Shown one piece after another: positions 1 through 64,000 of a DNA stretch of 64,000 nt. A model generated the notes under the pieces. It saw only the letters and a program-made list of their open reading frames with translations. It was not told the DNA's origin and did not search any database. The DNA lies in assembly GCF_900005615.1 (NCBI RefSeq), contig NZ_LN832559.1, positions 774,837-838,836 of the forward strand, written 5' to 3'. The position numbers and the translations under genes were made by a program. Position 1 is the stretch's first letter. Each line of letters starts with the position of its first letter. Origin of the DNA: Paracoccus aminovorans (GTDB lineage Bacteria; Pseudomonadota; Alphaproteobacteria; Rhodobacterales; Rhodobacteraceae).

Positions 1-519
1 CTGTGGCCATAGCGCGCGCGGTCATCCGCAATGGTGCCCGGGGCAGGTTCTTCAATGTCGTCGATCTGGTGAACAGGCTGGAGGCCGAGGCCCGTGCCGG
101 ACGGGCAGGCCGGCTTGCAGAACATCTGATGCGGCTCGACTTCGTCATCCTCGATGAACTCGGATACCTGCCATTCGCGCAGTCCGGCGGCCAGCTGCTG
201 TTCCATCTGATCAGCAAGCTCTATGAGCAGACTTCCGTCATCGTCACCACCAACCTCGCATTCGGGGAGTGGCCGACCGTCTTCGGAGACGCAAAGATGA
301 CCACCGCGCTGCTCGACCGGCTCACCCACCACTGCGACATCGTCGAGACCGGCAACGACAGCTGGCGCATCAAAACCCGAGCCTGAACACCCTCCAAAAC
401 GCAGGCCCGCGTCGGCTGCGCCAGCTGGAAAGCTACGCCGCCACGGGCCTGCTCACCCGCGCGCCAAAGGGGTCACTTTTGGACGCCGATCAGGGGGCCC
501 GTTTGAATGCCGATTGACA
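1..519 (+). mobile_element. IS21-family insertion sequence, right end
   Basis: The window opens inside an IS21-family element. It contains most of the istB helper gene and then about 130 bases of terminal non-coding DNA. Two imperfect direct repeats (469-490 and 494-514), both ending in GCCGAT, lie just inside the end, as is typical of the multi-repeat termini of this family. The element most likely ends at the CA at 518-519 within TTGACA, because IS21 ends conventionally read TG...CA. istA and the left end are outside the window, so the target duplication cannot be checked. Confidence 0.8.
3..386 (+). CDS. istB: IstB-like ATPase, transposition helper (N-terminus cut by window edge)
   Basis: This is the C-terminal half of an IstB/DnaC-like AAA+ ATPase, the helper that works with the IstA transposase to choose a target during IS21 transposition. 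The Walker B segment [13 protein letters not shown] is present at about residues 46-58 of the visible part, followed by the sensor-1 stretch [10 protein letters not shown]. The C-terminal signature [15 protein letters not shown] matches IstB. The Walker A motif and the true start lie to the left of base 1. The reading frame is intact in what can be seen, so the gene may be functional. Confidence 0.9.
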
Positions 520-690
520 CCTTCGACACCCCGTTTCCAGGTGCCACGTGGGAGTCACGCGGACGGAAGCCGGGTCAAGTTGCTGAAAGCACCGGCATAG
601 GATGGACTCACGTAAGTCCTTGATAAACCTGCCACAGCGGGCTAGGTCGTAGTCCAGCGAAGTTCGGTGCTGGAGTCAGCTTGAAACAAA

Positions 691-720
691 AAAAGGCCGG
701 CCCCTCGGGACCGGCCTTTT
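691..720 (-). terminator. Rho-independent terminator of the penicillin-binding protein gene
   Basis: A stem AAAAGGCCGG / CCGGCCTTTT with a 10-base loop lies immediately after the stop codon at 722. It reads as GC-rich stem plus T-run on the minus strand, and the symmetrical A/T tails would let it work in both directions. Confidence 0.85.
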
Positions 721-721
721 C

Positions 722-3067
722 CTATTGCTGATAGACGCCGTCGATACCGCGTAAAGCCTGGGTCAGCGGGTCGTCGGGTGGCAGGTCGTCGGCCGGCATC
801 TCGGCCTCGGGGCCGCTGGTCACGGTCTCGGCCGGAAAGGTCGGCGGGCCGCCGGGCGCCTGGGTGCCCGGGTCGGGCAGGACGCGGCCGCCGGCCTGGT
901 CCTGCGGCACCGTCTCGGGTGCGGCCTGGCCCTGCGGCTGCGGCTGGCCCAGGGCTTCGGAGAGCGCTGCGGCCAGCGGATCGCTGCCGCCGACATCGTC
1001 GGAGCTGACCACCTGCGGCACGGCGCTGTTCGGGTCGAAGACGAAATTGCCCAGGGACTCGACCGGCAGGCCGTCGTGGATCTCGGTCATCACCGCCTGC
1101 CAGATCTCGGCCGGCAAGCCGCCGCCGGTCACGCCCTTCAGCGGCTTGTTGTCGTCATAGCCCATCCACACCCCGGTCACATATTGCCCGGTGAAGCCGA
1201 TGAACCAAGCGTCGCGATAGCTCGAGGTAGTGCCGGTCTTGCCCGCCGCCGGACGGCCCTTCAGCCGGGCGCGGGTGCCGGTGCCATGTTCGATCACCTG
1301 CTGCATCATGCCGATCAGCTCGCCCGCCGCCTTTTGCGAGATCACGCGCTGTCCCATGCCGCCGGCCTGGCCGATCAGCGCCTGGTCGTCGCCCTTGATG
1401 CGCAGCTCCTGCAAGCCATAGGGCGCGACGGCGGTTCCGCCGTTGCGGATGCCGGCATAGGCGGCGGTCATGTTCAAAAGCGTCGCATCCGACACGCCCA
1501 GGCCCAGCGAGGGGCCCGTCGCCAGCTCGTCCGAGACGCCGAAGTCGCGCGCCACCCGGCGCACCGCGTCGCGGCCGGCGATTTCCTGCAGCCGGATCGT
1601 CGCGGTGTTCAGCGACTGCGACAGCGCGCGCGTCAGCGTCACCTCGCCGGAATAGCGGCGGGTATAGTTCTGCGGCGACCACGGCCCCGAGCCGCGCACG
1701 TTGATGGTCAAGGGCGCGTCCAACACCATGTCGTTCGGACCATAGCCCTGGTCCAGCGCCGCGGCATAGACGAAGGGCTTGAAGCTGGAACCCGTCTGGC
1801 GCTTGGCCTGCGTTGCACGGTTGAAGGTGCCGGCGACGGTATTGTCGCGCCCGCCGATCATCGCCCGTACCGCGCCGTCGGGCGACATCACCACCACCGC
1901 CGCCTGCGCCTTCGAGCCCTTGGAAATCTTTTCGTCGAAGACCCGCTGCAAGGCGCGTTCGGCCGCGCGCTGCACGCGCTGGTCGAAGGTGGTCTTGATG
2001 GTCACGTCCTCGGTCGTCTCGCTGGTCAGGAAGCCCGGGCCGGATTCCATCACCCAATCGGCGAAATAGCCGCCTGCGCGCGCCGCCGCCGCCTTGGACA
2101 ACACGGCGGGATGCGCCTTGGCCTCGGCATATCGCGCATCGTCCAGGAAACCCTGCTCATGCATCAGGCCCAGGATCACCGTGGCGCGATCCTGCGCCCG
2201 CTGCAGGTTCGAGGTCGGGGCGAAATAGCTGGGCGCCTTCAGCAGGCCCGCCAGCATCGCCGCCTCGGGCGCGGTCACGTCCGCCGCCGACTTGTCGAAA
2301 TAGCGCTGCGCCGCCGCCTCGAAGCCGCGTGCGCCGGCACCCAGATACGAGCGGTTCATATAGATGTTAAGGATGTCCTCTTTCGAATATTTTGCCTCCA
2401 TGGCGAGGGCGTAGGGAACTTCCTTGACCTTGCGCCAGATCGAGGACTTGCGGCATTCGGCCTCGAACTCGGCCTCGGATTTCCAGCGGATCGGGTCGAA
2501 GGTGTCGCCCAGGCACAGGAGCTTCGCCACCTGCTGGGTGATGGTCGAGCCGCCGTTGCCTTCCAGCGGGCCGCGGCCGGCGGCCATGTTGATCTTGATC
2601 GCCGAGGCGACGCCGCGGGGCGAGACGCCGAAATGCTGGTAGAATCGCTTGTCCTCGGTCGCGACCACGGCATCCTTCAGCACCGGGGCGATCTTGTCGG
2701 CGCTGACCATGCCGAAGGTTTCGCCACGCCAGGCGAAGGTCCGCCCCTCGCTGTCCAGCATGGTGACCGAACCGCGGGCACGGCCGTCGAACAGCGCCGA
2801 AGCCTCGGGCAGGGTGGTGTAGAAATAGAAGGTCGCGGCGGCGAGAATCAGCGCAACCGTCAGCCCGAGCCGCCAGAACGAGCCCCAGACCACCCGCCAG
2901 ACCAGGGTGACGAAGCCGGCGATTCCCCGGGTCACGACATTGCCGCGGCGCGGCTTGCGCGGCGGCTTTCCGCCCGATGCGGGCCGCTGTTTCTGCTGTT
3001 TCTGAGGGGCTTGGTCGAAATTCCGCTTGTCCGCGGTGATGCGGCCCTTGCCGGTCGGTGTCTTCAT
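722..3067 (-). CDS. Bifunctional penicillin-binding protein (transglycosylase/transpeptidase, class A PBP)
   Basis: This 781-residue class A PBP polymerises glycan strands from lipid II and cross-links peptides in the periplasm. It has a basic cytoplasmic tail (1-60) and one membrane segment (about 64-84). The GT51 domain shows EDKRF with catalytic Glu138 and GGSTITQQVAKLL at 172-184. The transpeptidase domain shows SxxK (S427-K430), SxN (S485-N487) and KTGT (610-613). The C-terminus is a Pro/Gln/Glu-rich tail. The open frame runs 138 codons further upstream, but that part is antisense to amt. The ATG at 3067 follows AGGA with good spacing. The gene is divergent from amt and ends at a strong terminator. 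Confidence 0.93.
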   Translation of the reverse strand: MKTPTGKGRITADKRNFDQAPQKQQKQRPASGGKPPRKPRRGNVVTRGIAGFVTLVWRVVWGSFWRLGLTVALILAAATFYFYTTLPEASALFDGRARGSVTMLDSEGRTFAWRGETFGMVSADKIAPVLKDAVVATEDKRFYQHFGVSPRGVASAIKINMAAGRGPLEGNGGSTITQQVAKLLCLGDTFDPIRWKSEAEFEAECRKSSIWRKVKEVPYALAMEAKYSKEDILNIYMNRSYLGAGARGFEAAAQRYFDKSAADVTAPEAAMLAGLLKAPSYFAPTSNLQRAQDRATVILGLMHEQGFLDDARYAEAKAHPAVLSKAAAARAGGYFADWVMESGPGFLTSETTEDVTIKTTFDQRVQRAAERALQRVFDEKISKGSKAQAAVVVMSPDGAVRAMIGGRDNTVAGTFNRATQAKRQTGSSFKPFVYAAALDQGYGPNDMVLDAPLTINVRGSGPWSPQNYTRRYSGEVTLTRALSQSLNTATIRLQEIAGRDAVRRVARDFGVSDELATGPSLGLGVSDATLLNMTAAYAGIRNGGTAVAPYGLQELRIKGDDQALIGQAGGMGQRVISQKAAGELIGMMQQVIEHGTGTRARLKGRPAAGKTGTTSSYRDAWFIGFTGQYVTGVWMGYDDNKPLKGVTGGGLPAEIWQAVMTEIHDGLPVESLGNFVFDPNSAVPQVVSSDDVGGSDPLAAALSEALGQPQPQGQAAPETVPQDQAGGRVLPDPGTQAPGGPPTFPAETVTSGPEAEMPADDLPPDDPLTQALRGIDGVYQQ

Positions 3068-3320
3068 GCCTGTTATCCTGCCCGGCCGAGTCCTCCGGCC
3101 TGTTGGCGCGGACCATACAGGAAAGCCCCGGGGTTGAGAACCGCGATGACCGATCGGTGAACTGCCGCGAGCACGCGCAAACCCCGGCAGGACTGCGCAA
3201 AATCCGGGCAGACCCGCGTCGGCGCCGGCGGGAAGCTGCACAAACCTTGTGCCGGGGCGGCGGGCCCGCGTCTTCTGGCCGGGACGGAACTGCCGCGATG
3301 CAGAAAGAAGGTGCAGCAAG
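3068..3320. promoter_or_regulatory. Divergent intergenic region between the PBP gene and amt
   Basis: These 253 bases separate two divergent start codons and must hold both promoters. I looked for a -24/-12 sigma-54 box, as expected for a nitrogen-regulated amt, and did not find a convincing one with the required 10-base gap between GG and GC. No clear sigma-70 pair or operator palindrome stands out. Confidence 0.45.
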
Positions 3321-4748
3321 ATGATGAGACCCTCCGCGATCAAACCCATGATCCCGGCGCTTGCCCTGACCGGGCTGGCCTGGCCCGCCCTGGCGCAGGA
3401 CGCCGCCGCCCCCGCGGTGGTGGAGACCATCGCGCCCGTCGTCGACAAGGGCGACACCACCTGGATGATGGTCTCGGCCATCCTGGTGATGATGATGACC
3501 GTGCCGGGGCTGGCGCTGTTCTACGGCGGGCTGGTGCGATCGAAGAACATGCTCTCGGTGCTGATGCAGGTCTTCACCGTCTTCTGCGTCATGTCGCTGC
3601 TCTGGGTCTGCTTCGGCTATTCGCTGGCCTTCACCGGCGCCGGCTCGGCCGAGGAGGCGACGGCGCTGACGCCCTTCATCGGCGGGCTGTCGAAGGCGTT
3701 CCTGGCGGGGGTCGACACCGCGTCGCTGGCCGAGACCTTCACCACCAATGTCTTCGTGCCGGAATATGTCTTCGTCATCTTCCAGATGGCCTTCGCCTGC
3801 ATTGCGCCGGCGCTGATCGTCGGCGCCACGGTCGAGCGGATGAAATTCTCGGCGATCCTGATGTTCGTGGTGATCTGGTTCTTCTTCAGCTACCTGCCCA
3901 TGGCGCATATGGTGTGGTGGTGGGGCGGTCCCTCGGCCTATGACGCGCCCGGCGGTTTCCTGTTCGGCCATGGCGACCTGGACTTCGCCGGCGGCACGGT
4001 CATCCACATCAACGCCGGCATCGCCGGTCTGGTCGCCGCCATCGTCGTCGGCCCCCGCCTGGGCTATGGCAAGGAGCTGATGGCGCCGCACAACCTGCCC
4101 TTTACCCTGCTGGGCGGCTGCCTGCTGTGGATCGGCTGGTTCGGCTTCAACGCCGGCTCGAACATGGAGGCCACCGGCACCGCCGCGCTGGCGATCCTGA
4201 ACACCACCGTCGCCACCGCCGCCGCCGGGCTGGCCTGGGCCTTTGGCGAGTGGATCTTTCGCGGCCACCCGTCGCTTCTGGGCGGGGTCTCGGGCGCCAT
4301 CGCCGGCCTTGTCGGCATCACCCCGGCCGCCGGTTTCGTGGGCCCGATGGGCGCCATCGCGATCGGCCTGGCCGCCGGTTTCCTGTGCATGTGGTTCGTG
4401 ATCTCGCTGAAGGGCAAGCTGGGGATCGACGAAAGCCTCGACGTCTTCGGCATCCACGGCGTGGGCGGCATCGTCGGCGCCATCCTGACCGGCGTCTTCG
4501 CGGCGCCTTCGCTGGGCGGCTCGGGCATCTACGACTATGCGACCGAGGCGGTCTCGGCCGACTACAGCATCGCCGGGCAGGTCACGACGCAGGTGCTGGG
4601 CGTGGCCGTCGCGGTGGTCTGGTCGGCCGTGGTGTCCTTTATCGCGCTGATGATCGTCAAGGCGGTGATCGGGCTGCGCGTGCCGGCGAATGACGAGCGG
4701 CAGGGCCTGGACGTCACCACCCACGGCGAGAGCGCCTATAACAGCTGA
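3321..4748 (+). CDS. amt: Ammonium transporter (Amt/MEP/Rh family)
   Basis: This 475-residue polytopic channel conducts ammonium/ammonia across the inner membrane. A signal sequence ends near ALAQDAAA (about residue 23), and eleven hydrophobic segments follow. The family landmark GAxxERxKF is seen as GATVERMKF, and the conserved pore histidines are in HMVWWWGG and IHGVGG. The start at the first of two ATG codons (MMRPS) is preceded by AAGAAGG. The family is normally controlled by the PII protein GlnK, whose gene usually sits just upstream. Here the upstream neighbour is the divergent PBP gene and no glnK is in the window. Confidence 0.93.
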   Translation: MMRPSAIKPMIPALALTGLAWPALAQDAAAPAVVETIAPVVDKGDTTWMMVSAILVMMMTVPGLALFYGGLVRSKNMLSVLMQVFTVFCVMSLLWVCFGYSLAFTGAGSAEEATALTPFIGGLSKAFLAGVDTASLAETFTTNVFVPEYVFVIFQMAFACIAPALIVGATVERMKFSAILMFVVIWFFFSYLPMAHMVWWWGGPSAYDAPGGFLFGHGDLDFAGGTVIHINAGIAGLVAAIVVGPRLGYGKELMAPHNLPFTLLGGCLLWIGWFGFNAGSNMEATGTAALAILNTTVATAAAGLAWAFGEWIFRGHPSLLGGVSGAIAGLVGITPAAGFVGPMGAIAIGLAAGFLCMWFVISLKGKLGIDESLDVFGIHGVGGIVGAILTGVFAAPSLGGSGIYDYATEAVSADYSIAGQVTTQVLGVAVAVVWSAVVSFIALMIVKAVIGLRVPANDERQGLDVTTHGESAYNS

Positions 4749-4767
4749 GGGCCGTTCAGGCGCAGCG

Positions 4768-4794
4768 AAAAGCCCCGCGCAAGCGGGGCTTTTT
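4768..4794. terminator. Bidirectional terminator between convergent amt and polyprenyl synthase gene
   Basis: An 8-bp stem AGCCCCGC / GCGGGGCT with a GCAA loop is flanked by A and T runs on both sides. It separates two convergent genes whose stops lie at 4748 (plus) and 4810 (minus). Confidence 0.9.
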
Positions 4795-4809
4795 CACGTT
4801 CGGAAGGAA

Positions 4810-5811
4810 TCAGGACAGGCGCGAGACGACGAAATCCGCCAGGTCCGACAGGATCGCACGCAACGGCCGGTCCGGCGCCGCCGCCAGCGCCGCCTTGGCG
4901 CGGTCGGCCCAGGCGATGGCATCCGCGCGCGCGGCGGTCAGCGCGCCGCGCCGGTTCAGGATGTCCAGTGCGGTTTCCAGGTCGCCGTCCTGCTGGTCGC
5001 CCTTGGCGATGGTGCGTTCCCAGAAGGCACGCTCGCCGGCATCGGCCGCCGCGATGGCCTTGATGACCGGCAGGGTCAGCTTGCGCTCGCGGAAATCGTC
5101 GCCGACGTTCTTGCCGATGGTCGTGGTCGAGCCGCCGTAGTCCAGCAGGTCGTCCACGATCTGGAAGGCGATCCCCAGCGCGTCGCCGTAATCGAACAGC
5201 GCCTGCTGCACCGCCGGATCGGCGCCCGAGACCACCGCCCCGGCCTCGGTCGCGGCCGAGAACAGCGCCGCGGTCTTGCCGCGCACGATCTGGACATAGG
5301 TGTCTTCCGAGGTCGAGATGTCCTGGGCGGCGGTCAGCTGCAGCACCTCGCCCTCGGCGATGGTGGCGCTGGCATTGGCCAGGATGCGCATGACCTGCAT
5401 GCTGCCGGTATCGGCCATCAGCTGGAAGCTGCGGGCGAACAGATAGTCGCCGACCAGCACCGAGGACTTGTTGTCCCACAGAAGGTTCGCCGTCGGCCGG
5501 CCGCGCCGCTGGCGGCTTTCGTCCACCACGTCGTCATGCAGCAGCGTCGCGGTGTGGATGAACTCGACCGCCGTCGCCAGCAGCACGTGGCTGTCGCCCT
5601 GATAGCCGCAAAGCCGCGCCGCAGCCAGGACCAGCATCGGCCGCAGCCGCTTGCCGCCGGCCTCGACCAGATGCGCGGTCACCTCGGGGATGCGGGGCGC
5701 GTGGCGGCTGGCCATGCGCTCGCGGATCAGCGCGTTCACCCGGTCCATGTCACCGGCGAGTTCCGCCGACAGCCGGTCGAGCGGCTTCGAGACGTTTTCC
5801 TTCATGCCCAT
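4810..5811 (-). CDS. ispB: Octaprenyl/decaprenyl diphosphate synthase (quinone side chain)
   Basis: This 333-residue trans-isoprenyl diphosphate synthase extends FPP/GPP with isopentenyl diphosphate to build the ubiquinone tail. Both aspartate-rich Mg-binding motifs are present: DDVVD at 93-97 (FARM) and DDLLD at 220-224 (SARM), along with the GGKRLRP substrate-binding stretch near residue 52. Paracoccus makes Q10, so the product is probably decaprenyl diphosphate, but chain length cannot be read safely from sequence. ATG 5811 is chosen because GGGG sits 7 bases before it. The ATG two codons later has no ribosome site. Confidence 0.9.
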   Translation of the reverse strand: MGMKENVSKPLDRLSAELAGDMDRVNALIRERMASRHAPRIPEVTAHLVEAGGKRLRPMLVLAAARLCGYQGDSHVLLATAVEFIHTATLLHDDVVDESRQRRGRPTANLLWDNKSSVLVGDYLFARSFQLMADTGSMQVMRILANASATIAEGEVLQLTAAQDISTSEDTYVQIVRGKTAALFSAATEAGAVVSGADPAVQQALFDYGDALGIAFQIVDDLLDYGGSTTTIGKNVGDDFRERKLTLPVIKAIAAADAGERAFWERTIAKGDQQDGDLETALDILNRRGALTAARADAIAWADRAKAALAAAPDRPLRAILSDLADFVVSRLS

Positions 5812-5886
5812 GGCGATCCCCTTTCGCCGCAAGGCATTGCCACGCCATGGACACAGGCGCAACAGCCGCGTAGCGTTTCGCGCATC

Positions 5887-6099
5887 ATGAAAGAGCTTCT
5901 GCGCACCACCGACCCGCTTCTGATCACCCGCGTGGCCGACCTTCTGGCGGCCGAGGGCATCGCCGCTTTCCTGCTGGACCAGCACATGAGCGTGCTGGAA
6001 GGCTCGCTCGGCATCCTGCCGCGGCGGCTGATGGTGGCGGATCGCGACCTGTTCATGGCGCGCGCCATCCTGCGCGACAACCGCATCCACCATGAATGA
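5887..6099 (+). CDS. Small DUF2007-type putative signal-transducing protein
   Basis: This 70-residue protein (MKELLRTTDPLLITRVADLL...) matches the DUF2007 pattern: a single alpha/beta domain that starts with a residue stretch about source and position and ends in a 'v..RDlfmAraILrd' segment. The family has no proven function and resembles a ferredoxin-fold PII-like unit. The gene starts 75 bases from the divergent polyprenyl synthase start and overlaps the downstream methyltransferase gene by 8 bases, so the two are almost certainly co-translated. This arrangement recurs in Rhodobacterales. Confidence 0.75.
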   Translation: MKELLRTTDPLLITRVADLLAAEGIAAFLLDQHMSVLEGSLGILPRRLMVADRDLFMARAILRDNRIHHE

Positions 6100-6841
6100 C
6101 ACGCGCGAGGACGGGTTCCTCGGCTGCCGGCTGACGATTGCGCAGCCCGTGCGCGGCTATCGCGCCGGCGCGGATGCGGTGATGCTGGCGGCGGCCTGCC
6201 CGGCCCGCCCGGGCGAGTCGGCGCTGGAACTGGGCTGCGGCGCCGGGGTGGCGCTGATCTGCCTGGGTGCGCGGGTGCCCGGGCTGCGGCTGGCCGGGCT
6301 GGAGCTTCAGCCCGGCTATGCGGCGCTGGCGCGGCGCAATGTCGCGGCGAACGGCGTCGATGCCGATATCCTCGAAGGCGACCTGGCGCGGATGCCGGCG
6401 GCGCTGCGCGACCGATCCTTCGACCATGTCATCGCCAACCCGCCCTATTTCCGCGGCGGTTCGGTGGCGCCCGACCCCGGACGCGGCACGGCGCGGCACG
6501 AGGCGACGCCGCTGGCCGGCTGGATCGCCGCCGGGCTGCGCCGGCTGCGGCCGGGGGGGTGGCTGACCATGATCCAGCGCGCCGAGCGACTCGGCGAGAT
6601 GCTGGCGGCGCTGACGCCGTCGGCCGGGGCGATCACGATCCTGCCAGTGGCGGCGCGGACAGGGGCCGAGGCGGGCCGGGTCATCCTGACCGCGCGCAAG
6701 GGATCGCGCAGCCCGATGCGGCTGCTAAGCCCCTTCGTCATGCACGCAAAACCGTCGCATTCGGGCCATGGCGAGGACCTGACCGGGCCCGCCGATGCCG
6801 TGCTGCGGCAAGGCGCCGCGCTCAACCTGCGGGATAGGTGA
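6092..6841 (+). CDS. SAM-dependent methyltransferase, TrmN6/tRNA1(Val) A37 methyltransferase-like
   Basis: This 249-residue Rossmann methyltransferase has motif I ELGCGAGVALICLG near residues 46-59 and the N6-adenine/glutamine-type motif IV NPPYF near residue 115. These match the family that methylates A37 of tRNA1(Val) (YfiC/TrmN6) more closely than DNA methylases, because it lacks a target-recognition domain. The N-terminal GFLGCRLTIAQPVRGYRAG is characteristic of the alphaproteobacterial branch. The exact RNA substrate is inferred. It overlaps the preceding small gene by 8 bases. Confidence 0.8.
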   Translation: MNDTREDGFLGCRLTIAQPVRGYRAGADAVMLAAACPARPGESALELGCGAGVALICLGARVPGLRLAGLELQPGYAALARRNVAANGVDADILEGDLARMPAALRDRSFDHVIANPPYFRGGSVAPDPGRGTARHEATPLAGWIAAGLRRLRPGGWLTMIQRAERLGEMLAALTPSAGAITILPVAARTGAEAGRVILTARKGSRSPMRLLSPFVMHAKPSHSGHGEDLTGPADAVLRQGAALNLRDR

Positions 6842-6909
6842 TTTTCGGTGACAATGTGACGAATCTGTGCTGCAATCCGATGGTTCGATCAATCCAAGAG
6901 GAGGACGGA

Positions 6910-7074
6910 ATGACGGTTGAATCCCATGTCCAGGAGCTTCGCCGCAAACACCAGTCGCTTTCAAACGCCATCGAGGCTGCGCATCGCAGCCCGGCGACGG
7001 ATGACCTCGCCATCGCGCAGATGAAAAAGGAAAAACTTCGCCTCAAGGAAGAGATCACGCGCCTGTCGCACTAG
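6910..7074 (+). CDS. YdcH-family DUF465 small protein
   Basis: This 54-residue, highly charged, predicted coiled-coil protein reads VESHVQELRRKHQSL and later MKKEKLRLKEEITRL, the standard DUF465/YdcH pattern ('L..kH..Ld..I......D...l..LKkeKL.lKDeI..l'). Its function is unknown. ATG 6910 has a near-perfect ribosome site (AGAGGAGGA). It stands alone, 68 bases after the methyltransferase, and a hairpin terminator follows. Confidence 0.9.
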   Translation: MTVESHVQELRRKHQSLSNAIEAAHRSPATDDLAIAQMKKEKLRLKEEITRLSH

Positions 7075-7081
7075 GTGCGAA

Positions 7082-7112
7082 GGGGTGGGTCCGTCCCACC
7101 CCGGGGCTTTTG
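7082..7112 (+). terminator. Terminator after the DUF465 gene
   Basis: A stem GGGGTGGG (7082-7089) / CCCACCCC (7095-7102) is followed eight bases later by a short T run (CTTTTG). The U-tract is weak. Confidence 0.6.
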
Positions 7113-7125
7113 ACGGATACAAGAA

Positions 7126-7152
7126 AACGGCCCGCGACTATCGCGGGCCGTT
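7126..7152 (-). terminator. Rho-independent terminator of phaB
   Basis: An 11-bp perfect stem (AACGGCCCGCG / CGCGGGCCGTT, loop of 5) lies 18 bases past the phaB stop and runs into TTTTCTTG on the minus strand. Confidence 0.85.
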
Positions 7153-7169
7153 GACCGTTTCCGAAGGCG

Positions 7170-7895
7170 TCAGACGAAGAACTGGCCGCCGTTGGCGCTG
7201 ATGGTCGAGCCGGTGACGAAGCCCGCGTCGTCCGAGGCCAGGAACACCACGCAACGGGCGATCTCCTCGGGCTCGCCCAGGCGGCCGACGGGGATCTGGG
7301 GGATGATGCGTTCGTTCAGCACCTTTTCGTCGATGGCGCGCACCATTTCGGTGCCGATATAGCCCGGGCAGATCGCGTTCACGGTGATGCCGGCGCGCGC
7401 GCCCTCTTGCGCCAGGGCCTTGGTGAAGCCCAGGTCGCCCGCCTTGGCCGCGGAATAGTTCGCCTGGCCGGCCTGGCCCTTCTGGCCGTTGATCGAGCTG
7501 ATGTTGACGATGCGGCCGAACTTGCGGTCGCGCATCCCGGTCCAGACCGGATGGGTCATGTTGAACAGCCCGGTCAGGTTGGTGTCGATGACCTCTTTCC
7601 ACTGCTGGGCGGTCATCTTGTGGAACATCGCGTCCCGGGTGATGCCGGCGTTGTTGACCAGCACCGCGATGGGGCCCAGTTCCTCTTCGACCTGCTTGAT
7701 GCCGGCGGCGCAGGCGTCGTAATCGGCGACCGACCATTTATAGGTCTTGATGCCGGTTTCCTCGGTAAAGGCCCGGGCGGCGTCGTCATTGCCGGCATAG
7801 TTGGCGGCGACGGTATAGCCCGCGTCCTTCAAGGCCTTCGAGATCGCCGCACCGATGCCACGCGAACCGCCGGTCACAAGAGCCACTTTTGCCAT
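7170..7895 (-). CDS. phaB: Acetoacetyl-CoA reductase (NADPH), PHB synthesis
   Basis: This 241-residue short-chain dehydrogenase reduces acetoacetyl-CoA to (R)-3-hydroxybutyryl-CoA, the second step of polyhydroxybutyrate synthesis. The nucleotide motif TGGSRGIG is at 8-15. The catalytic Ser134, Tyr147 and Lys151 lie in NISSIN and YSAAKAG. It differs from fatty-acid FabG mainly by overall similarity to PhaB and by lying directly after phaA (86-base gap). The ribosome site AAAGGGGGAAGAA precedes ATG 7895. The polymerase gene phaC is not in the window. Confidence 0.93.
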   Translation of the reverse strand: MAKVALVTGGSRGIGAAISKALKDAGYTVAANYAGNDDAARAFTEETGIKTYKWSVADYDACAAGIKQVEEELGPIAVLVNNAGITRDAMFHKMTAQQWKEVIDTNLTGLFNMTHPVWTGMRDRKFGRIVNISSINGQKGQAGQANYSAAKAGDLGFTKALAQEGARAGITVNAICPGYIGTEMVRAIDEKVLNERIIPQIPVGRLGEPEEIARCVVFLASDDAGFVTGSTISANGGQFFV

Positions 7896-7931
7896 TTCTT
7901 CCCCCTTTTAAAATGGTCGTGAAATTGTGTT

Positions 7932-7977
7932 ACCGAACGCGTTCGGTGCGCGCAAGATCATTGCGCGCACCTTTTTT
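7932..7977. promoter_or_regulatory. Hairpin and palindrome in the phaA-phaB gap
   Basis: A perfect 16-bp palindrome ACCGAACGCGTTCGGT (7932-7947) overlaps by three bases a strong 11-bp hairpin (7945-7955 / 7961-7971). The hairpin ends in T6 on the plus strand and so carries A6 before it on the phaAB mRNA. In the mRNA only one of the two folds can form fully. It may set the phaA:phaB ratio, protect the mRNA 3' end of phaA, or bind a regulator. None of these is shown. Confidence 0.55.
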
Positions 7978-7981
7978 CAGC

Positions 7982-9154
7982 TCAGCGCTCGACGCAGAGC
8001 GCCACGCCCATGCCGCCGCCGATGCAGAGCGTCGCCAGACCCTTCTTGGCGTCGCGACGCTTCATCTCGAACAAGAGCGTGTTCAGGATGCGCGCGCCCG
8101 AGGCGCCGATCGGGTGGCCGATGGCGATGGCGCCGCCGTTCACGTTGACGATCGACGGGTCCCAGCCCATGTCGCGGTTGACGGCGATGGCCTGGGCGGC
8201 AAAGGCCTCGTTCGCCTCGACCAGGTCGAGGTCGCCGACCGACCAGCCGGCCTTTTCCAGCGCCTTGCGGCTGGCCGGAATCGGGCCCGAGCCCATGATC
8301 GCCGGATCGACGCCGGCGGTCGCATAGGAGGCGATGCGCGCGAGCGGCGTCAGGCCGCGGCGGCTGGCCTCATCCTCGGTCATCACCAGCACGGCGGCGG
8401 CGCCGTCGTTCAGGCCCGAGGCGTTGCCGGCGGTCACGGTGCCGTCCTTGCTGAAGGCGGGGCGCAGCTTCTCCATCGCCTCCTGCGTGGCGCCGTGGCG
8501 GATGTATTCGTCGGCGTCGACCGTGGTGTCGCCCTTGCGGGTCTTGATCGTCACCGGCACGATTTCATCGGCGAACTTGCCGGCCTTCTGCGCGGCCTCG
8601 GCCTTGTTCTGCGAGGCCACGGCGAATTCGTCCTGCTCGGCCCGGGTGATGCCCCATTTCGTCGCCACGTTCTCGGCCGTGGTGCCCATGTGATAGTCGT
8701 GGAACGCGTCCCAGAGCCCGTCCTTGATCATAGTGTCGAGCAGTTTCATGTCGCCCATCTTCTGCCCGGCGCGGATATAGCCGGCATGGGGCGAGAGCGA
8801 CATGGATTCCTGGCCGCCGGCCGCGACCACGGTGGCATCGCCCAGAAGCACCTGCTGCGCCGCCAGCGCGACCGAGCGCAGCCCCGAGCCGCAGACCTGG
8901 TTCAGCACCCAGGCGGCCGAGCCCTGCGGGTAGCCGGCCTTGATATGGGCCTGGCGGCCGGGGTTCTGGCCCTGGCCGGCGGTCAGCACTTGGCCGAGGA
9001 TGGTTTCGGACACGTCGGCCGGGTCGATGCCGGCCCGCTCGACGATGGCCTTCAGGACGATCGCGCCCAGTTCATGCGCCGGCAGGCTCGCATAGGACCC
9101 CAGAAAACTGCCTACGGGCGTTCGGGCAGCGGATACGATAACGGCTTTTGTCAT
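7982..9154 (-). CDS. phaA: Acetyl-CoA C-acetyltransferase (beta-ketothiolase)
   Basis: This 390-residue biosynthetic thiolase condenses two acetyl-CoA into acetoacetyl-CoA. The acyl-enzyme cysteine is Cys88 (NQVCGSG). His347 ([10 protein letters not shown]) and Cys377 (LCIGGGMG) complete the active site. The length and the adjacent phaB point to the PHB pathway in the cytoplasm rather than fatty-acid oxidation. The start follows GGAAGGAGCCCACC. It is transcribed first in a phaA-phaB unit, with the promoter expected in the 9155-9513 gap. Confidence 0.95.
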
Positions 9155-9513
9155 GGTGGGCTCCTTCCCTGATGGCCGAAAAGATCGGTACAGGTGAACT
9201 GTTTGCCGTTTCGTTCCGCGAGGTCAAGCGGACTTGCCGGTGCGGGCGATGACGCCGTCGCCCGCACCCGCGCCCGAGCCGCACCTTCGCAGCGGCCCGG
9301 GCGTGGCGGCGGCGGAGCCCGCAAGCCGCGCAATCTTTCGTCCCCGGAGTGTCCGCGCCGGTGAACGCGGGATCTGGAAAAACGGCGCGCGCGAAGGAGG
9401 TCTGCGCCGTCTACCACGGACGAAAAAATGCGGAATCGCGCGCCACAGGGCGCCGCGCCGCGTTGCCGTGCCTGCGTTGCGTTACCCGGCCTGGGACACC
9501 GGCCAGGGCGGAG
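9155..9513. other. Intergenic region upstream of phaA (no gene seen)
   Basis: These 359 bases lie between the phaA start and the end of the EAL gene on the same strand. They should hold the phaAB promoter. The only marked structure is a 10-bp perfect inverted repeat GTGCGGGCGA (9240-9249) / TCGCCCGCAC (9258-9267), about 90 bases before phaA, with no T-run. Open frames here are short and lack ribosome sites. Confidence 0.5.
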
Positions 9514-10341
9514 TCAGTTGCGCTTGGCGGCGGTGTTCGGGGATCTCCATGGCGGCACGATGGTCGGGGCGCCGAAATAATAGCCCTGCAGGCAGTCGAT
9601 GCCCATGTCGATCAGGAAGGCGGCATCGTCCGCCGTTTCGACCGATTCCGCGACCGTGAACATGTCGAAGTGATGGGCGATGGATTGCAGCGCCCGGGTC
9701 AGCACCTGGTTGTCGCGCTGGCCCGCGATCTCGCGGATGAACTGGCCGTCGATCTTGATCATGTCGAAGCAGAAGTCGCGCAGATAGCGGAACGAGGTAT
9801 AGCCGGCGCCGAAATCGTCCAGCGCGAAGCTGACGCCATGCGCCTGCAGTTCCTGCATGAAGCGGCCGACCACCTCGGGCATGCCCATGGCCGAGCTTTC
9901 GGTGATCTCCAGAATCAGCCGTTCGCCGATGCTGTCGTCCTGGGCGATGCCGTCGCGCAGGATGCGCAGCCAGGCCGGATAGCCGATCGAGCGCGCGGAC
10001 ATGTTGATCGAAAGCCGCAGCGAGGGTTCCTCGGCCAGCGATTTCAGCCCCAGCGTCAGCGACATGCAGTCGATCTGGCGGCCGAGTTCGGTGGTTTCGG
10101 CCAGCGGCATGAAATCGCGCAGCGGCACGATGCGGCCGGTTTCGTCGATGATTCGGATCAGCCCCTCGTGGAAGGCGACGTGTTCGGTGCGGTCCGCCTG
10201 CACCACCGGCTGATAGGCCAGCACCCCGTCCCCGCGCGCCACCGCCCGCCGCACCATGGCCATGGTCACGCGCGATTGCTGGTCGACCGCGAAATCCAGC
10301 GGGGAACCCGAATCCTGTTGCGAATCAAAATTGTCGGTCAT
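9514..10341 (-). CDS. EAL-domain protein, putative cyclic-di-GMP phosphodiesterase
   Basis: This 275-residue protein is almost entirely one EAL domain with no sensor or membrane segment. The signature glutamate is in HEGLIRI (EGL rather than EAL). The other catalytic positions look intact: NMSARS, LEITES, LDDFGAGYTSF, KIDGQFI, VAESVE and LQGYYFG. The metal-binding DD pair and the lysine are therefore present, and activity on c-di-GMP is plausible. The family hydrolyses c-di-GMP to pGpG and lowers biofilm signalling. There is no operon partner, and the next gene (tag) is divergent. Confidence 0.85.
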   Translation of the reverse strand: MTDNFDSQQDSGSPLDFAVDQQSRVTMAMVRRAVARGDGVLAYQPVVQADRTEHVAFHEGLIRIIDETGRIVPLRDFMPLAETTELGRQIDCMSLTLGLKSLAEEPSLRLSINMSARSIGYPAWLRILRDGIAQDDSIGERLILEITESSAMGMPEVVGRFMQELQAHGVSFALDDFGAGYTSFRYLRDFCFDMIKIDGQFIREIAGQRDNQVLTRALQSIAHHFDMFTVAESVETADDAAFLIDMGIDCLQGYYFGAPTIVPPWRSPNTAAKRN

Positions 10342-10442
10342 GCCAAGACTCCTGTCATCGGCGAAAGTCTGGCGATCATCTCCTAAGATCGCGTAAACTC
10401 GAGATGCTTTCTCGACTCGAGGTTAACAGACCCTTGCCCGAC

Positions 10443-11021
10443 ATGACCGAACGCTGCACCTGGTGCGGAACCGACCCGCTTTACGTCGCCTATCACGACG
10501 AGGAATGGGGGGTGCCCGAATACGACCCCCGCGCGCTGTGGGAAAAGCTGGTGCTGGACGGCTTCCAGGCCGGGCTGAGCTGGATCACCATCCTGCGCAA
10601 GCGCGAATCGTTTCGCGAAACCTTCGAGGGGTTCGACCCCGAGCGCGTGGCCCGCTGGGGCGAGGCCGAGGTCGAATCGGCGCTGAAGAACCCCGGCATC
10701 ATCCGCCACCGCGGCAAGATCGAGGCCGCGGTCAAGGGTGCCCGGCTTTTCCTGGACATCGAAGCGTCCGAGGGCTTCTCGCCCTTCATCTGGTCCTTCG
10801 TCGGCGGGCGTCCCGTGCAGAACCATTTCGCCAGCATGGTCGAGGTCCCGGCCAAGACCGATCAATCGGACGCCATGGCCAAGGCCTTGAAAAAGCGTGG
10901 GTTCAATTTCTGCGGGCCGGTGATCACCTATGCCTTCATGCAGGCCTGCGGGCTGGTCAACGACCACATGACCCATTGCCCCTGCCATGGCCGAATCAAG
11001 GCGCTGTCGCCTGACGGATAA
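10443..11021 (+). CDS. tag: DNA-3-methyladenine glycosylase I
   Basis: This 192-residue HhH-like glycosylase excises N3-methyladenine from alkylated DNA. The N-terminus ERCTWCGTDPLYVAYHDEEWG and the C-terminal FMQACGLVNDHMTHCPCH are diagnostic and supply the zinc ligands (Cys5, His18 and the C-terminal His/Cys pair). AGLSWITILRKRESFR is also conserved. The ATG at 10443 is chosen over 10404 because E. coli Tag begins at the same point. Neither ATG has a strong ribosome site. Its 3' end overlaps the convergent thioredoxin-like gene by 26 bases. Confidence 0.93.
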   Translation: MTERCTWCGTDPLYVAYHDEEWGVPEYDPRALWEKLVLDGFQAGLSWITILRKRESFRETFEGFDPERVARWGEAEVESALKNPGIIRHRGKIEAAVKGARLFLDIEASEGFSPFIWSFVGGRPVQNHFASMVEVPAKTDQSDAMAKALKKRGFNFCGPVITYAFMQACGLVNDHMTHCPCHGRIKALSPDG

Positions 11022-11538
11022 GGGCCTTGGCGGCGTCCGAGGACCAGTCGGCGCCGCCCATCAGCCGGGCGATCTCGTTGCCGTCGCGGTCGATCAGCAC
11101 CGTCACCGGCATCCCCATCACCCCCATCTCGCGCGCGAGGCCCTGGCGCGGATCCAGCCGCACCGGCAGATGGGCGATCTTTTCCTCGTCCAGGAATTTC
11201 CGCACGGCCGGGGGCGGGTTGTGGCCCGCGGCGATGGCGACCACCTCGAAATCCTCGCCGCCCATCTGGGCCTGAAGGGCGTCGAGCGAGGGCATCTCCT
11301 CGCGGCAGGGGGCGCACCAGGTCGCCCAGAAATTCAGCAGCACCACCTTGCCCTGATAGTCGGCCAGCGAATGGGTGCCGCCCTCGGGGTCGGTGAATTC
11401 CGTCGCCGGCACCGGGGCCGGGTCGGTCTGCTGCAGCTTGGCCAGCCCGCCGTCATGCGCGGCCTGCCAGTCGATTTCGCCCGCCCATCCGGCGTTTGCA
11501 CCAAGGACAAGCGCCGTATAAAGAACCAGCCAACGCAT
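10996..11538 (-). CDS. TlpA-family periplasmic thiol:disulfide oxidoreductase
   Basis: This 180-residue protein has a cleavable signal peptide ([19 protein letters not shown]) and a thioredoxin fold with the redox pair in WATWCAPC (Cys75-Cys78). The family keeps periplasmic cysteines reduced, for example during cytochrome c or cytochrome oxidase assembly. The longer open frame to 11643 is antisense to argH. ATG 11538 has a G-rich ribosome site and leaves only 22 bases to the divergent argH start, so the two promoters must overlap coding sequence. This pairing with argH is common in Rhodobacterales. Confidence 0.88.
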
Positions 11539-11560
11539 TCCACCCCCCGAAGGACAATCC

Positions 11561-12958
11561 ATGACCGAGCAGCCCTCCACCGCCAACCAGATGTGGGGCG
11601 GACGTTTCGCCGCAGGCCCGGACGCGATCATGGAGGCGATCAATGCCTCGATCGGCTTCGACCAGCGGCTCTATGCCCAGGACATCCGGGGCAGCCGCGC
11701 CCATGCGGCGATGCTTGCGGCGCAGGGCATCATCAGCACTAGCGATGCCGAGGCCATCGGGGAAGGCCTTCTCACGGTCTTGTCAGAGATCGAGGCGGGG
11801 AATTTCCCGTTCTCGACCGCGCTGGAAGACATCCACATGAACGTGGAATCGCGGCTGAAAGAGGTCATCGGCGAGCCGGCGGGGCGGCTGCACACGGCGC
11901 GAAGCCGCAATGACCAGGTGGCGACCGATTTCCGGCTGTGGGTGCGCGACCAATGCGACGCGGCCACCCTTGGGCTGGACGCGCTGATCCGCGCGGCTTT
12001 GTCGCAGGCGGAAAAGGGTGCGGATTGGGTGATGCCGGGGTTCACCCATCTGCAAACCGCGCAGCCCGTCACTTGGGGCCATCACATGATGGCCTATGTC
12101 GAGATGTTCGGCCGCGACCTGTCGCGCTTCCAGGACGCGCGCAGGCGGATGAACGAATCGCCCCTGGGCGCCGCCGCGCTGGCCGGGACCGGCTTCCCCA
12201 TCGACCGCGATGCGACGGCCAAGGCGCTGGGCTTCGAGCGGCCGATGGCGAACAGCCTGGATGCGGTCAGCGACCGGGATTTCGCGCTGGAATACCTGTC
12301 GAGCGCGGCGATCTGTGCCGTGCACCTGTCGCGGCTGGCCGAGGAACTGGTGATCTGGTCCTCGGCCCAGTTCCGCTTCGTCACCATGTCGGACCGGTTC
12401 TCGACCGGCTCGTCGATCATGCCGCAGAAGAAGAATCCCGACGCGGCCGAACTGATCCGGGCCAAGATCGGCCGCATCCTCGGCGCCGCCGTGGCGCTGT
12501 TCGTGGTGATGAAGGGCCTGCCCTTGGCCTATTCCAAGGACATGCAAGAGGACAAGGAGCAGGTCTTCGACGCCGCCGACAACCTGATGCTGGCGCTGGC
12601 GGCGATGACCGGGATGCTGTCCGATCTGACCGCGAACCGCGAGCGGCTGGAGGCGGCGGCGGGCTCGGGCTTTTCCACCGCGACGGACCTGGCCGACTGG
12701 CTGGTGCGCGAGGCCGGGCTGCCCTTCCGCGATGCGCACCATGCCACCGGCGCGTTGGTCGCCATGGCCGAGAAATCGGGCGTGGACCTGCCGGACCTGA
12801 CGCTGGAGCAGATGCAGTCGGTCAATCCGGCGATCACCGCCGATGTCTACAACGTGCTCGGCGTGCATAATTCGGTCGCCTCGCGCATGTCCTATGGCGG
12901 CACGGCGCCGGCGCAGGTCCGCGCCCAGATCGCCCGCTGGAAGGAGAAGCTGGCATGA
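11561..12958 (+). CDS. argH: Argininosuccinate lyase
   Basis: This 465-residue enzyme of the fumarase/aspartase superfamily cleaves argininosuccinate to arginine and fumarate, the last step of arginine synthesis. The superfamily signature [12 protein letters not shown] is at about 283-294, and [13 protein letters not shown] near residue 110 matches ArgH. The ribosome site AAGGA lies 8 bases before the ATG. The stop overlaps the ATG of a small lipoprotein gene (ATGA), and lysA follows, which suggests an argH-lipoprotein-lysA operon. Confidence 0.96.
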
Positions 12959-13107
12959 CGCATTCCCTGCTTCTGGCCGCGCTGGCTCTGATGCTGGCGA
13001 CGCTGGCCGCCTGCGGCGTCGACGGCGCCCCGACCCGTCCCGAGACCCCGCCGCCCGGCCTGCAGGTCAGCGGCGAGGCGCGGATCGGCGTGGTTTCCAA
13101 GCTCTGA
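12955..13107 (+). CDS. Small lipoprotein, LptM-like
   Basis: This 50-residue lipoprotein has the signal [20 protein letters not shown] with lipobox LAAC (lipidated Cys20) and a short Pro-rich mature tail starting [11 protein letters not shown]. The size, the 'CGxxG' opening and the place directly before lysA match the LptM/YifL family of small outer-membrane lipoproteins that help mature the LptDE LPS translocon. In E. coli yifL also sits in the lysA-dapF type neighbourhood. The start overlaps the argH stop (ATGA) and the stop is 12 bases before lysA. The lipoprotein call is solid. The LptM assignment is inference. Confidence 0.8.
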
Positions 13108-13119
13108 CCCGGGATCGCC

Positions 13120-14385
13120 ATGGATCATTTCAACTATCTGGACGGCCAGCTTCATGCCGAAGACGTGCCCCTGGCCCGGATCGCGGCCGAGGTCGGCACC
13201 CCGGTCTATGTCTATTCCACCGCCACGCTGACCCGGCATTTCCGGCTGTTCCAGCAGGCGCTGGCGTGGTGCGATCACCTGGTCTGTTTCGCGGTCAAGG
13301 CGAACTCGAACCTGGCGGTGCTGAAGCTGCTGGGCGACCTGGGGGCGGGGATGGATATCGTCTCGGCCGGGGAATACGCCCGGGCCAAGGCGGCGGGCGT
13401 GCCGGGCGAGCGGATCGTGTTTTCCGGCGTCGGCAAGACCACGGCCGAGATGCGCATGGCGCTTACGGGCGGCATCCGCCAGTTCAACGTCGAATCCGAG
13501 CCGGAGCTGGAACTGCTGTCGCAGGTGGCCTCGTCCCTGGGGGTGGTGGCGCCCATCGCCGTGCGGGTGAACCCGGACGTGGACGCCAAGACGCATGAGA
13601 AGATCGCCACCGGCAAGTCCGAGAACAAGTTCGGCATCCCGATTGCCAAGGCGCGCGCGGTCTATGCCCGTGCCGCCGCCCTGCCGGGGATCGAGGTCGT
13701 CGGCATCGACATGCATATCGGCAGCCAGTTGACCGATCTCGAACCCTATCGGCTGGCCTATGCCAAGATGGCCGACCTGACCCGGGCGCTGCGCGCGGAC
13801 GGGCACGACATCCGACGGCTGGATATGGGCGGGGGCCTGGGCATTCCCTATCGCCGCGACAACAATGCGCCGCCTCTGCCCATTGAATACGGCCAGGTGA
13901 TCCGGGATGCGGTGGGCGATCTGGGCTGCGAGATCGAGATCGAGCCGGGGCGCAACATCTCGGGCAATGCGGGGATCCTGCTGTCCTCGGTGATCTATTT
14001 GAAAGAGGGCGAGGGGCGGGATTTCCTGATCCTCGACGCCGCCATGAACGACCTGATCCGGCCGGCGATGTATGCGGCGCATCACGACATCGTGCCGGTG
14101 GTCGAGCCGGCGCCGGGGGCCGAGGTCGCCGCCTTCGACGTGGTCGGCCCGGTCTGCGAGACCGGCGACACCTTCCGGAAGGCGGTCGGTCTGCCGGCGC
14201 TGGCGCCGGGGGATCTGGTGGCGTTGCGCTCGGCCGGGGCTTACGGCGCGGTGATGGCCTCGGAATACAATTCCCGGCCGCTGGTGCCGGAGGTGCTGGT
14301 CAGCGGCGATCAATTCGCCGTCATTCGCCCGCGGCCCACGCTTGAGGAAATGCTGGGACGCGATACCATCCCGGAATGGCTATAG
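13120..14385 (+). CDS. lysA: Diaminopimelate decarboxylase
   Basis: This 421-residue PLP enzyme of the alanine-racemase fold decarboxylates meso-diaminopimelate to lysine. The PLP lysine is Lys60 (FAVKANSN). The glycine-rich phosphate loop MGGGLGIPY and the C-terminal CETGDTF (about residue 346, with the substrate-contacting Cys and Glu) are present. It is the last gene of the argH-lipoprotein-lysA group. A repeat element with a terminator-like hairpin follows about 20 bases downstream. Confidence 0.96.
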   Translation: MDHFNYLDGQLHAEDVPLARIAAEVGTPVYVYSTATLTRHFRLFQQALAWCDHLVCFAVKANSNLAVLKLLGDLGAGMDIVSAGEYARAKAAGVPGERIVFSGVGKTTAEMRMALTGGIRQFNVESEPELELLSQVASSLGVVAPIAVRVNPDVDAKTHEKIATGKSENKFGIPIAKARAVYARAAALPGIEVVGIDMHIGSQLTDLEPYRLAYAKMADLTRALRADGHDIRRLDMGGGLGIPYRRDNNAPPLPIEYGQVIRDAVGDLGCEIEIEPGRNISGNAGILLSSVIYLKEGEGRDFLILDAAMNDLIRPAMYAAHHDIVPVVEPAPGAEVAAFDVVGPVCETGDTFRKAVGLPALAPGDLVALRSAGAYGAVMASEYNSRPLVPEVLVSGDQFAVIRPRPTLEEMLGRDTIPEWL

Positions 14386-14403
14386 GCATCCGCTCCTTCC
14401 GCG

Positions 14404-14462
14404 TGGCTGCCGGGGGTTTCACACCCCCGGACCCCCGCGGAGTATTTTTGCAACGAAGAAGG
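14404..14462 (+). repeat. Dispersed palindromic element, copy 1
   Basis: A hairpin CCGGGGGT / ACCCCCGG (14410-14417 / 14423-14430) is followed by CCCCCGCGG, then AGTATTTTTG and CAACGAAGAAGG. The same layout (G/C-rich hairpin, C-run, GGAGTATTT, AACGAAGAAG) recurs at 51032-51175 and in shorter form at 59022-59096. Here it sits between lysA and the next gene and may terminate lysA transcription. Confidence 0.65.
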
Positions 14463-14475
14463 CGGGGGCGGCACC

Positions 14476-16980
14476 GTGGATCGCGTTGAGCGCCGCCGCA
14501 TCGGCTGGGCGGTCGGGCTGACCCGCCTCGGCCTGTGGTGGGAGGCGGTTGCGGGTGCCTTCTGGCCGCTGGCGGTGCTGCTGGCGCTGGCGCTGGCGGC
14601 GCTGGCCTTTGGTGCGGCCGAGATCTTGTCCTTGCGGGCGATGGCCTGGCTGACGGGACTGGTGGCGCTGGCCGCCGTATTGGCGGCGGGCTGGGGGGCT
14701 TGGCGTTTCCGCCGGCCGCCGGCCGAGGCGGCGCGGCTGCGGGTCGATCTGGCGCTGCCGGGGCGGCCGCTGTCGGCATTGCGCGACCGGGTGGCGGTCG
14801 GGGCCGGCGACGCGGGTGCGGCGGGCTTGTGGCAGGCGCATCTGGCGCAGATGCGTGCCGCCGCCGCCGCCGCGCGGCCTGTCGTTCCCGACGCGCGGTT
14901 GCGCTGGCGCGATCCTGCGGCGCTGCGGCTGGTCGGCATGGTGGCGCTGGTCATGGCCGCGATCTTTGCGCCCAGCGGGCAGCTGGGGCAGGGCATCGCC
15001 GCCCTGGGGGCGACCTTTCGTCCCGCGCCCGAGCTGCGCCCGGGCGCCGCGGCGGGGCCGGCCTGGGAGGGCTGGGCCGAGCCTCCGGCCTATACCCGCC
15101 GCCCGGTGCTTTACCTGAACGCCTTGCCCGAGGGGCAGGGGCTTGCGCTGCCCAAAGGCTCGAAGCTGAGCTTTCGGCTCTACGGCAAGGACATCGGGGT
15201 CGAGCAGGACATCGGCGCCGCGGTTGCGGGCGGGGAGCCCGCGGCGCCTGCCTTCATGGCCGAGCGCGACGGCGTGATCGCGGTCGGCGGCCGGCGTTTC
15301 GAGGTCACCGTGCTGCCCGATGCCGCGCCCGAGGTGGCCCCCGGCAAGGCGCCCGAGCGCCGCGCCGACGGCCGGCTGGTCCAGGAATTCGCCGCCAGCG
15401 ACGACAACGGCATCGCGGCCGGGCAGGCGGTGATCGCGCTGGACCTGGCCTCGATCGATCGCCGCTTCGGCCTTGCGCCCGATCCCGAGCCGCTGCCGCC
15501 GGTCGAACTGGACCTGCCGCTGCCCGCGACCGGCAGCCGCAAGGATATCCGCGGCCGGCTGGTCGGCGACCTGTCGCGCCACCCTTGGGCCAACCTGCCG
15601 GTGACCGTTTCGCTGAAGGTCGAGGACGGGATCGGGCAGCAGGGCGTGTCAGCGCCGATGCGGATGGTGCTGCCGGGACGGCGCTTTTTCGACCCGCTGG
15701 CGGCGGCGCTGATCGAATTGCGGCGCGATCTCTTGTGGTCGCGGACCAATGCCGCCCGCAGCGCCCAGGTCCTGCGTGCGGCCAGCTGGCAGCCCGAGGG
15801 CTTCATGGACGAAGGCCTGTACACGGGATTGCAGGGCGCCATCGGCACACTGGAAGCCGGCGACCTGTCGGACGAGGCGCGGGGCCGGCTGGCGCAGGTG
15901 CTGTGGGACGCGGCGGTGGCGCTGGAGGACGGCGGGCTGGCCGATGCCCTGCAGCGCATGCAGCAGGCGCAGGAGCGGCTGAGCGAGGCGATCCGCAACG
16001 GCGCCAGCCCCGACGAGGTGCAGCGGCTGATGGACGAATTGCAGCAGGCCACCGACGATTACCTAGACATGCTGGCGCAGCAGCAGGGCGAGGACCCGTC
16101 GCAGCGCTTCGACCGCTCGCCGCAGAACCGCCAGCAGATCAGCGGCGACCAGATCCGGCAGATGATGGACGAGATCCAGCGCCTGATGAACGAGGGCCGC
16201 ATGGCCGAGGCGCAGGAATTGCTCGATCAGTTCAACCGCATGATGCAGAACCTGCAGGTGACGCAATCCGAGGGCGGCGAGGGCGGCCGCCAGCGCCCCT
16301 CGGACCGGCTGGCCGAGACGCTGCGCGACCAGCAGAAGCTGGCCGACGAGGCGATGCGCCAGATGCAGGACCAATACGGCCAGTGGCAGCAGGGCGAGGA
16401 CGGGCAGGGCAGCGAGGACAACCGGCAGCTCGCCGACCGCCAGCGCGCGCTGCGAGAGGATCTGGGCCGGCAGCGCGGCCTGCTGCCCGGCCGCGGCACG
16501 CCGCAGGGCGACGAGGCCCGCCGCCAGCTGGACGAGGCCGGCCGTGCCATGGAGGAGGCCGAAGGCGCGCTGCGCGAAGGCGACCCCTCGGGCGCGATGG
16601 AGCGGCAGGCCCAGGCGATCCAGTCCATGCGCGAGGGGATGCGCGCGCTGGGCGAGATGCGGGCGCAGAACCAGCAGCAGGGGCAGGAGGGTCAGCCGCA
16701 GCAGGGCGGGCAGCAGGACGGTCCCGAGGGTCCATCGGGCGATTCGCGCGGGCAGCGCGGGCTGGCGCAGCCCTATGACCGTCCGCCGCAGACCGATCCT
16801 CTGGGCCGGGCGCTGTCGGGCGACGGCAGTTCCATCGCCGGCGGCGATCCGCTGGCCGAGGGGCCCGATCCGTCGCGCAAGGCCCGCGATTTGCAGGACG
16901 AGATCCGCCGCCGGTCGGGCGAGCGCGAGCGGCCGCGCGACGAGCGCGACTACCTGGGCCGGCTGCTGGAGAATTTCTGA
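14476..16980 (+). CDS. TIGR02302-family membrane protein (DUF4175)
   Basis: This 834-residue protein is of the alphaproteobacterial TIGR02302 type. Two or three membrane helices lie in the first 80 residues, with a further hydrophobic stretch near 155. A large beta-rich middle part follows, then a Gln/Glu/Asp/Gly-rich C-terminal third (about 490-800) full of short helical repeats such as QQAQERLSEAIRNG and MDEIQRLMNEGRMAEAQ. The function is unknown. The predicted topology puts the low-complexity part in the periplasm. A GTG start is used at 14476, just after the repeat element. I see no ribosome site better than GGCGGGGGCGG. Confidence 0.8.
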   Translation: MDRVERRRIGWAVGLTRLGLWWEAVAGAFWPLAVLLALALAALAFGAAEILSLRAMAWLTGLVALAAVLAAGWGAWRFRRPPAEAARLRVDLALPGRPLSALRDRVAVGAGDAGAAGLWQAHLAQMRAAAAAARPVVPDARLRWRDPAALRLVGMVALVMAAIFAPSGQLGQGIAALGATFRPAPELRPGAAAGPAWEGWAEPPAYTRRPVLYLNALPEGQGLALPKGSKLSFRLYGKDIGVEQDIGAAVAGGEPAAPAFMAERDGVIAVGGRRFEVTVLPDAAPEVAPGKAPERRADGRLVQEFAASDDNGIAAGQAVIALDLASIDRRFGLAPDPEPLPPVELDLPLPATGSRKDIRGRLVGDLSRHPWANLPVTVSLKVEDGIGQQGVSAPMRMVLPGRRFFDPLAAALIELRRDLLWSRTNAARSAQVLRAASWQPEGFMDEGLYTGLQGAIGTLEAGDLSDEARGRLAQVLWDAAVALEDGGLADALQRMQQAQERLSEAIRNGASPDEVQRLMDELQQATDDYLDMLAQQQGEDPSQRFDRSPQNRQQISGDQIRQMMDEIQRLMNEGRMAEAQELLDQFNRMMQNLQVTQSEGGEGGRQRPSDRLAETLRDQQKLADEAMRQMQDQYGQWQQGEDGQGSEDNRQLADRQRALREDLGRQRGLLPGRGTPQGDEARRQLDEAGRAMEEAEGALREGDPSGAMERQAQAIQSMREGMRALGEMRAQNQQQGQEGQPQQGGQQDGPEGPSGDSRGQRGLAQPYDRPPQTDPLGRALSGDGSSIAGGDPLAEGPDPSRKARDLQDEIRRRSGERERPRDERDYLGRLLENF

Positions 16981-16983
16981 ACC

Positions 16984-17904
16984 CTATTCGCCCAGGATGC
17001 GGTCGTGCAGCCACAACCGGCCGCGGTCGATGCCCTGCCGCCATTCGGCCAGGACGGTGCCGCCCTTGCCGGCCGGGACCTGCGGCGCCAGCGTGTAAAG
17101 CGTCACCGCCGCCAGCGCCAGCAGCACGGCCAGGCCGAAGCCGGCGCCATAGCCCGAACGCGGCCGCGGTTCCGGCACCAGGGCCGGGACCGGCGCCTGG
17201 GGCCGGGTCGGGGCGACGGCCGGCGCCTCGGGCTCGGCCGGGCGCAGCGCGGCGCGCATGGGTTCTTCGGCCGGTTCCGGCGCGGGCCGGCGCGGGGCCG
17301 GGCGGGTCAGGGTCGCGGCCAGTTCCGCCGCGTCGGGCAGCATGGCGGGCATCGGCCCGGGCCGGCCGGACGCGTTCTCGGCCGGAGTTTCGGCCGCCGG
17401 GATTTCGGGGCTCTCGGCTTCGGGCTCTCGGGCTTCGGGCGCGGCGGCTTCCGGTTGCGGGCTTTCCGGCGCCGGGTCCTCGGCAACCGGGGTTTCGGCC
17501 TCGGGGGCCACTGCGGCGGCTTGCGGCGTTTCGGGCGGCGCGGCCTCCGGCGGGGCGCTCAGCGTGGTTGCCGGCCAATCGGTCTCGGCGGTCCCGGCCT
17601 CGGCTTCCGTTTCCGTCGCGGGAATGTGATCGGCAGGCTCGGCGTGGGGCTGGCCGGCGCGGGCGCGCAATTCCCGGGCGGCTTCCTCGCGCAGGATGGA
17701 CAGCACCGACTCGTCCAGCGCCCTGCTCAGCACCGGGCGCGCCCCGGGGTCGAAGGCGGGCGATTCGGCCGGGCTGGCGGCTTGTCCACCGGGCTGGTGC
17801 CAGACATGGCTGCAGGCCGAACATTCCACCTCGCGCCCCGCCGGGGGAATGGCGGAATCGGCGATTTCGTATTGGGCCGCGCATCGGGGGCAGGTCAGGC
17901 GCAT
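16984..17904 (-). CDS. MJ0042-type zinc-ribbon protein with one membrane anchor
   Basis: This 306-residue protein begins with a zinc ribbon, CPRCAAQYEI...CSACSHVW, the MJ0042 family N-terminal finger. A long Pro/Ala/Glu-rich disordered linker (about 55-240) follows, then one membrane helix (YGAGFGLAVLLALAAVTLY) and a short C-terminal tail. The zinc ribbon should face the cytoplasm. Its function is unknown. It lies divergent from ftsE with 136 bases between. AGGAGA precedes ATG 17904, and the longer open frame upstream is not needed. Confidence 0.8.
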   Translation of the reverse strand: MRLTCPRCAAQYEIADSAIPPAGREVECSACSHVWHQPGGQAASPAESPAFDPGARPVLSRALDESVLSILREEAARELRARAGQPHAEPADHIPATETEAEAGTAETDWPATTLSAPPEAAPPETPQAAAVAPEAETPVAEDPAPESPQPEAAAPEAREPEAESPEIPAAETPAENASGRPGPMPAMLPDAAELAATLTRPAPRRPAPEPAEEPMRAALRPAEPEAPAVAPTRPQAPVPALVPEPRPRSGYGAGFGLAVLLALAAVTLYTLAPQVPAGKGGTVLAEWRQGIDRGRLWLHDRILGE

Positions 17905-18040
17905 GAAATCTTGTCTCCTGGCGTGTTTCCTGGCCCGTCCGGGGCGGTTTTCCAACAAGCGGGCGTCTCGCATTCGCCGCGGGACTGTTCTATCAAGCCG
18001 GAAACGGCGCGCCAAGCAGCCGACAGGCAAGGAGTCATCC

Positions 18041-18715
18041 GTGATCGAAATGCAGAACCTGTCCTTCGGCTACAGCGGCGGGGAACCGCTGCTGGCCGAC
18101 ATGTCGCTGACGCTTCAGCCGGGCTCGTTCCATTTCCTGACCGGACCCTCGGGCTCGGGCAAGACCACCTTCCTGCGGCTGTGCTATGCCGAGCTGCTGC
18201 CGAGCGCCGGGCGCATGTCGGCCTTTGGCGAGGATGTGCGCGGCCTGTCGCGCGACGGCATCGCCGCGCTGCGCCGGCGGGTGGGCGTGGTGCATCAGGA
18301 TACGCAGTTCCTGGACCACCTGCCGGTGGCGGAAAACATCGCCCTGCCGCTGATCGTCTCGGGCGAGCCGGTGGACATGCCGGCCCTGGGCGACCTCTTG
18401 TCCTGGGTGCAGATGTCGGGCCAGGCCCGCGCCCTGCCGCCGGAACTGTCGGGGGGCGAGCGGCAGCGCGCCGCGCTGGCCCGCGCCGTCGTCATGTCGC
18501 CCGACCTGATCCTGGCGGACGAGCCGACGGGGAACCTGGACTGGGAGATGTCGATGCGGCTGCTGCAGCTGTTGATCGAGCTGAACCGCTCGGGCAAGGC
18601 TGTACTGATCGCGACACATGACCTGAACCTGATCCGCGCCGCCAAGCAGCAGGTGCAGGCGCGGGTGCTGCGCATCGCGGGCAAGAGGCTGCAACTGGCG
18701 GGGGCGGACCTGTGA
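18041..18715 (+). CDS. ftsE: Cell-division ABC ATPase FtsE
   Basis: This 224-residue ABC ATPase pairs with FtsX at the septum to activate peptidoglycan hydrolases. Walker A GPSGSGKT (35-42), signature LSGGERQR (about 136) and Walker B LILADEP (about 157) are intact, and the D-loop GNLD is conserved. The GTG start at 18041 follows AAGGAG. The stop overlaps the GTG of ftsX by 4 bases, so the two are translationally coupled. Confidence 0.93.
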   Translation: MIEMQNLSFGYSGGEPLLADMSLTLQPGSFHFLTGPSGSGKTTFLRLCYAELLPSAGRMSAFGEDVRGLSRDGIAALRRRVGVVHQDTQFLDHLPVAENIALPLIVSGEPVDMPALGDLLSWVQMSGQARALPPELSGGERQRAALARAVVMSPDLILADEPTGNLDWEMSMRLLQLLIELNRSGKAVLIATHDLNLIRAAKQQVQARVLRIAGKRLQLAGADL

Positions 18716-19641
18716 AGAAAGCCGATCTGAAATCGCTCGACCTCGCGGCGCTGTGGCGGGGGCTGACCCGGCCGGATCCGGCGGGCCACGACCGCGTGGT
18801 GCCGCCGACCGGCTTCACCGCCCAGTTGACCGTGTTCTCTGCCGGGGCCATGGCCTTTCTGGCGGTCTTCGCACTGGCGCTGGCGCTGGCGACCGGGCGG
18901 CTGGCAGAACGCTGGTCCAGCGAATTGGCGCAGACCGTGACCGTCCGCATCTCGGCCCCCGCGGATCAGATGGACCAGCAGACCCGGGCGGTGATGGCGG
19001 CGCTGGAGACCACGCCCGGTGTCGCCGAGGCGCGGCAGCTGCCCGACGACGAGGTCGAGAAGCTGCTGGAGCCGTGGTTCGGTCCCGACGTGCCGGTCGA
19101 GGCGCTGCCGGTGCCGCGGCTGATCGAGGTGACCGAGGCCTCGAGCGGCTTCGACGCCGAGGCGCTGCGGCTGCGCCTGCAGGGCGAGGCGCCGGGCGCG
19201 GTGCTGGACGACCACACCCGCTGGCGTGAGCCGCTGGTTTCCGCCGCGAACCGGCTGCGGGCGCTGGGGCTGATCTCGCTGGCGCTGATCGCGGCGGCCT
19301 CGGCGGCGATGATCACGCTGGCGACCAAGGCGGCGATGGCAGCGAACGGGCAGGTGATCCGGGTGCTGCGGCTGATCGGCGCCCGCGACATCACCATCGC
19401 CACCGCCTTCGTGCGCCGTTTCACCCGCCGCGCGGCGATGGGGGCGGCCGGCGGCACGGCCCTGGGCATGGTCGCGGTCTGGGCGCTGCCCGCTGTGGAC
19501 CAGGCCGGCGCCTTTCTGACCGGGTTGGGCTTTCAGGGCTGGGGCTGGCTCTGGCCGCTGCTGGTGCCGGTCTTTGCCGCCGCCATCGGCTTCGCCGCCA
19601 CCCGCTGGGCCGCGCTGAAGATCCTGCGCGAGGTGCGCTGA
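18712..19641 (+). CDS. ftsX: Cell-division permease-like protein FtsX
   Basis: This 309-residue inner-membrane protein has the FtsX layout. A cytoplasmic N-terminus leads to a first helix near 45-60. A periplasmic domain (about 65-175) follows, then three more helices (about 185-205, 240-265 and 275-295). It couples FtsE ATP hydrolysis to cell-wall hydrolase activation. A GTG start overlaps the ftsE stop, and the stop is immediately followed by the ATG of plsC with no gap. Confidence 0.88.
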   Translation: MKKADLKSLDLAALWRGLTRPDPAGHDRVVPPTGFTAQLTVFSAGAMAFLAVFALALALATGRLAERWSSELAQTVTVRISAPADQMDQQTRAVMAALETTPGVAEARQLPDDEVEKLLEPWFGPDVPVEALPVPRLIEVTEASSGFDAEALRLRLQGEAPGAVLDDHTRWREPLVSAANRLRALGLISLALIAAASAAMITLATKAAMAANGQVIRVLRLIGARDITIATAFVRRFTRRAAMGAAGGTALGMVAVWALPAVDQAGAFLTGLGFQGWGWLWPLLVPVFAAAIGFAATRWAALKILREVR

Positions 19642-20418
19642 ATGAGCCGCTACCAGCCGCGCCCGCCTTCGATCCTCGACTGGCCGCGCGCGCTGGCCTA
19701 TTACCTCTACATCGCGCTGGCGACGCTGGTGCTGGGCCTGTGGGGCCTGCCGCAGGGCCTGCGCGGGACCGAGGCCGCCAACCGCGTCGCCACCGTCTGG
19801 CTGGGCCAGATGCTGGGCGCGGCCCGCGTGATCCTGGGGCTGCGGGTCGAGGTCCGGGGCACGCCGCCCCGCGGCGACTGCATCGTCGCCTCGAAACACC
19901 AGAGCTTTCTCGACATCCTGGCGCTGGCCCAGGCCTGTCCGCGCCGCGCCTTCGTGATGAAGCGCGAGGTGCTGCGGGTGCCGATCATGGGCTGGTTCGC
20001 CCGCAAGGTCGGCTCGGTCCCCATTGACCGCGCCCGGGGCAAGGAGGCGCTGAAACAGATCATCGCCGAGGTCGAGACCGCCCAGGCCCGTCCCGAAGGG
20101 TTGGGCCAGCTCATCATCTATCCCGAGGGCACCCGGACTCGGCCGGGCCAGCGCCTGCCCTACAAGCACGGCGCCGGCACCATCCAGCGCGCCACCCGCC
20201 TGACCATCCATCCGGTCGCCGTGAACTGCGGCATGTTCTGGCCCAAGCGCGGCATCCCGATCCGCGGCGGCGTCGCGGTGATCGAATTCTTGGAGCCGCT
20301 GCCGCCCGGCCTGCGCTCGTCCCAGGTCATGGACCTGCTGGAACAGCGCATCGAGACGGCGAGCGGCCGGCTGTTCGCCGAGGCCGGCGGCCTGGTCCCC
20401 GCCGAGTCCCCGGCCTGA
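19642..20418 (+). CDS. plsC: 1-acyl-sn-glycerol-3-phosphate acyltransferase
   Basis: This 258-residue acyltransferase converts lysophosphatidic acid to phosphatidic acid at the inner membrane. The catalytic HX4D box is present as KHQSFLD (His86-Asp91). The other PlsC blocks are also seen: AFVMKREVLRVPIMGWF, GSVPIDR and YPEGTRTRPG. A hydrophobic N-terminal helix (about 19-38) anchors it. It begins on the base after the ftsX stop, so ftsE-ftsX-plsC form one operon, an order repeated across Rhodobacterales. Confidence 0.9.
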   Translation: MSRYQPRPPSILDWPRALAYYLYIALATLVLGLWGLPQGLRGTEAANRVATVWLGQMLGAARVILGLRVEVRGTPPRGDCIVASKHQSFLDILALAQACPRRAFVMKREVLRVPIMGWFARKVGSVPIDRARGKEALKQIIAEVETAQARPEGLGQLIIYPEGTRTRPGQRLPYKHGAGTIQRATRLTIHPVAVNCGMFWPKRGIPIRGGVAVIEFLEPLPPGLRSSQVMDLLEQRIETASGRLFAEAGGLVPAESPA

Positions 20419-20539
20419 AACGACGCCGCGTCCGGTGCGGCATTTTGCCATTGCCCCCCGCAGAGGGCCGGTCCAACCTGCCGTCCCGATTCGCCCGGGC
20501 TCTGTGATTGCGCGCCGGGACCGGAAACAGGAGGACGAC

Positions 20540-21469
20540 ATGCGTCCGATCATCGACATCGACCACATTTCCAAACGCTACGGCAGCGGCACCGCGGCGC
20601 TGAACGACGTTTCGCTGCAAATCGCCGAGGGCGAGATCCTGGCGCTGCTGGGCCCGAACGGCGCCGGCAAGACCACGCTGATCTCGATCATCTGCGGCCT
20701 CGTGGTGCCGACCGAGGGCACGGTGCGCGTCGGCGGCCACGACATCCGCAGCGACTGGCGCGCGGCGCGCAAGCTGATCGGCCTGGTGCCGCAGGAAATC
20801 GCGCTGGAGCCCTTCGAGAAGGTCATCGACTGCGTGCGCTTCACCCGCGGCCTCTACGGCGAGCCGCCGGACGAGCCCTATCTGGAAAGCCTGCTGCGCA
20901 GCCTGGCGCTGTGGGACAAGCGCGACGCCAAGACCCGCGAGCTGTCGGGCGGCATGAAGCGGCGGGTGCTGATCGCCAAGGCGCTGTCGCATCGCCCCAA
21001 GGTGCTGTTCCTGGACGAGCCCACCGCCGGCGTGGACGTGACCCTGCGGCGCGAGATGTGGTCGGTGGTGCGCGAACTGCGCGCGCAGGGCGTGACCATC
21101 ATCCTGACCACCCATTACCTGGAAGAGGCCGAGGACATGGCCGACCGCATCGGCGTCATCAACCGCGGCGCGCTGTTGCTGGTCAAGCCCAAGGACGAGC
21201 TGATGGGCGAGTTCGGCAAGAAGCGCCTGACCATCGCCCTGGACGCGCCGCTGGCGGCGCTGCCCGCCGGGCTGGCCGGGCGCGGGCTGGTGCTGTCGGC
21301 CGACGGCCGCGAGCTGGGCTATGACTACGACACCCGGGCCGAACGCACCGGCATCGCCCATCTGCTGGCCGACCTGGCCGGGCACGGGCTGGCGGTGCGC
21401 GACGTCTCGACCAAGGAAAGCAGCCTCGAAGAAATCTTCATGTCGCTGGTCGAGGAGGAAACCGCATGA
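20540..21469 (+). CDS. ABC exporter ATP-binding protein (ABC-2 type, YadG-like)
   Basis: This 309-residue ABC ATPase has Walker [10 protein letters not shown] (about 39-47), signature ELSGGMKRR, Walker [13 protein letters not shown] and a C-terminal extension of the drug/polysaccharide export type. It pairs with the ABC-2 permease that overlaps it by 4 bases (ATGA). The cargo is not evident from sequence. The ribosome site AGGAGG is strong. Confidence 0.88.
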
Positions 21470-22227
21470 ACTGGCGCTCCGCCCGCGCGGTCTATAACCA
21501 CGAGATGGCGCGGTTCTTTCGCACGGTCTGGCAGTCGCTGGCCTCGCCGGTGCTGTCCACGGTGCTGTATTTCGTGGTCTTCGGCGCCGCCATCGGCGGG
21601 CGCATCCAGGCGGTCGAGGGCGTGCCCTACGGCGCCTTCATCGTGCCGGGGCTGATGATGCTGACCGTGCTGCAGCAGTCGGTCAGCAACGCCAGTTTCG
21701 GCATCTATTTCCCGAAATTCGCCGGCACCATCTATGAGCTGCTGGTGGCCCCCACCGGCTGGATCGAGGTCACGCTGGGCTTCGTCGGCGCCGCGGCGTC
21801 CAAGGCGGTGCTGATCGCGCTGGTGATCCTGCTGACCAGCTTCTGGTTCACCGGCATCCACATCGCGCATCCGTTCTGGATGCTGGCCTTCCTGGTGCTG
21901 ACGGCGCTGGCCTTCTCGTTGCTGGGCTTCATCATCGGGCTTTGGGCGAAGTCTTTCGAGCAACTGCAGATCGTGCCGATGATGGTGATCACGCCGCTGG
22001 TGTTCCTCGGCGGCGCCTTCTATTCGGCCTCGATGCTGCCGCCCTTCTGGGAGGGCGTCGCCAAGCTGAACCCGGTGCTCTATCTGATCTCGGGCTTCCG
22101 CTGGAGCTTCTTCGGCCTGGCCGACGTGCCGGTGGGCGTGTCGCTGGCGGCGGTCTCGCTGGTGATCGTGGTCTGCATGGCCGCGATCCGCTGGATCTTC
22201 GCGACCGGCTGGCGGCTGCGGGAATAA
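21466..22227 (+). CDS. ABC-2 type permease (YadH-like)
   Basis: This 253-residue inner-membrane protein has six hydrophobic segments and the ABC-2 signature region ([31 protein letters not shown]) near residues 180-210. It forms the membrane half of the exporter whose ATPase is encoded just upstream with a 4-base overlap. The family includes daunorubicin, capsule and Nod-factor exporters, and the substrate is unknown here. Confidence 0.88.
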
Positions 22228-22371
22228 CACCCGCAGCACGTCCGGGGCCGGCCGTCCGCATCATCGTGAAGCAGCGTGAGATTGCTTTACGGGATTTTTC
22301 CGATCCGTTCGGGTAGCAATGCTGCCATGGCCTGCAAGGCCTTGAGAAAATTGCAAAGAACGGAAAAGAAC

Positions 22372-23028
22372 ATGATGCGGGACAGTGCCGGGACGGATCG
22401 ACGACGGTTTCTGATGGGGATGATCGCGGGGGGGGCCTCGCTTGTGCCCGGGCTGGCCCTGGCGCAGCAGCTGGACCCCGCGACCGGCCTGCCGGTGCAG
22501 GGCCGGGCGCAGGCGGGGCAGGCGCCCGACATCGGACTGTATCAGGTCGATCCGAACGCCGATACCCGCCGCAACATCTCGGCCTTCACCCAGCGGCATT
22601 GGAGCGAATTTTTCCCAAGCCTGGGCAAGGGCGTGATTCTGGCCGATATTTCGTCCAAGACGCTGAACTACTGGACGGCCGACGGCACGCACCGGGTCTT
22701 TCCCTGCTCGATCCCGGTTTCCGAGGAACTGACCCGGCGCGGCAAGACCGAGGTCGTTCGCAAGGCCGAGAACCCGCGGTGGACGCCCACGCCCGACATG
22801 CGGCGCCGCGACCCGACGCTGCCGGTCAGCGTCGCGGGCGGCGATCCGATGAACCCGCTGGGGCCGCGGGCGCTGTATCTGTCCTGGCCGGCCTATCTGA
22901 TCCACGGCACCCATGACACCCGCAAGATCGGCCGGCGCTCGTCCAGTGGCTGCTATGGCCTCTACAACGAGCATATCCTGTCGCTCTACGACACGGCCGA
23001 AGTCGGCACCCAGGTCGCGATCTTCTGA
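22372..23028 (+). CDS. L,D-transpeptidase (YkuD domain) with Tat-type signal
   Basis: This 218-residue secreted enzyme has catalytic Cys194 in RRSSSGCYG and His178 in HGTHDT, matching the YkuD family. That family makes 3-3 cross-links in peptidoglycan or attaches lipoproteins to it. The N-terminus carries twin arginines, TDRRRFLMGMIAGG, before a hydrophobic stretch and AQ cleavage site, so export is likely by Tat. ATG 22372 (of a tandem ATG ATG) follows GGAAAAGA. An upstream in-frame extension of 32 codons is rejected because it would hide the signal. It is convergent with the next gene. Confidence 0.9.
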   Translation: MMRDSAGTDRRRFLMGMIAGGASLVPGLALAQQLDPATGLPVQGRAQAGQAPDIGLYQVDPNADTRRNISAFTQRHWSEFFPSLGKGVILADISSKTLNYWTADGTHRVFPCSIPVSEELTRRGKTEVVRKAENPRWTPTPDMRRRDPTLPVSVAGGDPMNPLGPRALYLSWPAYLIHGTHDTRKIGRRSSSGCYGLYNEHILSLYDTAEVGTQVAIF

Positions 23029-23036
23029 AACGGCAT

Positions 23037-23059
23037 GGGCCGGGTGCGCAACCCGGCCC
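23037..23059. terminator. Hairpin between convergent genes
   Basis: A 9-bp perfect stem GGGCCGGGT / ACCCGGCCC with a 5-base loop lies between the L,D-transpeptidase stop (23028) and the convergent gene ending at 23092. There is no T-run, so it would be at best a weak intrinsic terminator. Confidence 0.4.
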
Positions 23060-23091
23060 CTGTCTGCGATAAGCGCGCGCTGCCTATCAGT

Positions 23092-23556
23092 TCAGCGGCA
23101 CAGCCGCGTCTGCGGGTCCAGCGCGACATATTGGCGGGCGCTGATCTTGTGCATCTTCAGCGAATGCTTCCACTCGTTGTTCCATTTGCGCAGGATGCCG
23201 CCCCGGTAATACTGCGCCATCAGCTCGTCCACGAGCGGCGGGATGATGGTGGTGCCTGGGATGCGCGGCGCGTGGAAGCCGACCGTGGCCCCCGGTCCCA
23301 GGCAGGCGTTGGGCAGGGTGATATAGATCGTGCAGGCCGAGCGGCAATAGCCGCGCACCTCGACCGGCCGGCCGCTGCGGGCCAGCTTGTTGCGATATTT
23401 GATCGCCTCCATCACATTGCCGCCCTTGTTGTTCAGGATGACGATGGGCTTGCCGCGCGGCTGGGCTGCAGCGGGCAGCGCCATGGCCCCGGCCAGCAGC
23501 GCCAGCGACAGGCGCAGGGCCCGGGAAAGGCGGGTGGTTATGGATCTCATGTTCAT
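23092..23556 (-). CDS. Secreted ClpP-like (SppA/crotonase-fold) protein of unknown function
   Basis: This 154-residue protein has a signal peptide (to about AAAQ, residue 32). A domain follows that reads VILNNKGGNVMEAI, then GYCRSACTIYI, then GATVGFHAP. This order (glycine-rich 'N..GG.V.EA', 'C.SAC', 'vGfH') is that of periplasmic ClpP/SDH-like proteins in which the Ser (S73) of SAC and the His (H95) of FHAP would form the active site. Its function is not known. ATG 23556 (MNMRS) is preferred, and the longer frame upstream lacks a signal at its N-terminus. Confidence 0.7.
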   Translation of the reverse strand: MNMRSITTRLSRALRLSLALLAGAMALPAAAQPRGKPIVILNNKGGNVMEAIKYRNKLARSGRPVEVRGYCRSACTIYITLPNACLGPGATVGFHAPRIPGTTIIPPLVDELMAQYYRGGILRKWNNEWKHSLKMHKISARQYVALDPQTRLCR

Positions 23557-23659
23557 GCCCCCAGATATGCCCGGACGAACGCGCAAGTCCAAATGACGTT
23601 CCGGCGAGCCGCGCTTGCCGCTTAACAAGCAGGCCGCTGCGCATTATATGCCGAGGATC

Positions 23660-25045
23660 ATGAGCCAGAACCCGCCCCTGTTGCGCCCCGATCTAGCCCC
23701 CAGCCCGATCTTCGACTCTGCACAAGGGGAGGGGGGGCGAAGGCACGGGCAACCGACCATCGGCATGGTCAGCCTCGGCTGTCCCAAGGCGCTGGTGGAC
23801 AGCGAGCGCATCCTGACCCGGCTGCGGGCCGAGGGCTATGCCATCAGCCCCGACTACAAGGGCGCCGGCGCGGTGATCGTGAACACCTGCGGTTTCCTCG
23901 ATTCGGCCAAGGCCGAGTCCTTGCAGGCCATCGGCGAGGCGTTGTCGGAAAACGGCAAGGTCATCGTCACCGGCTGCCTGGGTGCCGAGCCGGAATACAT
24001 CACCGGCGCGCACCCTTCCGTGCTGGCCGTGACCGGCCCGCAGCAATACGAGCAGGTGCTGGACGCGGTGCATTCGGCGGTGCCGCCCAGCCCCGATCCC
24101 TTCGTGGACCTGCTGCCGGCCAGCGGCGTCAAGCTGACGCCCCGGCACTACAGCTATCTGAAGATTTCCGAGGGCTGCAACCACGCCTGCAAGTTCTGCA
24201 TCATCCCCGACATGCGCGGCAAGCTGGTCAGCCGCCCGGCGCATGCGGTGATCCGCGAGGCCGAGAAGCTGGTCGAGGCCGGCGTGCGCGAGCTGCTGGT
24301 GATCTCGCAGGATACCTCGGCCTACGGCCTCGACCACAAATATGCGACGGAGCGCGGCCACCGCGCCCATATCACCGACCTGGCCCGCGATCTGGGCGGC
24401 CTGGGCGCCTGGGTGCGGCTGCATTACGTCTATCCCTATCCGCATGTGCGCGACCTGATCCCGCTGATGGCGGACGGGCTGGTGCTGCCCTATCTCGACA
24501 TCCCGTTCCAGCACGCCCACCCGGACGTGCTGAAGCGCATGGCCCGGCCGGCGGCGGCGGCGAAGACCCTGGACGAGATCGCGGCCTGGCGCGCGGCCTG
24601 CCCGGACATCACCCTGCGCTCGACCTTCATCGTCGGCTATCCGGGCGAGACCGAGGCCGAGTTCCAGACCCTGCTGGACTGGCTGGACGAGGCGCAGCTG
24701 GATCGCGTCGGCTGCTTCCAATACGAAAACGTCAAGGGCGCGCGGGCGAACGACCTGCCCGATCACGTCCCCGACGCGGTCAAGCAGGAGCGCTGGGACC
24801 GCTTCATGGAAAAAGCGCAGGCGATTTCCGAGGCGAAGCTCGCCGCCAAGGTCGGCCGCCGCATCGAGGTGATCGTGGACAGCGTGGACGGCGAGGGCGC
24901 CACCTGCCGCACCATGGCCGACGCGCCCGAGATCGACGGCAACCTGTTCATCGACGAGGGGTTCGAGGCGCTTTCACCCGGCGACATCGTCAGCGTGACG
25001 GTGGACGAGGCCGGGGAATACGACCTTTGGGGCCGGCTGAACTAG
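23660..25045 (+). CDS. rimO: Ribosomal protein S12 methylthiotransferase RimO
   Basis: This 461-residue radical-SAM enzyme adds a methylthio group to the conserved aspartate of ribosomal protein S12. The N-terminal UPF0004 domain supplies Cys41 ([12 protein letters not shown]), Cys77 (NTCGF) and Cys106 (TGCLG) for one 4Fe-4S cluster. The radical-SAM motif CNHACKFC gives Cys173, 177 and 180. A C-terminal TRAM domain ends at [10 protein letters not shown]. The first 33 residues before [11 protein letters not shown] are an extension. ATG 23660 with GAGG is the likely start, and 23648 is the alternative. Confidence 0.94.
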
Positions 25046-25113
25046 CGGCCCGTCTGGCCGGGAAGCGGGCGGCCAAGGCGCGGCCCTTGCAGGGCGGCTG
25101 GCAGTCGGTGCGG

Positions 25114-25500
25114 TCATGCCCTGGCGCGGGATGCGGATTCGGCGTCGAGGGATTCGGCCAGTTCCGCCAGCACCCGCGCGGCTTCCTCGGGGTCGAAGTC
25201 GGTCCCATAGCGCTTGCGGACGCCATGGTCGGAAAGCAGGTGGTATTCGGATGCCGCGACGCCGTGGCGGGCCAGGCAGTTGCGCACGCAGGCCAGCGCG
25301 CAACCGTCGATGGCGATGATCGGGCGGCCCGAGGTGGCGATGCGCACCAGTTTCGGCACGTCGCCGCCGACCCCGGCGATGCAGGACATCTCGGCAAGCC
25401 CGCGGCGATCCATCTGCACCGCCAGGTAATTCGCCATCTGCGCCGCGCTGGAACAGCCGGAGCAGGAATAGACAAGGGGAAGCTGGGCGCGGGAGTTCAT
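25114..25500 (-). CDS. DGC-domain putative zinc-binding protein
   Basis: This 128-residue protein has the N-terminal cysteine cluster YSCSGCSS (Cys13, Cys16), a middle CIAGVGG and the family motif [12 protein letters not shown] (DGC at 65-67). These are the pattern of the small 'DGC' proteins thought to bind zinc through several cysteines. No enzymatic role is established. ATG 25500 follows GAGG, and the frame upstream of it is unlikely to be coding. It is convergent with rimO. Confidence 0.8.
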
Positions 25501-25674
25501 CGTCGGCCTCGCATGCTCTTTCCCGCAGTGAAGCACAGGGTGCACGGCGCTGTCGACGGACAGGGTGTCGCAGCCTGCGGGCGCCCCAAGGCCGGATTTC
25601 CCGATCCGGTGGCGCGGCCGGTTCCGGCGTCGCGCCATGGCGGGCGCGTCCGCGGGGCCCTTGCCCGGGTGTTG

Positions 25675-26526
25675 CTACATGCAGCCTTCCAGCAGCTGCT
25701 CCAGTTCGGCGGCGTCGCGGCGATAGCGGGCCATGGTGCGCTGCATCGTGGCCTGGAACGTCGCCTTGGTCGCCATCAGGTTGCCCGAGGTCTCCAGCCG
25801 CCGGTTGAAGGCGCCCTCCAGCTCGCGGTTGTAGCTGGCCATCGCCTTGGCGATCTGCGCCGCGGCGCCGACCCGCTTGGATGCGGGCGTGTCCACCGTA
25901 TCGGCGGTGCGCTGGATCAGTCCGGCCGCCGCCTCGATCCCGGCCTCGGCGGTGCGGGCGTTCCGGGCGCTGCCGCCCTGCGCGCCGGTGATGTTGTCGA
26001 TGCCGGACCAGCCGCCCAGGGCCAGATCGGCCGTGCCCTTGGCATAGGCGGCCCCGGCACCTTTGGCCGGGGTATGGGTCAGCGCCCGCTGCGCCAGCGT
26101 GCGGGCGAATTCCTTGCCCGAGACCGAGCCGTCCGCCACCCCCGCAGCACCGCCGTAGACATCGCTGAAGGTCTGGGTGCCGTCGGCCAGCATCCGCACC
26201 CCGTCGCCGGCCTTCATCCCCGAGACCTGCATGATCGCCGCGCCCAGGTCCAGCGTCGCCAGCGCGGTCTTGTGGATCAGGTCGACGACCAGCCAGACCC
26301 GGCCCTCCTCGTTCAGCCGGTCCAGTTCCAGCGTGGTCTGGCGGTATTCGCGCTCGGCCGCGGCGATGAGATTGCGCAGGTTGGCAAGCTTGGCGCGGTT
26401 GTCCCGGCATTGCGCCGGCGGCAGCACGCGGTTGCGCCGCATGGCGTCGCCCGGGCTCAGCACCGTCTTGCGCGGCGCCGGGCAATGCTGCGGCGCCCGG
26501 CGGTCGTTCGGCAGGAAACCTGTCAT
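25675..26526 (-). CDS. Hypothetical protein with helical C-terminal half
   Basis: I do not recognise this 283-residue protein. A cysteine-containing N-terminus is followed by a heptad-like helix ([35 protein letters not shown], read in segments). A Gly/Ala-rich middle includes [19 protein letters not shown] and [17 protein letters not shown], and a long helical tail ends in LEQLLEGCM. There is no signal peptide or membrane segment. The Gly/Ala-rich middle resembles glycine-zipper regions of phage or toxin proteins but not closely enough to name. The ribosome site GGGAGG lies 6 bases before ATG 26526. It is divergent from the sulfotransferase gene. Confidence 0.75.
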
Positions 26527-26701
26527 CTGCACCTCCCTGTTGGCGGCAGGTTAGCGCCGGTCGCGCGGCAAGTCGACGGGTCGGATGCCTCTTGCGGTCG
26601 CGTCCCTACATCTTTCGCGCGAAATCGCCGCCCGCGTGACTTCCCCCCGGCGGCGTGCTGGCTTAATCAGGCGGGGAAGCGGACGGAACAAGGCGGAACG
26701 G

Positions 26702-27559
26702 ATGAACTGGGACCCCGAAGGCAAGCCCCGCAAGCCCGATTTCCTGGGCATCGGCGCGCAGAAGGCCGGCACCACCTGGCTGTCGCAGATGCTGTCGCAG
26801 CACCCCGAGGTCTGGACCCCGCCCTTCAAGGAAGTCCAGTTCTTCAACCACCGTTTCGTCGAAGAGCATCGCAAATGGCTGCCCTGGCATTATCGCCGCG
26901 GGCGCCAGAACATCGAGAAGCGCTGGGCGGCGCGCGGCGAAACGATGCCGGCCGAGATGATCCGCTATCTCGACCGCATCACCCGCGAGCCGATGTTCAC
27001 CAATCACTGGTACAAACTGGTGTTTTCGCCCGCGCCCGCCGGCACGCATCCGATCGACGTGACCCCGGAATATTCGACCCTGCCCGAGGACGGGGTCGCG
27101 TTCATCGCCAAGTTCCTGCCGCAGGCGAAGTTCATCTACATCATCCGCCATCCGGTGGACCGGGCGATCTCGCAGCTGAAGATGAACCTGAGCCGGGCCC
27201 GCCGCAAACCCAAGACCGTCGAGGACTGGCTGCGCGAGGTCGAGGACCCGGTGCTGATGGACCGCGGCGACTACATGAGCTATGTGCCGCGCTGGAACGC
27301 GCATTTCGGGCCGGACCGGCTGCTCTACATGCCCTTCGGCATGATCGCCCGCGATCCGCTGGGCTTCCTGCGCCGGGTCGAGGAATTCCTGGGCCTCAAC
27401 CCCCACGACTATCGCGACATCGGCAAGAAGGTCTTCGCCTCGGACAATGCGCTGGTGGTGCCGGACAAGGCCCGCAAGCGGCTCCGCGAAAAGCTGGAGC
27501 CGCAGTTCGATTTCCTCGACCGCAGCTTCGGACTGGATTTCACCAAGGCTTTCCGCTGA
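26702..27559 (+). CDS. PAPS-dependent sulfotransferase domain protein
   Basis: This 285-residue cytoplasmic protein has the 5'-phosphosulfate loop [11 protein letters not shown] (about 18-28) and the 3'-phosphate site [11 protein letters not shown] (about 148-158). These two signatures define the sulfotransferase family, which transfers sulfate from PAPS. Related bacterial enzymes act on carbohydrates or lipids of the cell surface. The acceptor here is unknown. The ATG at 26702 is preceded by AAGGCGGAACGG. The 39 extra codons upstream are unlikely. Confidence 0.85.
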
Positions 27560-27630
27560 AGCCTTCCCCTTTCGGGCGGGCTCGACTACATAGCGCGCAG
27601 CTTCACGGGTATCAGAGACGGGGAAAGATC

Positions 27631-29286
27631 ATGGCCTCCTACCAGTTCGTTTACCACATGGACGGGGTGTCCAAGACCTATCCGGGCGGCAAGAAGACGT
27701 TCGAGAACATCCGCCTGAACTTCCTGCCCGGCGTCAAGATCGGCGTCGTCGGCGTGAACGGCGCCGGTAAGTCGACGCTTCTGCGCATCATGGCCGGCAT
27801 CGACAAGGACTTCACCGGCGAGGCCTGGGCCGCCAAGGGCGCGACCGTGGGCTACCTGCCGCAGGAGCCGCAGTTGGACCCGGCGCTGAACGTGCGCGGC
27901 AACGTCATGGAGGGCGTGAAGGCCAAGCAGGCCAAGCTCGACCGCTACAACGAGCTGGCCATGAACTACTCGGACGAGACCGCCGAGGAGATGGCGAAGC
28001 TGCAGGACGAGATCGATGCCGAGAACCTGTGGGACCTCGACAGCCAGATCGACGTGGCGATGGAGGCCCTGCGCTGCCCGCCCGACGATGCCGATGTCGA
28101 AAGCCTGTCGGGCGGCGAACGCCGCCGCGTGGCGCTGTGCAAGCTGCTGCTGGAACAGCCCGACATGCTGCTGCTGGACGAACCGACCAACCACTTGGAC
28201 GCCGAAACCATCGCCTGGCTGCAAAAGCACCTGATCGAATATCCCGGCACCATCCTCTGCGTGACGCACGATCGCTATTTCCTGGACGACATCACCGGCT
28301 GGATCCTGGAGCTGGATCGCGGCCGCGGCATCCCCTACGAGGGCAATTACTCGGCCTGGCTGGAGCAGAAGGCCAAGCGGCTGGAGCAGGAAGCGCGCGA
28401 GGACAAGGCCAAGCAGAAGACGCTGGAGCGCGAGCTGGAATGGATCCGCGCCGGCGCAAAGGCGCGGCAGGCCAAGCAGAAGGCCCGGATCAACGCCTAT
28501 AACGAACTCGCCGGCCAGTCCGAGCGCGAGAAGCTGTCGAACGCCCAGATCATCATCCCGAACGGCGAGCGGCTGGGCAACAAGGTGATCGAGGTCACCG
28601 GGTTGAAAAAGGCGATGGGCGACAAGCTGCTGATCGAGGATCTGACCTTCTCGCTGCCGCCGGGCGGCATCGTCGGCGTGATCGGCCCGAACGGCGCCGG
28701 TAAGTCGACGCTGTTCAAGATGCTGACCGGCCATGAGGCGCCCGATGCCGGCGAGATCAGCTATGGCGACACGGTGAAACTGTCCTTCGTCGACCAGTCG
28801 CGCGACGCGCTGAACCCCGAGGCGACCGTCTGGGAGGAAATCTCGGGCGGGGCCGAGCAGATCGTGCTGGGCGACGCCTCGATGAACAGTCGCGCCTATG
28901 CCTCGGCCTTCAACTTCAAGGGCGGCGACCAGCAGAAGAAGGTCGGCCTGCTGTCGGGCGGCGAGCGCAACCGGGTCCATATGGCGAAGCTCTTGAAATC
29001 CGGCGGCAACGTCCTGCTGCTCGACGAACCGACCAACGACCTGGACGTGGAAACGCTGCAGGCGCTGGAAGCGGCGCTGGAGGATTTCGCCGGCTGCGCG
29101 GTCATCATCTCGCACGACCGCTTCTTCCTCGACCGGCTCTGCACGCATATCCTGGCCTTCGAGGGCGACGCCCATGTCGAATGGTTCGAGGGCAACTTCG
29201 AGGATTACGAGGCGGATAAAGTGCGCCGCCTCGGCCCGGATTCAATTGAGCCGAAGCGGGTGAAATACAAGAAGTTCACCCGGTAA
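27631..29286 (+). CDS. ettA: Energy-dependent translational throttle protein EttA (ABC-F)
   Basis: This 551-residue ABC-F ATPase has two tandem nucleotide-binding domains and no membrane part. The Walker A motifs are GVNGAGKST (41-49) and GPNGAGKST (about 351-359), each followed by an LSGGER signature and LLLDEPTN Walker B. The inter-domain linker (about 245-300) is rich in Lys/Glu/Gln, as expected for the P-site tRNA interaction motif. EttA binds the ribosomal E site and gates initiation according to energy charge. The ribosome site is GGGGAAAG, and the gene has its own start 71 bases after the sulfotransferase stop. Confidence 0.94.
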
Positions 29287-29334
29287 GCGGGCGTCGGGCC
29301 GACCTCTCTGCGGTCGGCGCGGAAAGGGGGCGGC

Positions 29335-30069
29335 CTACCGGATCGCCTCCACCGAGGACAGGACGACGATGCTTGCCCCGGCGCCGCAGCCGTGCAGTTC
29401 GACCCGCAGGCGGGCGCCCGGGGTGATCAACTGCGCCAGTTGCGCCTGAAGCGCCTTGCTGTTGCGCGGCGGATCGACGTTGACGTAGTCCACGCCATAT
29501 TGGTCCTTGAACCGGAAAGCGGTCAGATTGCCGCCCGACAGGGTGCGGTCCACCACCAGGCCGGTGCTGGTCGCGGTCTGGCAATCGGTCTCGGGGCTGA
29601 GGCCGGTCAGACGTGCGGCGGGACCTGATGTCGCGGCGCCCTTTGCGCCACAGCTGGCCAGGACCTGCCCGATGGCTGCGCTGCTGCCGCGCAGTGATAC
29701 CTGATGTGCCATCCCTTGCAGGTCGAACTGTACCGTCGCCGTCCGGCCTTTCGTCAGCGCATCGGCGAAAGCCGTTTGCAACGTCCAGCGATACAACCCG
29801 TTCGCGCCATAGTCGGGCAGGATGAAGTCGAAACGCCGGCCGTCCACGGCGATGAAGAATGGCTCGCCCGACGCCTTGCCATGCTCCATGACCAGCATTT
29901 CGAAGCTGGGCTTGCCCGGCGCGGGGCAACTGACCAGCAGGCACATGTTCTCGCTGGGGCATTGCGCCGTGGCGGGATAGTCGACATCGCGCGATTTTTC
30001 CCATGCCCCGGCGGCCGGAGCCAAGCCAAGGCCGAGGACCGCGGAAAGCAGGATGGACAGACAGCGCAT
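29335..30069 (-). CDS. Secreted protein of unknown function
   Basis: This 244-residue protein carries a clear signal peptide (MRCLSILLSAVLGLGLAPAAGA) and a mature part with six cysteines, including C-x5-C-x4-C near the N-terminus. It is probably periplasmic and disulphide-bonded. The stretch EPFFIAVDGRRFDFILPDYG followed by a second, similar C-terminal half with FRFKDQYG hints at two related beta domains. I do not recognise the family. ATG 30069 has GTGAGG at ideal spacing, and that GTG is itself the alternative start four codons earlier. Confidence 0.75.
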   Translation of the reverse strand: MRCLSILLSAVLGLGLAPAAGAWEKSRDVDYPATAQCPSENMCLLVSCPAPGKPSFEMLVMEHGKASGEPFFIAVDGRRFDFILPDYGANGLYRWTLQTAFADALTKGRTATVQFDLQGMAHQVSLRGSSAAIGQVLASCGAKGAATSGPAARLTGLSPETDCQTATSTGLVVDRTLSGGNLTAFRFKDQYGVDYVNVDPPRNSKALQAQLAQLITPGARLRVELHGCGAGASIVVLSSVEAIR

Positions 30070-30359
30070 CGCAAACCTCACAAAACCGTGAAACCGGATG
30101 CAGCATGGTAGGCGCCGGCAGGGCCGGCAAGCTGCCTTTTGGAGAGGTCGTGCGCGGTGTGTGTGCGGCGGGGCCGGATCGGGCGGAACGACGCACCGGC
30201 TTCGACAAAGGAAAGTTGTGCCCGGGTCGCCAGAGCGGTGCCGACGGCGTCAGGAAGTGTTCCAGGGCCTTAAGCCTGCGAAGACTTCCGTGAGAATGGA
30301 CTTCGGAGCCAGGCAGATTCGCCGTCGTTCCGATCCCGAAAGCTGCCGGGAATGCGCCG
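30070..30359. other. Intergenic region, nothing recognised
   Basis: These 290 bases lie between the start of the secreted-protein gene and the end of the acyl-CoA synthetase gene, both on the minus strand. They should contain the promoter of the former. Open frames on the plus strand lack ribosome sites and family resemblance. No hairpin or repeat stands out. Confidence 0.4.
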
Positions 30360-32246
30360 TCAGGCCCATTCCCAAGGTCGCGTGAACTGCCCGAGGCAAT
30401 CCGCCACCGCCTGTTCGTCCACCGTGCCCGTCCGATCCAGCCGCGCGACCAGGCCGCGCTTCTTGTCGTCCACCACCTTGGCCACCTTCACCGCCAACCC
30501 GGCTTTGGCCAGGGCGTCGTCATAGACGCGGGTGATCGCCAGCTTGCGCAGGTCGGGCTTGAAGATCTTGCCGATCGCGGTCTTGGGCAGTTCCGGCAGG
30601 ATCTCGATGTGTTTCGGCACCGCCGCGCGTTCGTGGATATGGGTGCGCGCGTGCTCCAGAAGCTCATCGACCGAAACCTCGGCGCCCGCGACTAGCTCGA
30701 CATAGGCGCAGGGCAGTTCGCCCGCGAAGGCGTCGGGCTGGCCGATGGCGCCGACGAAGGCGACCTTGGGATGCGACAGCAGCGCATCCTCGATCTCGGC
30801 CGGGTCGATGTTGTGGCCGCCGCGGATGATCAGGTCCTTGGCGCGGCCGGTGATCCACAGATAGCCGTCGGCGTCCATCCGCCCCAGGTCGCCGGTGCGC
30901 AGGAAGCGGCCCTCGGCGAAGAGGTCGCGGTTCTTGTCGGCCTCGGTATAGGTCGAGCCCTCGTAGACGCCGGGGTTGGCGACGCAGATCTCGCCGATCT
31001 CGTCCACCGCGCATTCCTGGAAGGCGCCGTCGACGCGGCGCAGGATGCGGACATGGGTATAGGGCAGGGGGATGCCGACCGAGCCGACTTTCTTCAGCCC
31101 GTCGATGGGGTTGACCGACACCAGGCAGGTGGCCTCGGTCAGCCCGTAGCCTTCGGCGATCTCGACGCCGGTGGCGGATTTGAAGCGGTTGTAGAGCTCC
31201 ATCGGCAGCGGCGCCGAACCCGAGATCGCCGTGCGCAGCGACGACACGTCGCCGTTCACCGGCCGCTGCATCAACGCGGCGATGGCGGTGGGCACGGTGA
31301 TCAGGAAGGTGGCCTGCCAGCGCTCGATCAGCTTCCAGAAATTGTCGAAGACGCCGTCGCCGCGATAGCCGGCCGGGGTGGGCATCACCAGCTGCGCCCC
31401 CGACATCAGGCAGGACATCAGGATCGGATAGGCGGCGAAGACGTGGAACATCGGCAAGGGGCACATCAGCACGTCGCGTTCGCTGAACAGCAGCGTGCCG
31501 CCCAGCCAGCCGTTGTAGATCATGCCCGATTGCTTATGCTGGGCCACCTTGGGCGTGCCGGTGGTGCCGCCGGTGTGGAAGAAGGCGGCGACGCGGTCCT
31601 CGGGCGGCGGTTCGAACAGCAGCCGGTCGTGGCGTTGCGCGCTTGCCGCCGCCTCGAAATCCATCACCTTCGCCTGGTGTCGGGTCGGCACCTTGGGCCG
31701 CATCAGCGGCACCAGCAGCCGCTTGAGCCCGGTCAGGTAGCCGCGCAGATCGACCTCCAGCACGGCCTGGACCGTCGGCGCCTGGGCCACCGCCAGCGCG
31801 GCCTTCTGGGCGATGTCGGTCTTGGGAAAGCTCTTCAGCGTGACCACGACCTTGGCCTTGGTCTCGCGCAGGATGCCGGCGATCTGTTCGGGGTCGAGCA
31901 GCGGGTTGATCGGGTTCACGATGCCGGCGGTGGCGCCGGCCAGCAGCACCACCGGCGCTTCCAGGCAGTTCGGCAGCAGATAGGCCACCACGTCCTGCGG
32001 GCCGACGCCGAGGCTGTGGAACAGATTGGCGGTCTCGGTCACCCGCTCGTGCAAGTCGGTCCAGGTCAGGGTCCGCGCCGGCGCCTTGGGGTCCGAGAAC
32101 AGCTGGAAGCTGATCGCCGGGCGCTGCGGATGGCGGTCGCGGGTCTGGGTCAGGGCCTGGTAGAGCGTGCCGGGCAGCGCGCGCTGCGCATAGGGCATTT
32201 CCGCCTCGACCGCATCGCGGTCTGCGACGTTCGCGAACCTGACCAT
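30360..32246 (-). CDS. Acyl-CoA synthetase (AMP-forming, ANL superfamily)
   Basis: This 628-residue adenylating enzyme activates a carboxylic acid with ATP and CoA. The P-loop-like motif is FFHTGGTTGTPKVA (about residues 230-243). The A5 region EGYGLTEATC, the A7 motif RTGDLGRMDADGYLWITGRAKD and the A10 lysine in PKTAIGKIFKPDL are all present. The substrate (medium/long-chain fatty acid or another acid) cannot be told. Start ATG 32246 follows GGGGAGGATTCA. The extra 40 upstream codons are unlikely. The LysM gene lies upstream on the same strand, 127 bases away. Confidence 0.88.
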   Translation of the reverse strand: MVRFANVADRDAVEAEMPYAQRALPGTLYQALTQTRDRHPQRPAISFQLFSDPKAPARTLTWTDLHERVTETANLFHSLGVGPQDVVAYLLPNCLEAPVVLLAGATAGIVNPINPLLDPEQIAGILRETKAKVVVTLKSFPKTDIAQKAALAVAQAPTVQAVLEVDLRGYLTGLKRLLVPLMRPKVPTRHQAKVMDFEAAASAQRHDRLLFEPPPEDRVAAFFHTGGTTGTPKVAQHKQSGMIYNGWLGGTLLFSERDVLMCPLPMFHVFAAYPILMSCLMSGAQLVMPTPAGYRGDGVFDNFWKLIERWQATFLITVPTAIAALMQRPVNGDVSSLRTAISGSAPLPMELYNRFKSATGVEIAEGYGLTEATCLVSVNPIDGLKKVGSVGIPLPYTHVRILRRVDGAFQECAVDEIGEICVANPGVYEGSTYTEADKNRDLFAEGRFLRTGDLGRMDADGYLWITGRAKDLIIRGGHNIDPAEIEDALLSHPKVAFVGAIGQPDAFAGELPCAYVELVAGAEVSVDELLEHARTHIHERAAVPKHIEILPELPKTAIGKIFKPDLRKLAITRVYDDALAKAGLAVKVAKVVDDKKRGLVARLDRTGTVDEQAVADCLGQFTRPWEWA

Positions 32247-32373
32247 TGAATCCTCCCCGAAAATCCCCCCGGGCCGCAGCCGGCCCCATGGGCAAGAATG
32301 GTCCGAAATGCCGCGCCGGGGCAAGCGGGGCCATGCCCCAGGCGCGGCGAAACGCAGCGTCAGCACGGCGGCA

Positions 32374-32871
32374 TCAGGCCTGCGGAATGCGCAGGGTCTG
32401 GCCGGGATAGATCTTGTCGGGATCGGTCAGCATGGGCTTGTTGGCCTCGAAGATCTCGGTATAGCGGCCGGCCTTGCCGAGATATTTCTGGGCGATGGCC
32501 GACAGCGTCTCGCCCTTCTGCACGGTGTGGAACACCGGCTTGGCGCCCGCCGGGGCAGGGGTTTCGGTCCCGGCGCCCTCGGCCAGTTCGACCCGGGCGA
32601 TGCCCTTGATGTTGCCGACGGCGAGGATCAGTTTTTCCAGCGTCTCCTGGTCGCGGGCCTGGCCCGCGATCACCACGGTGTCGCCGCGCAGCGTCAGGTG
32701 CACGTCCTTGCCGGTCAGGCCCAGGGCCTTCAACTCGCCCTTCAGCGCCGCGACCTTGCGGTCGGTGTCGGCCTGCGGGTCCTGAGCGGGCTGGGTGGGC
32801 GCCTCTTTCGCCTCGGCCTCGCTGCCGAACAGCGATTTTCCGGCGTCCTTCACGAAATCCCAGATGGCCAT
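32374..32871 (-). CDS. kbp: BON-LysM protein, potassium-binding protein Kbp (YgaU) family
   Basis: This 165-residue cytosolic protein has an N-terminal BON domain (about 35-95) and a C-terminal LysM domain (FHTVQKGETLSAIAQKYLG...YPGQTLRIPQ, about 113-164). It lacks a signal peptide. The two-domain order and size match E. coli Kbp/YgaU, which binds K+ and helps growth at high K+. The start MAIWDFVKDAGKSLFG is nearly the same as YgaU ('MGLFNFVKDAGEKL'). The ribosome site AAGGAGG is ideal. Confidence 0.88.
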   Translation of the reverse strand: MAIWDFVKDAGKSLFGSEAEAKEAPTQPAQDPQADTDRKVAALKGELKALGLTGKDVHLTLRGDTVVIAGQARDQETLEKLILAVGNIKGIARVELAEGAGTETPAPAGAKPVFHTVQKGETLSAIAQKYLGKAGRYTEIFEANKPMLTDPDKIYPGQTLRIPQA

Positions 32872-33003
32872 GGTCCCTCCTTGTCCAGGATTGCATCCCG
32901 ACGGCAACGCTCCGCCCAAACCGCGGTTCCATACAATTTTCGGCAATCGGAAGTTGAGAAACTGAACTATCGGTCCTAGCGTGCCTCGAAACGAGGGATC
33001 ACC

Positions 33004-33546
33004 ATGTTGAACAAAACAGCAAAATGCGTTGTTTTTCTGGCGCTTGCGGGACTATTTGCCGCGCCGGCGCTGGCCGAGATCCAGGTGCGAGTCTCGACGA
33101 AATCGGTCAGTTTCAATCTGGAACGGCGCGGGGCCGTCACCTGCTACCAGACGTCGCTGCCCGAAAACCAGGCAGCGGCCCAAGCCACCAATGCCACCCG
33201 CAAGGCGCGCGGACTGGCGCCGGTTCGCGCCAATGCGGAACTGGCGGCGGTCGCGGCGCGCCACGCCTGCGACATGGCGCGGCGCGGGGTGATGTCGCAT
33301 CGCGGCAGCAGCAGCAAGGGGCCGATGCAACGGCTGAAGAACGAGGGCTATCGCCCCAGCATCGCCGCCGAGAACATCGCGGCGGGGCCGTTCACCCAGC
33401 AGCGCGTGCTGCAGGAATGGGGGCGCTCCAGCGGGCATCTCGCCAATATCCTGATCCCGCAGGTGCGCCATTACGGCATCGGCAAGGCGGTTGGCTCGGA
33501 CGGCAAGACCGTGTTCTGGGCCGCCGTCTACAGCGCGCCGCGCTGA
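33004..33546 (+). CDS. Secreted CAP-domain (SCP/PR-1-like) protein
   Basis: This 180-residue protein has a signal peptide (to ALAE, about residue 25) and a CAP domain. The domain shows the opening helix with NATRKARGLAPVRANAELAAVAARHACDMA, then MSHRG, AAENIAAG and a final WAAVYS strand. These correspond to the standard CAP sequence order, including the conserved His and Glu (H in MSHRG, E in AEN). Bacterial CAP proteins are extracytoplasmic and mostly of unknown role. It is divergent from the LysM gene and convergent with the ABC exporter. Confidence 0.85.
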   Translation: MLNKTAKCVVFLALAGLFAAPALAEIQVRVSTKSVSFNLERRGAVTCYQTSLPENQAAAQATNATRKARGLAPVRANAELAAVAARHACDMARRGVMSHRGSSSKGPMQRLKNEGYRPSIAAENIAAGPFTQQRVLQEWGRSSGHLANILIPQVRHYGIGKAVGSDGKTVFWAAVYSAPR

Positions 33547-33576
33547 AACGCCGCAGGGCGCACGGGCCGGCGCGGG

Positions 33577-35373
33577 TCAAGCCGGCGCCGTATCCAACGC
33601 GCCCTCGGTGAACTGCAGCCGCGCCAGCCGGGCGTAGAGACCGCCCTGCGTCACCAGGTCCTCGTGCCGACCCTGGGCCACGATGCCACCATGGTCGAAG
33701 ACGACGATGCGGTCCGCCTTCTTCACCGTCGCCAGGCGGTGGGCAATGATGATGGTGGTGCGGCTGCGGGCCAGATCGTCCACGGCCTTTTGCACCAGCC
33801 GTTCGGATTCGGCGTCCAGCGCGCTGGTCGCCTCGTCCAGCAGCAGGATCGGCGCGTCGCGCAGGATGGCGCGGGCGATGGCGATGCGCTGCTTCTGGCC
33901 GCCCGACAGCATCACCCCGCGCTCGCCCACATAGCTGTCGTAGCCGTCGGGCAGCAGGCGCAGGAATTCGTCGGCATGGGCGGCGCGGGCGGCGGCCTCG
34001 ACCTCGGCGTCGCTGGCCTCGGGCCGGCCGAAGCGGATGTTTTCCCGCGCGGTGGCGGCAAAGATCACCGGGTCTTGCGGCACCAGCGCGATGGCGCGGC
34101 GGAAATCGGCCCGCGCCATGTCGCGCAGGTCGATACCGTCGATGGTCACCGTGCCGGCGTCCGGGTCCCAGAAGCGCAGCAGCAGCTGGATCACCGTGGT
34201 CTTGCCGGCACCCGAGGGGCCGACGAGCGCCACCGTCTCGCCCGGGGCGATGTCGAGCGTGACCCCTTCGAGCGCCGAGCGGTCGGGCCGCGAGGGGTAG
34301 TGGAAGGTCACCCGGTCGAAGCCGATGGCGCCGCGGACCGGGCGGGGCAGGGCGACGGGCTGCGCCGGGTCGGTGAGGCTGTCGCGGGCGGTCAGCAGCT
34401 CGCTCAGCCTTTCGGTGGCGCCGGCGGCGCGTTGCAACTCGCCCCAGATTTCGGAAAGCGCGCCCACCGCGCCGGCGACCAGCACGGCATAGATGACGAA
34501 TTGCACCAATTCGCCGACGGTCATCGCTTCGAGCCGCACGTCGCGCGCCCCGACCCACAGGATGCCCAGCACGCCCGAGAAGATCAGGAAGATCACGATC
34601 ACCGTCATCACCGTCCGCGTCCTGACCCGGCTCAGCGCCGAATCGTAGGATCGTTCGGTCACCTCGTCGAAGCGTGCCCGCGTCGGGCCCTCGTGGGTAA
34701 AGGCCTGCACCGTCTGCGCCGAGAGCAGGCTTTCCGAGGCCGCGCCCGAGGACAGCGCGATCCAGTCCTGGTTCTCGCGCGAGAGCTTGCGCAGCCGCCG
34801 GCCCAGCACCACGATCGGCACCACCACCAGCGGCACCAAGAGCAGCACCAGCGCCGAGAGCTTGGCCGAGGTCCAGACCAGCATCGCCATGCCGCCGATC
34901 AGGATCATGAAGTTGCGCAGTGCGATGGACACCGACGAGCCGATCACCGACTGGATCAGCGTGGTGTCGGTGGTGATGCGGCTGATGATCTCGCCGGTCA
35001 GCACCCGCTCGTAGAAGGCCGGGCTCATCGCGATGACGCGGTCGAACACGGCCTTGCGGATGTCGGCCACCACGCGCTCGCCCAGACGGGTCACGAGATA
35101 GTAGCGCATCCCCGTCCCCAGCGCGAGCAGCGCGACGATGGCCAGCGCGGCGCCGAAATACTGGTCCAGCAGCTGCGCGCCCTCGTCGAAGCCGTCGACC
35201 ACCCGGCGCACCGCCAGCGGCAGCACCAGGCTGATCCCGGCGGTCACGGTCAGCGCCAGCAGGGCCGCCGCCAGCAGGCCGCGATAGGGCCGGACAAAGG
35301 GCCACAGCGCCCGCAGCGCGCCGATGCGCTTCGTGGTGGGGCGGTCCACGATGGGTTTCGGACTGCGTGCCAT
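33577..35373 (-). CDS. ABC exporter with fused membrane and ATPase domains (MsbA/LmrA type)
   Basis: This 598-residue half-transporter has six membrane helices in residues 1-320 and an ATPase domain from about 350. The ATPase has Walker A GPSGAGKTT, signature LSGGQKQR, Walker B ILLLDEATSALD and the His switch in IIIAHRLAT. It should act as a homodimer exporting lipid or drug-like molecules. The cargo is unknown. Start ATG 35373 has AGGAG. The 128 upstream in-frame codons overlap the EVE gene antisense-free frame and are rejected. It is the last gene of the tsaD-gpsA-yciI-EVE run, 38 bases after EVE. Confidence 0.9.
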   Translation of the reverse strand: MARSPKPIVDRPTTKRIGALRALWPFVRPYRGLLAAALLALTVTAGISLVLPLAVRRVVDGFDEGAQLLDQYFGAALAIVALLALGTGMRYYLVTRLGERVVADIRKAVFDRVIAMSPAFYERVLTGEIISRITTDTTLIQSVIGSSVSIALRNFMILIGGMAMLVWTSAKLSALVLLLVPLVVVPIVVLGRRLRKLSRENQDWIALSSGAASESLLSAQTVQAFTHEGPTRARFDEVTERSYDSALSRVRTRTVMTVIVIFLIFSGVLGILWVGARDVRLEAMTVGELVQFVIYAVLVAGAVGALSEIWGELQRAAGATERLSELLTARDSLTDPAQPVALPRPVRGAIGFDRVTFHYPSRPDRSALEGVTLDIAPGETVALVGPSGAGKTTVIQLLLRFWDPDAGTVTIDGIDLRDMARADFRRAIALVPQDPVIFAATARENIRFGRPEASDAEVEAAARAAHADEFLRLLPDGYDSYVGERGVMLSGGQKQRIAIARAILRDAPILLLDEATSALDAESERLVQKAVDDLARSRTTIIIAHRLATVKKADRIVVFDHGGIVAQGRHEDLVTQGGLYARLARLQFTEGALDTAPA

Positions 35374-35411
35374 GTTTCGCTCCTGGGGCGCGGGCCTGGG
35401 ATGGTTCGGGG

Positions 35412-35837
35412 TCAGAGCGGCCGGGTGCCGCCGGCAAGTTCCAGGATCACGTCCCATTCCGCGTCCGAGACCGGCTGCACCGACAGGCGGGAATTGTTGA
35501 CCAGGACCATGTCCCTGAGCCGTGGCTCGGCCTTTGCGTCGTCCAGCGTGACCGGCGTTACGAGCCGGGCCACCGCCTTCACGTCGACGCATTCCCATTT
35601 CGGGTCTTCGGCGGTCGAATCGGGATGCGCTTCGGCCACCACCTCGCAGATGCCGACGACCTCTTTGCCGACGTTCGAGTGATAGAAGAAGCCGCGCTCG
35701 CCCACCTTCATGGCGCGCATGTTGTTGCGGGCCTGATAGTTGCGCACGCCGTCCCATTGCTCGCCCGCCGCGCCCTTGGCGATCAGGTCGTCGAAGCCGA
35801 AGACATCGGGCTCGGACTTGAACAGCCAGCAGGCCAT
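35412..35837 (-). CDS. EVE-domain protein (modified-base reader fold)
   Basis: This 141-residue protein consists of one EVE domain of the PUA-like superfamily, beginning [18 protein letters not shown] and containing WDGVRNYQARNNMRAMKVGERGFFYHS, the defining block. EVE domains bind modified cytosines or adenines in DNA, or modified RNA, and stand-alone ones are close to eukaryotic Thy28. The start overlaps the yciI stop by one base (TGATG), so it is translationally coupled within the tsaD operon. Confidence 0.88.
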   Translation of the reverse strand: MACWLFKSEPDVFGFDDLIAKGAAGEQWDGVRNYQARNNMRAMKVGERGFFYHSNVGKEVVGICEVVAEAHPDSTAEDPKWECVDVKAVARLVTPVTLDDAKAEPRLRDMVLVNNSRLSVQPVSDAEWDVILELAGGTRPL

Positions 35838-36112
35838 CAGCCGATCACCTTGCGCCATTCGACGATCTCGACCGAGCCGAAGACGCCGGCCTCGGCATAG
35901 GGATCATGCGCGGCCCAGGCGCGGACCTCGTCCAGGCTTTCGCCCTCGACGATCAGCAGCGAGCCGCAGGGCCGGCCGTCCTCGATGAAGGGGCCGGCCA
36001 GCTGCAGGCCGGGGCGCCGGTCCAGCCAGCCGAGGTGCTTCTCGCGCACGGCGAGGCGGGTTTCCAGCATGCCGGGGGCATCGCGGCAGATCAGGGCGAA
36101 CAGGGGCATCAT
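35837..36112 (-). CDS. YciI-family protein
   Basis: This 91-residue ferredoxin-like fold protein carries the YciI pattern: [27 protein letters not shown] with the conserved His, then [19 protein letters not shown] and a final [20 protein letters not shown]. The family resembles muconolactone isomerases and its role is unclear. Its first ATG overlaps the gpsA stop (ATGA) and its stop overlaps the EVE start, which places it firmly in the operon. Confidence 0.88.
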
Positions 36113-37047
36113 TCCTCCTTCAGCGGACGGTTCAGCAGAATATCAAGGGCATGTTCCATGGCGACCCGGCCTTCGGCAAGCCCCGCGACCAGTTGCGAGA
36201 CCGGAAGCTCGACCCCCAGCCGGGGGGCCAGGGCGGCGACGGCGCGGGCGGTGGCGGCGCCCTCGACCGTGGTGCCGGCGGCGAAGTCGCGGCCCGCGCC
36301 AAGGGCCAGGCCGAAGCGGAAGTTGCGCGACTGTTCCGAGGTGCAGGTCAGCACCAGGTCGCCCAGGCCCGAGAGGCCGGTCAGCGTCTCGGGGCGGGCG
36401 CCCAGCGCGACGGCCAGGCGGGTCATCTCGGCAAAGCCGCGGGTGACGACGCTGGCGCGGGCGCTGTCGCCATAGCCCGCGCCGATGGCGGCGCCGGCGG
36501 CGATGGCGATGACGTTCTTCAGCGCGCCGCCCAGTTCGGCGCCGGTCACGTCCGTGCTGCGATAGAGCCGCAGTGCGCCGGTGGACAGCCGGCGCTGCAG
36601 GGCCTCGGCCGCCGTGGTGTCGGCGCAGGCCAGCGTCAGCGCGGTGGGCAGGCCGCGGGCGATGTCGCCGGCGAAGCTGGGGCCGGTCAGGACCGCGACC
36701 GTCGCGCGCGGGCAGGCGGCGGCGATCAGCGTCGAGGGGCCGGTCAGCGTGGCCAGATCGATGCCCTTGGCGCAGCTGACCAGGTTGCGGCCGTCGAACA
36801 GCGGCGCCTGCTCGGCCAGAAAGCCGCCCAGCACCTGCGCCGGCAGCGCCAGCAGCACGGTTTCGGCGGTGCAGTCCTCGATGACGTCGGTCACCCGCAG
36901 GCTGTCTGGCAGGGGGATGCCGGGCAGGCGCGGGTTCTCGCCCCGCCAGCCGATGTCGCGGCCCCAGAGGGTCACCGGCCCCTTGGCCGCCAGCACCACC
37001 GCCAGCGCCGTGCCGAAAGCGCCCGCGCCGATCACCGCCACGCTCAT
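36109..37047 (-). CDS. gpsA: Glycerol-3-phosphate dehydrogenase [NAD(P)+]
   Basis: This 312-residue enzyme makes sn-glycerol-3-phosphate from dihydroxyacetone phosphate for phospholipid synthesis. The Rossmann motif [10 protein letters not shown] is at 7-16, and the GpsA-type blocks [21 protein letters not shown] and [13 protein letters not shown] (with the catalytic lysine) are present. It starts inside the tsaD stop (4-base ATGA overlap). The tsaD-gpsA order is typical for Rhodobacterales. Confidence 0.95.
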
Positions 37048-38108
37048 GCCTTGGCTCCCCGCTTGCCAGTGCCCAGCATCGGTGTCGCGTCCCGGTCCAG
37101 AGGCCAGCGCGGATGCGCGGCCAGGTCCATGCCGTCGCGCTGGCCGGCGTCATAGGTCTCGATCCCCGCCCAGGCGATCATCGCGGCATTGTCGGTGCAC
37201 AGCTGCAGGGGCGGCGCGACAAAGCCGGCACGGGCCTTGGCCGCGACGTAATGCAGCGCCGCGCGCAGCCTGCGGTTCGAGGCCACGCCGCCCGCCACCG
37301 CCAGCACCGGCGCCGGAGACAGCTCCAGCGCCCGACGGGTCTTTTCCGACAGCACTTCGGCCACGGCGGCCTGGAAGCCGGCGCAGATGTCGTCGCGGTC
37401 CTGTCGGTGCAAGCCGCCCTGTTCGGCGACCAGCGCGTCGCGCTGGCGCAGCACGGCGGTCTTGAGCCCCGAGAAACTCATGTCGCAGCCCGGCCGGTCC
37501 AGAAGCGGGCGCGGAAAGGCAAAGCGGCGCGGATCGCCTTGCAGGGCGGCCGCCTCGACCGCGGGGCCGCCTGGTTGCGGCAGGCCCAGCAATTTCGCAA
37601 CCTTGTCGAAGGCCTCGCCCGGCGCGTCGTCGATGGTGCCGCCCAGCCGGGTAAAGCTTTGCGGCCCCTCGACCCGCAGGAACTGGCAATGCCCGCCCGA
37701 GACCAGCAGCATCAGATAGGGATAGGCGATGTCGTCGCTGAGGCGCGGCGTCAGCGCGTGCCCGGCCAGGTGGTTCACGCCCACCAGAGGCAGGCCCGAG
37801 CCCGCCGCCAGCCCCTTGGCCAGCATGACGCCCGACAGCACGCCGCCGATCAGCCCCGGTCCGGCGGTGACGGCGATCCCATCCAGCTGGTCCAGCCGCA
37901 GCCCGGCCTGGGCCAGCGCCTGCTCGACGCAGATATCCAGCTTCTCGGCATGGGCGCGGGCGGCGATCTCGGGCACGACGCCGCCGAAATCGGCATGCAG
38001 CGCGGTCTGGCCGGCTACGACCGAGGCCAGGATCGCCCGGTCGTCGCGCACGAGCGCGGCGGCGGTGTCGTCGCAGCTGCTTTCGATGCCCAGAAAGATC
38101 CGTGTCAT
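37044..38108 (-). CDS. tsaD: tRNA threonylcarbamoyladenosine synthase subunit TsaD
   Basis: This 354-residue ASKHA-fold protein transfers the threonylcarbamoyl group to A37 of ANN-reading tRNAs together with TsaB and TsaE. The metal-binding histidines are in VNHLAGH (His113 and His117). The start [15 protein letters not shown] and the C-terminal [12 protein letters not shown] are family signatures. ATG 38108 has AAGGA. The 105 upstream codons run antisense to hemD. It heads the operon tsaD-gpsA-yciI-EVE and is divergent from hemD. Confidence 0.96.
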
Positions 38109-38178
38109 GCTGGTCCTTGTTCCCGCGCCGCCCGAGGCATAGGCAAGGGGGAAGTAACACCTTGACCGCGCGATTGCC

Positions 38179-38886
38179 ATGCCGCTTGCCGCCCAGCCCC
38201 TGCTGCTTCTGACCCGGCCCGAGCCGGCCTCGCGGCGTTTTGCCGCAGCCCTCGCGCCCCTGGGGCTGCGGGTCCTGATCGCGCCGGTGATGGAGATCGT
38301 GCCGGTGGCGCATGACGCGGCGCGGCTGGAGGGCGCGCGGGGGCTGGTCTTCACCTCGATCCATGCGGTGCCCTCGGCGGGGCCGGGACGCGGTCGGCCG
38401 GCGATCTGCGTCGGGCCGGCCACTGCCGATGCGGCGCGGGCGGCGGGGTTTCGGGTGACCGAGGGGCCGGGGGACGCGGCGCGGATGCTGCCGCTGCTCG
38501 ACGGGCTGGGCCGGGGCTGGCTGCATCCGCATGGCGCCCATGTCGCGAAAACGCTGCCGGTGCCGGGGATGGTGGTCTATGACCAGCTGCGGCATCCGCT
38601 GACGGCCGCGGCCCTGGCGGTGCTGGCGGGCGAGGCGCCGGTGATCCTGCCGCTGTTCTCGCCGCGCTCGGCCCGGTTGCTGTCCGAGCAGGCGGGGCGG
38701 GCGAGGGCACCCTTGTGGCTGGCGGCGATCAGCGCCGCGGCGCGCTCGGCCTGGGACGCGCCGGCGGCGCGGGCCGCGGTGGCGCCGACGCCGGATGCGC
38801 CGGGGGTGCTGGCCGCCGTCATCTCGCTGCTGCCTGTGCAACAAACGACGCCGGGGCGGGTTGAGGCGCCACGCGGCCCCGACTAG
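38179..38886 (+). CDS. hemD: Uroporphyrinogen-III synthase
   Basis: This 235-residue HemD-like protein cyclises hydroxymethylbilane to uroporphyrinogen III in heme synthesis. The family is very divergent. The supporting features are [14 protein letters not shown] at the start, [27 protein letters not shown], and the C-terminal [12 protein letters not shown] and ISAAARSAW. Genome context (mic60 and hemY next, tsaD divergent) strongly supports the call. hemC, often beside hemD, is not present here. Confidence 0.85.
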
Positions 38887-38969
38887 ACTTGCGGCGGGAG
38901 CCAGACATCATCGCGGCCTGTGCCGTCACGCGGCCACGCGCCGATCTGCGAAGGGAACGGGGAAGAATT

Positions 38970-40427
38970 GTGAAACAGCCAGAAGCCAATTCCAGCGAAA
39001 GCAAGGCAGTCCCCGACAAGGATCTGAAAAAGAAGGCGGTTTCGGGCCCGGTGATCGACAGCCGCCCCGTGAGCGCCGGCGAGGCGGCGGCCGCGGCGGT
39101 GTCCGAGCCGAAGCCTCTGGTCGAATCGAAGCTGGTCGGGTCGGGCGAGGGGCCGGCCGCCGCCGCGCCGAAGCCGCAGCCGGCCGGCAAGCCGCTGTCC
39201 GAATCGCAGCCCGCCGCTGCGCCGCCGCCGGTGCCGCCGAAACCGGCCGAGAAATCCTCGGTCCCGCCCTCTGCGCCGACTCAGCCCGCGCCGACCCGGG
39301 TCGAGACCAAGGTGGTCGAGGTGCGCAAGGCCGGTTTCGTGCCGACCCTGCTGGGCGGCGTGATCGCCGCCGGGCTGGGCGCTGCCGTGACCTGGTGGGC
39401 GCTGCCGCACCTGCCCGCCGCCTGGCAGCCGGGCGCCTCTGAAGAAGCTCCGAACGAGGCCCAGATCGCCGCCGCCCGCGACGCCGGCAGCGAGGCAGCC
39501 CGCGCCGAGATCCAGACCCGCGCCGACGCCTTTGCCAAGCGCGCCGCCGAGGCCGGCGCCGATGCCGCCCGGCAGGCGCTGGCGGATGCCGGGGATGCCG
39601 AGGCGCTGAAGGCGCAGGCCGAGAAGCTGGCGGCGCTGGAAAAGACCGTCTCGGACCTGGCCGCCCGCCCGGCGGTCTCGCCGGTGGTCTCGGGCGAGGA
39701 CGGTGCCGGCTTGCGGCAATTCCTGGATGACGTGAACGGCCGGCTGTCCGCGCAGCAGTTGCGCATCGACGAACTGGCCGCCCGCTCGGTCGTGGATCCG
39801 GCGGTCGCCGAGCGGCTGCAGGGCTTTGCTGCCCAGGCCGAGGCGCTGCAGACCCAGATCGCCAGCGCCGCCGCCGAGGCCGAGAAGCGCATCGCCGCCG
39901 CCGAATCCCAGGCCGGTGCCTTGCAGGAAAGCGCCGATGCCGCCAATCGCCGTGCCCTGGGCGCAACCGCGGCCGCGGCTTTGCAGGCCGCGATCGAGAC
40001 CGGCGGCGCCCGCGAGCAGGCGCTGTCCGACCTTCGCGCAGCTGGGATCGAACCTCCGCCGGTGCTGGCGGGCGACGTGCCGACGCTTGAGCAACTGCGT
40101 GCCGAATTCCCCGCCGCCGCGCGCGAGGGGCTGGCCGCCTCGATCAAGCAGGCGCCGCAGAGCGACGGCGCGCTGGGCGCCATCGGCGACTTCCTGCGGG
40201 TGCAGACCGGCGCCCGCTCGGTCGAGCCGCGCGAGGGCAGCGATCCCGACGCTGTGCTGTCGCGCGCCGATGCGGCGGTGAAGGCGGGCGACCTGAAGGG
40301 TGCGCTGGCCGAGATCGCCACCCTGCCGCAGCCCGGACAGGACGCCATGTCGGGTTGGACCGGCCGGGCCAAGGTCTGGGTCGAAGCCAATGCCGCGCTG
40401 GCCGCTCTGGCCGCGGGCAGCTTGTAA
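38970..40427 (+). CDS. Alphaproteobacterial Mic60 (mitofilin homologue)
   Basis: This 485-residue inner-membrane protein has a Pro/Ala-rich N-terminal region (to about 115), one membrane helix (about 122-144), a long Ala-rich coiled coil (about 155-375) and a C-terminal mitofilin-like helical segment with LRAEFPAAAREGLAAS and a final stretch (about 390-480). This layout, between hemD and hemY, is that of alphaproteobacterial Mic60. Mic60 is the bacterial ancestor of the mitochondrial cristae organiser and shapes intracytoplasmic membranes. The GTG start at 38970 follows GGGGAAG. The 27 extra upstream codons are unlikely. Confidence 0.82.
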   Translation: MKQPEANSSESKAVPDKDLKKKAVSGPVIDSRPVSAGEAAAAAVSEPKPLVESKLVGSGEGPAAAAPKPQPAGKPLSESQPAAAPPPVPPKPAEKSSVPPSAPTQPAPTRVETKVVEVRKAGFVPTLLGGVIAAGLGAAVTWWALPHLPAAWQPGASEEAPNEAQIAAARDAGSEAARAEIQTRADAFAKRAAEAGADAARQALADAGDAEALKAQAEKLAALEKTVSDLAARPAVSPVVSGEDGAGLRQFLDDVNGRLSAQQLRIDELAARSVVDPAVAERLQGFAAQAEALQTQIASAAAEAEKRIAAAESQAGALQESADAANRRALGATAAAALQAAIETGGAREQALSDLRAAGIEPPPVLAGDVPTLEQLRAEFPAAAREGLAASIKQAPQSDGALGAIGDFLRVQTGARSVEPREGSDPDAVLSRADAAVKAGDLKGALAEIATLPQPGQDAMSGWTGRAKVWVEANAALAALAAGSL

Positions 40428-40438
40428 GGAACGCGCGC

Positions 40439-42235
40439 ATGCTGCTTTCGGCTTTGAAAATCCTGATCTTCTTCGCCATCGTGCTGGCGGTCACCCTGGG
40501 CGCGATCCAGCTTTCGGAAAGCGGCCAGGGCCTGAGCATGGTCTATGGCGGCACCGAATACACGCTGGGTCCGGTGCAACTGCTGGTCTCGGTTCTGGTC
40601 GTGGTGCTGCTGGGCTGGCTGGCGGTGAAGCTGCTGGGCCTGCTGGTCGCCTTCGTGCGCTTCCTTCTGGGCGACGAGACCGCGATCAACCGCTATTTCG
40701 CCCGCTCGCGCGAGCGCAAGGGCTATGACGCGCTGTCCGAGGGCATGCTGGCCGTCGCCTCGGGCGAGGGGAGGCTGGCCCAGGACAAGGCGGCCAAGGC
40801 CGCGAAGCTGCTGGACCGGCCGCATGTCACCGACCTTCTGGCGGCGCAGGCGGCCGAGGTCGCCGGCGACAATGCCAAGGCGGGCGAGATCTATCGCCGG
40901 CTGCTTTCGGACCAGCGCACCCGTTTCGTCGGCGTGCGCGGGCTGATGCGGCAGAAGCTGGCCGAGGGCGACACCGCCACCGCGCTGAAGCTGGCCGAGA
41001 AGGCCTATGCGCTGAAGCCGAAGCATGGCGAGGTTCAGGACATGCTGCTGGAACTGCAGACCCGCGAGGGCGACTGGAAAGGCGCCCGTGCCGTGCTGAA
41101 GGACAAGCGCCAGCAGGGGCAGCTGCCCAAGGACGTGCACCTGCGCCGCGATGCGGTTCTGGCGCTGAAAGAAGCGTCCGAGGTGCTGGCCGAGGGCAAT
41201 TCGATCAGCGCGCGCGAAGCGGCGATTTCCGCCAACCGCGCCAGTCCCGACCTGATTCCGGCCGCCGTGCTGGCCGCGCGCAGCTATATCGCCCAAAACG
41301 ATGCCAGGAACGCCAGCCGAGTCCTGCAAAAGACCTGGAGCGTCCGGCCGCATCCCTCGCTTGCCGCCGCCTATGCCGAGATCGTGCCGGACGAAAAGCC
41401 GGCCGCGCGGTTGCGGCGCTTCGAGGATCTGATGAAGCAGAACCCCGACCACGAGGAAACCCGGTTGCTGCACGCCGAGCTGCTGCTGGCGGCCGAGGAT
41501 TTCCCGGGCGCGCGGCGGGCGCTGGGCGACCTGGCCTCGAAACATCCTACGGTGCGCTCGCTGTCGATCCTGGCCGCCATCGAGCGGGGCGAGGGCGCCG
41601 ACGACGCGGTGGTGCGCGGCATCCTGGCGCGGGCGCTGGTCGCCAGCCGGGGGCCGCAATGGGTCTGCGACAAATGTCACAACGTCATGGCCGACTGGTC
41701 TCCGGTCTGCGACAGCTGCGGCGGTTTCGACACGCTGACCTGGCGCGAGCCGGAAAGCGCGGTCTGGACCGCGCCGGCGGCCGGCGGGGCCGAGATGCTG
41801 CCGCTGCTGGTCGGCGGCAAGGCGGCGGAGACGCCGGTCCCGGTGCCGACGGCCGCGGCCGCCCCGCGACCGCCGCAGGCGGCGGGCATGGTGGATGCGC
41901 CGCCCGAAGCCCCGGCAGCCGCAGCCGCCGCGGCAGAGGAGCCGGCCGAGATCGCCGATGTCCAGCCGGGCATGGTGCCGCGCGAATCGGACTATCGCCG
42001 CGCCCCGCTGAGCGCGGCCGGCGCCGAGCCGGCGATGACGGTCACCGACCCCGATCCCGAGCCGGTCGCGGCCCCCGCGCCGACGCCTGTTCCGCCGCCG
42101 GCGGAAGCGGCGCCGGCCCGGCCCGAACCGCTGCACAAGCCGGTAATCGCCAGCCAGGGCGACCTGCTGCCGGTGCGCCCGGATGTCGAGCCGCCCGAGG
42201 AGAATGCCGTGAAGATTGCGGGGAAAAAACACTGA
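40439..42235 (+). CDS. hemY: HemY-type TPR membrane protein with C-terminal zinc ribbon
   Basis: This 598-residue protein starts with the HemY_N domain: two membrane helices (about 1-22 and 42-68) and then TPR-like helical repeats to about 400. Next comes a zinc ribbon with Cys410, Cys413, Cys424 and Cys427 (CDKCHNVMADWSPVCDSC), and last a Pro/Ala-rich tail. The HemY of this family (not the protoporphyrinogen oxidase of the same name) is coexpressed with heme genes but its role is undefined. AAGGA lies 8 bases before ATG 40439. It is 11 bases after mic60. Confidence 0.85.
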   Translation: MLLSALKILIFFAIVLAVTLGAIQLSESGQGLSMVYGGTEYTLGPVQLLVSVLVVVLLGWLAVKLLGLLVAFVRFLLGDETAINRYFARSRERKGYDALSEGMLAVASGEGRLAQDKAAKAAKLLDRPHVTDLLAAQAAEVAGDNAKAGEIYRRLLSDQRTRFVGVRGLMRQKLAEGDTATALKLAEKAYALKPKHGEVQDMLLELQTREGDWKGARAVLKDKRQQGQLPKDVHLRRDAVLALKEASEVLAEGNSISAREAAISANRASPDLIPAAVLAARSYIAQNDARNASRVLQKTWSVRPHPSLAAAYAEIVPDEKPAARLRRFEDLMKQNPDHEETRLLHAELLLAAEDFPGARRALGDLASKHPTVRSLSILAAIERGEGADDAVVRGILARALVASRGPQWVCDKCHNVMADWSPVCDSCGGFDTLTWREPESAVWTAPAAGGAEMLPLLVGGKAAETPVPVPTAAAAPRPPQAAGMVDAPPEAPAAAAAAAEEPAEIADVQPGMVPRESDYRRAPLSAAGAEPAMTVTDPDPEPVAAPAPTPVPPPAEAAPARPEPLHKPVIASQGDLLPVRPDVEPPEENAVKIAGKKH

Positions 42236-42287
42236 TCCCCCCTTTCCGCCCGCGCCGGAACCTGCTATCCGGCGCGGCACATGGCAT

Positions 42288-42363
42288 GCCGGTGTAGCTC
42301 AGCTGGTAGAGCACGTCATTCGTAATGATGGGGTCGGGGGTTCGAGTCCCTTCACCGGCACCA
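42288..42363 (+). tRNA. tRNA-Thr (anticodon CGT)
   Basis: A complete cloverleaf is present: acceptor GCCGGTG/CACCGGC, D-stem GCTC/GAGC, anticodon stem CGTCA/TGATG (one G-U), loop TTCGTAA with anticodon CGT, T-loop TTCGAGT and encoded CCA. It reads ACG codons. A strong terminator follows 12 bases later, so it is a single-gene unit. Confidence 0.97.
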
Positions 42364-42374
42364 TGATCCAGCGA

Positions 42375-42408
42375 AAACCCACGCAACTTATTGAAGTTGC
42401 GTGGGTTT
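42375..42408 (+). terminator. Rho-independent terminator of tRNA-Thr
   Basis: A 15-bp perfect stem (42375-42389 / 42394-42408, loop ATTG) begins with AAACCC and ends with GGGTTT. It is followed by the T-rich CTCTTTCTTTG. Confidence 0.92.
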
Positions 42409-42755
42409 CTCTTTCTTTGATCCATCTTTCGGAACCACGCCGCAGTTTTAGTCGTCCCGGGGGTCAATCGGTTCGCGCGGAACAGGCCGAGGACCGGGAT
42501 GGCGGGCTAGCGTGCACGATCACCCGCGATCGACCAGTTCCAGTCCTGCCCAGGCGATCATCGGCGAGGCGAGAGACGGACGGGCGAACGGCGCGGTCGG
42601 GCCGGGTGGCTTGGTCCTTTCGTGCGGTTCCAGCTTCCACCTTGCGTTGTGCGCCCGCCTGAAACGTCAAGGCGCAGACAAATTGTATTTTCTGTTGTAG
42701 CGCCATGCATTTTTCTTTGCTAGCAACAGGTGCGGTGCAACTTGTGAGCGAGTAA
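42409..42755. other. Intergenic region downstream of tRNA-Thr, no gene supported
   Basis: These 347 bases contain only short frames without ribosome sites (the longest are 62 and 80 codons on opposite strands over the same bases). The last 90 bases before the glycosyltransferase are noticeably A/T-richer (AAATTGTATTTTCTGTTGTAG), which suggests a promoter. This is where an attachment-site remnant would be expected, but I see no copy of the tRNA 3' end. Confidence 0.4.
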
Positions 42756-43661
42756 ATGAAGGAACAGGATATTGCGATCCTCGGCGTTTGCCGGTTCTCG
42801 ATGTTGGGGCGCGGCGACTGGAAGGCCTATCGGAACAAGACCGACGACCAGCTTGAGGCGATCTACGACGAAAAGGCGGCCGAACTTTTTGCGCCCGAGC
42901 GGATGCTGGCCCGGCTGGCCACCTTCGAGCATCTGACCCTGGCCTCGATGAAGGCGCAGAGCGACCCGAATTTCCGCTTCCTGGTCCTGTCCTCGGACCG
43001 CATGCCCGAAACCTATCGCGCCCGTCTGGAACGGATCTGCGAGGGGATGGCGCAGGTCGAGTTGCGCTTCGTCGCGCCGATGCATGTGTCCGAGGCGATC
43101 ACCCTGCTGGCGCCCGAGCTTGGCCTCGATTTGCCCGACACGGTGCAGTTCCGGCTGGACGACGACGATTGCGTGTCCAAGGATTTCATCCGCCGCCTGC
43201 GCCGCCATGCCGCCGGCCTGTGGCGCAACGCCCATTTCGCGGTCAGCTTCTCGTCGCTGTATTATTGCGTGACGGACGGGCCGACCGAGGGCATCTACAA
43301 CTGGTACAGCCCCTTCTTCAGCGCCGGCGCTGCGGTGCGGCACAGCACACGCACGGTATTCGATTATGGGCATTACAAGATTCCGCAACACCTGGTTTCG
43401 GTGACCGATCCGCATTTCCCCTGCATCGTCACCCATCGCGGCGACAACGACACGCCGCGGCACGAGGCGCAGACCCTGCGCAAGCGCGGCATGACCGTGG
43501 CGCTGCAAGAGGACGTGCAGCGGGCGTGGGCGCGGCATTTCAGCTATCTGGGTCCCGAGGGCCTGGCGCTGTCCACCTTTGCCAGATACCTCGGCGAAAA
43601 GGCCGGCCGTCCGCAATTCTTGGGCCTGGACGGCGAGGGCGAGGCCAAGGACGTGGCCTGA
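42756..43661 (+). CDS. Putative rhamnosyltransferase-like glycosyltransferase (copy A)
   Basis: This 301-residue protein matches the 'putative rhamnosyl transferase' family (PF11316 type): RFSMLGRGDW near the start, then LFAPERMLARLATFEHLTLASMKAQ and the nucleotide-sugar/metal motif RLDDDD (133-138). It is cytoplasmic and probably decorates a surface polysaccharide. The stop is only 12 bases from the stop of the convergent alpha/beta hydrolase. A clear paralogue with one nonsense codon lies at 62339-63175, again convergent with a relative of that hydrolase. The A/T-richer leader suggests acquisition. Confidence 0.82.
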   Translation: MKEQDIAILGVCRFSMLGRGDWKAYRNKTDDQLEAIYDEKAAELFAPERMLARLATFEHLTLASMKAQSDPNFRFLVLSSDRMPETYRARLERICEGMAQVELRFVAPMHVSEAITLLAPELGLDLPDTVQFRLDDDDCVSKDFIRRLRRHAAGLWRNAHFAVSFSSLYYCVTDGPTEGIYNWYSPFFSAGAAVRHSTRTVFDYGHYKIPQHLVSVTDPHFPCIVTHRGDNDTPRHEAQTLRKRGMTVALQEDVQRAWARHFSYLGPEGLALSTFARYLGEKAGRPQFLGLDGEGEAKDVA

Positions 43662-43673
43662 CCGCGCCCGCCC

Positions 43674-44588
43674 CTAGAACGGCAGCCCGGCCGCCGCCAG
43701 TTCGCGCTGCACGGCGGGCACCGGCGTCAGCGCCTTGTCGCCTGCGGCCTTGCTCTGGTCCAGCAGGCGGCGCAGGTCGTCGGTCCGCCGTTCGCCCAGC
43801 AGGGCGCTGACCAGCATGCTGAACGCCTGCTTGCTGGGCTTGATCGCCAGGCTGGCTTCCAGATGCCGGATCGCCAGACCGCGGTCGGTCCGCATCAGCT
43901 TGCGGGCGTTTTCCATATGCCAGACCGAATGCCGAGGGTCGGGATGCTGGAAGGGCACGATCTCGTCCCGCTCGATGATGCCCCGGATCAGCGGCTTGAG
44001 GCAGCGCATCTCGGCCAGGGTCAGCAGCACGGTATGGCCGGCGAAGGGAATGCGGACCAGCCGGACATCGGGATAGGCCGGCCGGACCATGCGATTGACC
44101 AGGAAATGGTCCTGCCGCCGCTCGGGGTCGAAAAGCACCACCGGGCTGCGGCTGGAACGGGGCGCCTGTGCCAGTTCCAGATGACGGATCTCCAGGTCGG
44201 CGTAGCGCCGGATTCTCAACGGTTTCCAGGCCGGCAGCATCGGCGCGGCGGCAAGGATGCGGGCATCGATCACGCCGCCGTAGTAAAGCGCGCAATAGCC
44301 GCCCAGGCTGGCGCCATAGGTGATCGCGTCGCGCCCCTGGATCACCGGCTGCACAGCGGCGCGGAAATCCTGCAGCGACAGCCCCTGGTATTGCGTGCCG
44401 TGCCGCTGCGCTACGAAGATGTTGTCCCAGCCGTTCTCGAGCGCGAAACTGCTGCCGAAGCCGACATCCGACAGGTCCGAGGGTTGGCCGCCGAAGCTGA
44501 CCACCACCCGCGCGGCGGGCGCGTTTCCGGCTTGCAGCAGGGTGATCCGATAGTCGGCATGATCGGCAAGAATATGCTTCCGTCCCAT
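43674..44588 (-). CDS. Alpha/beta-hydrolase-fold protein (copy A)
   Basis: This 304-residue protein has a nucleophile elbow YGASLGGY (Ser94), an acid candidate in VVLFDPERRQD (Asp154 or Asp160) and a histidine in PFAGHTVL (His185), the order of an alpha/beta-hydrolase triad. A helical tail of about 100 residues follows, with tetratricopeptide-like spacing (HLEASLAIKPSKQAFSMLVSALLG). It is probably an esterase or deacylase, with the substrate unknown. ATG 44588 follows GAGG. The frame continues open for 605 more codons upstream, but only as antisense of the tail-fibre gene. A truncated relative lies at 61815-62270. Confidence 0.72.
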   Translation of the reverse strand: MGRKHILADHADYRITLLQAGNAPAARVVVSFGGQPSDLSDVGFGSSFALENGWDNIFVAQRHGTQYQGLSLQDFRAAVQPVIQGRDAITYGASLGGYCALYYGGVIDARILAAAPMLPAWKPLRIRRYADLEIRHLELAQAPRSSRSPVVLFDPERRQDHFLVNRMVRPAYPDVRLVRIPFAGHTVLLTLAEMRCLKPLIRGIIERDEIVPFQHPDPRHSVWHMENARKLMRTDRGLAIRHLEASLAIKPSKQAFSMLVSALLGERRTDDLRRLLDQSKAAGDKALTPVPAVQRELAAAGLPF

Positions 44589-44780
44589 CGTCGGCCTCGC
44601 AAGTTGCACACGCAAAGGTTGTTTTCGACAAACTGGTTCAGCATTAAGTAAAATACAACTGAAAATTGCGGGGCCCTGGGTCCGCTTCCTTGCCGCCGGG
44701 GCGTTGCTTTTCCCGGGCCGGCAACGCGTCCGAAACGCCGGGATAATGGCGGCGCCTTTCGGAATGAGCAGAGGAACACC

Positions 44781-46277
44781 ATGCCGAACAAAGCCATTGT
44801 CAGGGGCGTCCTGATGGACGCCACCCTCGCCCCCATTTCCGAGGGCAAGATCGTCGCCACGCTGAGCGGCTCGGACGTGTTCGGCGGCACCCGGATCGTC
44901 ACCCAGCGCGTCGAGGCCACGACCAACGCGCGGGGCGAGTGGTCGCTGAACCTGATCGTGAACGCCGAGGGCGACACGGCAGGCACCAGTTGGACCATTG
45001 AGGGTTACAACCAATATGTCGCCAAGGTCTTCGAGGTGAAATCGCTGTTTCTGGCCTCGGCGCAGGACATCACCTTGGGCGACCTTGAACGCACCAGCGC
45101 CCAGAACCTGAAGGCCGCGAAAGAGGGCGGGCTGGCGCGGCTGATCGTGGCGCAGGATTTCAGCGGTTACGAGGCGCTGCCCTTTGGGCAGAAGCGCGAC
45201 AGCGACCTGGTGCTGGTCGATGCGCGCGACGCGCCGCTGGCGATCCACGCCGGGCTCAGCGGGGCGCTGTTCCGCGGCGTGCAACGGGTCTATCTGGGCG
45301 GGCGCGCGGTGCCGCTTCTGGATGCACGGGGGGCCACGCTGATCGCGGGGCAGGGCGCCGGCGTCGCCCCCACGGTGGCGCAGCAGCCGACGATCACGCC
45401 GGCCGGCGCCGGGCTGGGGGCGACGGTGGTGCTGAACCTCGGCGCGGCCACGGGCACGCCGGCGCCGGTGGCGGAATGGGACGTGACGCTGAACGGCGAT
45501 TCCCTGCGCGCCTCGGTCGACGGGCAGATGCGGCTGCAACTGGCGCGGGCGGGGGAATATGCGCTGGCGGTGCGCTGGGTGAACGAGGCCGGTGCGGTCC
45601 AGGCCACCACCGCCTCGCTGATCGTCGAGCCAGAGGCGCCGGTGGTGGTGGATATGACCCGGGCGGCGGGCTATTTCGACGCGAATTCGGCCGTTGCCGG
45701 CTCGGCCGCGGCGGTGACCGGTCTGGCCAATGCGGGCAATGGCGGCTGGGCGCTGGCGGCGACCGCATCGGGCGCGGCCATCGCCATGGGCGCCGAGGGC
45801 ATCGTCTTTGCCGACGGCCGCAGCCTGCAGGCGACGAACCTCAGCAATCCCAATGTGGACGGGGCCTTCATCGTGGTGCGGGCGGTGCTGGACGCCTATG
45901 GCTCGGGCGTGGCGCAGATCCTGGCGGCGAACCCTTCGGGCGGCACCATCGCGATCCAGAACAACAACGGCAGCCTGCAGGCGCGCTATCACGACGGATC
46001 GGCCCGCAGCATCGCCCTGGGCACCGTGACCTATGGTCAGGAATTCGTCGTCGGCATCGAGGTGAACAACGCGGCGGGCACCGTGCGCGCCTTTTCGCTG
46101 GCCGGCACGATGCTGTCGGAAACCCCGGCCGGCACGCCGGGCGTCAACTTCTCGCAGGTGCGCACCGGGCAATATGTTCGCGGCACGGTCAAGCAGATCG
46201 CGGTCTGCACCAAGCCGGTCGGCGGCAGTTTCGCGCTGCGGTTCGAGGATGTGATCGCGCATTTTCGGGGGGCGTAA
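44781..46277 (+). CDS. Phage tail-fibre-like / surface beta-structure protein
   Basis: This 498-residue protein has no signal peptide. The N-terminus (about 1-105) resembles tail-fibre entry domains: KAIVRGVLMDATLAPISEGK, then TTNARGEWSLNLIVN and DITLGDLERTSAQ. A short immunoglobulin-like repeat (about 200-290) and a lectin-like (LamG/concanavalin type) domain (about 295-498) follow. It may bind glycans on a cell surface. Only 26 bases separate its stop from the first ATG of the next ORF. A one-base slip on GGGGGG at 46267-46272 would join both into one protein of about 910 residues. The start follows GCAGAGGAACACC. Confidence 0.65.
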   Translation: MPNKAIVRGVLMDATLAPISEGKIVATLSGSDVFGGTRIVTQRVEATTNARGEWSLNLIVNAEGDTAGTSWTIEGYNQYVAKVFEVKSLFLASAQDITLGDLERTSAQNLKAAKEGGLARLIVAQDFSGYEALPFGQKRDSDLVLVDARDAPLAIHAGLSGALFRGVQRVYLGGRAVPLLDARGATLIAGQGAGVAPTVAQQPTITPAGAGLGATVVLNLGAATGTPAPVAEWDVTLNGDSLRASVDGQMRLQLARAGEYALAVRWVNEAGAVQATTASLIVEPEAPVVVDMTRAAGYFDANSAVAGSAAAVTGLANAGNGGWALAATASGAAIAMGAEGIVFADGRSLQATNLSNPNVDGAFIVVRAVLDAYGSGVAQILAANPSGGTIAIQNNNGSLQARYHDGSARSIALGTVTYGQEFVVGIEVNNAAGTVRAFSLAGTMLSETPAGTPGVNFSQVRTGQYVRGTVKQIAVCTKPVGGSFALRFEDVIAHFRGA

Positions 46278-46303
46278 CGGCGCCTGACAATACCGTCGAT
46301 CTG

Positions 46304-47533
46304 ATGATGTCCCGGGGCCAGTCCTTGGCACTGGGGGCGAATTTCGGCGCCGAGATCGCACCGGACGGCCGGCGCTGGCGCGATATTTTCGGCGGCGTGG
46401 CAAATCCCGGCGCGCTGATGCTGGCAGGGCTGCGGCGCGTGGACGGGGTCGCGGTGGCCAATGTCGCCAATCCGCTGCTGAACGGTTATGACACCGCGGT
46501 TCCGGCCACGGGTGCCGCGCCCATGGTGGTGCAGACTTCGATCCCCGAGGGCGCGGTTCTGGCCTGCGGCTTGCTGCGCGAAGGGCTGGCGCCGAACGGC
46601 ATCGCCTTCCAGTTCCACGATGCCGGCGGGCAATCGATCGAGAATCTGGACGGCGACGCCGCGACCGGCAGCGCCGGGCTGCTGACGCCCTGGCAGAACG
46701 CCGAATGGTGGCTGGCCGAGGCGGTGCGGGTCTTTGCCGCCGATGGCAAGCAGGTGCGGGTGCCGCGCCTGTTCCTGAACCAGGGCGAGGCCGATGTCTC
46801 GCGTCCGCGCGGCTGGTGGCTGGCGGCGGCGACCGAGGCTCTGGCCGGCTGGCGCGCGCAGATCGCGCGGCTGACCGGGCAGGCGGCGGCGCCGAAGCTG
46901 TTCCTGCACCAGACCGGCGGCTATATGCAGGGTGCCGCCAGCAATCTGCACGACTGCAAGCTGGACCAGCTGGACTTGGTGCGGGCGCAGGGCGGGGTGC
47001 TGATCGGGCCGCTTTATCCCTACAAGATCGACAACGGCGACGGGAAGGGCGTCCACAAGCTGTGGTCGGAATATGTCCGCGCCTATGAGGCCGGGATCTG
47101 GGCCGCTGCCGAGGACGCCGCCGGCCGGCCCTGGAGCCTGCTGCCCGGCCCTGCGACGCGCACGGGCGACCGGATCACCATCCCGATCTCGGTCCGGGGG
47201 GACGAGGCGCTGACGACCGTCGCCGGGGTCTATGCCGATTACGGCGGCGACCCGGCGCATCTGGGGCTGGAGGTCGCGGGCGGCGGCACGATCACGGCGG
47301 CCTCGGTGTCGGGCGGCGCCATCCTGCTGGACGTCTCGGGGCCGGTGACGGCGGTGCGCTATGCCATGCAGCGTGCGGCGACGGATTACCGGACGCTGAC
47401 CGATGCCTCGGGCTGTGGCTACGCTGCACATCGCGGGCTGATCCGCACCACGCTGACCCGCAGCGTCGCCTGGGGCGGCCGCGTCTTCACCATCGAGCGG
47501 TGGCTGCCCAGCTTCGAGCTGATCCTGGGCTAG
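46304..47533 (+). CDS. SGNH / sialate-O-acetylesterase-like protein, probably the C-terminal half of the preceding gene
   Basis: This 409-residue protein begins with SRGQSLALG, which looks like the GQS nucleophile block of sialate esterases (SGNH superfamily) and lies abnormally close to the N-terminus. A later LFLNQGEADVSRP gives the QGE block, and a final beta domain (about 275-409) follows. It would remove acetyl groups from sugars. No ribosome site precedes ATG 46304, and the frame is open back through the end of the tail-fibre-like gene. I therefore think it is normally made as a fusion, by -1 frameshifting or before a one-base deletion. A terminator follows. Confidence 0.65.
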   Translation: MMSRGQSLALGANFGAEIAPDGRRWRDIFGGVANPGALMLAGLRRVDGVAVANVANPLLNGYDTAVPATGAAPMVVQTSIPEGAVLACGLLREGLAPNGIAFQFHDAGGQSIENLDGDAATGSAGLLTPWQNAEWWLAEAVRVFAADGKQVRVPRLFLNQGEADVSRPRGWWLAAATEALAGWRAQIARLTGQAAAPKLFLHQTGGYMQGAASNLHDCKLDQLDLVRAQGGVLIGPLYPYKIDNGDGKGVHKLWSEYVRAYEAGIWAAAEDAAGRPWSLLPGPATRTGDRITIPISVRGDEALTTVAGVYADYGGDPAHLGLEVAGGGTITAASVSGGAILLDVSGPVTAVRYAMQRAATDYRTLTDASGCGYAAHRGLIRTTLTRSVAWGGRVFTIERWLPSFELILG

Positions 47534-47552
47534 GCGCGCGCCTAGGCTTGCC

Positions 47553-47581
47553 AAGGGCCGTCCTTCGGGGCGGCCCTTTTT
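47553..47581 (+). terminator. Terminator after the SGNH esterase gene
   Basis: The stem AAGGGCCG / CGGCCCTT with a 10-base loop ends in TTTTT. A perfect 16-bp palindrome CTAGGCGCGCGCCTAG (47530-47545) containing the stop codon precedes it. Confidence 0.85.
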
Positions 47582-47692
47582 CCATGCGCGGCGCAAGAAT
47601 CGCAACGAAATCGCCGCGCTGCGGCGTTTTCGGGTGGACATGGCGGCCGTGGTCGCAAAACTGCCCGGCAGGCGGATCAGCGGAGGCGAGCC

Positions 47693-49003
47693 ATGAACCT
47701 GACCATCGACGAAGCCCTGACCCAGGGCGGCGCCGGCCGTTTCCAGCGGCGGTTGCTGAGCATCTTCGGCCTGGTCTGGGCGGCGGATGCGATGCAGGTC
47801 ATCGCCATCGGCTTCACCGCCGCCTCGATCGCGGCCAGCTTCGGCCTGACCGTGCCGCAGGCGCTGCAGACGGGCACGCTGTTCTTCCTGGGCATGTTCG
47901 CCGGCGCGACGCTGTTCGGGCGCATCGCCGACCGGATCGGGCGGCGCAACGTGCTGTTGTTGACGGTGGGCTGCGACGCGGCTTTCGGCCTCGCCTCGGT
48001 CTTTGCCCCGGACATCTGGTCGCTGATGCTGCTGCGCTTCCTGACCGGCATGGCGGTGGGCGGCACGCTGCCGGTCGATTACGCGATGATGGCCGAGTTC
48101 CTGCCGCCCCGCAATCGCGGCCGCTGGCTGGTCTGGCTGGAGGGGTTCTGGGCCGTCGGCACCATCCTCATCGCCCTGACCGCCTGGGCCGCGCATCTGG
48201 CCGGCGCCGAGGAGCCCTGGCGCTGGATCTTCGCCGTCGCCGCGCTGCCGGCGCTGATCGGCATCTGGCTGCGGCTCTGGGTGCCGGAATCGCCGATGTA
48301 TCTGCTGCGCAAGGGCGACGAGGCCGGTGCGCGGGCGGTCGTCGACCGGGTGCTGACCGCGAACGGCGCCCGAGCGCTGGCCGGGCACATCCGCCTGACC
48401 GCGCCGCCCGCCCCCGCCCAGGCGCGGCTTTTCGGGCCCGAGCTGCGCAACAGCAGCCTGGGCATCTTTGCCGCCTGGTTCCTGGTTTCGCTGTCCTATT
48501 ACGGCGTCTTCGTCTGGCTGCCGGCGGAACTGGCCAAGGGCGGCTTCGGCTTCGTGCGCGGCTACGGCTTCCTGGTGCTGATGGCGCTGGCGCAGCTGCC
48601 CGGCTATGCCCTGGCCGCGCATGGCGTCGAAAGCTGGGGCCGAAAGCCGACGCTGCAGACCTTCCTGGTCCTCAGCGCCGCCGGCTGCTTCCTGTTCACC
48701 ATCGCTTCCAGTCCCTGGCTGGTCGCGGGGTCGCTGCTGGTGATGAGCTTCGCGTTGCTGGGCACCTGGGGCGCGCTCTATGCCTTTACGCCCGAGCTCT
48801 ACCCGACCGGGCTGCGCGGCACCGGCATGGGCACGGCCAGCGCGGTGGCGCGGGTGGGCGGTCTGCTGGCGCCCTCGGCGCTTGGCTATGTGGTGGCGCG
48901 CGGCCTGGGCACCGCCATCGGCGTCTTCGCGGCGCTTCTGCTGCTGGCGGCGCTCTGCACGCTCTTCATCCGGGCCGAGACGCGCAACCAGCCCATCGGC
49001 TGA
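47693..49003 (+). CDS. MFS transporter (SV2/sugar-aromatic acid type)
   Basis: This 436-residue inner-membrane protein has 12 predicted helices. The MFS loop motif between helices 2 and 3 is GRIADRIGRRNVLL. Helix 4-5 shows RFLTGMAVGGTLPVDYAMMAEFLPPRNRGR, typical of the sugar/aromatic-acid and synaptic-vesicle-like branch. The substrate cannot be assigned. GGAGGCGAGCC precedes the ATG. It is transcribed alone between a terminator and a 240-base gap. Confidence 0.88.
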   Translation: MNLTIDEALTQGGAGRFQRRLLSIFGLVWAADAMQVIAIGFTAASIAASFGLTVPQALQTGTLFFLGMFAGATLFGRIADRIGRRNVLLLTVGCDAAFGLASVFAPDIWSLMLLRFLTGMAVGGTLPVDYAMMAEFLPPRNRGRWLVWLEGFWAVGTILIALTAWAAHLAGAEEPWRWIFAVAALPALIGIWLRLWVPESPMYLLRKGDEAGARAVVDRVLTANGARALAGHIRLTAPPAPAQARLFGPELRNSSLGIFAAWFLVSLSYYGVFVWLPAELAKGGFGFVRGYGFLVLMALAQLPGYALAAHGVESWGRKPTLQTFLVLSAAGCFLFTIASSPWLVAGSLLVMSFALLGTWGALYAFTPELYPTGLRGTGMGTASAVARVGGLLAPSALGYVVARGLGTAIGVFAALLLLAALCTLFIRAETRNQPIG

Positions 49004-49247
49004 ACCGACGCGGCCGGGGGCGTGATTCGGTTGCGCCTTGGAAATCCACGATTATTCTTGCCGACGGTCGGGGTGATTCGCTTTGTGGTTGCAGAGCGGG
49101 GCTCTCAACCGCCGGGAGGCGCTGCTATATTTGTCCAATTTGTATGAAAATCTGGTCAACCCGCGGATTCCGGTGCAATTTCCGAAAACGGCCGGCGATG
49201 GCGCCGGCGCCTTACTTCATCGCATTTTCCGAACGAGGGACCACCAC

Positions 49248-49856
49248 ATGCTGAAACCCGCCCTTCTGGCCATTGGCCTGACCCTGGGGCTTGCCGGCTG
49301 CGCCAGCTCGACCTGGGAAACCGCCTATGATCAGCTCGACACCGCGCAGACCGCGCACTGGCGCGTCGCCTCGGTCGAGGTCGCGGCGCCCGAGACCCTG
49401 ACCACCAGCGAAGAAAACAGCTATACCCCCGATTTCGACATCGTCTGGCATGGCGAGCCGGCCGGCGATCGCCGCGCCCAGGCCGCCGCCATCGTCAAGG
49501 AAGGGATCGAGAAGGGGGCCGCCGGCCTGCATGGCAAGACCCGCGTGCGCATCGTCGCCACGCTGGGCCAGTTCCATGCCATCACGCCGGTGGTGCGCGA
49601 GAAACTGCAGAATTCGGGCGTGCATAACATCCAGTACAGCGTGCAGGTCTTCGACGCCCGCAGCGGCGCGGCGCTGACCGAGCCGCAGACCATCAAGGCC
49701 GAATTCCCCGCCTTGGTCGGCCGCGCCGGGGACGAAGCCGACGCCAAGGGCCTGACGCAGCGCGTGCAGATCGTGAACCAGATCGCGGCAGTCACGCAGA
49801 ACTGGCTGGGCCGGGGAGCGGACCCGCGCGGCACCTTCCAGCGTCGCGGGCGCTGA
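49248..49856 (+). CDS. Lipoprotein of unknown function
   Basis: This 202-residue lipoprotein has the signal MLKPALLAIGLTLGLAGC with lipobox LAGC (Cys18) and mature sequence starting ASSTWETAYDQL. The mature domain contains GKTRVRIVATLGQFHAITPVVREKL and IQYSVQVFDARSGAALTEPQ, a pattern I have seen only in uncharacterised Rhodobacterales lipoproteins. It is probably anchored in the outer membrane because Ala follows the Cys. ATG 49248 follows CGAGGGA. A strong terminator lies 26 bases after the stop. Confidence 0.8.
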   Translation: MLKPALLAIGLTLGLAGCASSTWETAYDQLDTAQTAHWRVASVEVAAPETLTTSEENSYTPDFDIVWHGEPAGDRRAQAAAIVKEGIEKGAAGLHGKTRVRIVATLGQFHAITPVVREKLQNSGVHNIQYSVQVFDARSGAALTEPQTIKAEFPALVGRAGDEADAKGLTQRVQIVNQIAAVTQNWLGRGADPRGTFQRRGR

Positions 49857-49882
49857 ACTTCAGGAAAATAGTGGGAATGGCG

Positions 49883-49909
49883 AGGCCGGCTCTTGCGAGC
49901 CGGCCTTTT
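49883..49909 (+). terminator. Terminator after the lipoprotein gene
   Basis: A 10-bp perfect stem AGGCCGGCTC / GAGCCGGCCT with a TTGC loop is followed by TTTTC. The zapE start lies only 18 bases beyond it. Confidence 0.9.
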
Positions 49910-49927
49910 CTTTGGCAGGGGGCAAAG

Positions 49928-51031
49928 ATGGCAAGCGTATCCGAACTCTACGAGGCCCGGGTGGCCGAGGGCCGGCTGTCGCCCGATGCGGCGCAGCGCG
50001 GCGTGTTGCCGGTGCTCGACCGGGTGGTGCGGGACCTGGCGGCAGCACCGCCGCCCGCGCCGCAAAAGAACGGCTGGCTGTCGCGGCTGCGCGGCGCGGC
50101 ATCGGCGGCGCCCGCCCCTTCGGTCAAGGGGCTTTACCTCTGGGGCGGGGTCGGGCGCGGCAAGTCCATGCTGATGGATCTGGTGATGGAGGCGGCGCCG
50201 ACCGACGCCAAGCGCCGGGTGCATTTCCACGAGTTCATGCAGGACATCCAGGCCGGGCTCGAGGCGGTGCGCAAGACCGGTCAGCAGGACGCCGTCCGCC
50301 CGGTCGCGCTGGAAGTGGCACGGCAGGTCAGGCTGCTCTGCTTCGACGAGATGCAGATCACCGACATCGCCGACGCGATGATCGTCGGCCGCCTGTTCCA
50401 GGTGCTGTTCGAGGAAGGCGTGACCGTGGTCACCACCTCGAACCGGGTGCCCGAAGAGCTTTACAAGAACGGCCTCAACCGCCAGCTCTTCCTGCCCTTC
50501 ATCGCGCTGATCCGGGAACGGCTGGAGGTGGTCGAACTGGCCAGCGCCACCGACCACCGCCAGAACCGCGACGAGGGCGGGCAGGTCTGGTTCGTTCCTG
50601 CCGATACCGCGGCGCATCAGCAGATGGACGCGCTGTGGCGGGCCGAGACCGGCGGCGCCGAGACGCCGCCGCTGGTGCTGGACATCAAGGGCCGCCAGGT
50701 CGAGATCCCGGAGCATGTCGGCCGCATCGGCCGCGCCAACTTCTGGGAACTCTGCGGCCGGCCGCTGGGTCCGGGCGACTATCTGGCCATCGCCGAGGCG
50801 CTGGACCTGCTGTTCATCGACGCCATCCCGCGCCTGTCGCAATCGAACTACAACGAGGCCAAGCGCTTCGTGACCCTGATCGACGCACTTTACGAGGCTC
50901 GGATCAGGCTGATCGCCAGCGCCGCCGACGAGCCCGAGCGGCTTTACGCCGAGGGCGAGGGCGCCTTCGAATTCGAGCGCACGGCGAGCCGGTTGCGCGA
51001 GATGCGCGACGCGGATTGGGGAAGGGTATAA
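49928..51031 (+). CDS. zapE: Cell-division ATPase ZapE (AFG1 family)
   Basis: This 367-residue AAA+ ATPase of the AFG1/ZapE family associates with the constricting Z ring or with quality control of respiratory proteins. Walker A is GGVGRGKSML (about 73-82), Walker B is LLCFDEMQITD (136-146), and VVTTSNRVPEELYKNGLNRQLFLPFI is a family block. The ATG at 49928 follows GGGGGC, and the 19 codons upstream run through the terminator. It is convergent with folC across the repeat element. Confidence 0.92.
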   Translation: MASVSELYEARVAEGRLSPDAAQRGVLPVLDRVVRDLAAAPPPAPQKNGWLSRLRGAASAAPAPSVKGLYLWGGVGRGKSMLMDLVMEAAPTDAKRRVHFHEFMQDIQAGLEAVRKTGQQDAVRPVALEVARQVRLLCFDEMQITDIADAMIVGRLFQVLFEEGVTVVTTSNRVPEELYKNGLNRQLFLPFIALIRERLEVVELASATDHRQNRDEGGQVWFVPADTAAHQQMDALWRAETGGAETPPLVLDIKGRQVEIPEHVGRIGRANFWELCGRPLGPGDYLAIAEALDLLFIDAIPRLSQSNYNEAKRFVTLIDALYEARIRLIASAADEPERLYAEGEGAFEFERTASRLREMRDADWGRV

Positions 51032-51175
51032 GGGGCTCCGCCCCCGGCCTGCGGCCTCCCCCGGGGTATTCGTGAAGCAAAGAAGATGCGGGGCTTGTCC
51101 ATCGAGTCGCGGAGATGGGCTTTCTTCGTTCCGAAAAATACTCCGGGGAGTCCCGAAGGGACGGGGCGGAGCCCC
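51032..51175. repeat. Dispersed palindromic element, inverted pair (copy 2)
   Basis: Two arms face each other. The left arm (51032-51085) reads GGGGCTCCGCCCCC, a GGCC hairpin, then CCCCCGGGGTATTC and AAGCAAAGAAG. The right arm (51120-51175), on the other strand, reads GGGGCTCCGCCCC, a short hairpin, then CCCCGGAGTATTTTTC and GAACGAAGAAAG. Each arm resembles the element at 14404-14462. It fills the gap between convergent zapE and folC and could terminate both. Confidence 0.75.
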
Positions 51176-51233
51176 AGCTGCCGCACGCGAAGGCACGGTC
51201 GCAGAGCATTGGGAAAACGGTGAAAATGCGCCG

Positions 51234-52502
51234 TCAGCCGTTCTCGCGCAGCACCTGTCCCGCGAGGTAGAGCGAGCCGCAGACCAGGATGCGCGCGCCG
51301 GGATGGTCGGCGGCGATGCGCCGCACCGCCGTCAGCGCGTCGGGGGCCGTGGTCGCTGCAAGTCCCACCGAGGCGGCGGCCGCGGCGGTGTCCTCGGCCG
51401 GGAGCGTATTCGGCTCGCCCGGGATCGCCACGGCGGTCAGGCTTTGCGCCACGCTGGTCAGCGGGCGCATGTAGCCGGCGACGTCCTTGGTGTTCAGCAT
51501 GCCGCAGACCAGATGCGTGGGCTTTTTCGCCATGGCCGACAGCGTTGCCGCCACCGCCGCGCCGCCCGCGGGGTTGTGGCCGCCGTCCAGCCAGAGTTCG
51601 CAATCGCCCGCCGCCGCGACCAGGGGGCCGTGGGTCAGGCGCTGCATCCGGGCCGGCCATTCGCCCTCGGTCACCGCGGCGCGGGCCTCGATGCGGCCGA
51701 AGCCCAGTTCGCGCAACGCGGCGATGGCGGTGCCGGCGTTCACGATCTGGTGCGGACCGGGCAGCACCGGCAGCGGCAGGTCCATCAGCCCGTGGTCGTC
51801 CTGGTAGATCAGCGCGTCGCCCTCGCGCCGGCTGTCCCAGTCCTGGCGGGCGATGCGCAGCGGCGCGAAAAGCCGCTCGGCCTTCTCTTCGATCACCGCG
51901 CGGGCGGCGGGTTCCTGCGGGGCGACGATGCAGGGCACGCGGCGCTTGAGGATGCCGGCCTTTTCGCCGGCGATCTGTTCCAGCGTCTCGCCCAGGTATT
52001 GCGTGTGGTCGATGCTGATGGGCGTGATCACGGTCAGGGCCGGGCTGTCGATCACGTTGGTCGCATCCAGCCGGCCGCCGAGGCCGACTTCCAGCAGCGT
52101 GTAGTCGGCGGGCGCGCGCGAGAAGGCCAGGAAGGCCGCCGCGGTGGTGATCTCGAAGAAGGTGATCGGCGCGCCGCCGTTCGCGGCCTCGCATTCCTCC
52201 AGCACCGCCGCCAGTTCGGTCTCGGGGATCAGCTCGCCCGCCAGCCGGATGCGTTCGTGGAACTGCGCCAGATGCGGCGAGGTATAGGCGTGGACGCGCA
52301 GGCCGGCCGATTCCAGCCCGGCGCGGATCATGGCCTGGGTCGAGCCCTTGCCGTTGGTGCCGGCGATATGGATCGCGGGCGGGATGCGGCGTTCGGGGTT
52401 GCCCAGCGCGGCCAGGATGCGGTGCATCCGGTCCAGCGACAGGTCGATCACCTTGGGATGCAGCTGCATGAGCCGCGCGAGGATGGCGTCGGAGGAGGTC
52501 AT
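51234..52502 (-). CDS. folC: Bifunctional dihydrofolate synthase / folylpolyglutamate synthase
   Basis: This 422-residue Mur-ligase-like enzyme adds glutamate to dihydropteroate and to folates. The P-loop is in HIAGTNGKGST (about 45-55), followed by YTSPHLAQFHERIRL. The second domain contains ELWLDGGHNPAGG. It follows accD with a 10-base gap on the same strand. accD-folC is a conserved operon order in many proteobacteria, including E. coli. Confidence 0.95.
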   Translation of the reverse strand: MTSSDAILARLMQLHPKVIDLSLDRMHRILAALGNPERRIPPAIHIAGTNGKGSTQAMIRAGLESAGLRVHAYTSPHLAQFHERIRLAGELIPETELAAVLEECEAANGGAPITFFEITTAAAFLAFSRAPADYTLLEVGLGGRLDATNVIDSPALTVITPISIDHTQYLGETLEQIAGEKAGILKRRVPCIVAPQEPAARAVIEEKAERLFAPLRIARQDWDSRREGDALIYQDDHGLMDLPLPVLPGPHQIVNAGTAIAALRELGFGRIEARAAVTEGEWPARMQRLTHGPLVAAAGDCELWLDGGHNPAGGAAVAATLSAMAKKPTHLVCGMLNTKDVAGYMRPLTSVAQSLTAVAIPGEPNTLPAEDTAAAAASVGLAATTAPDALTAVRRIAADHPGARILVCGSLYLAGQVLRENG

Positions 52503-52512
52503 GGTCGGGGAC

Positions 52513-53448
52513 TCAGGCCGGTTTCGCTTCGGCTTCGGGTTTGTCGGCCGGGGCCGGGGCGATGGGGCCGGGGGCAGGCAGGTCGCCCGCGACCGGGGCC
52601 GGCAGGCCGCCCAACATGCGCAGGATCGAGACCAGCTCCTCGCGCAGCTTCTTGCGATGCGTCACGCGGTCCAGCATGCCGTGTTCCAGCAGGTATTCGG
52701 CGCGCTGGAAGCCCTCGGGCAGCTTTTCGCGGATGGTCTGCTCGATGACGCGCGGGCCGGCGAAGCAGATCAGCGCGTTCGGCTCGGCGATCTGGATGTC
52801 GCCCAGCATGGCGTAGCTGGCGGTCACGCCGCCGGTCGTGGGATGGGTCAGCACGACGATATAGGGCAGCCGCGCCTCTTTCAGCATCTCGACCGCGACG
52901 GTGGTGCGCGGCATCTGCATCAGCGACAGGATGCCTTCCTGCATGCGCGCGCCGCCGGCCGCCGAGAACAGCACCAGCGGGCGTTTCAGTTTCACCGCGC
53001 GTTCGGCGGCGGCGATGATCGCGTTGCCGACATACATGCCCATCGACCCGGCCATGAAGGAAAAGTCCTGCGCGGCGGCGACGATGGGGGTGCGGCCGAT
53101 CTCGCCCTCGGCGACCAGCATCGCTTCTTTCTCGCCGGTGGCTTTCTGCGCCGCCTTCATGCGGTCGGGGTATTTCTTCTGGTCGCGGAACCCCAGCGGA
53201 TCGGCCAGCGGCTCGGGCACCTTGACCTCGACGAAGACGCCGCCGTCGAACAGCGCCGCGAAGCGGGTGCGGGGGCTGATCGCCAGGTGATGGTCGCAAC
53301 TGGTGCAGACGTTCAGGTTCTCGGCCAGTTCCCGGTGGAACAGCATGGTGCCGCATTCCGGGCATTTGGTCCAAAGGTTCTCGGGCACCTCGCGCCGCGA
53401 GAACAACGAATTGATGCGCGGACGCACATAATTGGTGATCCAGTTCAT
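52513..53448 (-). CDS. accD: Acetyl-CoA carboxylase carboxyltransferase subunit beta
   Basis: This 311-residue beta subunit of the carboxyltransferase makes malonyl-CoA for fatty-acid synthesis together with AccA. The N-terminal zinc finger has Cys29, Cys32, Cys48 and Cys51. The crotonase-fold core shows [19 protein letters not shown] and [17 protein letters not shown]. The C-terminus is a Pro/Ala-rich tail of about 30 residues. ATG 53448 has AAGGA. The open frame continues 606 codons upstream, but that is antisense to cls. Confidence 0.96.
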
Positions 53449-53535
53449 CGGCGGGTCCTTACGCTGCGGTCTGGGGTGACTTAGGCAAAACCGGGCGGAA
53501 TTGCAATTCCGGGCTGGCCGGGCTTTCATGCGGCC

Positions 53536-54963
53536 ATGTGGACCCAGTTCGCCGTCTTTCTTCACTACGCAGTCGCGCTGGCGGTGTCCGTGCGGGTGCT
53601 CTTGCGTCCCCGGCTTGAGCCGACGGTGCGCCTGTCCTGGATCCTGGTGATCGAGCTGGTGCCGCTGGTCGGCATCATCGCCTATGTCCTGTTCGGCGAG
53701 ATCCGCATGCGCGGCGCCGAGGTCGAGACCATGGCCAGCGTGCGCTCGCGCCTGTCGGGCCTGTGGCAGCCCAGCCCCGAGGCGGTCCGGCAGCCGCCGA
53801 AATTCGCCGCGCCGGTGATCGCCGCGAATCGCGCCACCACCGGCTTCGGCGCCGTCGCCGGCAACCGCGCCACGCTGCTGGCCGAGGACGACAGCGCCAT
53901 CGACGACCTGGTCGCCGCCATCGACGGCGCGCGCGAGCATGTCCACATGCTGTTCTACATCTGGCTGGACGATCCCTCGGGCCGGGCGGTGGCGCGGGCG
54001 GCGATGCGGGCGGCGGAACGCGGCGTCAAGGTGCGGGCGGTGATCGACGCCTTCGGCTCGCGCGCCTTCGGCCGCTCGCAATCCTGGGCGGCGATGAAGG
54101 CGGCGGGCTGCGAATGCGTCGAGGCGCTGCCCATGGGTCTGCCGGTCGTCGGCGCGCTGTTCCAGCGCATGGACCTGCGCAACCACCGCAAGATCGTGGT
54201 CATCGACCATGTGCTGGGCTTTACCGGCAGCCGCAACTGCTCGGACAAGGCCTTTGCGGTCAAGCCGCGCTTCGCCCCCTGGATCGACGTGTTCCTGCGG
54301 CTGGAGGGGCCGGTGGTGCGGCAGATGCAGGCGGTCTTCCTTCAGGACTGGATGAGCTACACCGGCGAGGACCTGGGCGACATGCTGCGCATGGTGCCGC
54401 CGGTCATGGCGCCGGGCGACATCGGGCAGGTGGTGGCGACCGGGCCGGACGACCGCCAGGGCTCGCTGTCGGATTGTATGGCGACGATGATCTATGCCGC
54501 GCGCGAGCGGCTGGTGATCACCACGCCCTATTACGTCCCCGACAGCTCGCTCGATTCGGCGATCCGCACGGCGGCGCGGCGCGGCGTGGACGTGACCGTG
54601 ATCCTGCCCGAGCGCAACGATTCGCTGGTGGTGCAGGCGACATCCGAGGGGTTCTACTACGGCCTCGTCTCGGCCGGGGTGAAGCTGATGCTGTTCCGGG
54701 GCGGGCTTCTGCATGCCAAGATCATCACCGCCGACGGCCAGATGGCGATGATCGGCAGCGCCAACATGGACCGCCGCAGCTTCCAGTTGAATTACGAGAT
54801 GAACATGCTGCTGGTCGGCGCCGACGTCACCGCCACGCTGGACCAGCGCCAGCAAAGCTATGTCGACCGCGCGCATCCGGTCGCGCTCGATGAGATCCGC
54901 CGCTGGTCGCTGTGGCGGCGGCTGCGCAACAACCTTCTGGCGCTGGCGACGCCGATCCTGTGA
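53536..54963 (+). CDS. cls: Cardiolipin synthase
   Basis: This 475-residue phospholipase-D superfamily enzyme condenses two phosphatidylglycerols into cardiolipin. Two HKD motifs are present: HRKIVVID (His217) and HAKIITADG (His393), the latter followed by [10 protein letters not shown]. Two N-terminal membrane helices (about 1-55, [15 protein letters not shown] and [18 protein letters not shown]) match ClsA-type synthases. It is divergent from accD (87-base gap) and is followed after 10 bases by phhB. Confidence 0.93.
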
Positions 54964-54973
54964 GGAGAGCCCG

Positions 54974-55297
54974 ATGACCGAACTGGCACGAGGAAAGATC
55001 GTCGACGGCGCCCCGGCGCTGCCCGAGGCCGAGCTGCGGACCAGGCTCGCGGCGCTGCCCGGATGGTCGCTGGCCGCGGACGGCAAGTCCATCCGGCGCG
55101 AATGGCGCTTCAAGAGCTTCAAGGCCGCGGCGCAGCTGGCCAACCTGGCCGCCTGGCAGGCCGAGGCGGCGAACCACCATCCCGACATCGCCTTCGGCTG
55201 GGGTTTCGCCGGCGTCACCTTTTCGACCCATTCCGCGGGTGGGGTGACGATGAACGACCTGGTCATGGCCGCGCGGCTGGACGCGGTGGCCGATTAG
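54974..55297 (+). CDS. phhB: 4a-hydroxytetrahydrobiopterin (pterin-4a-carbinolamine) dehydratase
   Basis: This 107-residue protein carries the PCD/DCoH signature NHHPDI (about residues 68-73) after [18 protein letters not shown], and the N-terminal helix reads LAALPGWSL. The enzyme recycles the pterin cofactor of aromatic amino-acid hydroxylases. No such hydroxylase gene is in the window, so it may serve in molybdopterin or other pterin metabolism. It starts 10 bases after the cls stop, with GAGGAGAG as ribosome site. Confidence 0.93.
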
Positions 55298-55432
55298 GCA
55301 CAACCTTGCCGTGATTCGGCCGCGCCCGGCCTTGCCCCCGCCGGCGCCGGGCCCTATCCAAGGCGCGCCGTCCGCTTCGCCGGGGCGGCGCGGAAACCGA
55401 CCTCGCAGCGATCAGGGACAGGGCAGAACGGC

Positions 55433-56218
55433 ATGGCAATGCGGCCTCGCAAGTGGATCGAACGCAAAACCCGCGAACGGGCCCTGCGCCACTGGGCGGA
55501 CCTGGCCGAAACCGCCGAGGCGCTGGGTCCCGGCCGGCTGCGCAGCCTGCGCGACGAGGCGCTGGGCCTGCGCGCCAGCCTCGACCGCTTCCTGATCCGC
55601 GCCGACCGCCGCGCCGTGCGCTCGCGCGCTGCGCTGGACGCGCTGCATCTGCCCGGCGGCACCGACTGGCGCTGGCGGCCGGGTTTCATGGCCGCGCAGA
55701 TCTCGCCCCGCGGCGTGGCGGGGCCCGAGCCGGGCGGCACGCTGGGCGACGGCGCCGCGATCTGGCACGATTGCCCCGAGCGGGCGCTGATCCTGGAACA
55801 GGTCGCCAATCTGGGCGCCACCGACCTGTCGCCCTTCGGCATCCGGCTGGAGGTCTTCGGCTTTTCCGGCAGCTTCCTGTCGCTGTCCATCGACCTGCCG
55901 ACCAGCGCCCTGCAGGGGCTGACGCGCAGCCACGTCCTGCGGCTGGAAACCGGCATCCTGGCCGAGCGGGCGCTGAACGTCTATGCCCGGCTCAACATCG
56001 GCCACGGCCCCAATATCGAAGAGATGACCCTGCAGCTGCACCGGTTCGAGCCCGGCCAGCCCGTCCAGCAGGTGACCGAGTTCGACCTGGCCTATACCCA
56101 GATGAACGAGAAGCGGCTGGAAAAGATCTGGCTGGACCTGATCTTCGAATCGCCGCGGATGAATGCGGTCGAGATCCGCGACCTGTTCTTCTCGCGCCAC
56201 CTGCGGGCCGAACTCTGA
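55433..56218 (+). CDS. Conserved Rhodobacterales protein of unknown function
   Basis: This 261-residue protein has no signal or membrane segment and begins with a basic helix (MAMRPRKWIERKTRERALRH, in part). A globular domain follows with FSGSFLSLSIDLPTSALQGLTRSHVLRLE and LNIGHGPNIEEMTLQLHR, ending in a helix RLEKIWLDLIFESPRMNAVEIRDLFFSRH. The middle looks like a beta-sandwich carrying alternating hydrophobics. I recognise it only as an uncharacterised family of this order. It is followed after 14 bases by a second unknown gene, so the two may act together. Confidence 0.8.
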   Translation: MAMRPRKWIERKTRERALRHWADLAETAEALGPGRLRSLRDEALGLRASLDRFLIRADRRAVRSRAALDALHLPGGTDWRWRPGFMAAQISPRGVAGPEPGGTLGDGAAIWHDCPERALILEQVANLGATDLSPFGIRLEVFGFSGSFLSLSIDLPTSALQGLTRSHVLRLETGILAERALNVYARLNIGHGPNIEEMTLQLHRFEPGQPVQQVTEFDLAYTQMNEKRLEKIWLDLIFESPRMNAVEIRDLFFSRHLRAEL

Positions 56219-56232
56219 AGCGAGGAAGCGAG

Positions 56233-56619
56233 ATGAGCGAATTCGAATCCCTGGGCCTGAAAAGCGGAATCTGGCAGGGCATCCTGCGGCGCGAGACGCC
56301 CCCGGGCCGGCTGCTGCTGGTGCATATGGGCAGCCCCGTCGCCGAGGCCCTGGCCACCGCCGAGCCCGAGGGCGGCTGGCGCGTCGCCGCCGCCATCCCG
56401 CCCGAGCTTCTGTCGGACGGGGTGCAGAGCTTCCTGCTGGTCGAGGACCGGGGCGCCGCGGCCGAGCCTCTGCAGGCCGGCGCCCATTCCCTGGGCAGCC
56501 TGACGCTGATCGCTGGCGCGCTGCTGGACGACGACCTGCTGGCCGAGATGACGCTGATGCGGGCCGAGCTGGAATTGCTGAAAAAGGAACTGCGCCGCCT
56601 GGCTGCCGCGATCGGCTGA
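56233..56619 (+). CDS. Small protein of unknown function with C-terminal coiled coil
   Basis: This 128-residue acidic protein starts SEFESLGLKSGIWQGILRR. It has a beta-rich middle (RLLLVHMGSPVAEAL and GWRVAAAIPPELLSDGVQSFLLVED) and a leucine-rich terminal helix LLAEMTLMRAELELLKKELRRLAAAIG that should form a coiled coil. The 14-base spacing from the preceding unknown gene and the ribosome site GAGGAAGCGAG support an operon. No family name is known to me. Confidence 0.8.
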   Translation: MSEFESLGLKSGIWQGILRRETPPGRLLLVHMGSPVAEALATAEPEGGWRVAAAIPPELLSDGVQSFLLVEDRGAAAEPLQAGAHSLGSLTLIAGALLDDDLLAEMTLMRAELELLKKELRRLAAAIG

Positions 56620-56623
56620 GGCC

Positions 56624-57346
56624 TTAGTCGTCGCGGGTCCAGTAGCCGTAACCCTCCAGTTCGGCAAAGCCCAAGCGGTCGTAAAGCGCGCGCGCGCCGG
56701 TATTCGCCCGGGTGACCGCCAGCGCCAGCCGGGTCGCCCCCTGCTCCTGCCCCCATTGCGCCGCCCGGCGCAGCAGCCAGCCCGCCACGCCCAGCCGGCG
56801 CAGCGCCGGCACCACCTCGATGGCGTGGATCATGGCGACCGGCCCGTCCACCGCCACGAAGGCGGCCCCGGCGGCGCGGTCCTGCACCCGGCCCAGCAGC
56901 GCGGTCTTGGGCTGGCGCACCCGCGCCATCGCCGCCTGCCGGCCGGGGCTGACATTGCCCGCCGCCCAGATCTCGCGCTGGACCGCCAGCGGCGACCAGA
57001 TGTCGAACGTGCTCAGTCGCGGCAGCGGCTCGGCCGCCAGCGCGGCGCAATCGGCGGCCATGACCACGGTCGGGCGGTCGTGCCGGAAGCCGCGCGCCGC
57101 CAGCGCCTCCTGCAGCGCCGCATCGGTTTCGGCCACGCGGAACATCGCCGGCTCGTTCCAGCGGCGCTGGATCTCGGCAACCTCGGCGATGGCATCCGCG
57201 TCCCAGCCCGGCGCCACGGCCCGGGCCGAGCTGACCCGGCTGCCGCCCCCGGCGCCGCGGCCGACGCGGAACCCGCCCACACCGGCATAATCGGCCGCGG
57301 GCCAGGTGCTCTCGAAGGCGCGGGCGATTTCGGTATCGGCGATCAT
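56624..57346 (-). CDS. GNAT-family N-acetyltransferase
   Basis: This 240-residue protein has a GNAT domain in its C-terminal half. The acetyl-CoA loop is VVPALRRLGVAGWLLRRAAQWG (about residues 178-199), and the final motif ALAVTRANTGARALYDRLGFAELEGYGYW is typical. The N-terminal half carries a degenerate second GNAT-like fold. The substrate is unknown. Its ATG overlaps the stop of the CinA-like gene by 4 bases, so they form a two-gene operon. Confidence 0.87.
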   Translation of the reverse strand: MIADTEIARAFESTWPAADYAGVGGFRVGRGAGGGSRVSSARAVAPGWDADAIAEVAEIQRRWNEPAMFRVAETDAALQEALAARGFRHDRPTVVMAADCAALAAEPLPRLSTFDIWSPLAVQREIWAAGNVSPGRQAAMARVRQPKTALLGRVQDRAAGAAFVAVDGPVAMIHAIEVVPALRRLGVAGWLLRRAAQWGQEQGATRLALAVTRANTGARALYDRLGFAELEGYGYWTRDD

Positions 57347-58083
57347 AGGGCCAGCCTTTCGCGCAGCAGGGTCATGGCATCGGCGACGCGCCGGGCGTCG
57401 AGGCCGCGGATCACCAGGCTGGTGCCGTAGCGCTGGCCGCGTTGGAACGGATAGGACCCCAGCGACAGGTCGGGGAAGGCGTCGGCCACCGCCCGCAGCT
57501 CGTCCGCCACATCGGATTCCGGGCGCAGCACCTCCAGCGCCTCGCTGACCGAGGGACGGCCGGTCGGCAGCTTGTCCACGATGGCCTCGACCATGGCCCG
57601 GAACACCTCGGGCACGCCGGCCATGACATGGGTGTTGCCGATGCGAAAGCCGGGCGCGGCGGAATGGGCGTTGGGGATCAGTGCCGCGCCCAGCGGGATG
57701 CGGGCCATGCGCAGCCGGTTGCCGGTGACCTCGACCCCGCGCGCCTCCCAGCGCTCGACCATGACGCGGCGGGCCTCCTCGTTGATCTCGATGCCGACGC
57801 CAAAGGCATCCGCCACCGCGTCGGCGGTGATGTCGTCATGCGTCGGGCCGATGCCGCCACTGGTGAAGAGCATGTCCCAGGCCCCGCCCAACGCCTTGTC
57901 CAGCGCCCGGATCGAGGCCACGATCTGGTCGTGGTCGTCGCCGACGATGCGCACCTCGCGCAGGTCGACGCCGATGCTGTTCAGCACCTGCGACAGGTAA
58001 TGGGCGTTGCCCTCGCGCGTGCGGCCGGACAGGATCTCGTCCCCGATGACCAGGATGGCGGCGGTGGGATTGTCGGATTGCAT
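57343..58083 (-). CDS. Molybdopterin-binding / CinA-N-terminal-like protein
   Basis: This 246-residue protein consists of a MoaB/Mog fold: ILVIGDEILSGRTREGNAHYLSQ at the start and FTSGGIGPTHDDITADAVADAFG in the middle, both diagnostic of the CinA N-terminal (COG1058) domain. The C-terminal deamidase domain of full CinA is absent. Related short proteins are nucleotide or ADP-ribose pyrophosphatases. Start ATG 58083 has AGGA. It is divergent from map with 108 bases between. Confidence 0.87.
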   Translation of the reverse strand: MQSDNPTAAILVIGDEILSGRTREGNAHYLSQVLNSIGVDLREVRIVGDDHDQIVASIRALDKALGGAWDMLFTSGGIGPTHDDITADAVADAFGVGIEINEEARRVMVERWEARGVEVTGNRLRMARIPLGAALIPNAHSAAPGFRIGNTHVMAGVPEVFRAMVEAIVDKLPTGRPSVSEALEVLRPESDVADELRAVADAFPDLSLGSYPFQRGQRYGTSLVIRGLDARRVADAMTLLRERLAL

Positions 58084-58191
58084 CTCGCGTTCCTCGCGTT
58101 TCGGCTGTCGGGAAATGTATAGGTCCGCGCACGGGGCTGGAACAAGTGGCGCCTTGGGACTATCTGTGGGGCAGCACAGGACGAGGACGCC

Positions 58192-58995
58192 ATGAACGAC
58201 GCACGCCAGACCCGCGAGGGGATCCGCATCCACGACCAGCAGGATTTCGCCGGCATGCATGCGGCGGGCCGGATCGCGGCGCAGATCCTGGACGAGGTCG
58301 GCCCGCTGGTCCAGCCCGGCACCACCACCGCCGCGCTGGACGACTTCATCCGCAACCGCGTGACCGAGCTCGGCACGGTCAGCGCCACCATCGGCTATCG
58401 CGGCTACCAGCACGCCAGCTGCATCAGCGTGAACCACGTCGTCTGCCACGGCATCCCCGGCGACAAGATCCTGGCCGATGGCGACATCCTGAACATCGAC
58501 GTGACGGTGATCCTGGACGGCTGGTACGGCGACAGCTCGCGCATGTATGTCGCGGGCAAGCCCAGCGTGAAGGCCAAGCGCCTGATCCAGGTCACCCATG
58601 ACAGCCTGATGAAGGGCATCGAGGCCGTCCGCCCCGGCGCCACTTTCGGCGACATCGGCTGGGCGATCCAGTCCTATGTCGAATCGAACCGCATGTCGGT
58701 GGTGCGCGACTTCTGCGGCCACGGCCTGGGCCGCACCTTCCACGCGCCGCCGAACGTGCTGCACTTCGGCCGCCCCGGCAAGGGCCCGGTGCTGGAAGAG
58801 GGCATGTTCTTCACCATCGAGCCCATGGTGAACCTGGGCCGCCCCGAGACCAAGATCCTGGCCGACGACTGGACCGCGGTCACCCGCGACAAGTTGCTCT
58901 CGGCCCAGTTCGAGCATTCGATCGGCGTCACCGCCAGCGGGGCCGAGATCTTTACCCTGTCCCCGGCCAACCTGTTCTTCCCCGGCTTCGACTGA
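58192..58995 (+). CDS. map: Methionine aminopeptidase, type I
   Basis: This 267-residue metalloprotease removes the initiator methionine from nascent proteins. The dinuclear metal site is formed by residues in LNIDVTVILDGWYGD, GHGLGRTFH, TIEPMV and QFEHSIGVT, all conserved. The family-wide YRGYQHASCISVNHVVCHGIP is present. The ribosome site is GGACGAGGACGCC. It is monocistronic, with the palindromic repeat element just after the stop. Confidence 0.96.
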   Translation: MNDARQTREGIRIHDQQDFAGMHAAGRIAAQILDEVGPLVQPGTTTAALDDFIRNRVTELGTVSATIGYRGYQHASCISVNHVVCHGIPGDKILADGDILNIDVTVILDGWYGDSSRMYVAGKPSVKAKRLIQVTHDSLMKGIEAVRPGATFGDIGWAIQSYVESNRMSVVRDFCGHGLGRTFHAPPNVLHFGRPGKGPVLEEGMFFTIEPMVNLGRPETKILADDWTAVTRDKLLSAQFEHSIGVTASGAEIFTLSPANLFFPGFD

Positions 58996-59021
58996 GACGA
59001 GGCGGGCCGGTGCGGCCTTGG

Positions 59022-59096
59022 CTTCTTTGCTCCTCAAATACCCCATACGGCAGTGCAACCGTCGCTGTTGCATGGGGTATTTGCGGAGCGCAGAAG
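59022..59096. repeat. Dispersed palindromic element, inverted pair (copy 3)
   Basis: Two 25-base arms (59022-59046 and 59072-59096) are inverted copies with 22 of 25 matches. Each reads ATGGGGTATTTG, then GGAGC, then AGAAG. The shared core GGGGTATTT...AAGAAG ties it to the elements near 14.4 and 51.1 kb. It lies between convergent map and the LacI-type regulator and could end both transcripts. Confidence 0.75.
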
Positions 59097-59177
59097 CATA
59101 TTGCGTGGGTGCCCAGGCCTGCGCCCGTTTTCGCCCTCTTTCAGCTATCCCGGCAACGCGGCGCGCGGGTAGCAGCC

Positions 59178-60197
59178 TCAACGCTTGCGGATGGTCTCGC
59201 CGGGCATGATCGTCGGCGCCAGCGCGATGACGCCGCTTTCGGGCCTCGGCTCCTTGCCGGCGACGATGCGGGCGGCGCGTCGGCCGATGTCGATGCGCCG
59301 TGCATCGGTGGTGGTCAGCCGCATCGGCAGCCCGTCCAGCAATTCGACGCCGTTGAACCCGGCCAGGCCCAGCTTGCCGGGAATGTCATAGCCCTTCTCG
59401 AGGCACCACAGGAGGCCGCCGGCGCCGATCATGTCGTTGGAGAAATACAGGAAATCCAGACCCGGTTCGCGCGTCAGGATGCGCTCGGTCAACTCGCGGC
59501 CCTTATGCAGGGACGAGCCGCCCTGATAGTATTCCCGGGCCGCCAGTTGCACCCCTTCCTGGGCGAGCCGTTCCTCGAAGCCGGCCAGGCGTTTGCGGGC
59601 ACGATGGTCCTCGGGCATATGCGTGCCGATGAAGCCGATGCGGCGATAGCCTGCCGCCAGGATTTCCCCGGCCATCTCGGCCCCCGCCCGGCGCTGCGAT
59701 ATTCCGACTGCCGTATCGATGGGTTCGCCGTCCACGTCCATGATCTCGACCACCGGCAGTCCGGCATTGTCCAGCATGGCCCGCGCGGCCCGGCTGTGCT
59801 CGAGCCCGGCCAGGATCACGCCCGAAGGCCGCCAGCTCAGCATGTCGTAAAGCACGGAATCCTCGCGCGAGGGGCTGTAGTTGGTCACCCCCACGACCGG
59901 CTGCAGGCCGGTGTCGTCGAGTTCGGCCGAGATGCCGCCCAAAACGTCGGGAAACACCATGTTCGAGAGTGAGGGGATGACCACGGCGACCAGATTGACG
60001 CGCTGGCTGGCCAGGCCGCCGGCGATCTTGTTGGGAACGTAACCGAGGGTGCGGGCGGCGGTCAGCACCTTCTCGCGCGTGGCGGCCGAGACGTCGCCGC
60101 GATTGCGCAGCACGCGGCTGACCGTCATTTCCGAAACGCCCGAGGCTTCGGACACGTCGCGCAGGGTCAGGGGACGGCGGGGTCGCTTCGTATTCAT
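59178..60197 (-). CDS. LacI-family transcriptional regulator, GntR (gluconate) type
   Basis: This 339-residue repressor has an N-terminal helix-turn-helix (TLRDVSEASGVSEMTVSRVLRN, about 10-31) and the hinge helix NKIAGGLASQRVNLV. A periplasmic-binding-type effector domain follows. The protein resembles the gluconate repressors (GntR/IdnR branch) of the family ('MVFPDVLGGISAEL', 'FLYFSNDMIGAGGLLWCLEKG'). The effector is probably a sugar acid, but no target operon is in the window. A GntR-like operator half-site pair lies 22 bases upstream of the start, suggesting autorepression. Confidence 0.88.
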   Translation of the reverse strand: MNTKRPRRPLTLRDVSEASGVSEMTVSRVLRNRGDVSAATREKVLTAARTLGYVPNKIAGGLASQRVNLVAVVIPSLSNMVFPDVLGGISAELDDTGLQPVVGVTNYSPSREDSVLYDMLSWRPSGVILAGLEHSRAARAMLDNAGLPVVEIMDVDGEPIDTAVGISQRRAGAEMAGEILAAGYRRIGFIGTHMPEDHRARKRLAGFEERLAQEGVQLAAREYYQGGSSLHKGRELTERILTREPGLDFLYFSNDMIGAGGLLWCLEKGYDIPGKLGLAGFNGVELLDGLPMRLTTTDARRIDIGRRAARIVAGKEPRPESGVIALAPTIMPGETIRKR

Positions 60198-60218
60198 GGC
60201 AATTACCGGAACGCAATC

Positions 60219-60234
60219 ATGTTACCGTTATCGT
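60219..60234. promoter_or_regulatory. Candidate operator of the LacI/GntR-type regulator
   Basis: ATGTTACCGTTATCGT is close to the known GntR consensus ATGTTA-N4-TAACAT. The left half-site is perfect and the right half matches at four of six positions. It lies just upstream of the regulator gene, where binding would block its promoter. This is inference from consensus only. Confidence 0.45.
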
Positions 60235-60292
60235 GTCCGGAGGGCGACGGCAACCTTGCCATTTCCGTGATCTGCGGGCAAAAGAACCCGGC

Positions 60293-60369
60293 GGCCCCGT
60301 GGCTCAACTGGATAGAGCAGCCCCCTCCTAAGGGGCAGGTTGCAGGTTCAAGTCCTGCCGGGGTCACCA
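60293..60369 (+). tRNA. tRNA-Arg (anticodon CCT)
   Basis: A complete cloverleaf is present: acceptor GGCCCCG/CGGGGTC, D-stem GCTC/GAGC, anticodon stem GCCCC/GGGGC with loop CTCCTAA (anticodon CCT, reads AGG), T-arm GCAGG-TTCAAGT-CCTGC and encoded CCA. An integrase remnant begins 24 bases further on and reads toward it, which makes the tRNA 3' end the likely attachment site. Confidence 0.97.
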
Positions 60370-60393
60370 TCCCATGAAAATAGTGTTGTATAA

Positions 60394-60700
60394 TCAGGCA
60401 TTAGCGCCTCGGTTTCCATTCTGGGTCTTGCTGGTTTCCAATTTCTGTTCCTGATCCGTGCTGGACAGGATGCGCTTGCGGTCTGCCGCTTTGCTGTATC
60501 GCTGGACCTCGGACAGGCTCTCATGGCCGGTCCAAGCGGCGATCTGGTGCGCTGTTGCGCCCGCTTCGGCCAGCGCCATGGCGCGGGACTTCCTCAGCCC
60601 GTGAGCGGACTTTCCGGCGATGCCAGCGGCCACCGCTGCCTCGGCGAACCAACTGCTGAACGCCTTTTCCGAGCGCGGCTTGCCGTGCGTCGTGACCACC
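60394..60700 (-). pseudogene. Tyrosine integrase, C-terminal fragment
   Basis: On the minus strand about 100 codons match the catalytic end of phage tyrosine recombinases: HGKPRSEKAFSSWFAEAA, then AHGLRKSRAMALAEAG (H-x-L-R), WTGHESLSEVQRY (G-H and the catalytic Tyr) and a short tail. The N-terminal two-thirds are missing. Upstream of about 60700 the sequence switches to an unrelated phage gene on the opposite strand. Its end faces tRNA-Arg, as for an integrase beside its attachment site. Confidence 0.8.
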
Positions 60701-60916
60701 CGCGGCATCAAGGTCGTGACCGAGGATGGGCGCGAAAGCGAGCTGGTGCAGACGGGCGGCGATCTATACGATGAAATTCCGCTCTGGACCGGCATGGATG
60801 AGCTGACTGTCCCTGCGCAGTGGAACCGTGACGGCACCGTGACGCTGAGGCAGGATTACCCGCTGCCTATGACGGTCCTCGGTATCGCCATCGGCATCAG
60901 TATCGGGCGGAATTGA
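60701..60916 (+). pseudogene. Phage structural gene, C-terminal fragment
   Basis: About 70 codons are open on the plus strand (RGIKVVTEDGRESELV..., ending ...LGIAIGISIGRN). The first part of the apparent ORF (60620-60700) is only antisense of the integrase, so this is a C-terminal remnant. I cannot name the family. Its stop overlaps the ATG of the Gp13-like gene (TGATG), the tight packing expected in a phage morphogenesis operon. Confidence 0.6.
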
Positions 60917-61380
60917 TGCGGGTCACGGTCGGTCCCGTCACGCCGGAAGTTGTCACCGAACTGTTGCCGCGCCTGCGGCCTGTGGATCGGTTGGAGCTGG
61001 ATTGCATGGCTATGGGCGAGACCGAGGCCGATCTGCGGTCCATGGTTTCCCGCGCGCGGCGCTGCCGGGCGGCATACATCGACGGCGAGCTGGTCTGTAT
61101 CTTCGGGGTGAGCGCGTCCACGATGCTTGCCGATGTCGGATGCCCCTGGGCGCTGATGACGCGGGCGGTGGATCGGCGCGAGTTCCGGCGCGAGTTCATC
61201 GCCGATTCCCGCGTCGGGCTGGAGTGGCTGGGGCAGGATTTCCGGCGGCTGTGGAACCTTGTGGCGGAGGAAAACGCCGTCGCGATTCGCTGGCTGCGCT
61301 GGCTCGGGTTCCGCTTCGACGGGCGCGCCGTGGATCTGCGGGGACATCGGTTCCTGCACTTTGACAAGGAGATTGCCTGA
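60916..61380 (+). CDS. Phage Gp13-like protein (DUF2833, internal virion protein family)
   Basis: This 154-residue protein carries the acetyltransferase-like pattern of the phage Gp13/DUF2833 family: AAYIDGELVCIFGVSA, GCPWALMT, then LWNLVAEENAVAIRWLRWLGFRF and a final LRGHRFLHF. In T7-like phages the homologue is an assembly protein for the internal core. It appears full length and undamaged amid broken neighbours. Its start overlaps the preceding fragment's stop by one base. Confidence 0.75.
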   Translation: MRVTVGPVTPEVVTELLPRLRPVDRLELDCMAMGETEADLRSMVSRARRCRAAYIDGELVCIFGVSASTMLADVGCPWALMTRAVDRREFRREFIADSRVGLEWLGQDFRRLWNLVAEENAVAIRWLRWLGFRFDGRAVDLRGHRFLHFDKEIA

Positions 61381-61382
61381 GG

Positions 61383-61547
61383 TCAGGCAAAGTTGAGCCG
61401 AGCAAAGTCACCATAATAGCGCCGCGCAGCAATGTCGCGGGCCTTTGCGGCCTCGATTTCATCGGAAAAACTCCCGATGGAGATGGCCTTTCCGCCGACA
61501 CGAACCTGAGCGCGCCACTTTCCGAGTCTCTCTTGCCAAACCGTCAC
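61383..61547 (-). pseudogene. AP2-domain fragment (from a phage-type HNH endonuclease)
   Basis: Fifty-four codons on the minus strand read RLGKWRAQVRVGGKAISIG, then FSDEIEAAKARDIAARRYYGDFARLNF. This is the AP2/ERF fold as found at the C-terminus of phage HNH homing endonucleases. A TAG lies just before it in frame, and no HNH part is present. The first possible start is a GTG at 61547. It abuts the tail-tube fragment at a CTAG (61551-61554) that is a stop on both strands. Confidence 0.7.
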
Positions 61548-61554
61548 CGCCTAG

Positions 61555-61824
61555 ACCCAGATCTACGGCATCGAGGAACTGAATACCCCCGAGCGGACGC
61601 CCGATGATATCGACGTGACACACATGCAGTCGCCGGGGCGAAACCGCGAGACGATTCCGGGCCTGATGTCGGCTGCGGATTGGTCGCAGGATCTGCAATA
61701 CTGGCTGACGCACGCATCGCAGGTGATGCTGGACGATCTGGCGACCCTGACCGAGATCGGTGAGAAGGAAGACGTGCTGGTCGAGTTCAATGTCGGCGGC
61801 CTTCGGCGCACCCCGCAAGTCTAG
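61555..61824 (+). pseudogene. Phage tail-tube-like protein, internal fragment
   Basis: Open plus-strand codons read IYGIEELNTPERTPDDIDVTHMQSPGRNRETIPGLMSAADWS and so on (in segments), the 'vTHm.SPgr..e.ipGl.da...' pattern of lambda-like tail-tube proteins. The N-terminus is missing. After VEFNVGG (about 61800) the frame leaves phage-like sequence and runs to a stop at 61824, because the DNA there now belongs to the hydrolase fragment in another frame. Confidence 0.65.
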
Positions 61825-62270
61825 GTGGATATGCGGCTCTTTACTTCGGGAGCGCCATCGGATCGCAGATCGTTGCGGCAAGCCCAAGACTCAGTAACCA
61901 TCCGATTTTGAGAGGGCATTTTGGAAAAACTGTTTCCCTAAGAGAGGATGGCCGACCGCGAGAATTCTCCCATGACGAACGTCTTACCTGCATCGATCCG
62001 TCAATTATTCCGTCCATAATATACGATCCGTTGATTATTCAGGATTCTCGCTTTCTGTTTCAATACGCCGGACCTTGCTACAAGAAATTGGCATTGTCCG
62101 CCCTTCCAGGGGCAGGGCATACTGTTCTTGAAACGATGCGACAGGCGGGCGTTCTATCTTTGGTTATGCCCCGTATGGTGACCGGGGCTATGCCGCGCAT
62201 AAAGCCGTGGATTTATAAAAGGGTGTTGGATCATATTTCTTCAAACATCGCTGAGGCACGAGTCGGTTAG
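61815..62270 (+). pseudogene. Alpha/beta-hydrolase, truncated second copy (copy B)
   Basis: Reading plus strand from 61815 gives ASLGGYAALYFGSAIGSQIVAASP, later YDPLIIQDSRFLFQYAG and PGAGHTVLETM. These line up with residues 93-190 of the intact hydrolase at 43674-44588 (ASLGGYCALYYGGVIDARILAAAP, FDPERRQDHFLV, PFAGHTVLLTL). The first 92 residues are missing, replaced by the phage tail fragment, so it cannot make an intact enzyme. It ends 68 bases from the end of a convergent glycosyltransferase, the same arrangement as copy A. Confidence 0.75.
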
Positions 62271-62338
62271 CGTTCTGCGGCATGGCACGCACTGGATCGT
62301 GAGATTCTCGTCACATCTCGCGCGGCTGTTTACTGAGC

Positions 62339-63175
62339 CTACGCCGCGGGTAGCCCAGCGATTTCCCGGGATTTGTCCGTCAAGAAGGGAAAGTGGGCCG
62401 CGCACGATGTTGCAATGGTGGCATCATCCATTTTTTTCATGCCTTGCCGGCGTATCCTTTGGGCATCAAATAGGGTGTCATTCAACCCGCCATTATGTGT
62501 AACCATCGCCATTCCGCCGGGGATAATGATGCTGGTAAAACGCCGCGCCAGAGCGAAATGACCAAAAGCAAATATGCTGTGTCGCGGATGCCAGAGCGAG
62601 ACCCCGACGCCCAAGAAAGGTGCGCTCCAACTATATATCCCCGAATGTGGTCCACCTTTGGCGCAGAACATCACGTTGCGGAAACTGACCGAAAACGGAA
62701 AACTTCCTGGGATTAATCGATCGACTGTAGAGCGCATCTTGCGGATGAAATCGACGGTAAGAGCGTCATCATCGTCCAGTCGGAACTGCAATACGTCCTT
62801 ATATTGCAGACCGATCTGATCGAACATCTCGATTTACGCTTTTCCAACATTGATGAGTGGAAAAAACCGGAGAACCACTTGCGGGACTTCATCACATATT
62901 TTTTGAAGCCTGGCCTTATACTCTTCCGGAATCAGTTCCGACGCGGCGACGAGAAAGATGAAATTCTGATCGGTCTGTGCCTTGAGGGACGGGAGGGTGA
63001 TGTGTTCAAAAGTTGCCAGTCGGCGCTCCATTCGGTCGGGGGCAAACAGCTTGGCGGCCTGCTCGTTTGCGATGCGCCCCACCTCGTCGTCGGGTTTCCC
63101 GCGATAGGGTCGCCAGTCGCCACGGCCCAGCAAAGAAAAACGACAAATGCCTACAACCTGCATGATGAACTCCAT
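62339..63175 (-). pseudogene. Rhamnosyltransferase-like glycosyltransferase with one in-frame stop (copy B)
   Basis: The minus strand is open in one frame from ATG 63175 to the stop at 62339 except for a single TAA at 62834-62836. Both halves align along their full length with the intact paralogue at 42756-43661 (CRFSLLGRGDW, LFAPDRMERRLATFEHITLPSLKAQ, RLDDDD), and the stop falls at the residue matching Ile115 of copy A, just ahead of the DDDD motif. No frameshift is needed. It could be a recent nonsense mutation, a base-calling error or a rare readthrough case. G+C is lower than in copy A. Confidence 0.8.
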
Positions 63176-63312
63176 CGACGACAATCCGCCTCTGGATGCC
63201 AAGATCGAGCCCGGACTGCAAGTCGGATGAGGGCGGTGTTCGCCTGACGAAAGCGGACGGGCGCCACCACACGCCCTCCCTCACCACCTCACTAGCCTAC
63301 CGATGAGCAATG

Positions 63313-63344
63313 GCCCGCACTGTCACATAGGCGACACTGCGGGC
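63313..63344. terminator. Terminator-like hairpin downstream of brnA
   Basis: A 12-bp stem with one mismatch (63313-63324 / 63333-63344) lies 18 bases past the brnA stop. The T-tract (CTTTA) is on the plus-strand side, so termination of brnTA is uncertain. Confidence 0.4.
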
Positions 63345-63361
63345 TTTACGGGGCGCTCGCA

Positions 63362-63616
63362 TCAAACCCCAGCCGCCTTGCGCAACACCTCATCAATCCG
63401 GCTCTGCCAGCCAGGGCCTCCGGCCTTGAAATATTCGATCACCTCGGGGCTGAGGCGGATGGAGACCGGAGTTTTCTTCGCGGCCTTCTGCGGCCCCCTG
63501 GTGCGGGGAAAGGCCGCACGGATATGAGCAGGAAGCTCGCTGGCCGGGCGGGCCTTGGCGAAGTCCTCCTTCGTCCATTCCGGGTTGTCGTGATCAATCG
63601 CTTTCGAGCGGGGCAT
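63362..63616 (-). CDS. brnA: BrnA-family antitoxin
   Basis: This 84-residue antitoxin has a disordered, Pro/Lys-rich N-terminus (NPEWTKEDFAKARPASELP) and a C-terminal ribbon-helix-helix segment VSIRLSPEVIEYFKAGGPGWQSRIDEVLRKAA. That order is typical of BrnA, which neutralises BrnT and represses the operon. Its ATG lies 23 bases inside the end of brnT, so the two are translated together. Confidence 0.93.
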   Translation of the reverse strand: MPRSKAIDHDNPEWTKEDFAKARPASELPAHIRAAFPRTRGPQKAAKKTPVSIRLSPEVIEYFKAGGPGWQSRIDEVLRKAAGV

Positions 63617-63863
63617 AGCGGTCCATCTCCTTCTTGTGCGCCCGACGCAGGCTGATTGCGCGCAGGGTGCCGTTTCGGTCGGTGAAGGCGAGGCAATGGG
63701 CCTTTCCGTCGATCAGGCCCCACGCACGGTAGCGTGTCTCGCCGTAGTCGTTGCGGTCATCCTCGATGAAGGCGAGGATTTCGAGTTCAGCCGCGCGGAC
63801 AAGGGACACGCCGTGCTTGGCGATGTTGATTTCGTCTTTCGCGGGGTCGAACTCGATCCGCAT
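63594..63863 (-). CDS. brnT: BrnT-family ribonuclease toxin
   Basis: This 89-residue toxin carries the BrnT pattern: IEFDPAKDEINIAKHGVSLVRAAE at the start, ETRYRAWGLIDGKAHCLAFTDRNG in the middle and ISLRRAHKKEMDRY at the end. BrnT is a RelE-like RNase that stops translation when BrnA is lost. It overlaps brnA by 23 bases and comes first, the usual order for this type II pair. No ribosome site precedes the ATG, and the promoter places the transcript start at or next to the ATG. Confidence 0.93.
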   Translation of the reverse strand: MRIEFDPAKDEINIAKHGVSLVRAAELEILAFIEDDRNDYGETRYRAWGLIDGKAHCLAFTDRNGTLRAISLRRAHKKEMDRYAPLESD

Positions 63864-63868
63864 GGTTG

Positions 63869-63910
63869 TATATACGATTTGATGCGCGCTTAGTCAAGCA
63901 GATCGTATAT
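63869..63910 (-). promoter_or_regulatory. brnTA promoter and inverted-repeat operator
   Basis: On the minus strand a -35 box TTGACT (63897-63892) is 17 bases from a -10 box TATATA (63874-63869). The -10 box lies inside one arm of an inverted repeat ATATACGATTTG (63870-63881) / CAGATCGTATAT (63899-63910), 11 of 12 matched, with centres about 29 bases apart. Such a repeat suits a ribbon-helix-helix repressor such as BrnA. Confidence 0.75.
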
Positions 63911-63924
63911 GCAAAATGCAACTG

Positions 63925-63946
63925 GCCGTCCTCAGGGCGGCTTTTT
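63925..63946 (+). terminator. Plus-strand terminator before the last gene
   Basis: The stem GCCGTCC / GGGCGGC (one G-T pair, loop TCA) is followed by TTTTT. A second GGCGGGCTTTTTTCAT follows 22 bases later. It would insulate the next gene from read-through. Confidence 0.7.
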
Positions 63947-63993
63947 CATATCGACCCATTCCGGCGGGCTTTTTTCATGCAGAAGGAGAGACG

Positions 63994-64000
63994 ATGACCC
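63994..64000 (+). CDS. Start of an unidentified gene, cut by the window edge
   Basis: ATGACC begins 6 bases before the window ends, preceded by AGAAGGAGAGACG, a strong ribosome site. Only Met-Thr can be read. The position after two T-rich hairpins suggests a new phage or island transcription unit. Confidence 0.5.

Follow-up and report, generated by a model that had tools for sequence, protein, structure and literature searches.

The genes considered here have their closest described relatives in several systems: the putative rhamnosyltransferases of Pfam family PF11316, on which no paper appeared among the ten listed by our literature search; the meningococcal capsule O-acetyltransferase (6yuo) and the Gap123 complex (6oyc), the latter presumably Asp2-like; the tail fibres of podoviruses (phrog_4201; vB_PamP_PD2); and the head spikes of RcGTA. 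According to two reports (PMC10218006, PMC7296036), these spikes are orphan receptor-binding proteins encoded beside surface-glycan genes, and in R. capsulatus the head-spike genes adjoin capsule genes (PMC10218006).

In a 64,000-nucleotide stretch of Paracoccus DNA (the window), a glycosyltransferase (GT) gene and a convergent hydrolase gene occur twice, as copy A and copy B. GT A resembles the PF11316 proteins in its full-length match and its DDDD run but differs in adjoining a tRNA gene, whereas its relatives (55–73 %) in five mapped congeners are flanked by ettA-like and prpE-like genes (names assigned by eye). Like 6yuo and 6oyc, hydrolase A has a Ser-Asp-His triad and stands beside a GT; however, it is only 13–15 % identical to them and has an additional C-terminal TPR-like part. 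The SGNH-type gene downstream is 33 % identical to a fibre gene of prophage PD2, but it is an orphan, and genes for phage morphogenesis were not noticed nearby. The accompanying fibre gene shares the orphan state and the proximity to presumed surface-glycan genes with the RcGTA spikes, but no sequence similarity to them was found, its layout is that of a fused base-fibre, its promoter-like element is absent from the GTA-type stretches scanned, and its neighbours are not a capsule cluster.

Results

The intact copy A (42756–44588) lies in the following setting:

42288–42363, forward: tRNA-Thr (CGT); in P. aminovorans, the 3'-terminal 21 bp of this tRNA serve as the PD2 attachment core
42756–43661, forward: GT A, intact PF11316 putative rhamnosyltransferase (Pfam E 3.3e-68)
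43674–44588, reverse: hydrolase A, with an alpha/beta-hydrolase fold and TPR-like helices at the C-terminus
44703–44747, forward: promoter-like element GTTGC-N13-GCAAC-N16-GATAAT
44781–46277, forward: orphan fibre TF1, with a ~147-residue N-terminal domain (N-domain), beta domains and, at the C-terminus, a lectin-type (LamG/ConA-like) fold
46304–47533, forward: SGNH/SASA-like esterase-type fibre protein (phrog_4201)

The two enzyme genes converge with 12 bp between them, in agreement with the first-pass annotation, which had described an intact PF11316 glycosyltransferase facing an alpha/beta hydrolase after tRNA-Thr. That annotation also placed phage-type genes beside the pair; the fibre and SGNH-esterase-like genes are indeed present, and inspection by eye revealed no further phage gene near copy A, nor any cluster for LPS or capsule. 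The surrounding genes look like housekeeping genes (judged by eye, with eight neighbours in the PHROG scan); the gene maps come from a simple purpose-written gene finder, by which atypical genes can be missed.

GT A matches PF11316 with 230.1 bits (curated cut-off, 23) over model positions 2–233 of 235, and its acidic run is found at residue 135. The only Pfam match of hydrolase A is to Abhydrolase_6, at an E value (0.0012) that falls short of the curated cut-off; its fold and the retained Ser94-Asp154-His185 triad place it in the alpha/beta-hydrolase superfamily, and it has no hydrophobic signal-like stretch. In the structure comparison, glycan O-acetyltransferases ranked at the top in VIA and were tied with esterases in Z, and the Foldseek top 50 comprised peptidases and esterases, with both 6yuo and 6oyc absent; by these fold scores, acetyltransferases and esterases cannot be told apart. 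A marginal PADLOC match of hydrolase A to the defence protein AbiEi (E 0.0032, seven proteins scanned) was taken as chance. Copy A is under purifying selection: compared with P. aminovorans, dN/dS is 0.22 for GT A and 0.29 for hydrolase A (YN00, with which 5 of 9 pairs gave no estimate).

Copy B follows a different tRNA gene:

60293–60369, forward: tRNA-Arg (CCT)
60394–60837, reverse: C-terminal piece of a phage integrase (PF00589, E 9.6e-11)
60913–61380, forward: T7 gp13-like internal virion protein, prophage debris (phrog_308, E 3.7e-31)
61785–62270, forward: hydrolase B, 5'-truncated remnant (open frame 61764–62270)
62339–63169, reverse: GT B, a PF11316 pseudogene interrupted by a single in-frame TAA (GC 0.53)

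GT B consists of two PF11316 pieces (62834–63169, E 1e-30; 62339–62827, E 8.7e-18) with one TAA between them. Hydrolase B, which converges with GT B across a 68-bp gap, has lost its first ~80–90 residues, keeps the ASLGGY and AGHTVL motifs, and aligns from 61785 to residues 83–198 of hydrolase A (36 %, E 3.6e-10; profile E 3.6e-25). The earlier description of copy B, a truncated hydrolase convergent with a single-stop glycosyltransferase in prophage debris after tRNA-Arg, was accurate, and the proposed collinear homology of the two copies is supported. Hydrolase B is no closer to hydrolase A than to many others, and the two GTs fall in different clades. Copy B appears to be a pair that formed separately and is now dead within the prophage debris at tRNA-Arg.

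The first-pass annotation suggested a phage- or island-borne module that moves as a pair and brings about lysogenic conversion. Both pairs are located at tRNA genes, copy B within prophage debris, and in P. aminovorans the same tRNA-Thr is a phage site, occupied by the known 42.7-kb prophage PD2; furthermore, pattern scans of IMG/VR yielded a single match, a viral contig that carries the pair terminally and is evidently a prophage whose boundary was called too far out. Against such an origin, the P. aminovorans pair lies ~180 bp outside PD2 rather than inside its att sites (in C1 coordinates, the prophage spans 101,365–144,113, the att core 144114–144134, and the GT match starts at 144314). 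The last 14–18 bases of tRNA-Thr are not repeated downstream in the window, nor are those of tRNA-Arg in the window and the next ~18 kb, and no att ends of copy B were found. Among 50,697 phage records, the GT had no match at E 1e-3 and the hydrolase matched two records, at 24 % only. Moreover, the GT clades of copies A and B differ, and in one genome (G116) the same GT adjoins a different, co-directional hydrolase. In that genome, a 3-kb gap separates tRNA-Thr from the GT. Because the pair lies outside the prophage at an insertion hotspot, beside a fibre gene that stands alone and has a special promoter, it is probably not a unit of phage cargo, and we consider carriage of both genes by a phage or island for lysogenic conversion quite unlikely.

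Across 125 Paracoccus genomes, a related hydrolase lies within 3 kb of the GT at 7 of 102 places, against 0.24 expected under uniform placement, a null that ignores hotspot clustering and hence overstates the excess; the other 95 places have no such neighbour, and outside the genus, in the same order, the count is 0 of 25. The families are rarely neighbours elsewhere, an outcome that the first-pass annotation itself had named as evidence against its proposal. Hydrolases were accepted at E 1e-3 in the genus and 1e-10 in the order; at the stricter threshold, the genus count drops from 7 to 4. Adjacency was counted by eye from search tables, with the two GT pieces of G081 taken as one and G005 (~4.5 kb apart) left out. 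Strong relatives of the hydrolase adjoin a GT at 2 of 21 places, both the same syntenic locus, and the remaining neighbours come from weak relatives. Two genomes encode a GT-hydrolase fusion; that of G066 is among the seven, whereas that of G146 and the neighbouring genes of G104, which did not come from those tables, are not.

The earlier view that the pair moves and works as a unit is therefore divided by these data: the neighbour count and the fusions lend moderate support to a functional link, whereas the discordant GT clades, the pairing of strong hydrolases with a GT at one syntenic locus only and the G116 hydrolase speak against a mobile unit. The tRNA hotspots are supported: among 71 distinct GTs, 12 have a tRNA no more than 500 bp away. 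This clustering, together with the mostly solitary state of both families and the lack of special closeness between hydrolases A and B, is what would be expected if GTs and hydrolases simply gathered at tRNA hotspots, their proximity having no functional meaning. Given the two fusions and, with the reservation above, the excess of neighbours, we regard such coincidence as possible but doubtful.

The AF2 model of TF1 (pLDDT 85, pTM 0.49) has lectin-fold matches for residues 285–498, and the N-domain recurs across the genus. The SGNH gene probably starts at ATG 46304; its match to phrog_4201 (E 1.8e-12; residues 114–380 of the translated stretch, model 378–644 of 676) was obtained with 46277–47533 as the query, a frame that opens with ACG, not a start codon. 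The motifs GQS, QGEAD and GVH occur in this order in its protein, and we take them to be of the SGNH/SASA type. Neither protein has a signal-like hydrophobic stretch. In 12 members of the SGNH family, Pfam gave no sensible match, and the nine PDB profile matches of the family, the top ones to ubiquitin repeats (4.5 bits per repeat in the single one aligned), were all taken to be artefacts.

At most sites examined, the fibre genes are unlinked to a phage. A selection of 105 genes neighbouring 12 fibre loci (148 are listed for 11 of the 12) fell into 48 PHROG families at E ≤ 1e-10, and the 25 of these that are listed include no head, tail, portal or terminase names. In G123, a prophage seems to adjoin the fibre module. 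A TF1 scan of viral contigs matched four stretches, none a relative; 16 N-domains scanned against PHROGs gave chance-level matches (best E 0.017), and the N-domain did not match the PD2 protein. A link between the N-domain and prophage adaptor proteins was considered and set aside, the 144-aa protein before the G123 prophage fibre giving a weak, collinear match (hhalign E 0.0066, probability 5.7 %). Four genomes (G117, G097, G103 and G143) carry the fibre at the same tRNA-Thr without the enzyme pair, and the fibre and SGNH genes form an orphan module that is probably older than the pair.

The promoter-like element lies 78 bp before the TF1 start codon and, strictly spaced, precedes 25 of the 27 N-domain genes examined across the genus; both of its sites in the window genome stand before an N-domain gene. 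In one of the genomes, the fibre's own promoter and N-terminal end have given way to 910 bp copied from a distant locus, the tail of the regulator gene there included. With their dedicated promoter-like element and gene-conversion traces, the fibre genes are more novel than the enzyme pair.

The window genome has four GTA-type megatron genes. A search for an RcGTA head spike, whose base protein is Rcc01079, by comparing the N-domain profile with PDB sequences returned one irrelevant match (E 0.61). Co-regulation with GTA gained no support from a scan of seven stretches, of which four were GTA-type clusters from the window genome and three came from the PD2 region: the element occurred there with fewer than four mismatches only before the L150 fibre gene.

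Discussion

On balance, we slightly favour the view that copy A belongs to the accessory genes of the chromosome and that its two enzymes decorate a cell-surface glycan. Under this model, the cytoplasmic PF11316 glycosyltransferase would add a sugar to the glycan, and the enzyme of the alpha/beta-hydrolase fold would act on the same substrate; the modified glycan would then leave the cell by the usual export route for LPS, capsule or exopolysaccharide, and a phage or particle receptor could be changed as a result. The first-pass annotation also invoked modification of a surface polysaccharide, a role that we retain as a plausible one, but it assumed removal of an ester, whereas we think addition more likely. 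The pair, common to the window species and P. aminovorans, appears to have been assembled, at a tRNA-Thr locus also used by phages, from two families whose members are mostly found separately, and to adjoin an older orphan fibre and SGNH-esterase module.

The four genes between 42756 and 47533 could alternatively constitute one set, in which a released or particle-borne lectin/esterase is accompanied by enzymes that shape the receptor or protect the producer. The resemblance of the fibre and esterase to phage fibre proteins, their lack of a signal-like stretch, the GTA-type megatron genes and the R. capsulatus precedent (PMC10218006) are all compatible with such a set. However, the N-domain profile has no relevant match among PDB sequences, no copy of the promoter element turned up in the scanned stretches of GTA type or prophage, and four genomes have the fibre without the pair at the same tRNA-Thr, which makes a single set very improbable.

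A related possibility, unlikely in our estimate, is that Paracoccus maintains a domesticated, phage-free fibre cassette that arms a GTA or prophage particle made elsewhere in the genome, with the adjacent pair tuning the receptor of the producer. The cassette would consist of a ~150-residue adaptor with a private promoter element, alone, fused to, or preceding interchangeable lectin fibres and an SGNH esterase. Uniformity within each genome would be maintained by a 'bare' adaptor gene, located near glmS-like genes, whose sequence is copied over the promoter and N-terminal part of the fibre gene.

As an accessory pair acting on a surface glycan, copy A would be one more bacterial means of varying surface sugars, the GT-hydrolase fusions pointing to joint action. 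The larger point lies in the orphan, selected, phage-like fibre genes, which have a promoter dedicated to them and bear clear marks of gene conversion. If it is true that these fibres are supplied in trans to GTA or phage particles, which is directly testable given that Paracoccus is culturable, fibre choice and receptor modification would both be controlled by the host from one locus.

Two copies of a convergent gene pair

Both convergent pairs of a PF11316 glycosyltransferase (GT) and an alpha/beta hydrolase described in the first-pass annotation were confirmed in the window, which lies within a 3.1-Mb contig of a 4.04-Mb genome (G000): copy A follows tRNA-Thr (42756-44588), and copy B lies in prophage debris after tRNA-Arg (about 61785-63169). 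Copy A is intact, as had been claimed, with a GC content of 0.64-0.67, and locus L070 of P. aminovorans HPD-2 matches the window gene for gene, from the GT to ZapE, at 77-90 % protein identity. Copy B is indeed damaged: its GT carries one in-frame TAA, its hydrolase lacks the first 80-90 residues, and its GC content is 0.53-0.54 versus 0.684 for the window. Beside copy B are a BrnT/BrnA-like pair, named by eye (the family search for it was PADLOC), and a gene 83 % identical to a chitinase/endolysin gene of the prophage PD2 (window 63362-63863; L052 3468-4427).

Single-sequence searches found six GT and two hydrolase family members in this genome. The GT is present in 72 of 125 Paracoccus genomes (E <= 1e-25; 102 places by our sum), and the hydrolase profile matches 69 of them at E <= 1e-3, with 21 strong places (E <= 1e-50) across 18 genomes.

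Joint movement and the phage question

The proposal that the pair moves as a unit is not borne out by this evidence. A FastTree phylogeny of A and B together with 71 locus-derived GTs (GT A itself among them) groups GT A with the P. aminovorans and G116 GTs (support 0.98). GT B falls in another clade, where its sister is a solitary GT from elsewhere in this genome (C1:1796763; 0.97) and the GTs of G098, G005, G145 and G146 are close by (0.79 and 0.96); in G145 and G146, this GT lies 33 bp from the tRNA-Arg that copy B also follows, and no intervening phage gene was noticed. Relatives of GT A (55-73 %) in G003, G011, G021, G035 and G034 are flanked by ettA-like and prpE-like genes, with no hydrolase of the pair's family alongside. 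Only 2 of the 21 strong hydrolase places adjoin a GT, both representing one syntenic locus, and the GT A orthologue of G116 (80 %) is accompanied by another, co-directional hydrolase (28 %). In G116, tRNA-Thr and the GT are separated by 3 kb in which no gene was called and nothing matched the compared sets (L151 9131-12044).

Likewise, we found no evidence that the pair is phage-borne. In P. aminovorans, the same tRNA-Thr houses a prophage with an SU10-type portal and capsid and a 21-bp core repeated at both ends; the ends derived here agree with the limits of vB_PamP_PD2 in an excerpt of its published description (101,365-144,113 of NZ_KQ955208; PMC6536676), and the GT starts about 180 bp past the distal core, outside the prophage. 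In the only contig returned by IMG/VR pattern scans, L074, the core lies at 7801 and the GT at 8001, so the contig evidently represents this prophage, called with one end too far out. Of 50,697 phage records, none matched the GT at E 1e-3, and matches to the hydrolase were confined to two records, at 24 %.

Evidence for a functional link

A functional link between GT and hydrolase is moderately supported. A related hydrolase lies within 3 kb of 7 of the 102 Paracoccus GT places (copies A and B, G070, G116, G139, G066 and G081), counted by eye from match tables (GT E <= 1e-25, hydrolase E <= 1e-3), whereas uniform placement, a null that disregards the clustering of accessory genes at tRNAs, predicts 0.24 (p 7.5e-9; 5.5e-6 if the neighbours are counted as five independent events). 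At E <= 1e-10, the count drops to 4. Furthermore, single GT-then-hydrolase proteins occur in G066 (591 aa; L156 3856-5631) and G146 (565 aa; L206 4844-6541), whose hydrolase parts scored E 7e-8 and 3e-7, respectively, against a small local set; Pfam detects the GT part alone. Outside Paracoccus, however, none of 25 GT places among 292 genomes drawn from the order had such a hydrolase neighbour.

Of 71 distinct GTs, twelve (e.g. L064, L065, L213-L216, L219 and L221) have a tRNA gene no more than 500 bp away, representing about seven independent sites; the chance expectation is 1-2 % by our estimate, given about 55 tRNAs per genome. GT B, about 2 kb from its tRNA, is not one of the 71. At L219 (3252-5390), hydrolase-like and GT genes lie directly 3' of lpxA/lpxI/lpxB-like genes (named by eye), an order that hints at a lipid A or LPS connection. 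Of the suggestion of a mobile phage module modifying surface glycans, the glycan part is plausible and the mobile-phage part mostly unsupported.

The orphan fibre cassette

Copy A is followed by an orphan fibre gene (TF1, 44781-46277) and an SGNH-like gene (46304-47533), with matches in 34 and 20 of the 125 Paracoccus genomes, respectively. In G117, G097, G103 and G143, the fibre follows tRNA-Thr with neither GT nor hydrolase between, a natural pair-less state; therefore, the gap 3' of tRNA-Thr is an insertion hotspot, and we infer that the fibre occupied it before the pair did.

Literature searches yielded no title on the pair or the fibre module, although absence is not thereby proven; the comparison with the R. 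capsulatus gene transfer agent draws on portions of PMC7296036, PMC10218006, PMC13420450 and PMC6363796. G000 carries four GTA-type megatron (PF13547) genes (C1:98944, 145228, 265911 and 1027891); judged by eye, one cluster looks GTA-like and others are perhaps prophage-like.

A promoter-like element of strict spacing, GTTGC-N13-GCAAC-N16-GATAAT (window 44703-44747; L168 8399), precedes 25 of 27 examined genes encoding the conserved N-terminal domain of TF1, in orphan fibres or adaptors; the window's genome has no other site at up to two mismatches. In G117, two distant loci share an identical stretch of 910 bp (L153 5491-6400, reverse complement, and L175 7524-8433), which brings the regulator tail, promoter and N-domain of the bare-adaptor locus into the fibre locus; three other genomes hold comparable pairs at 94.5-99.3 % (L181/L194, L182/L196 and L197/L195). 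The fibre cassette neighbouring the pair is the more unusual object of the two.
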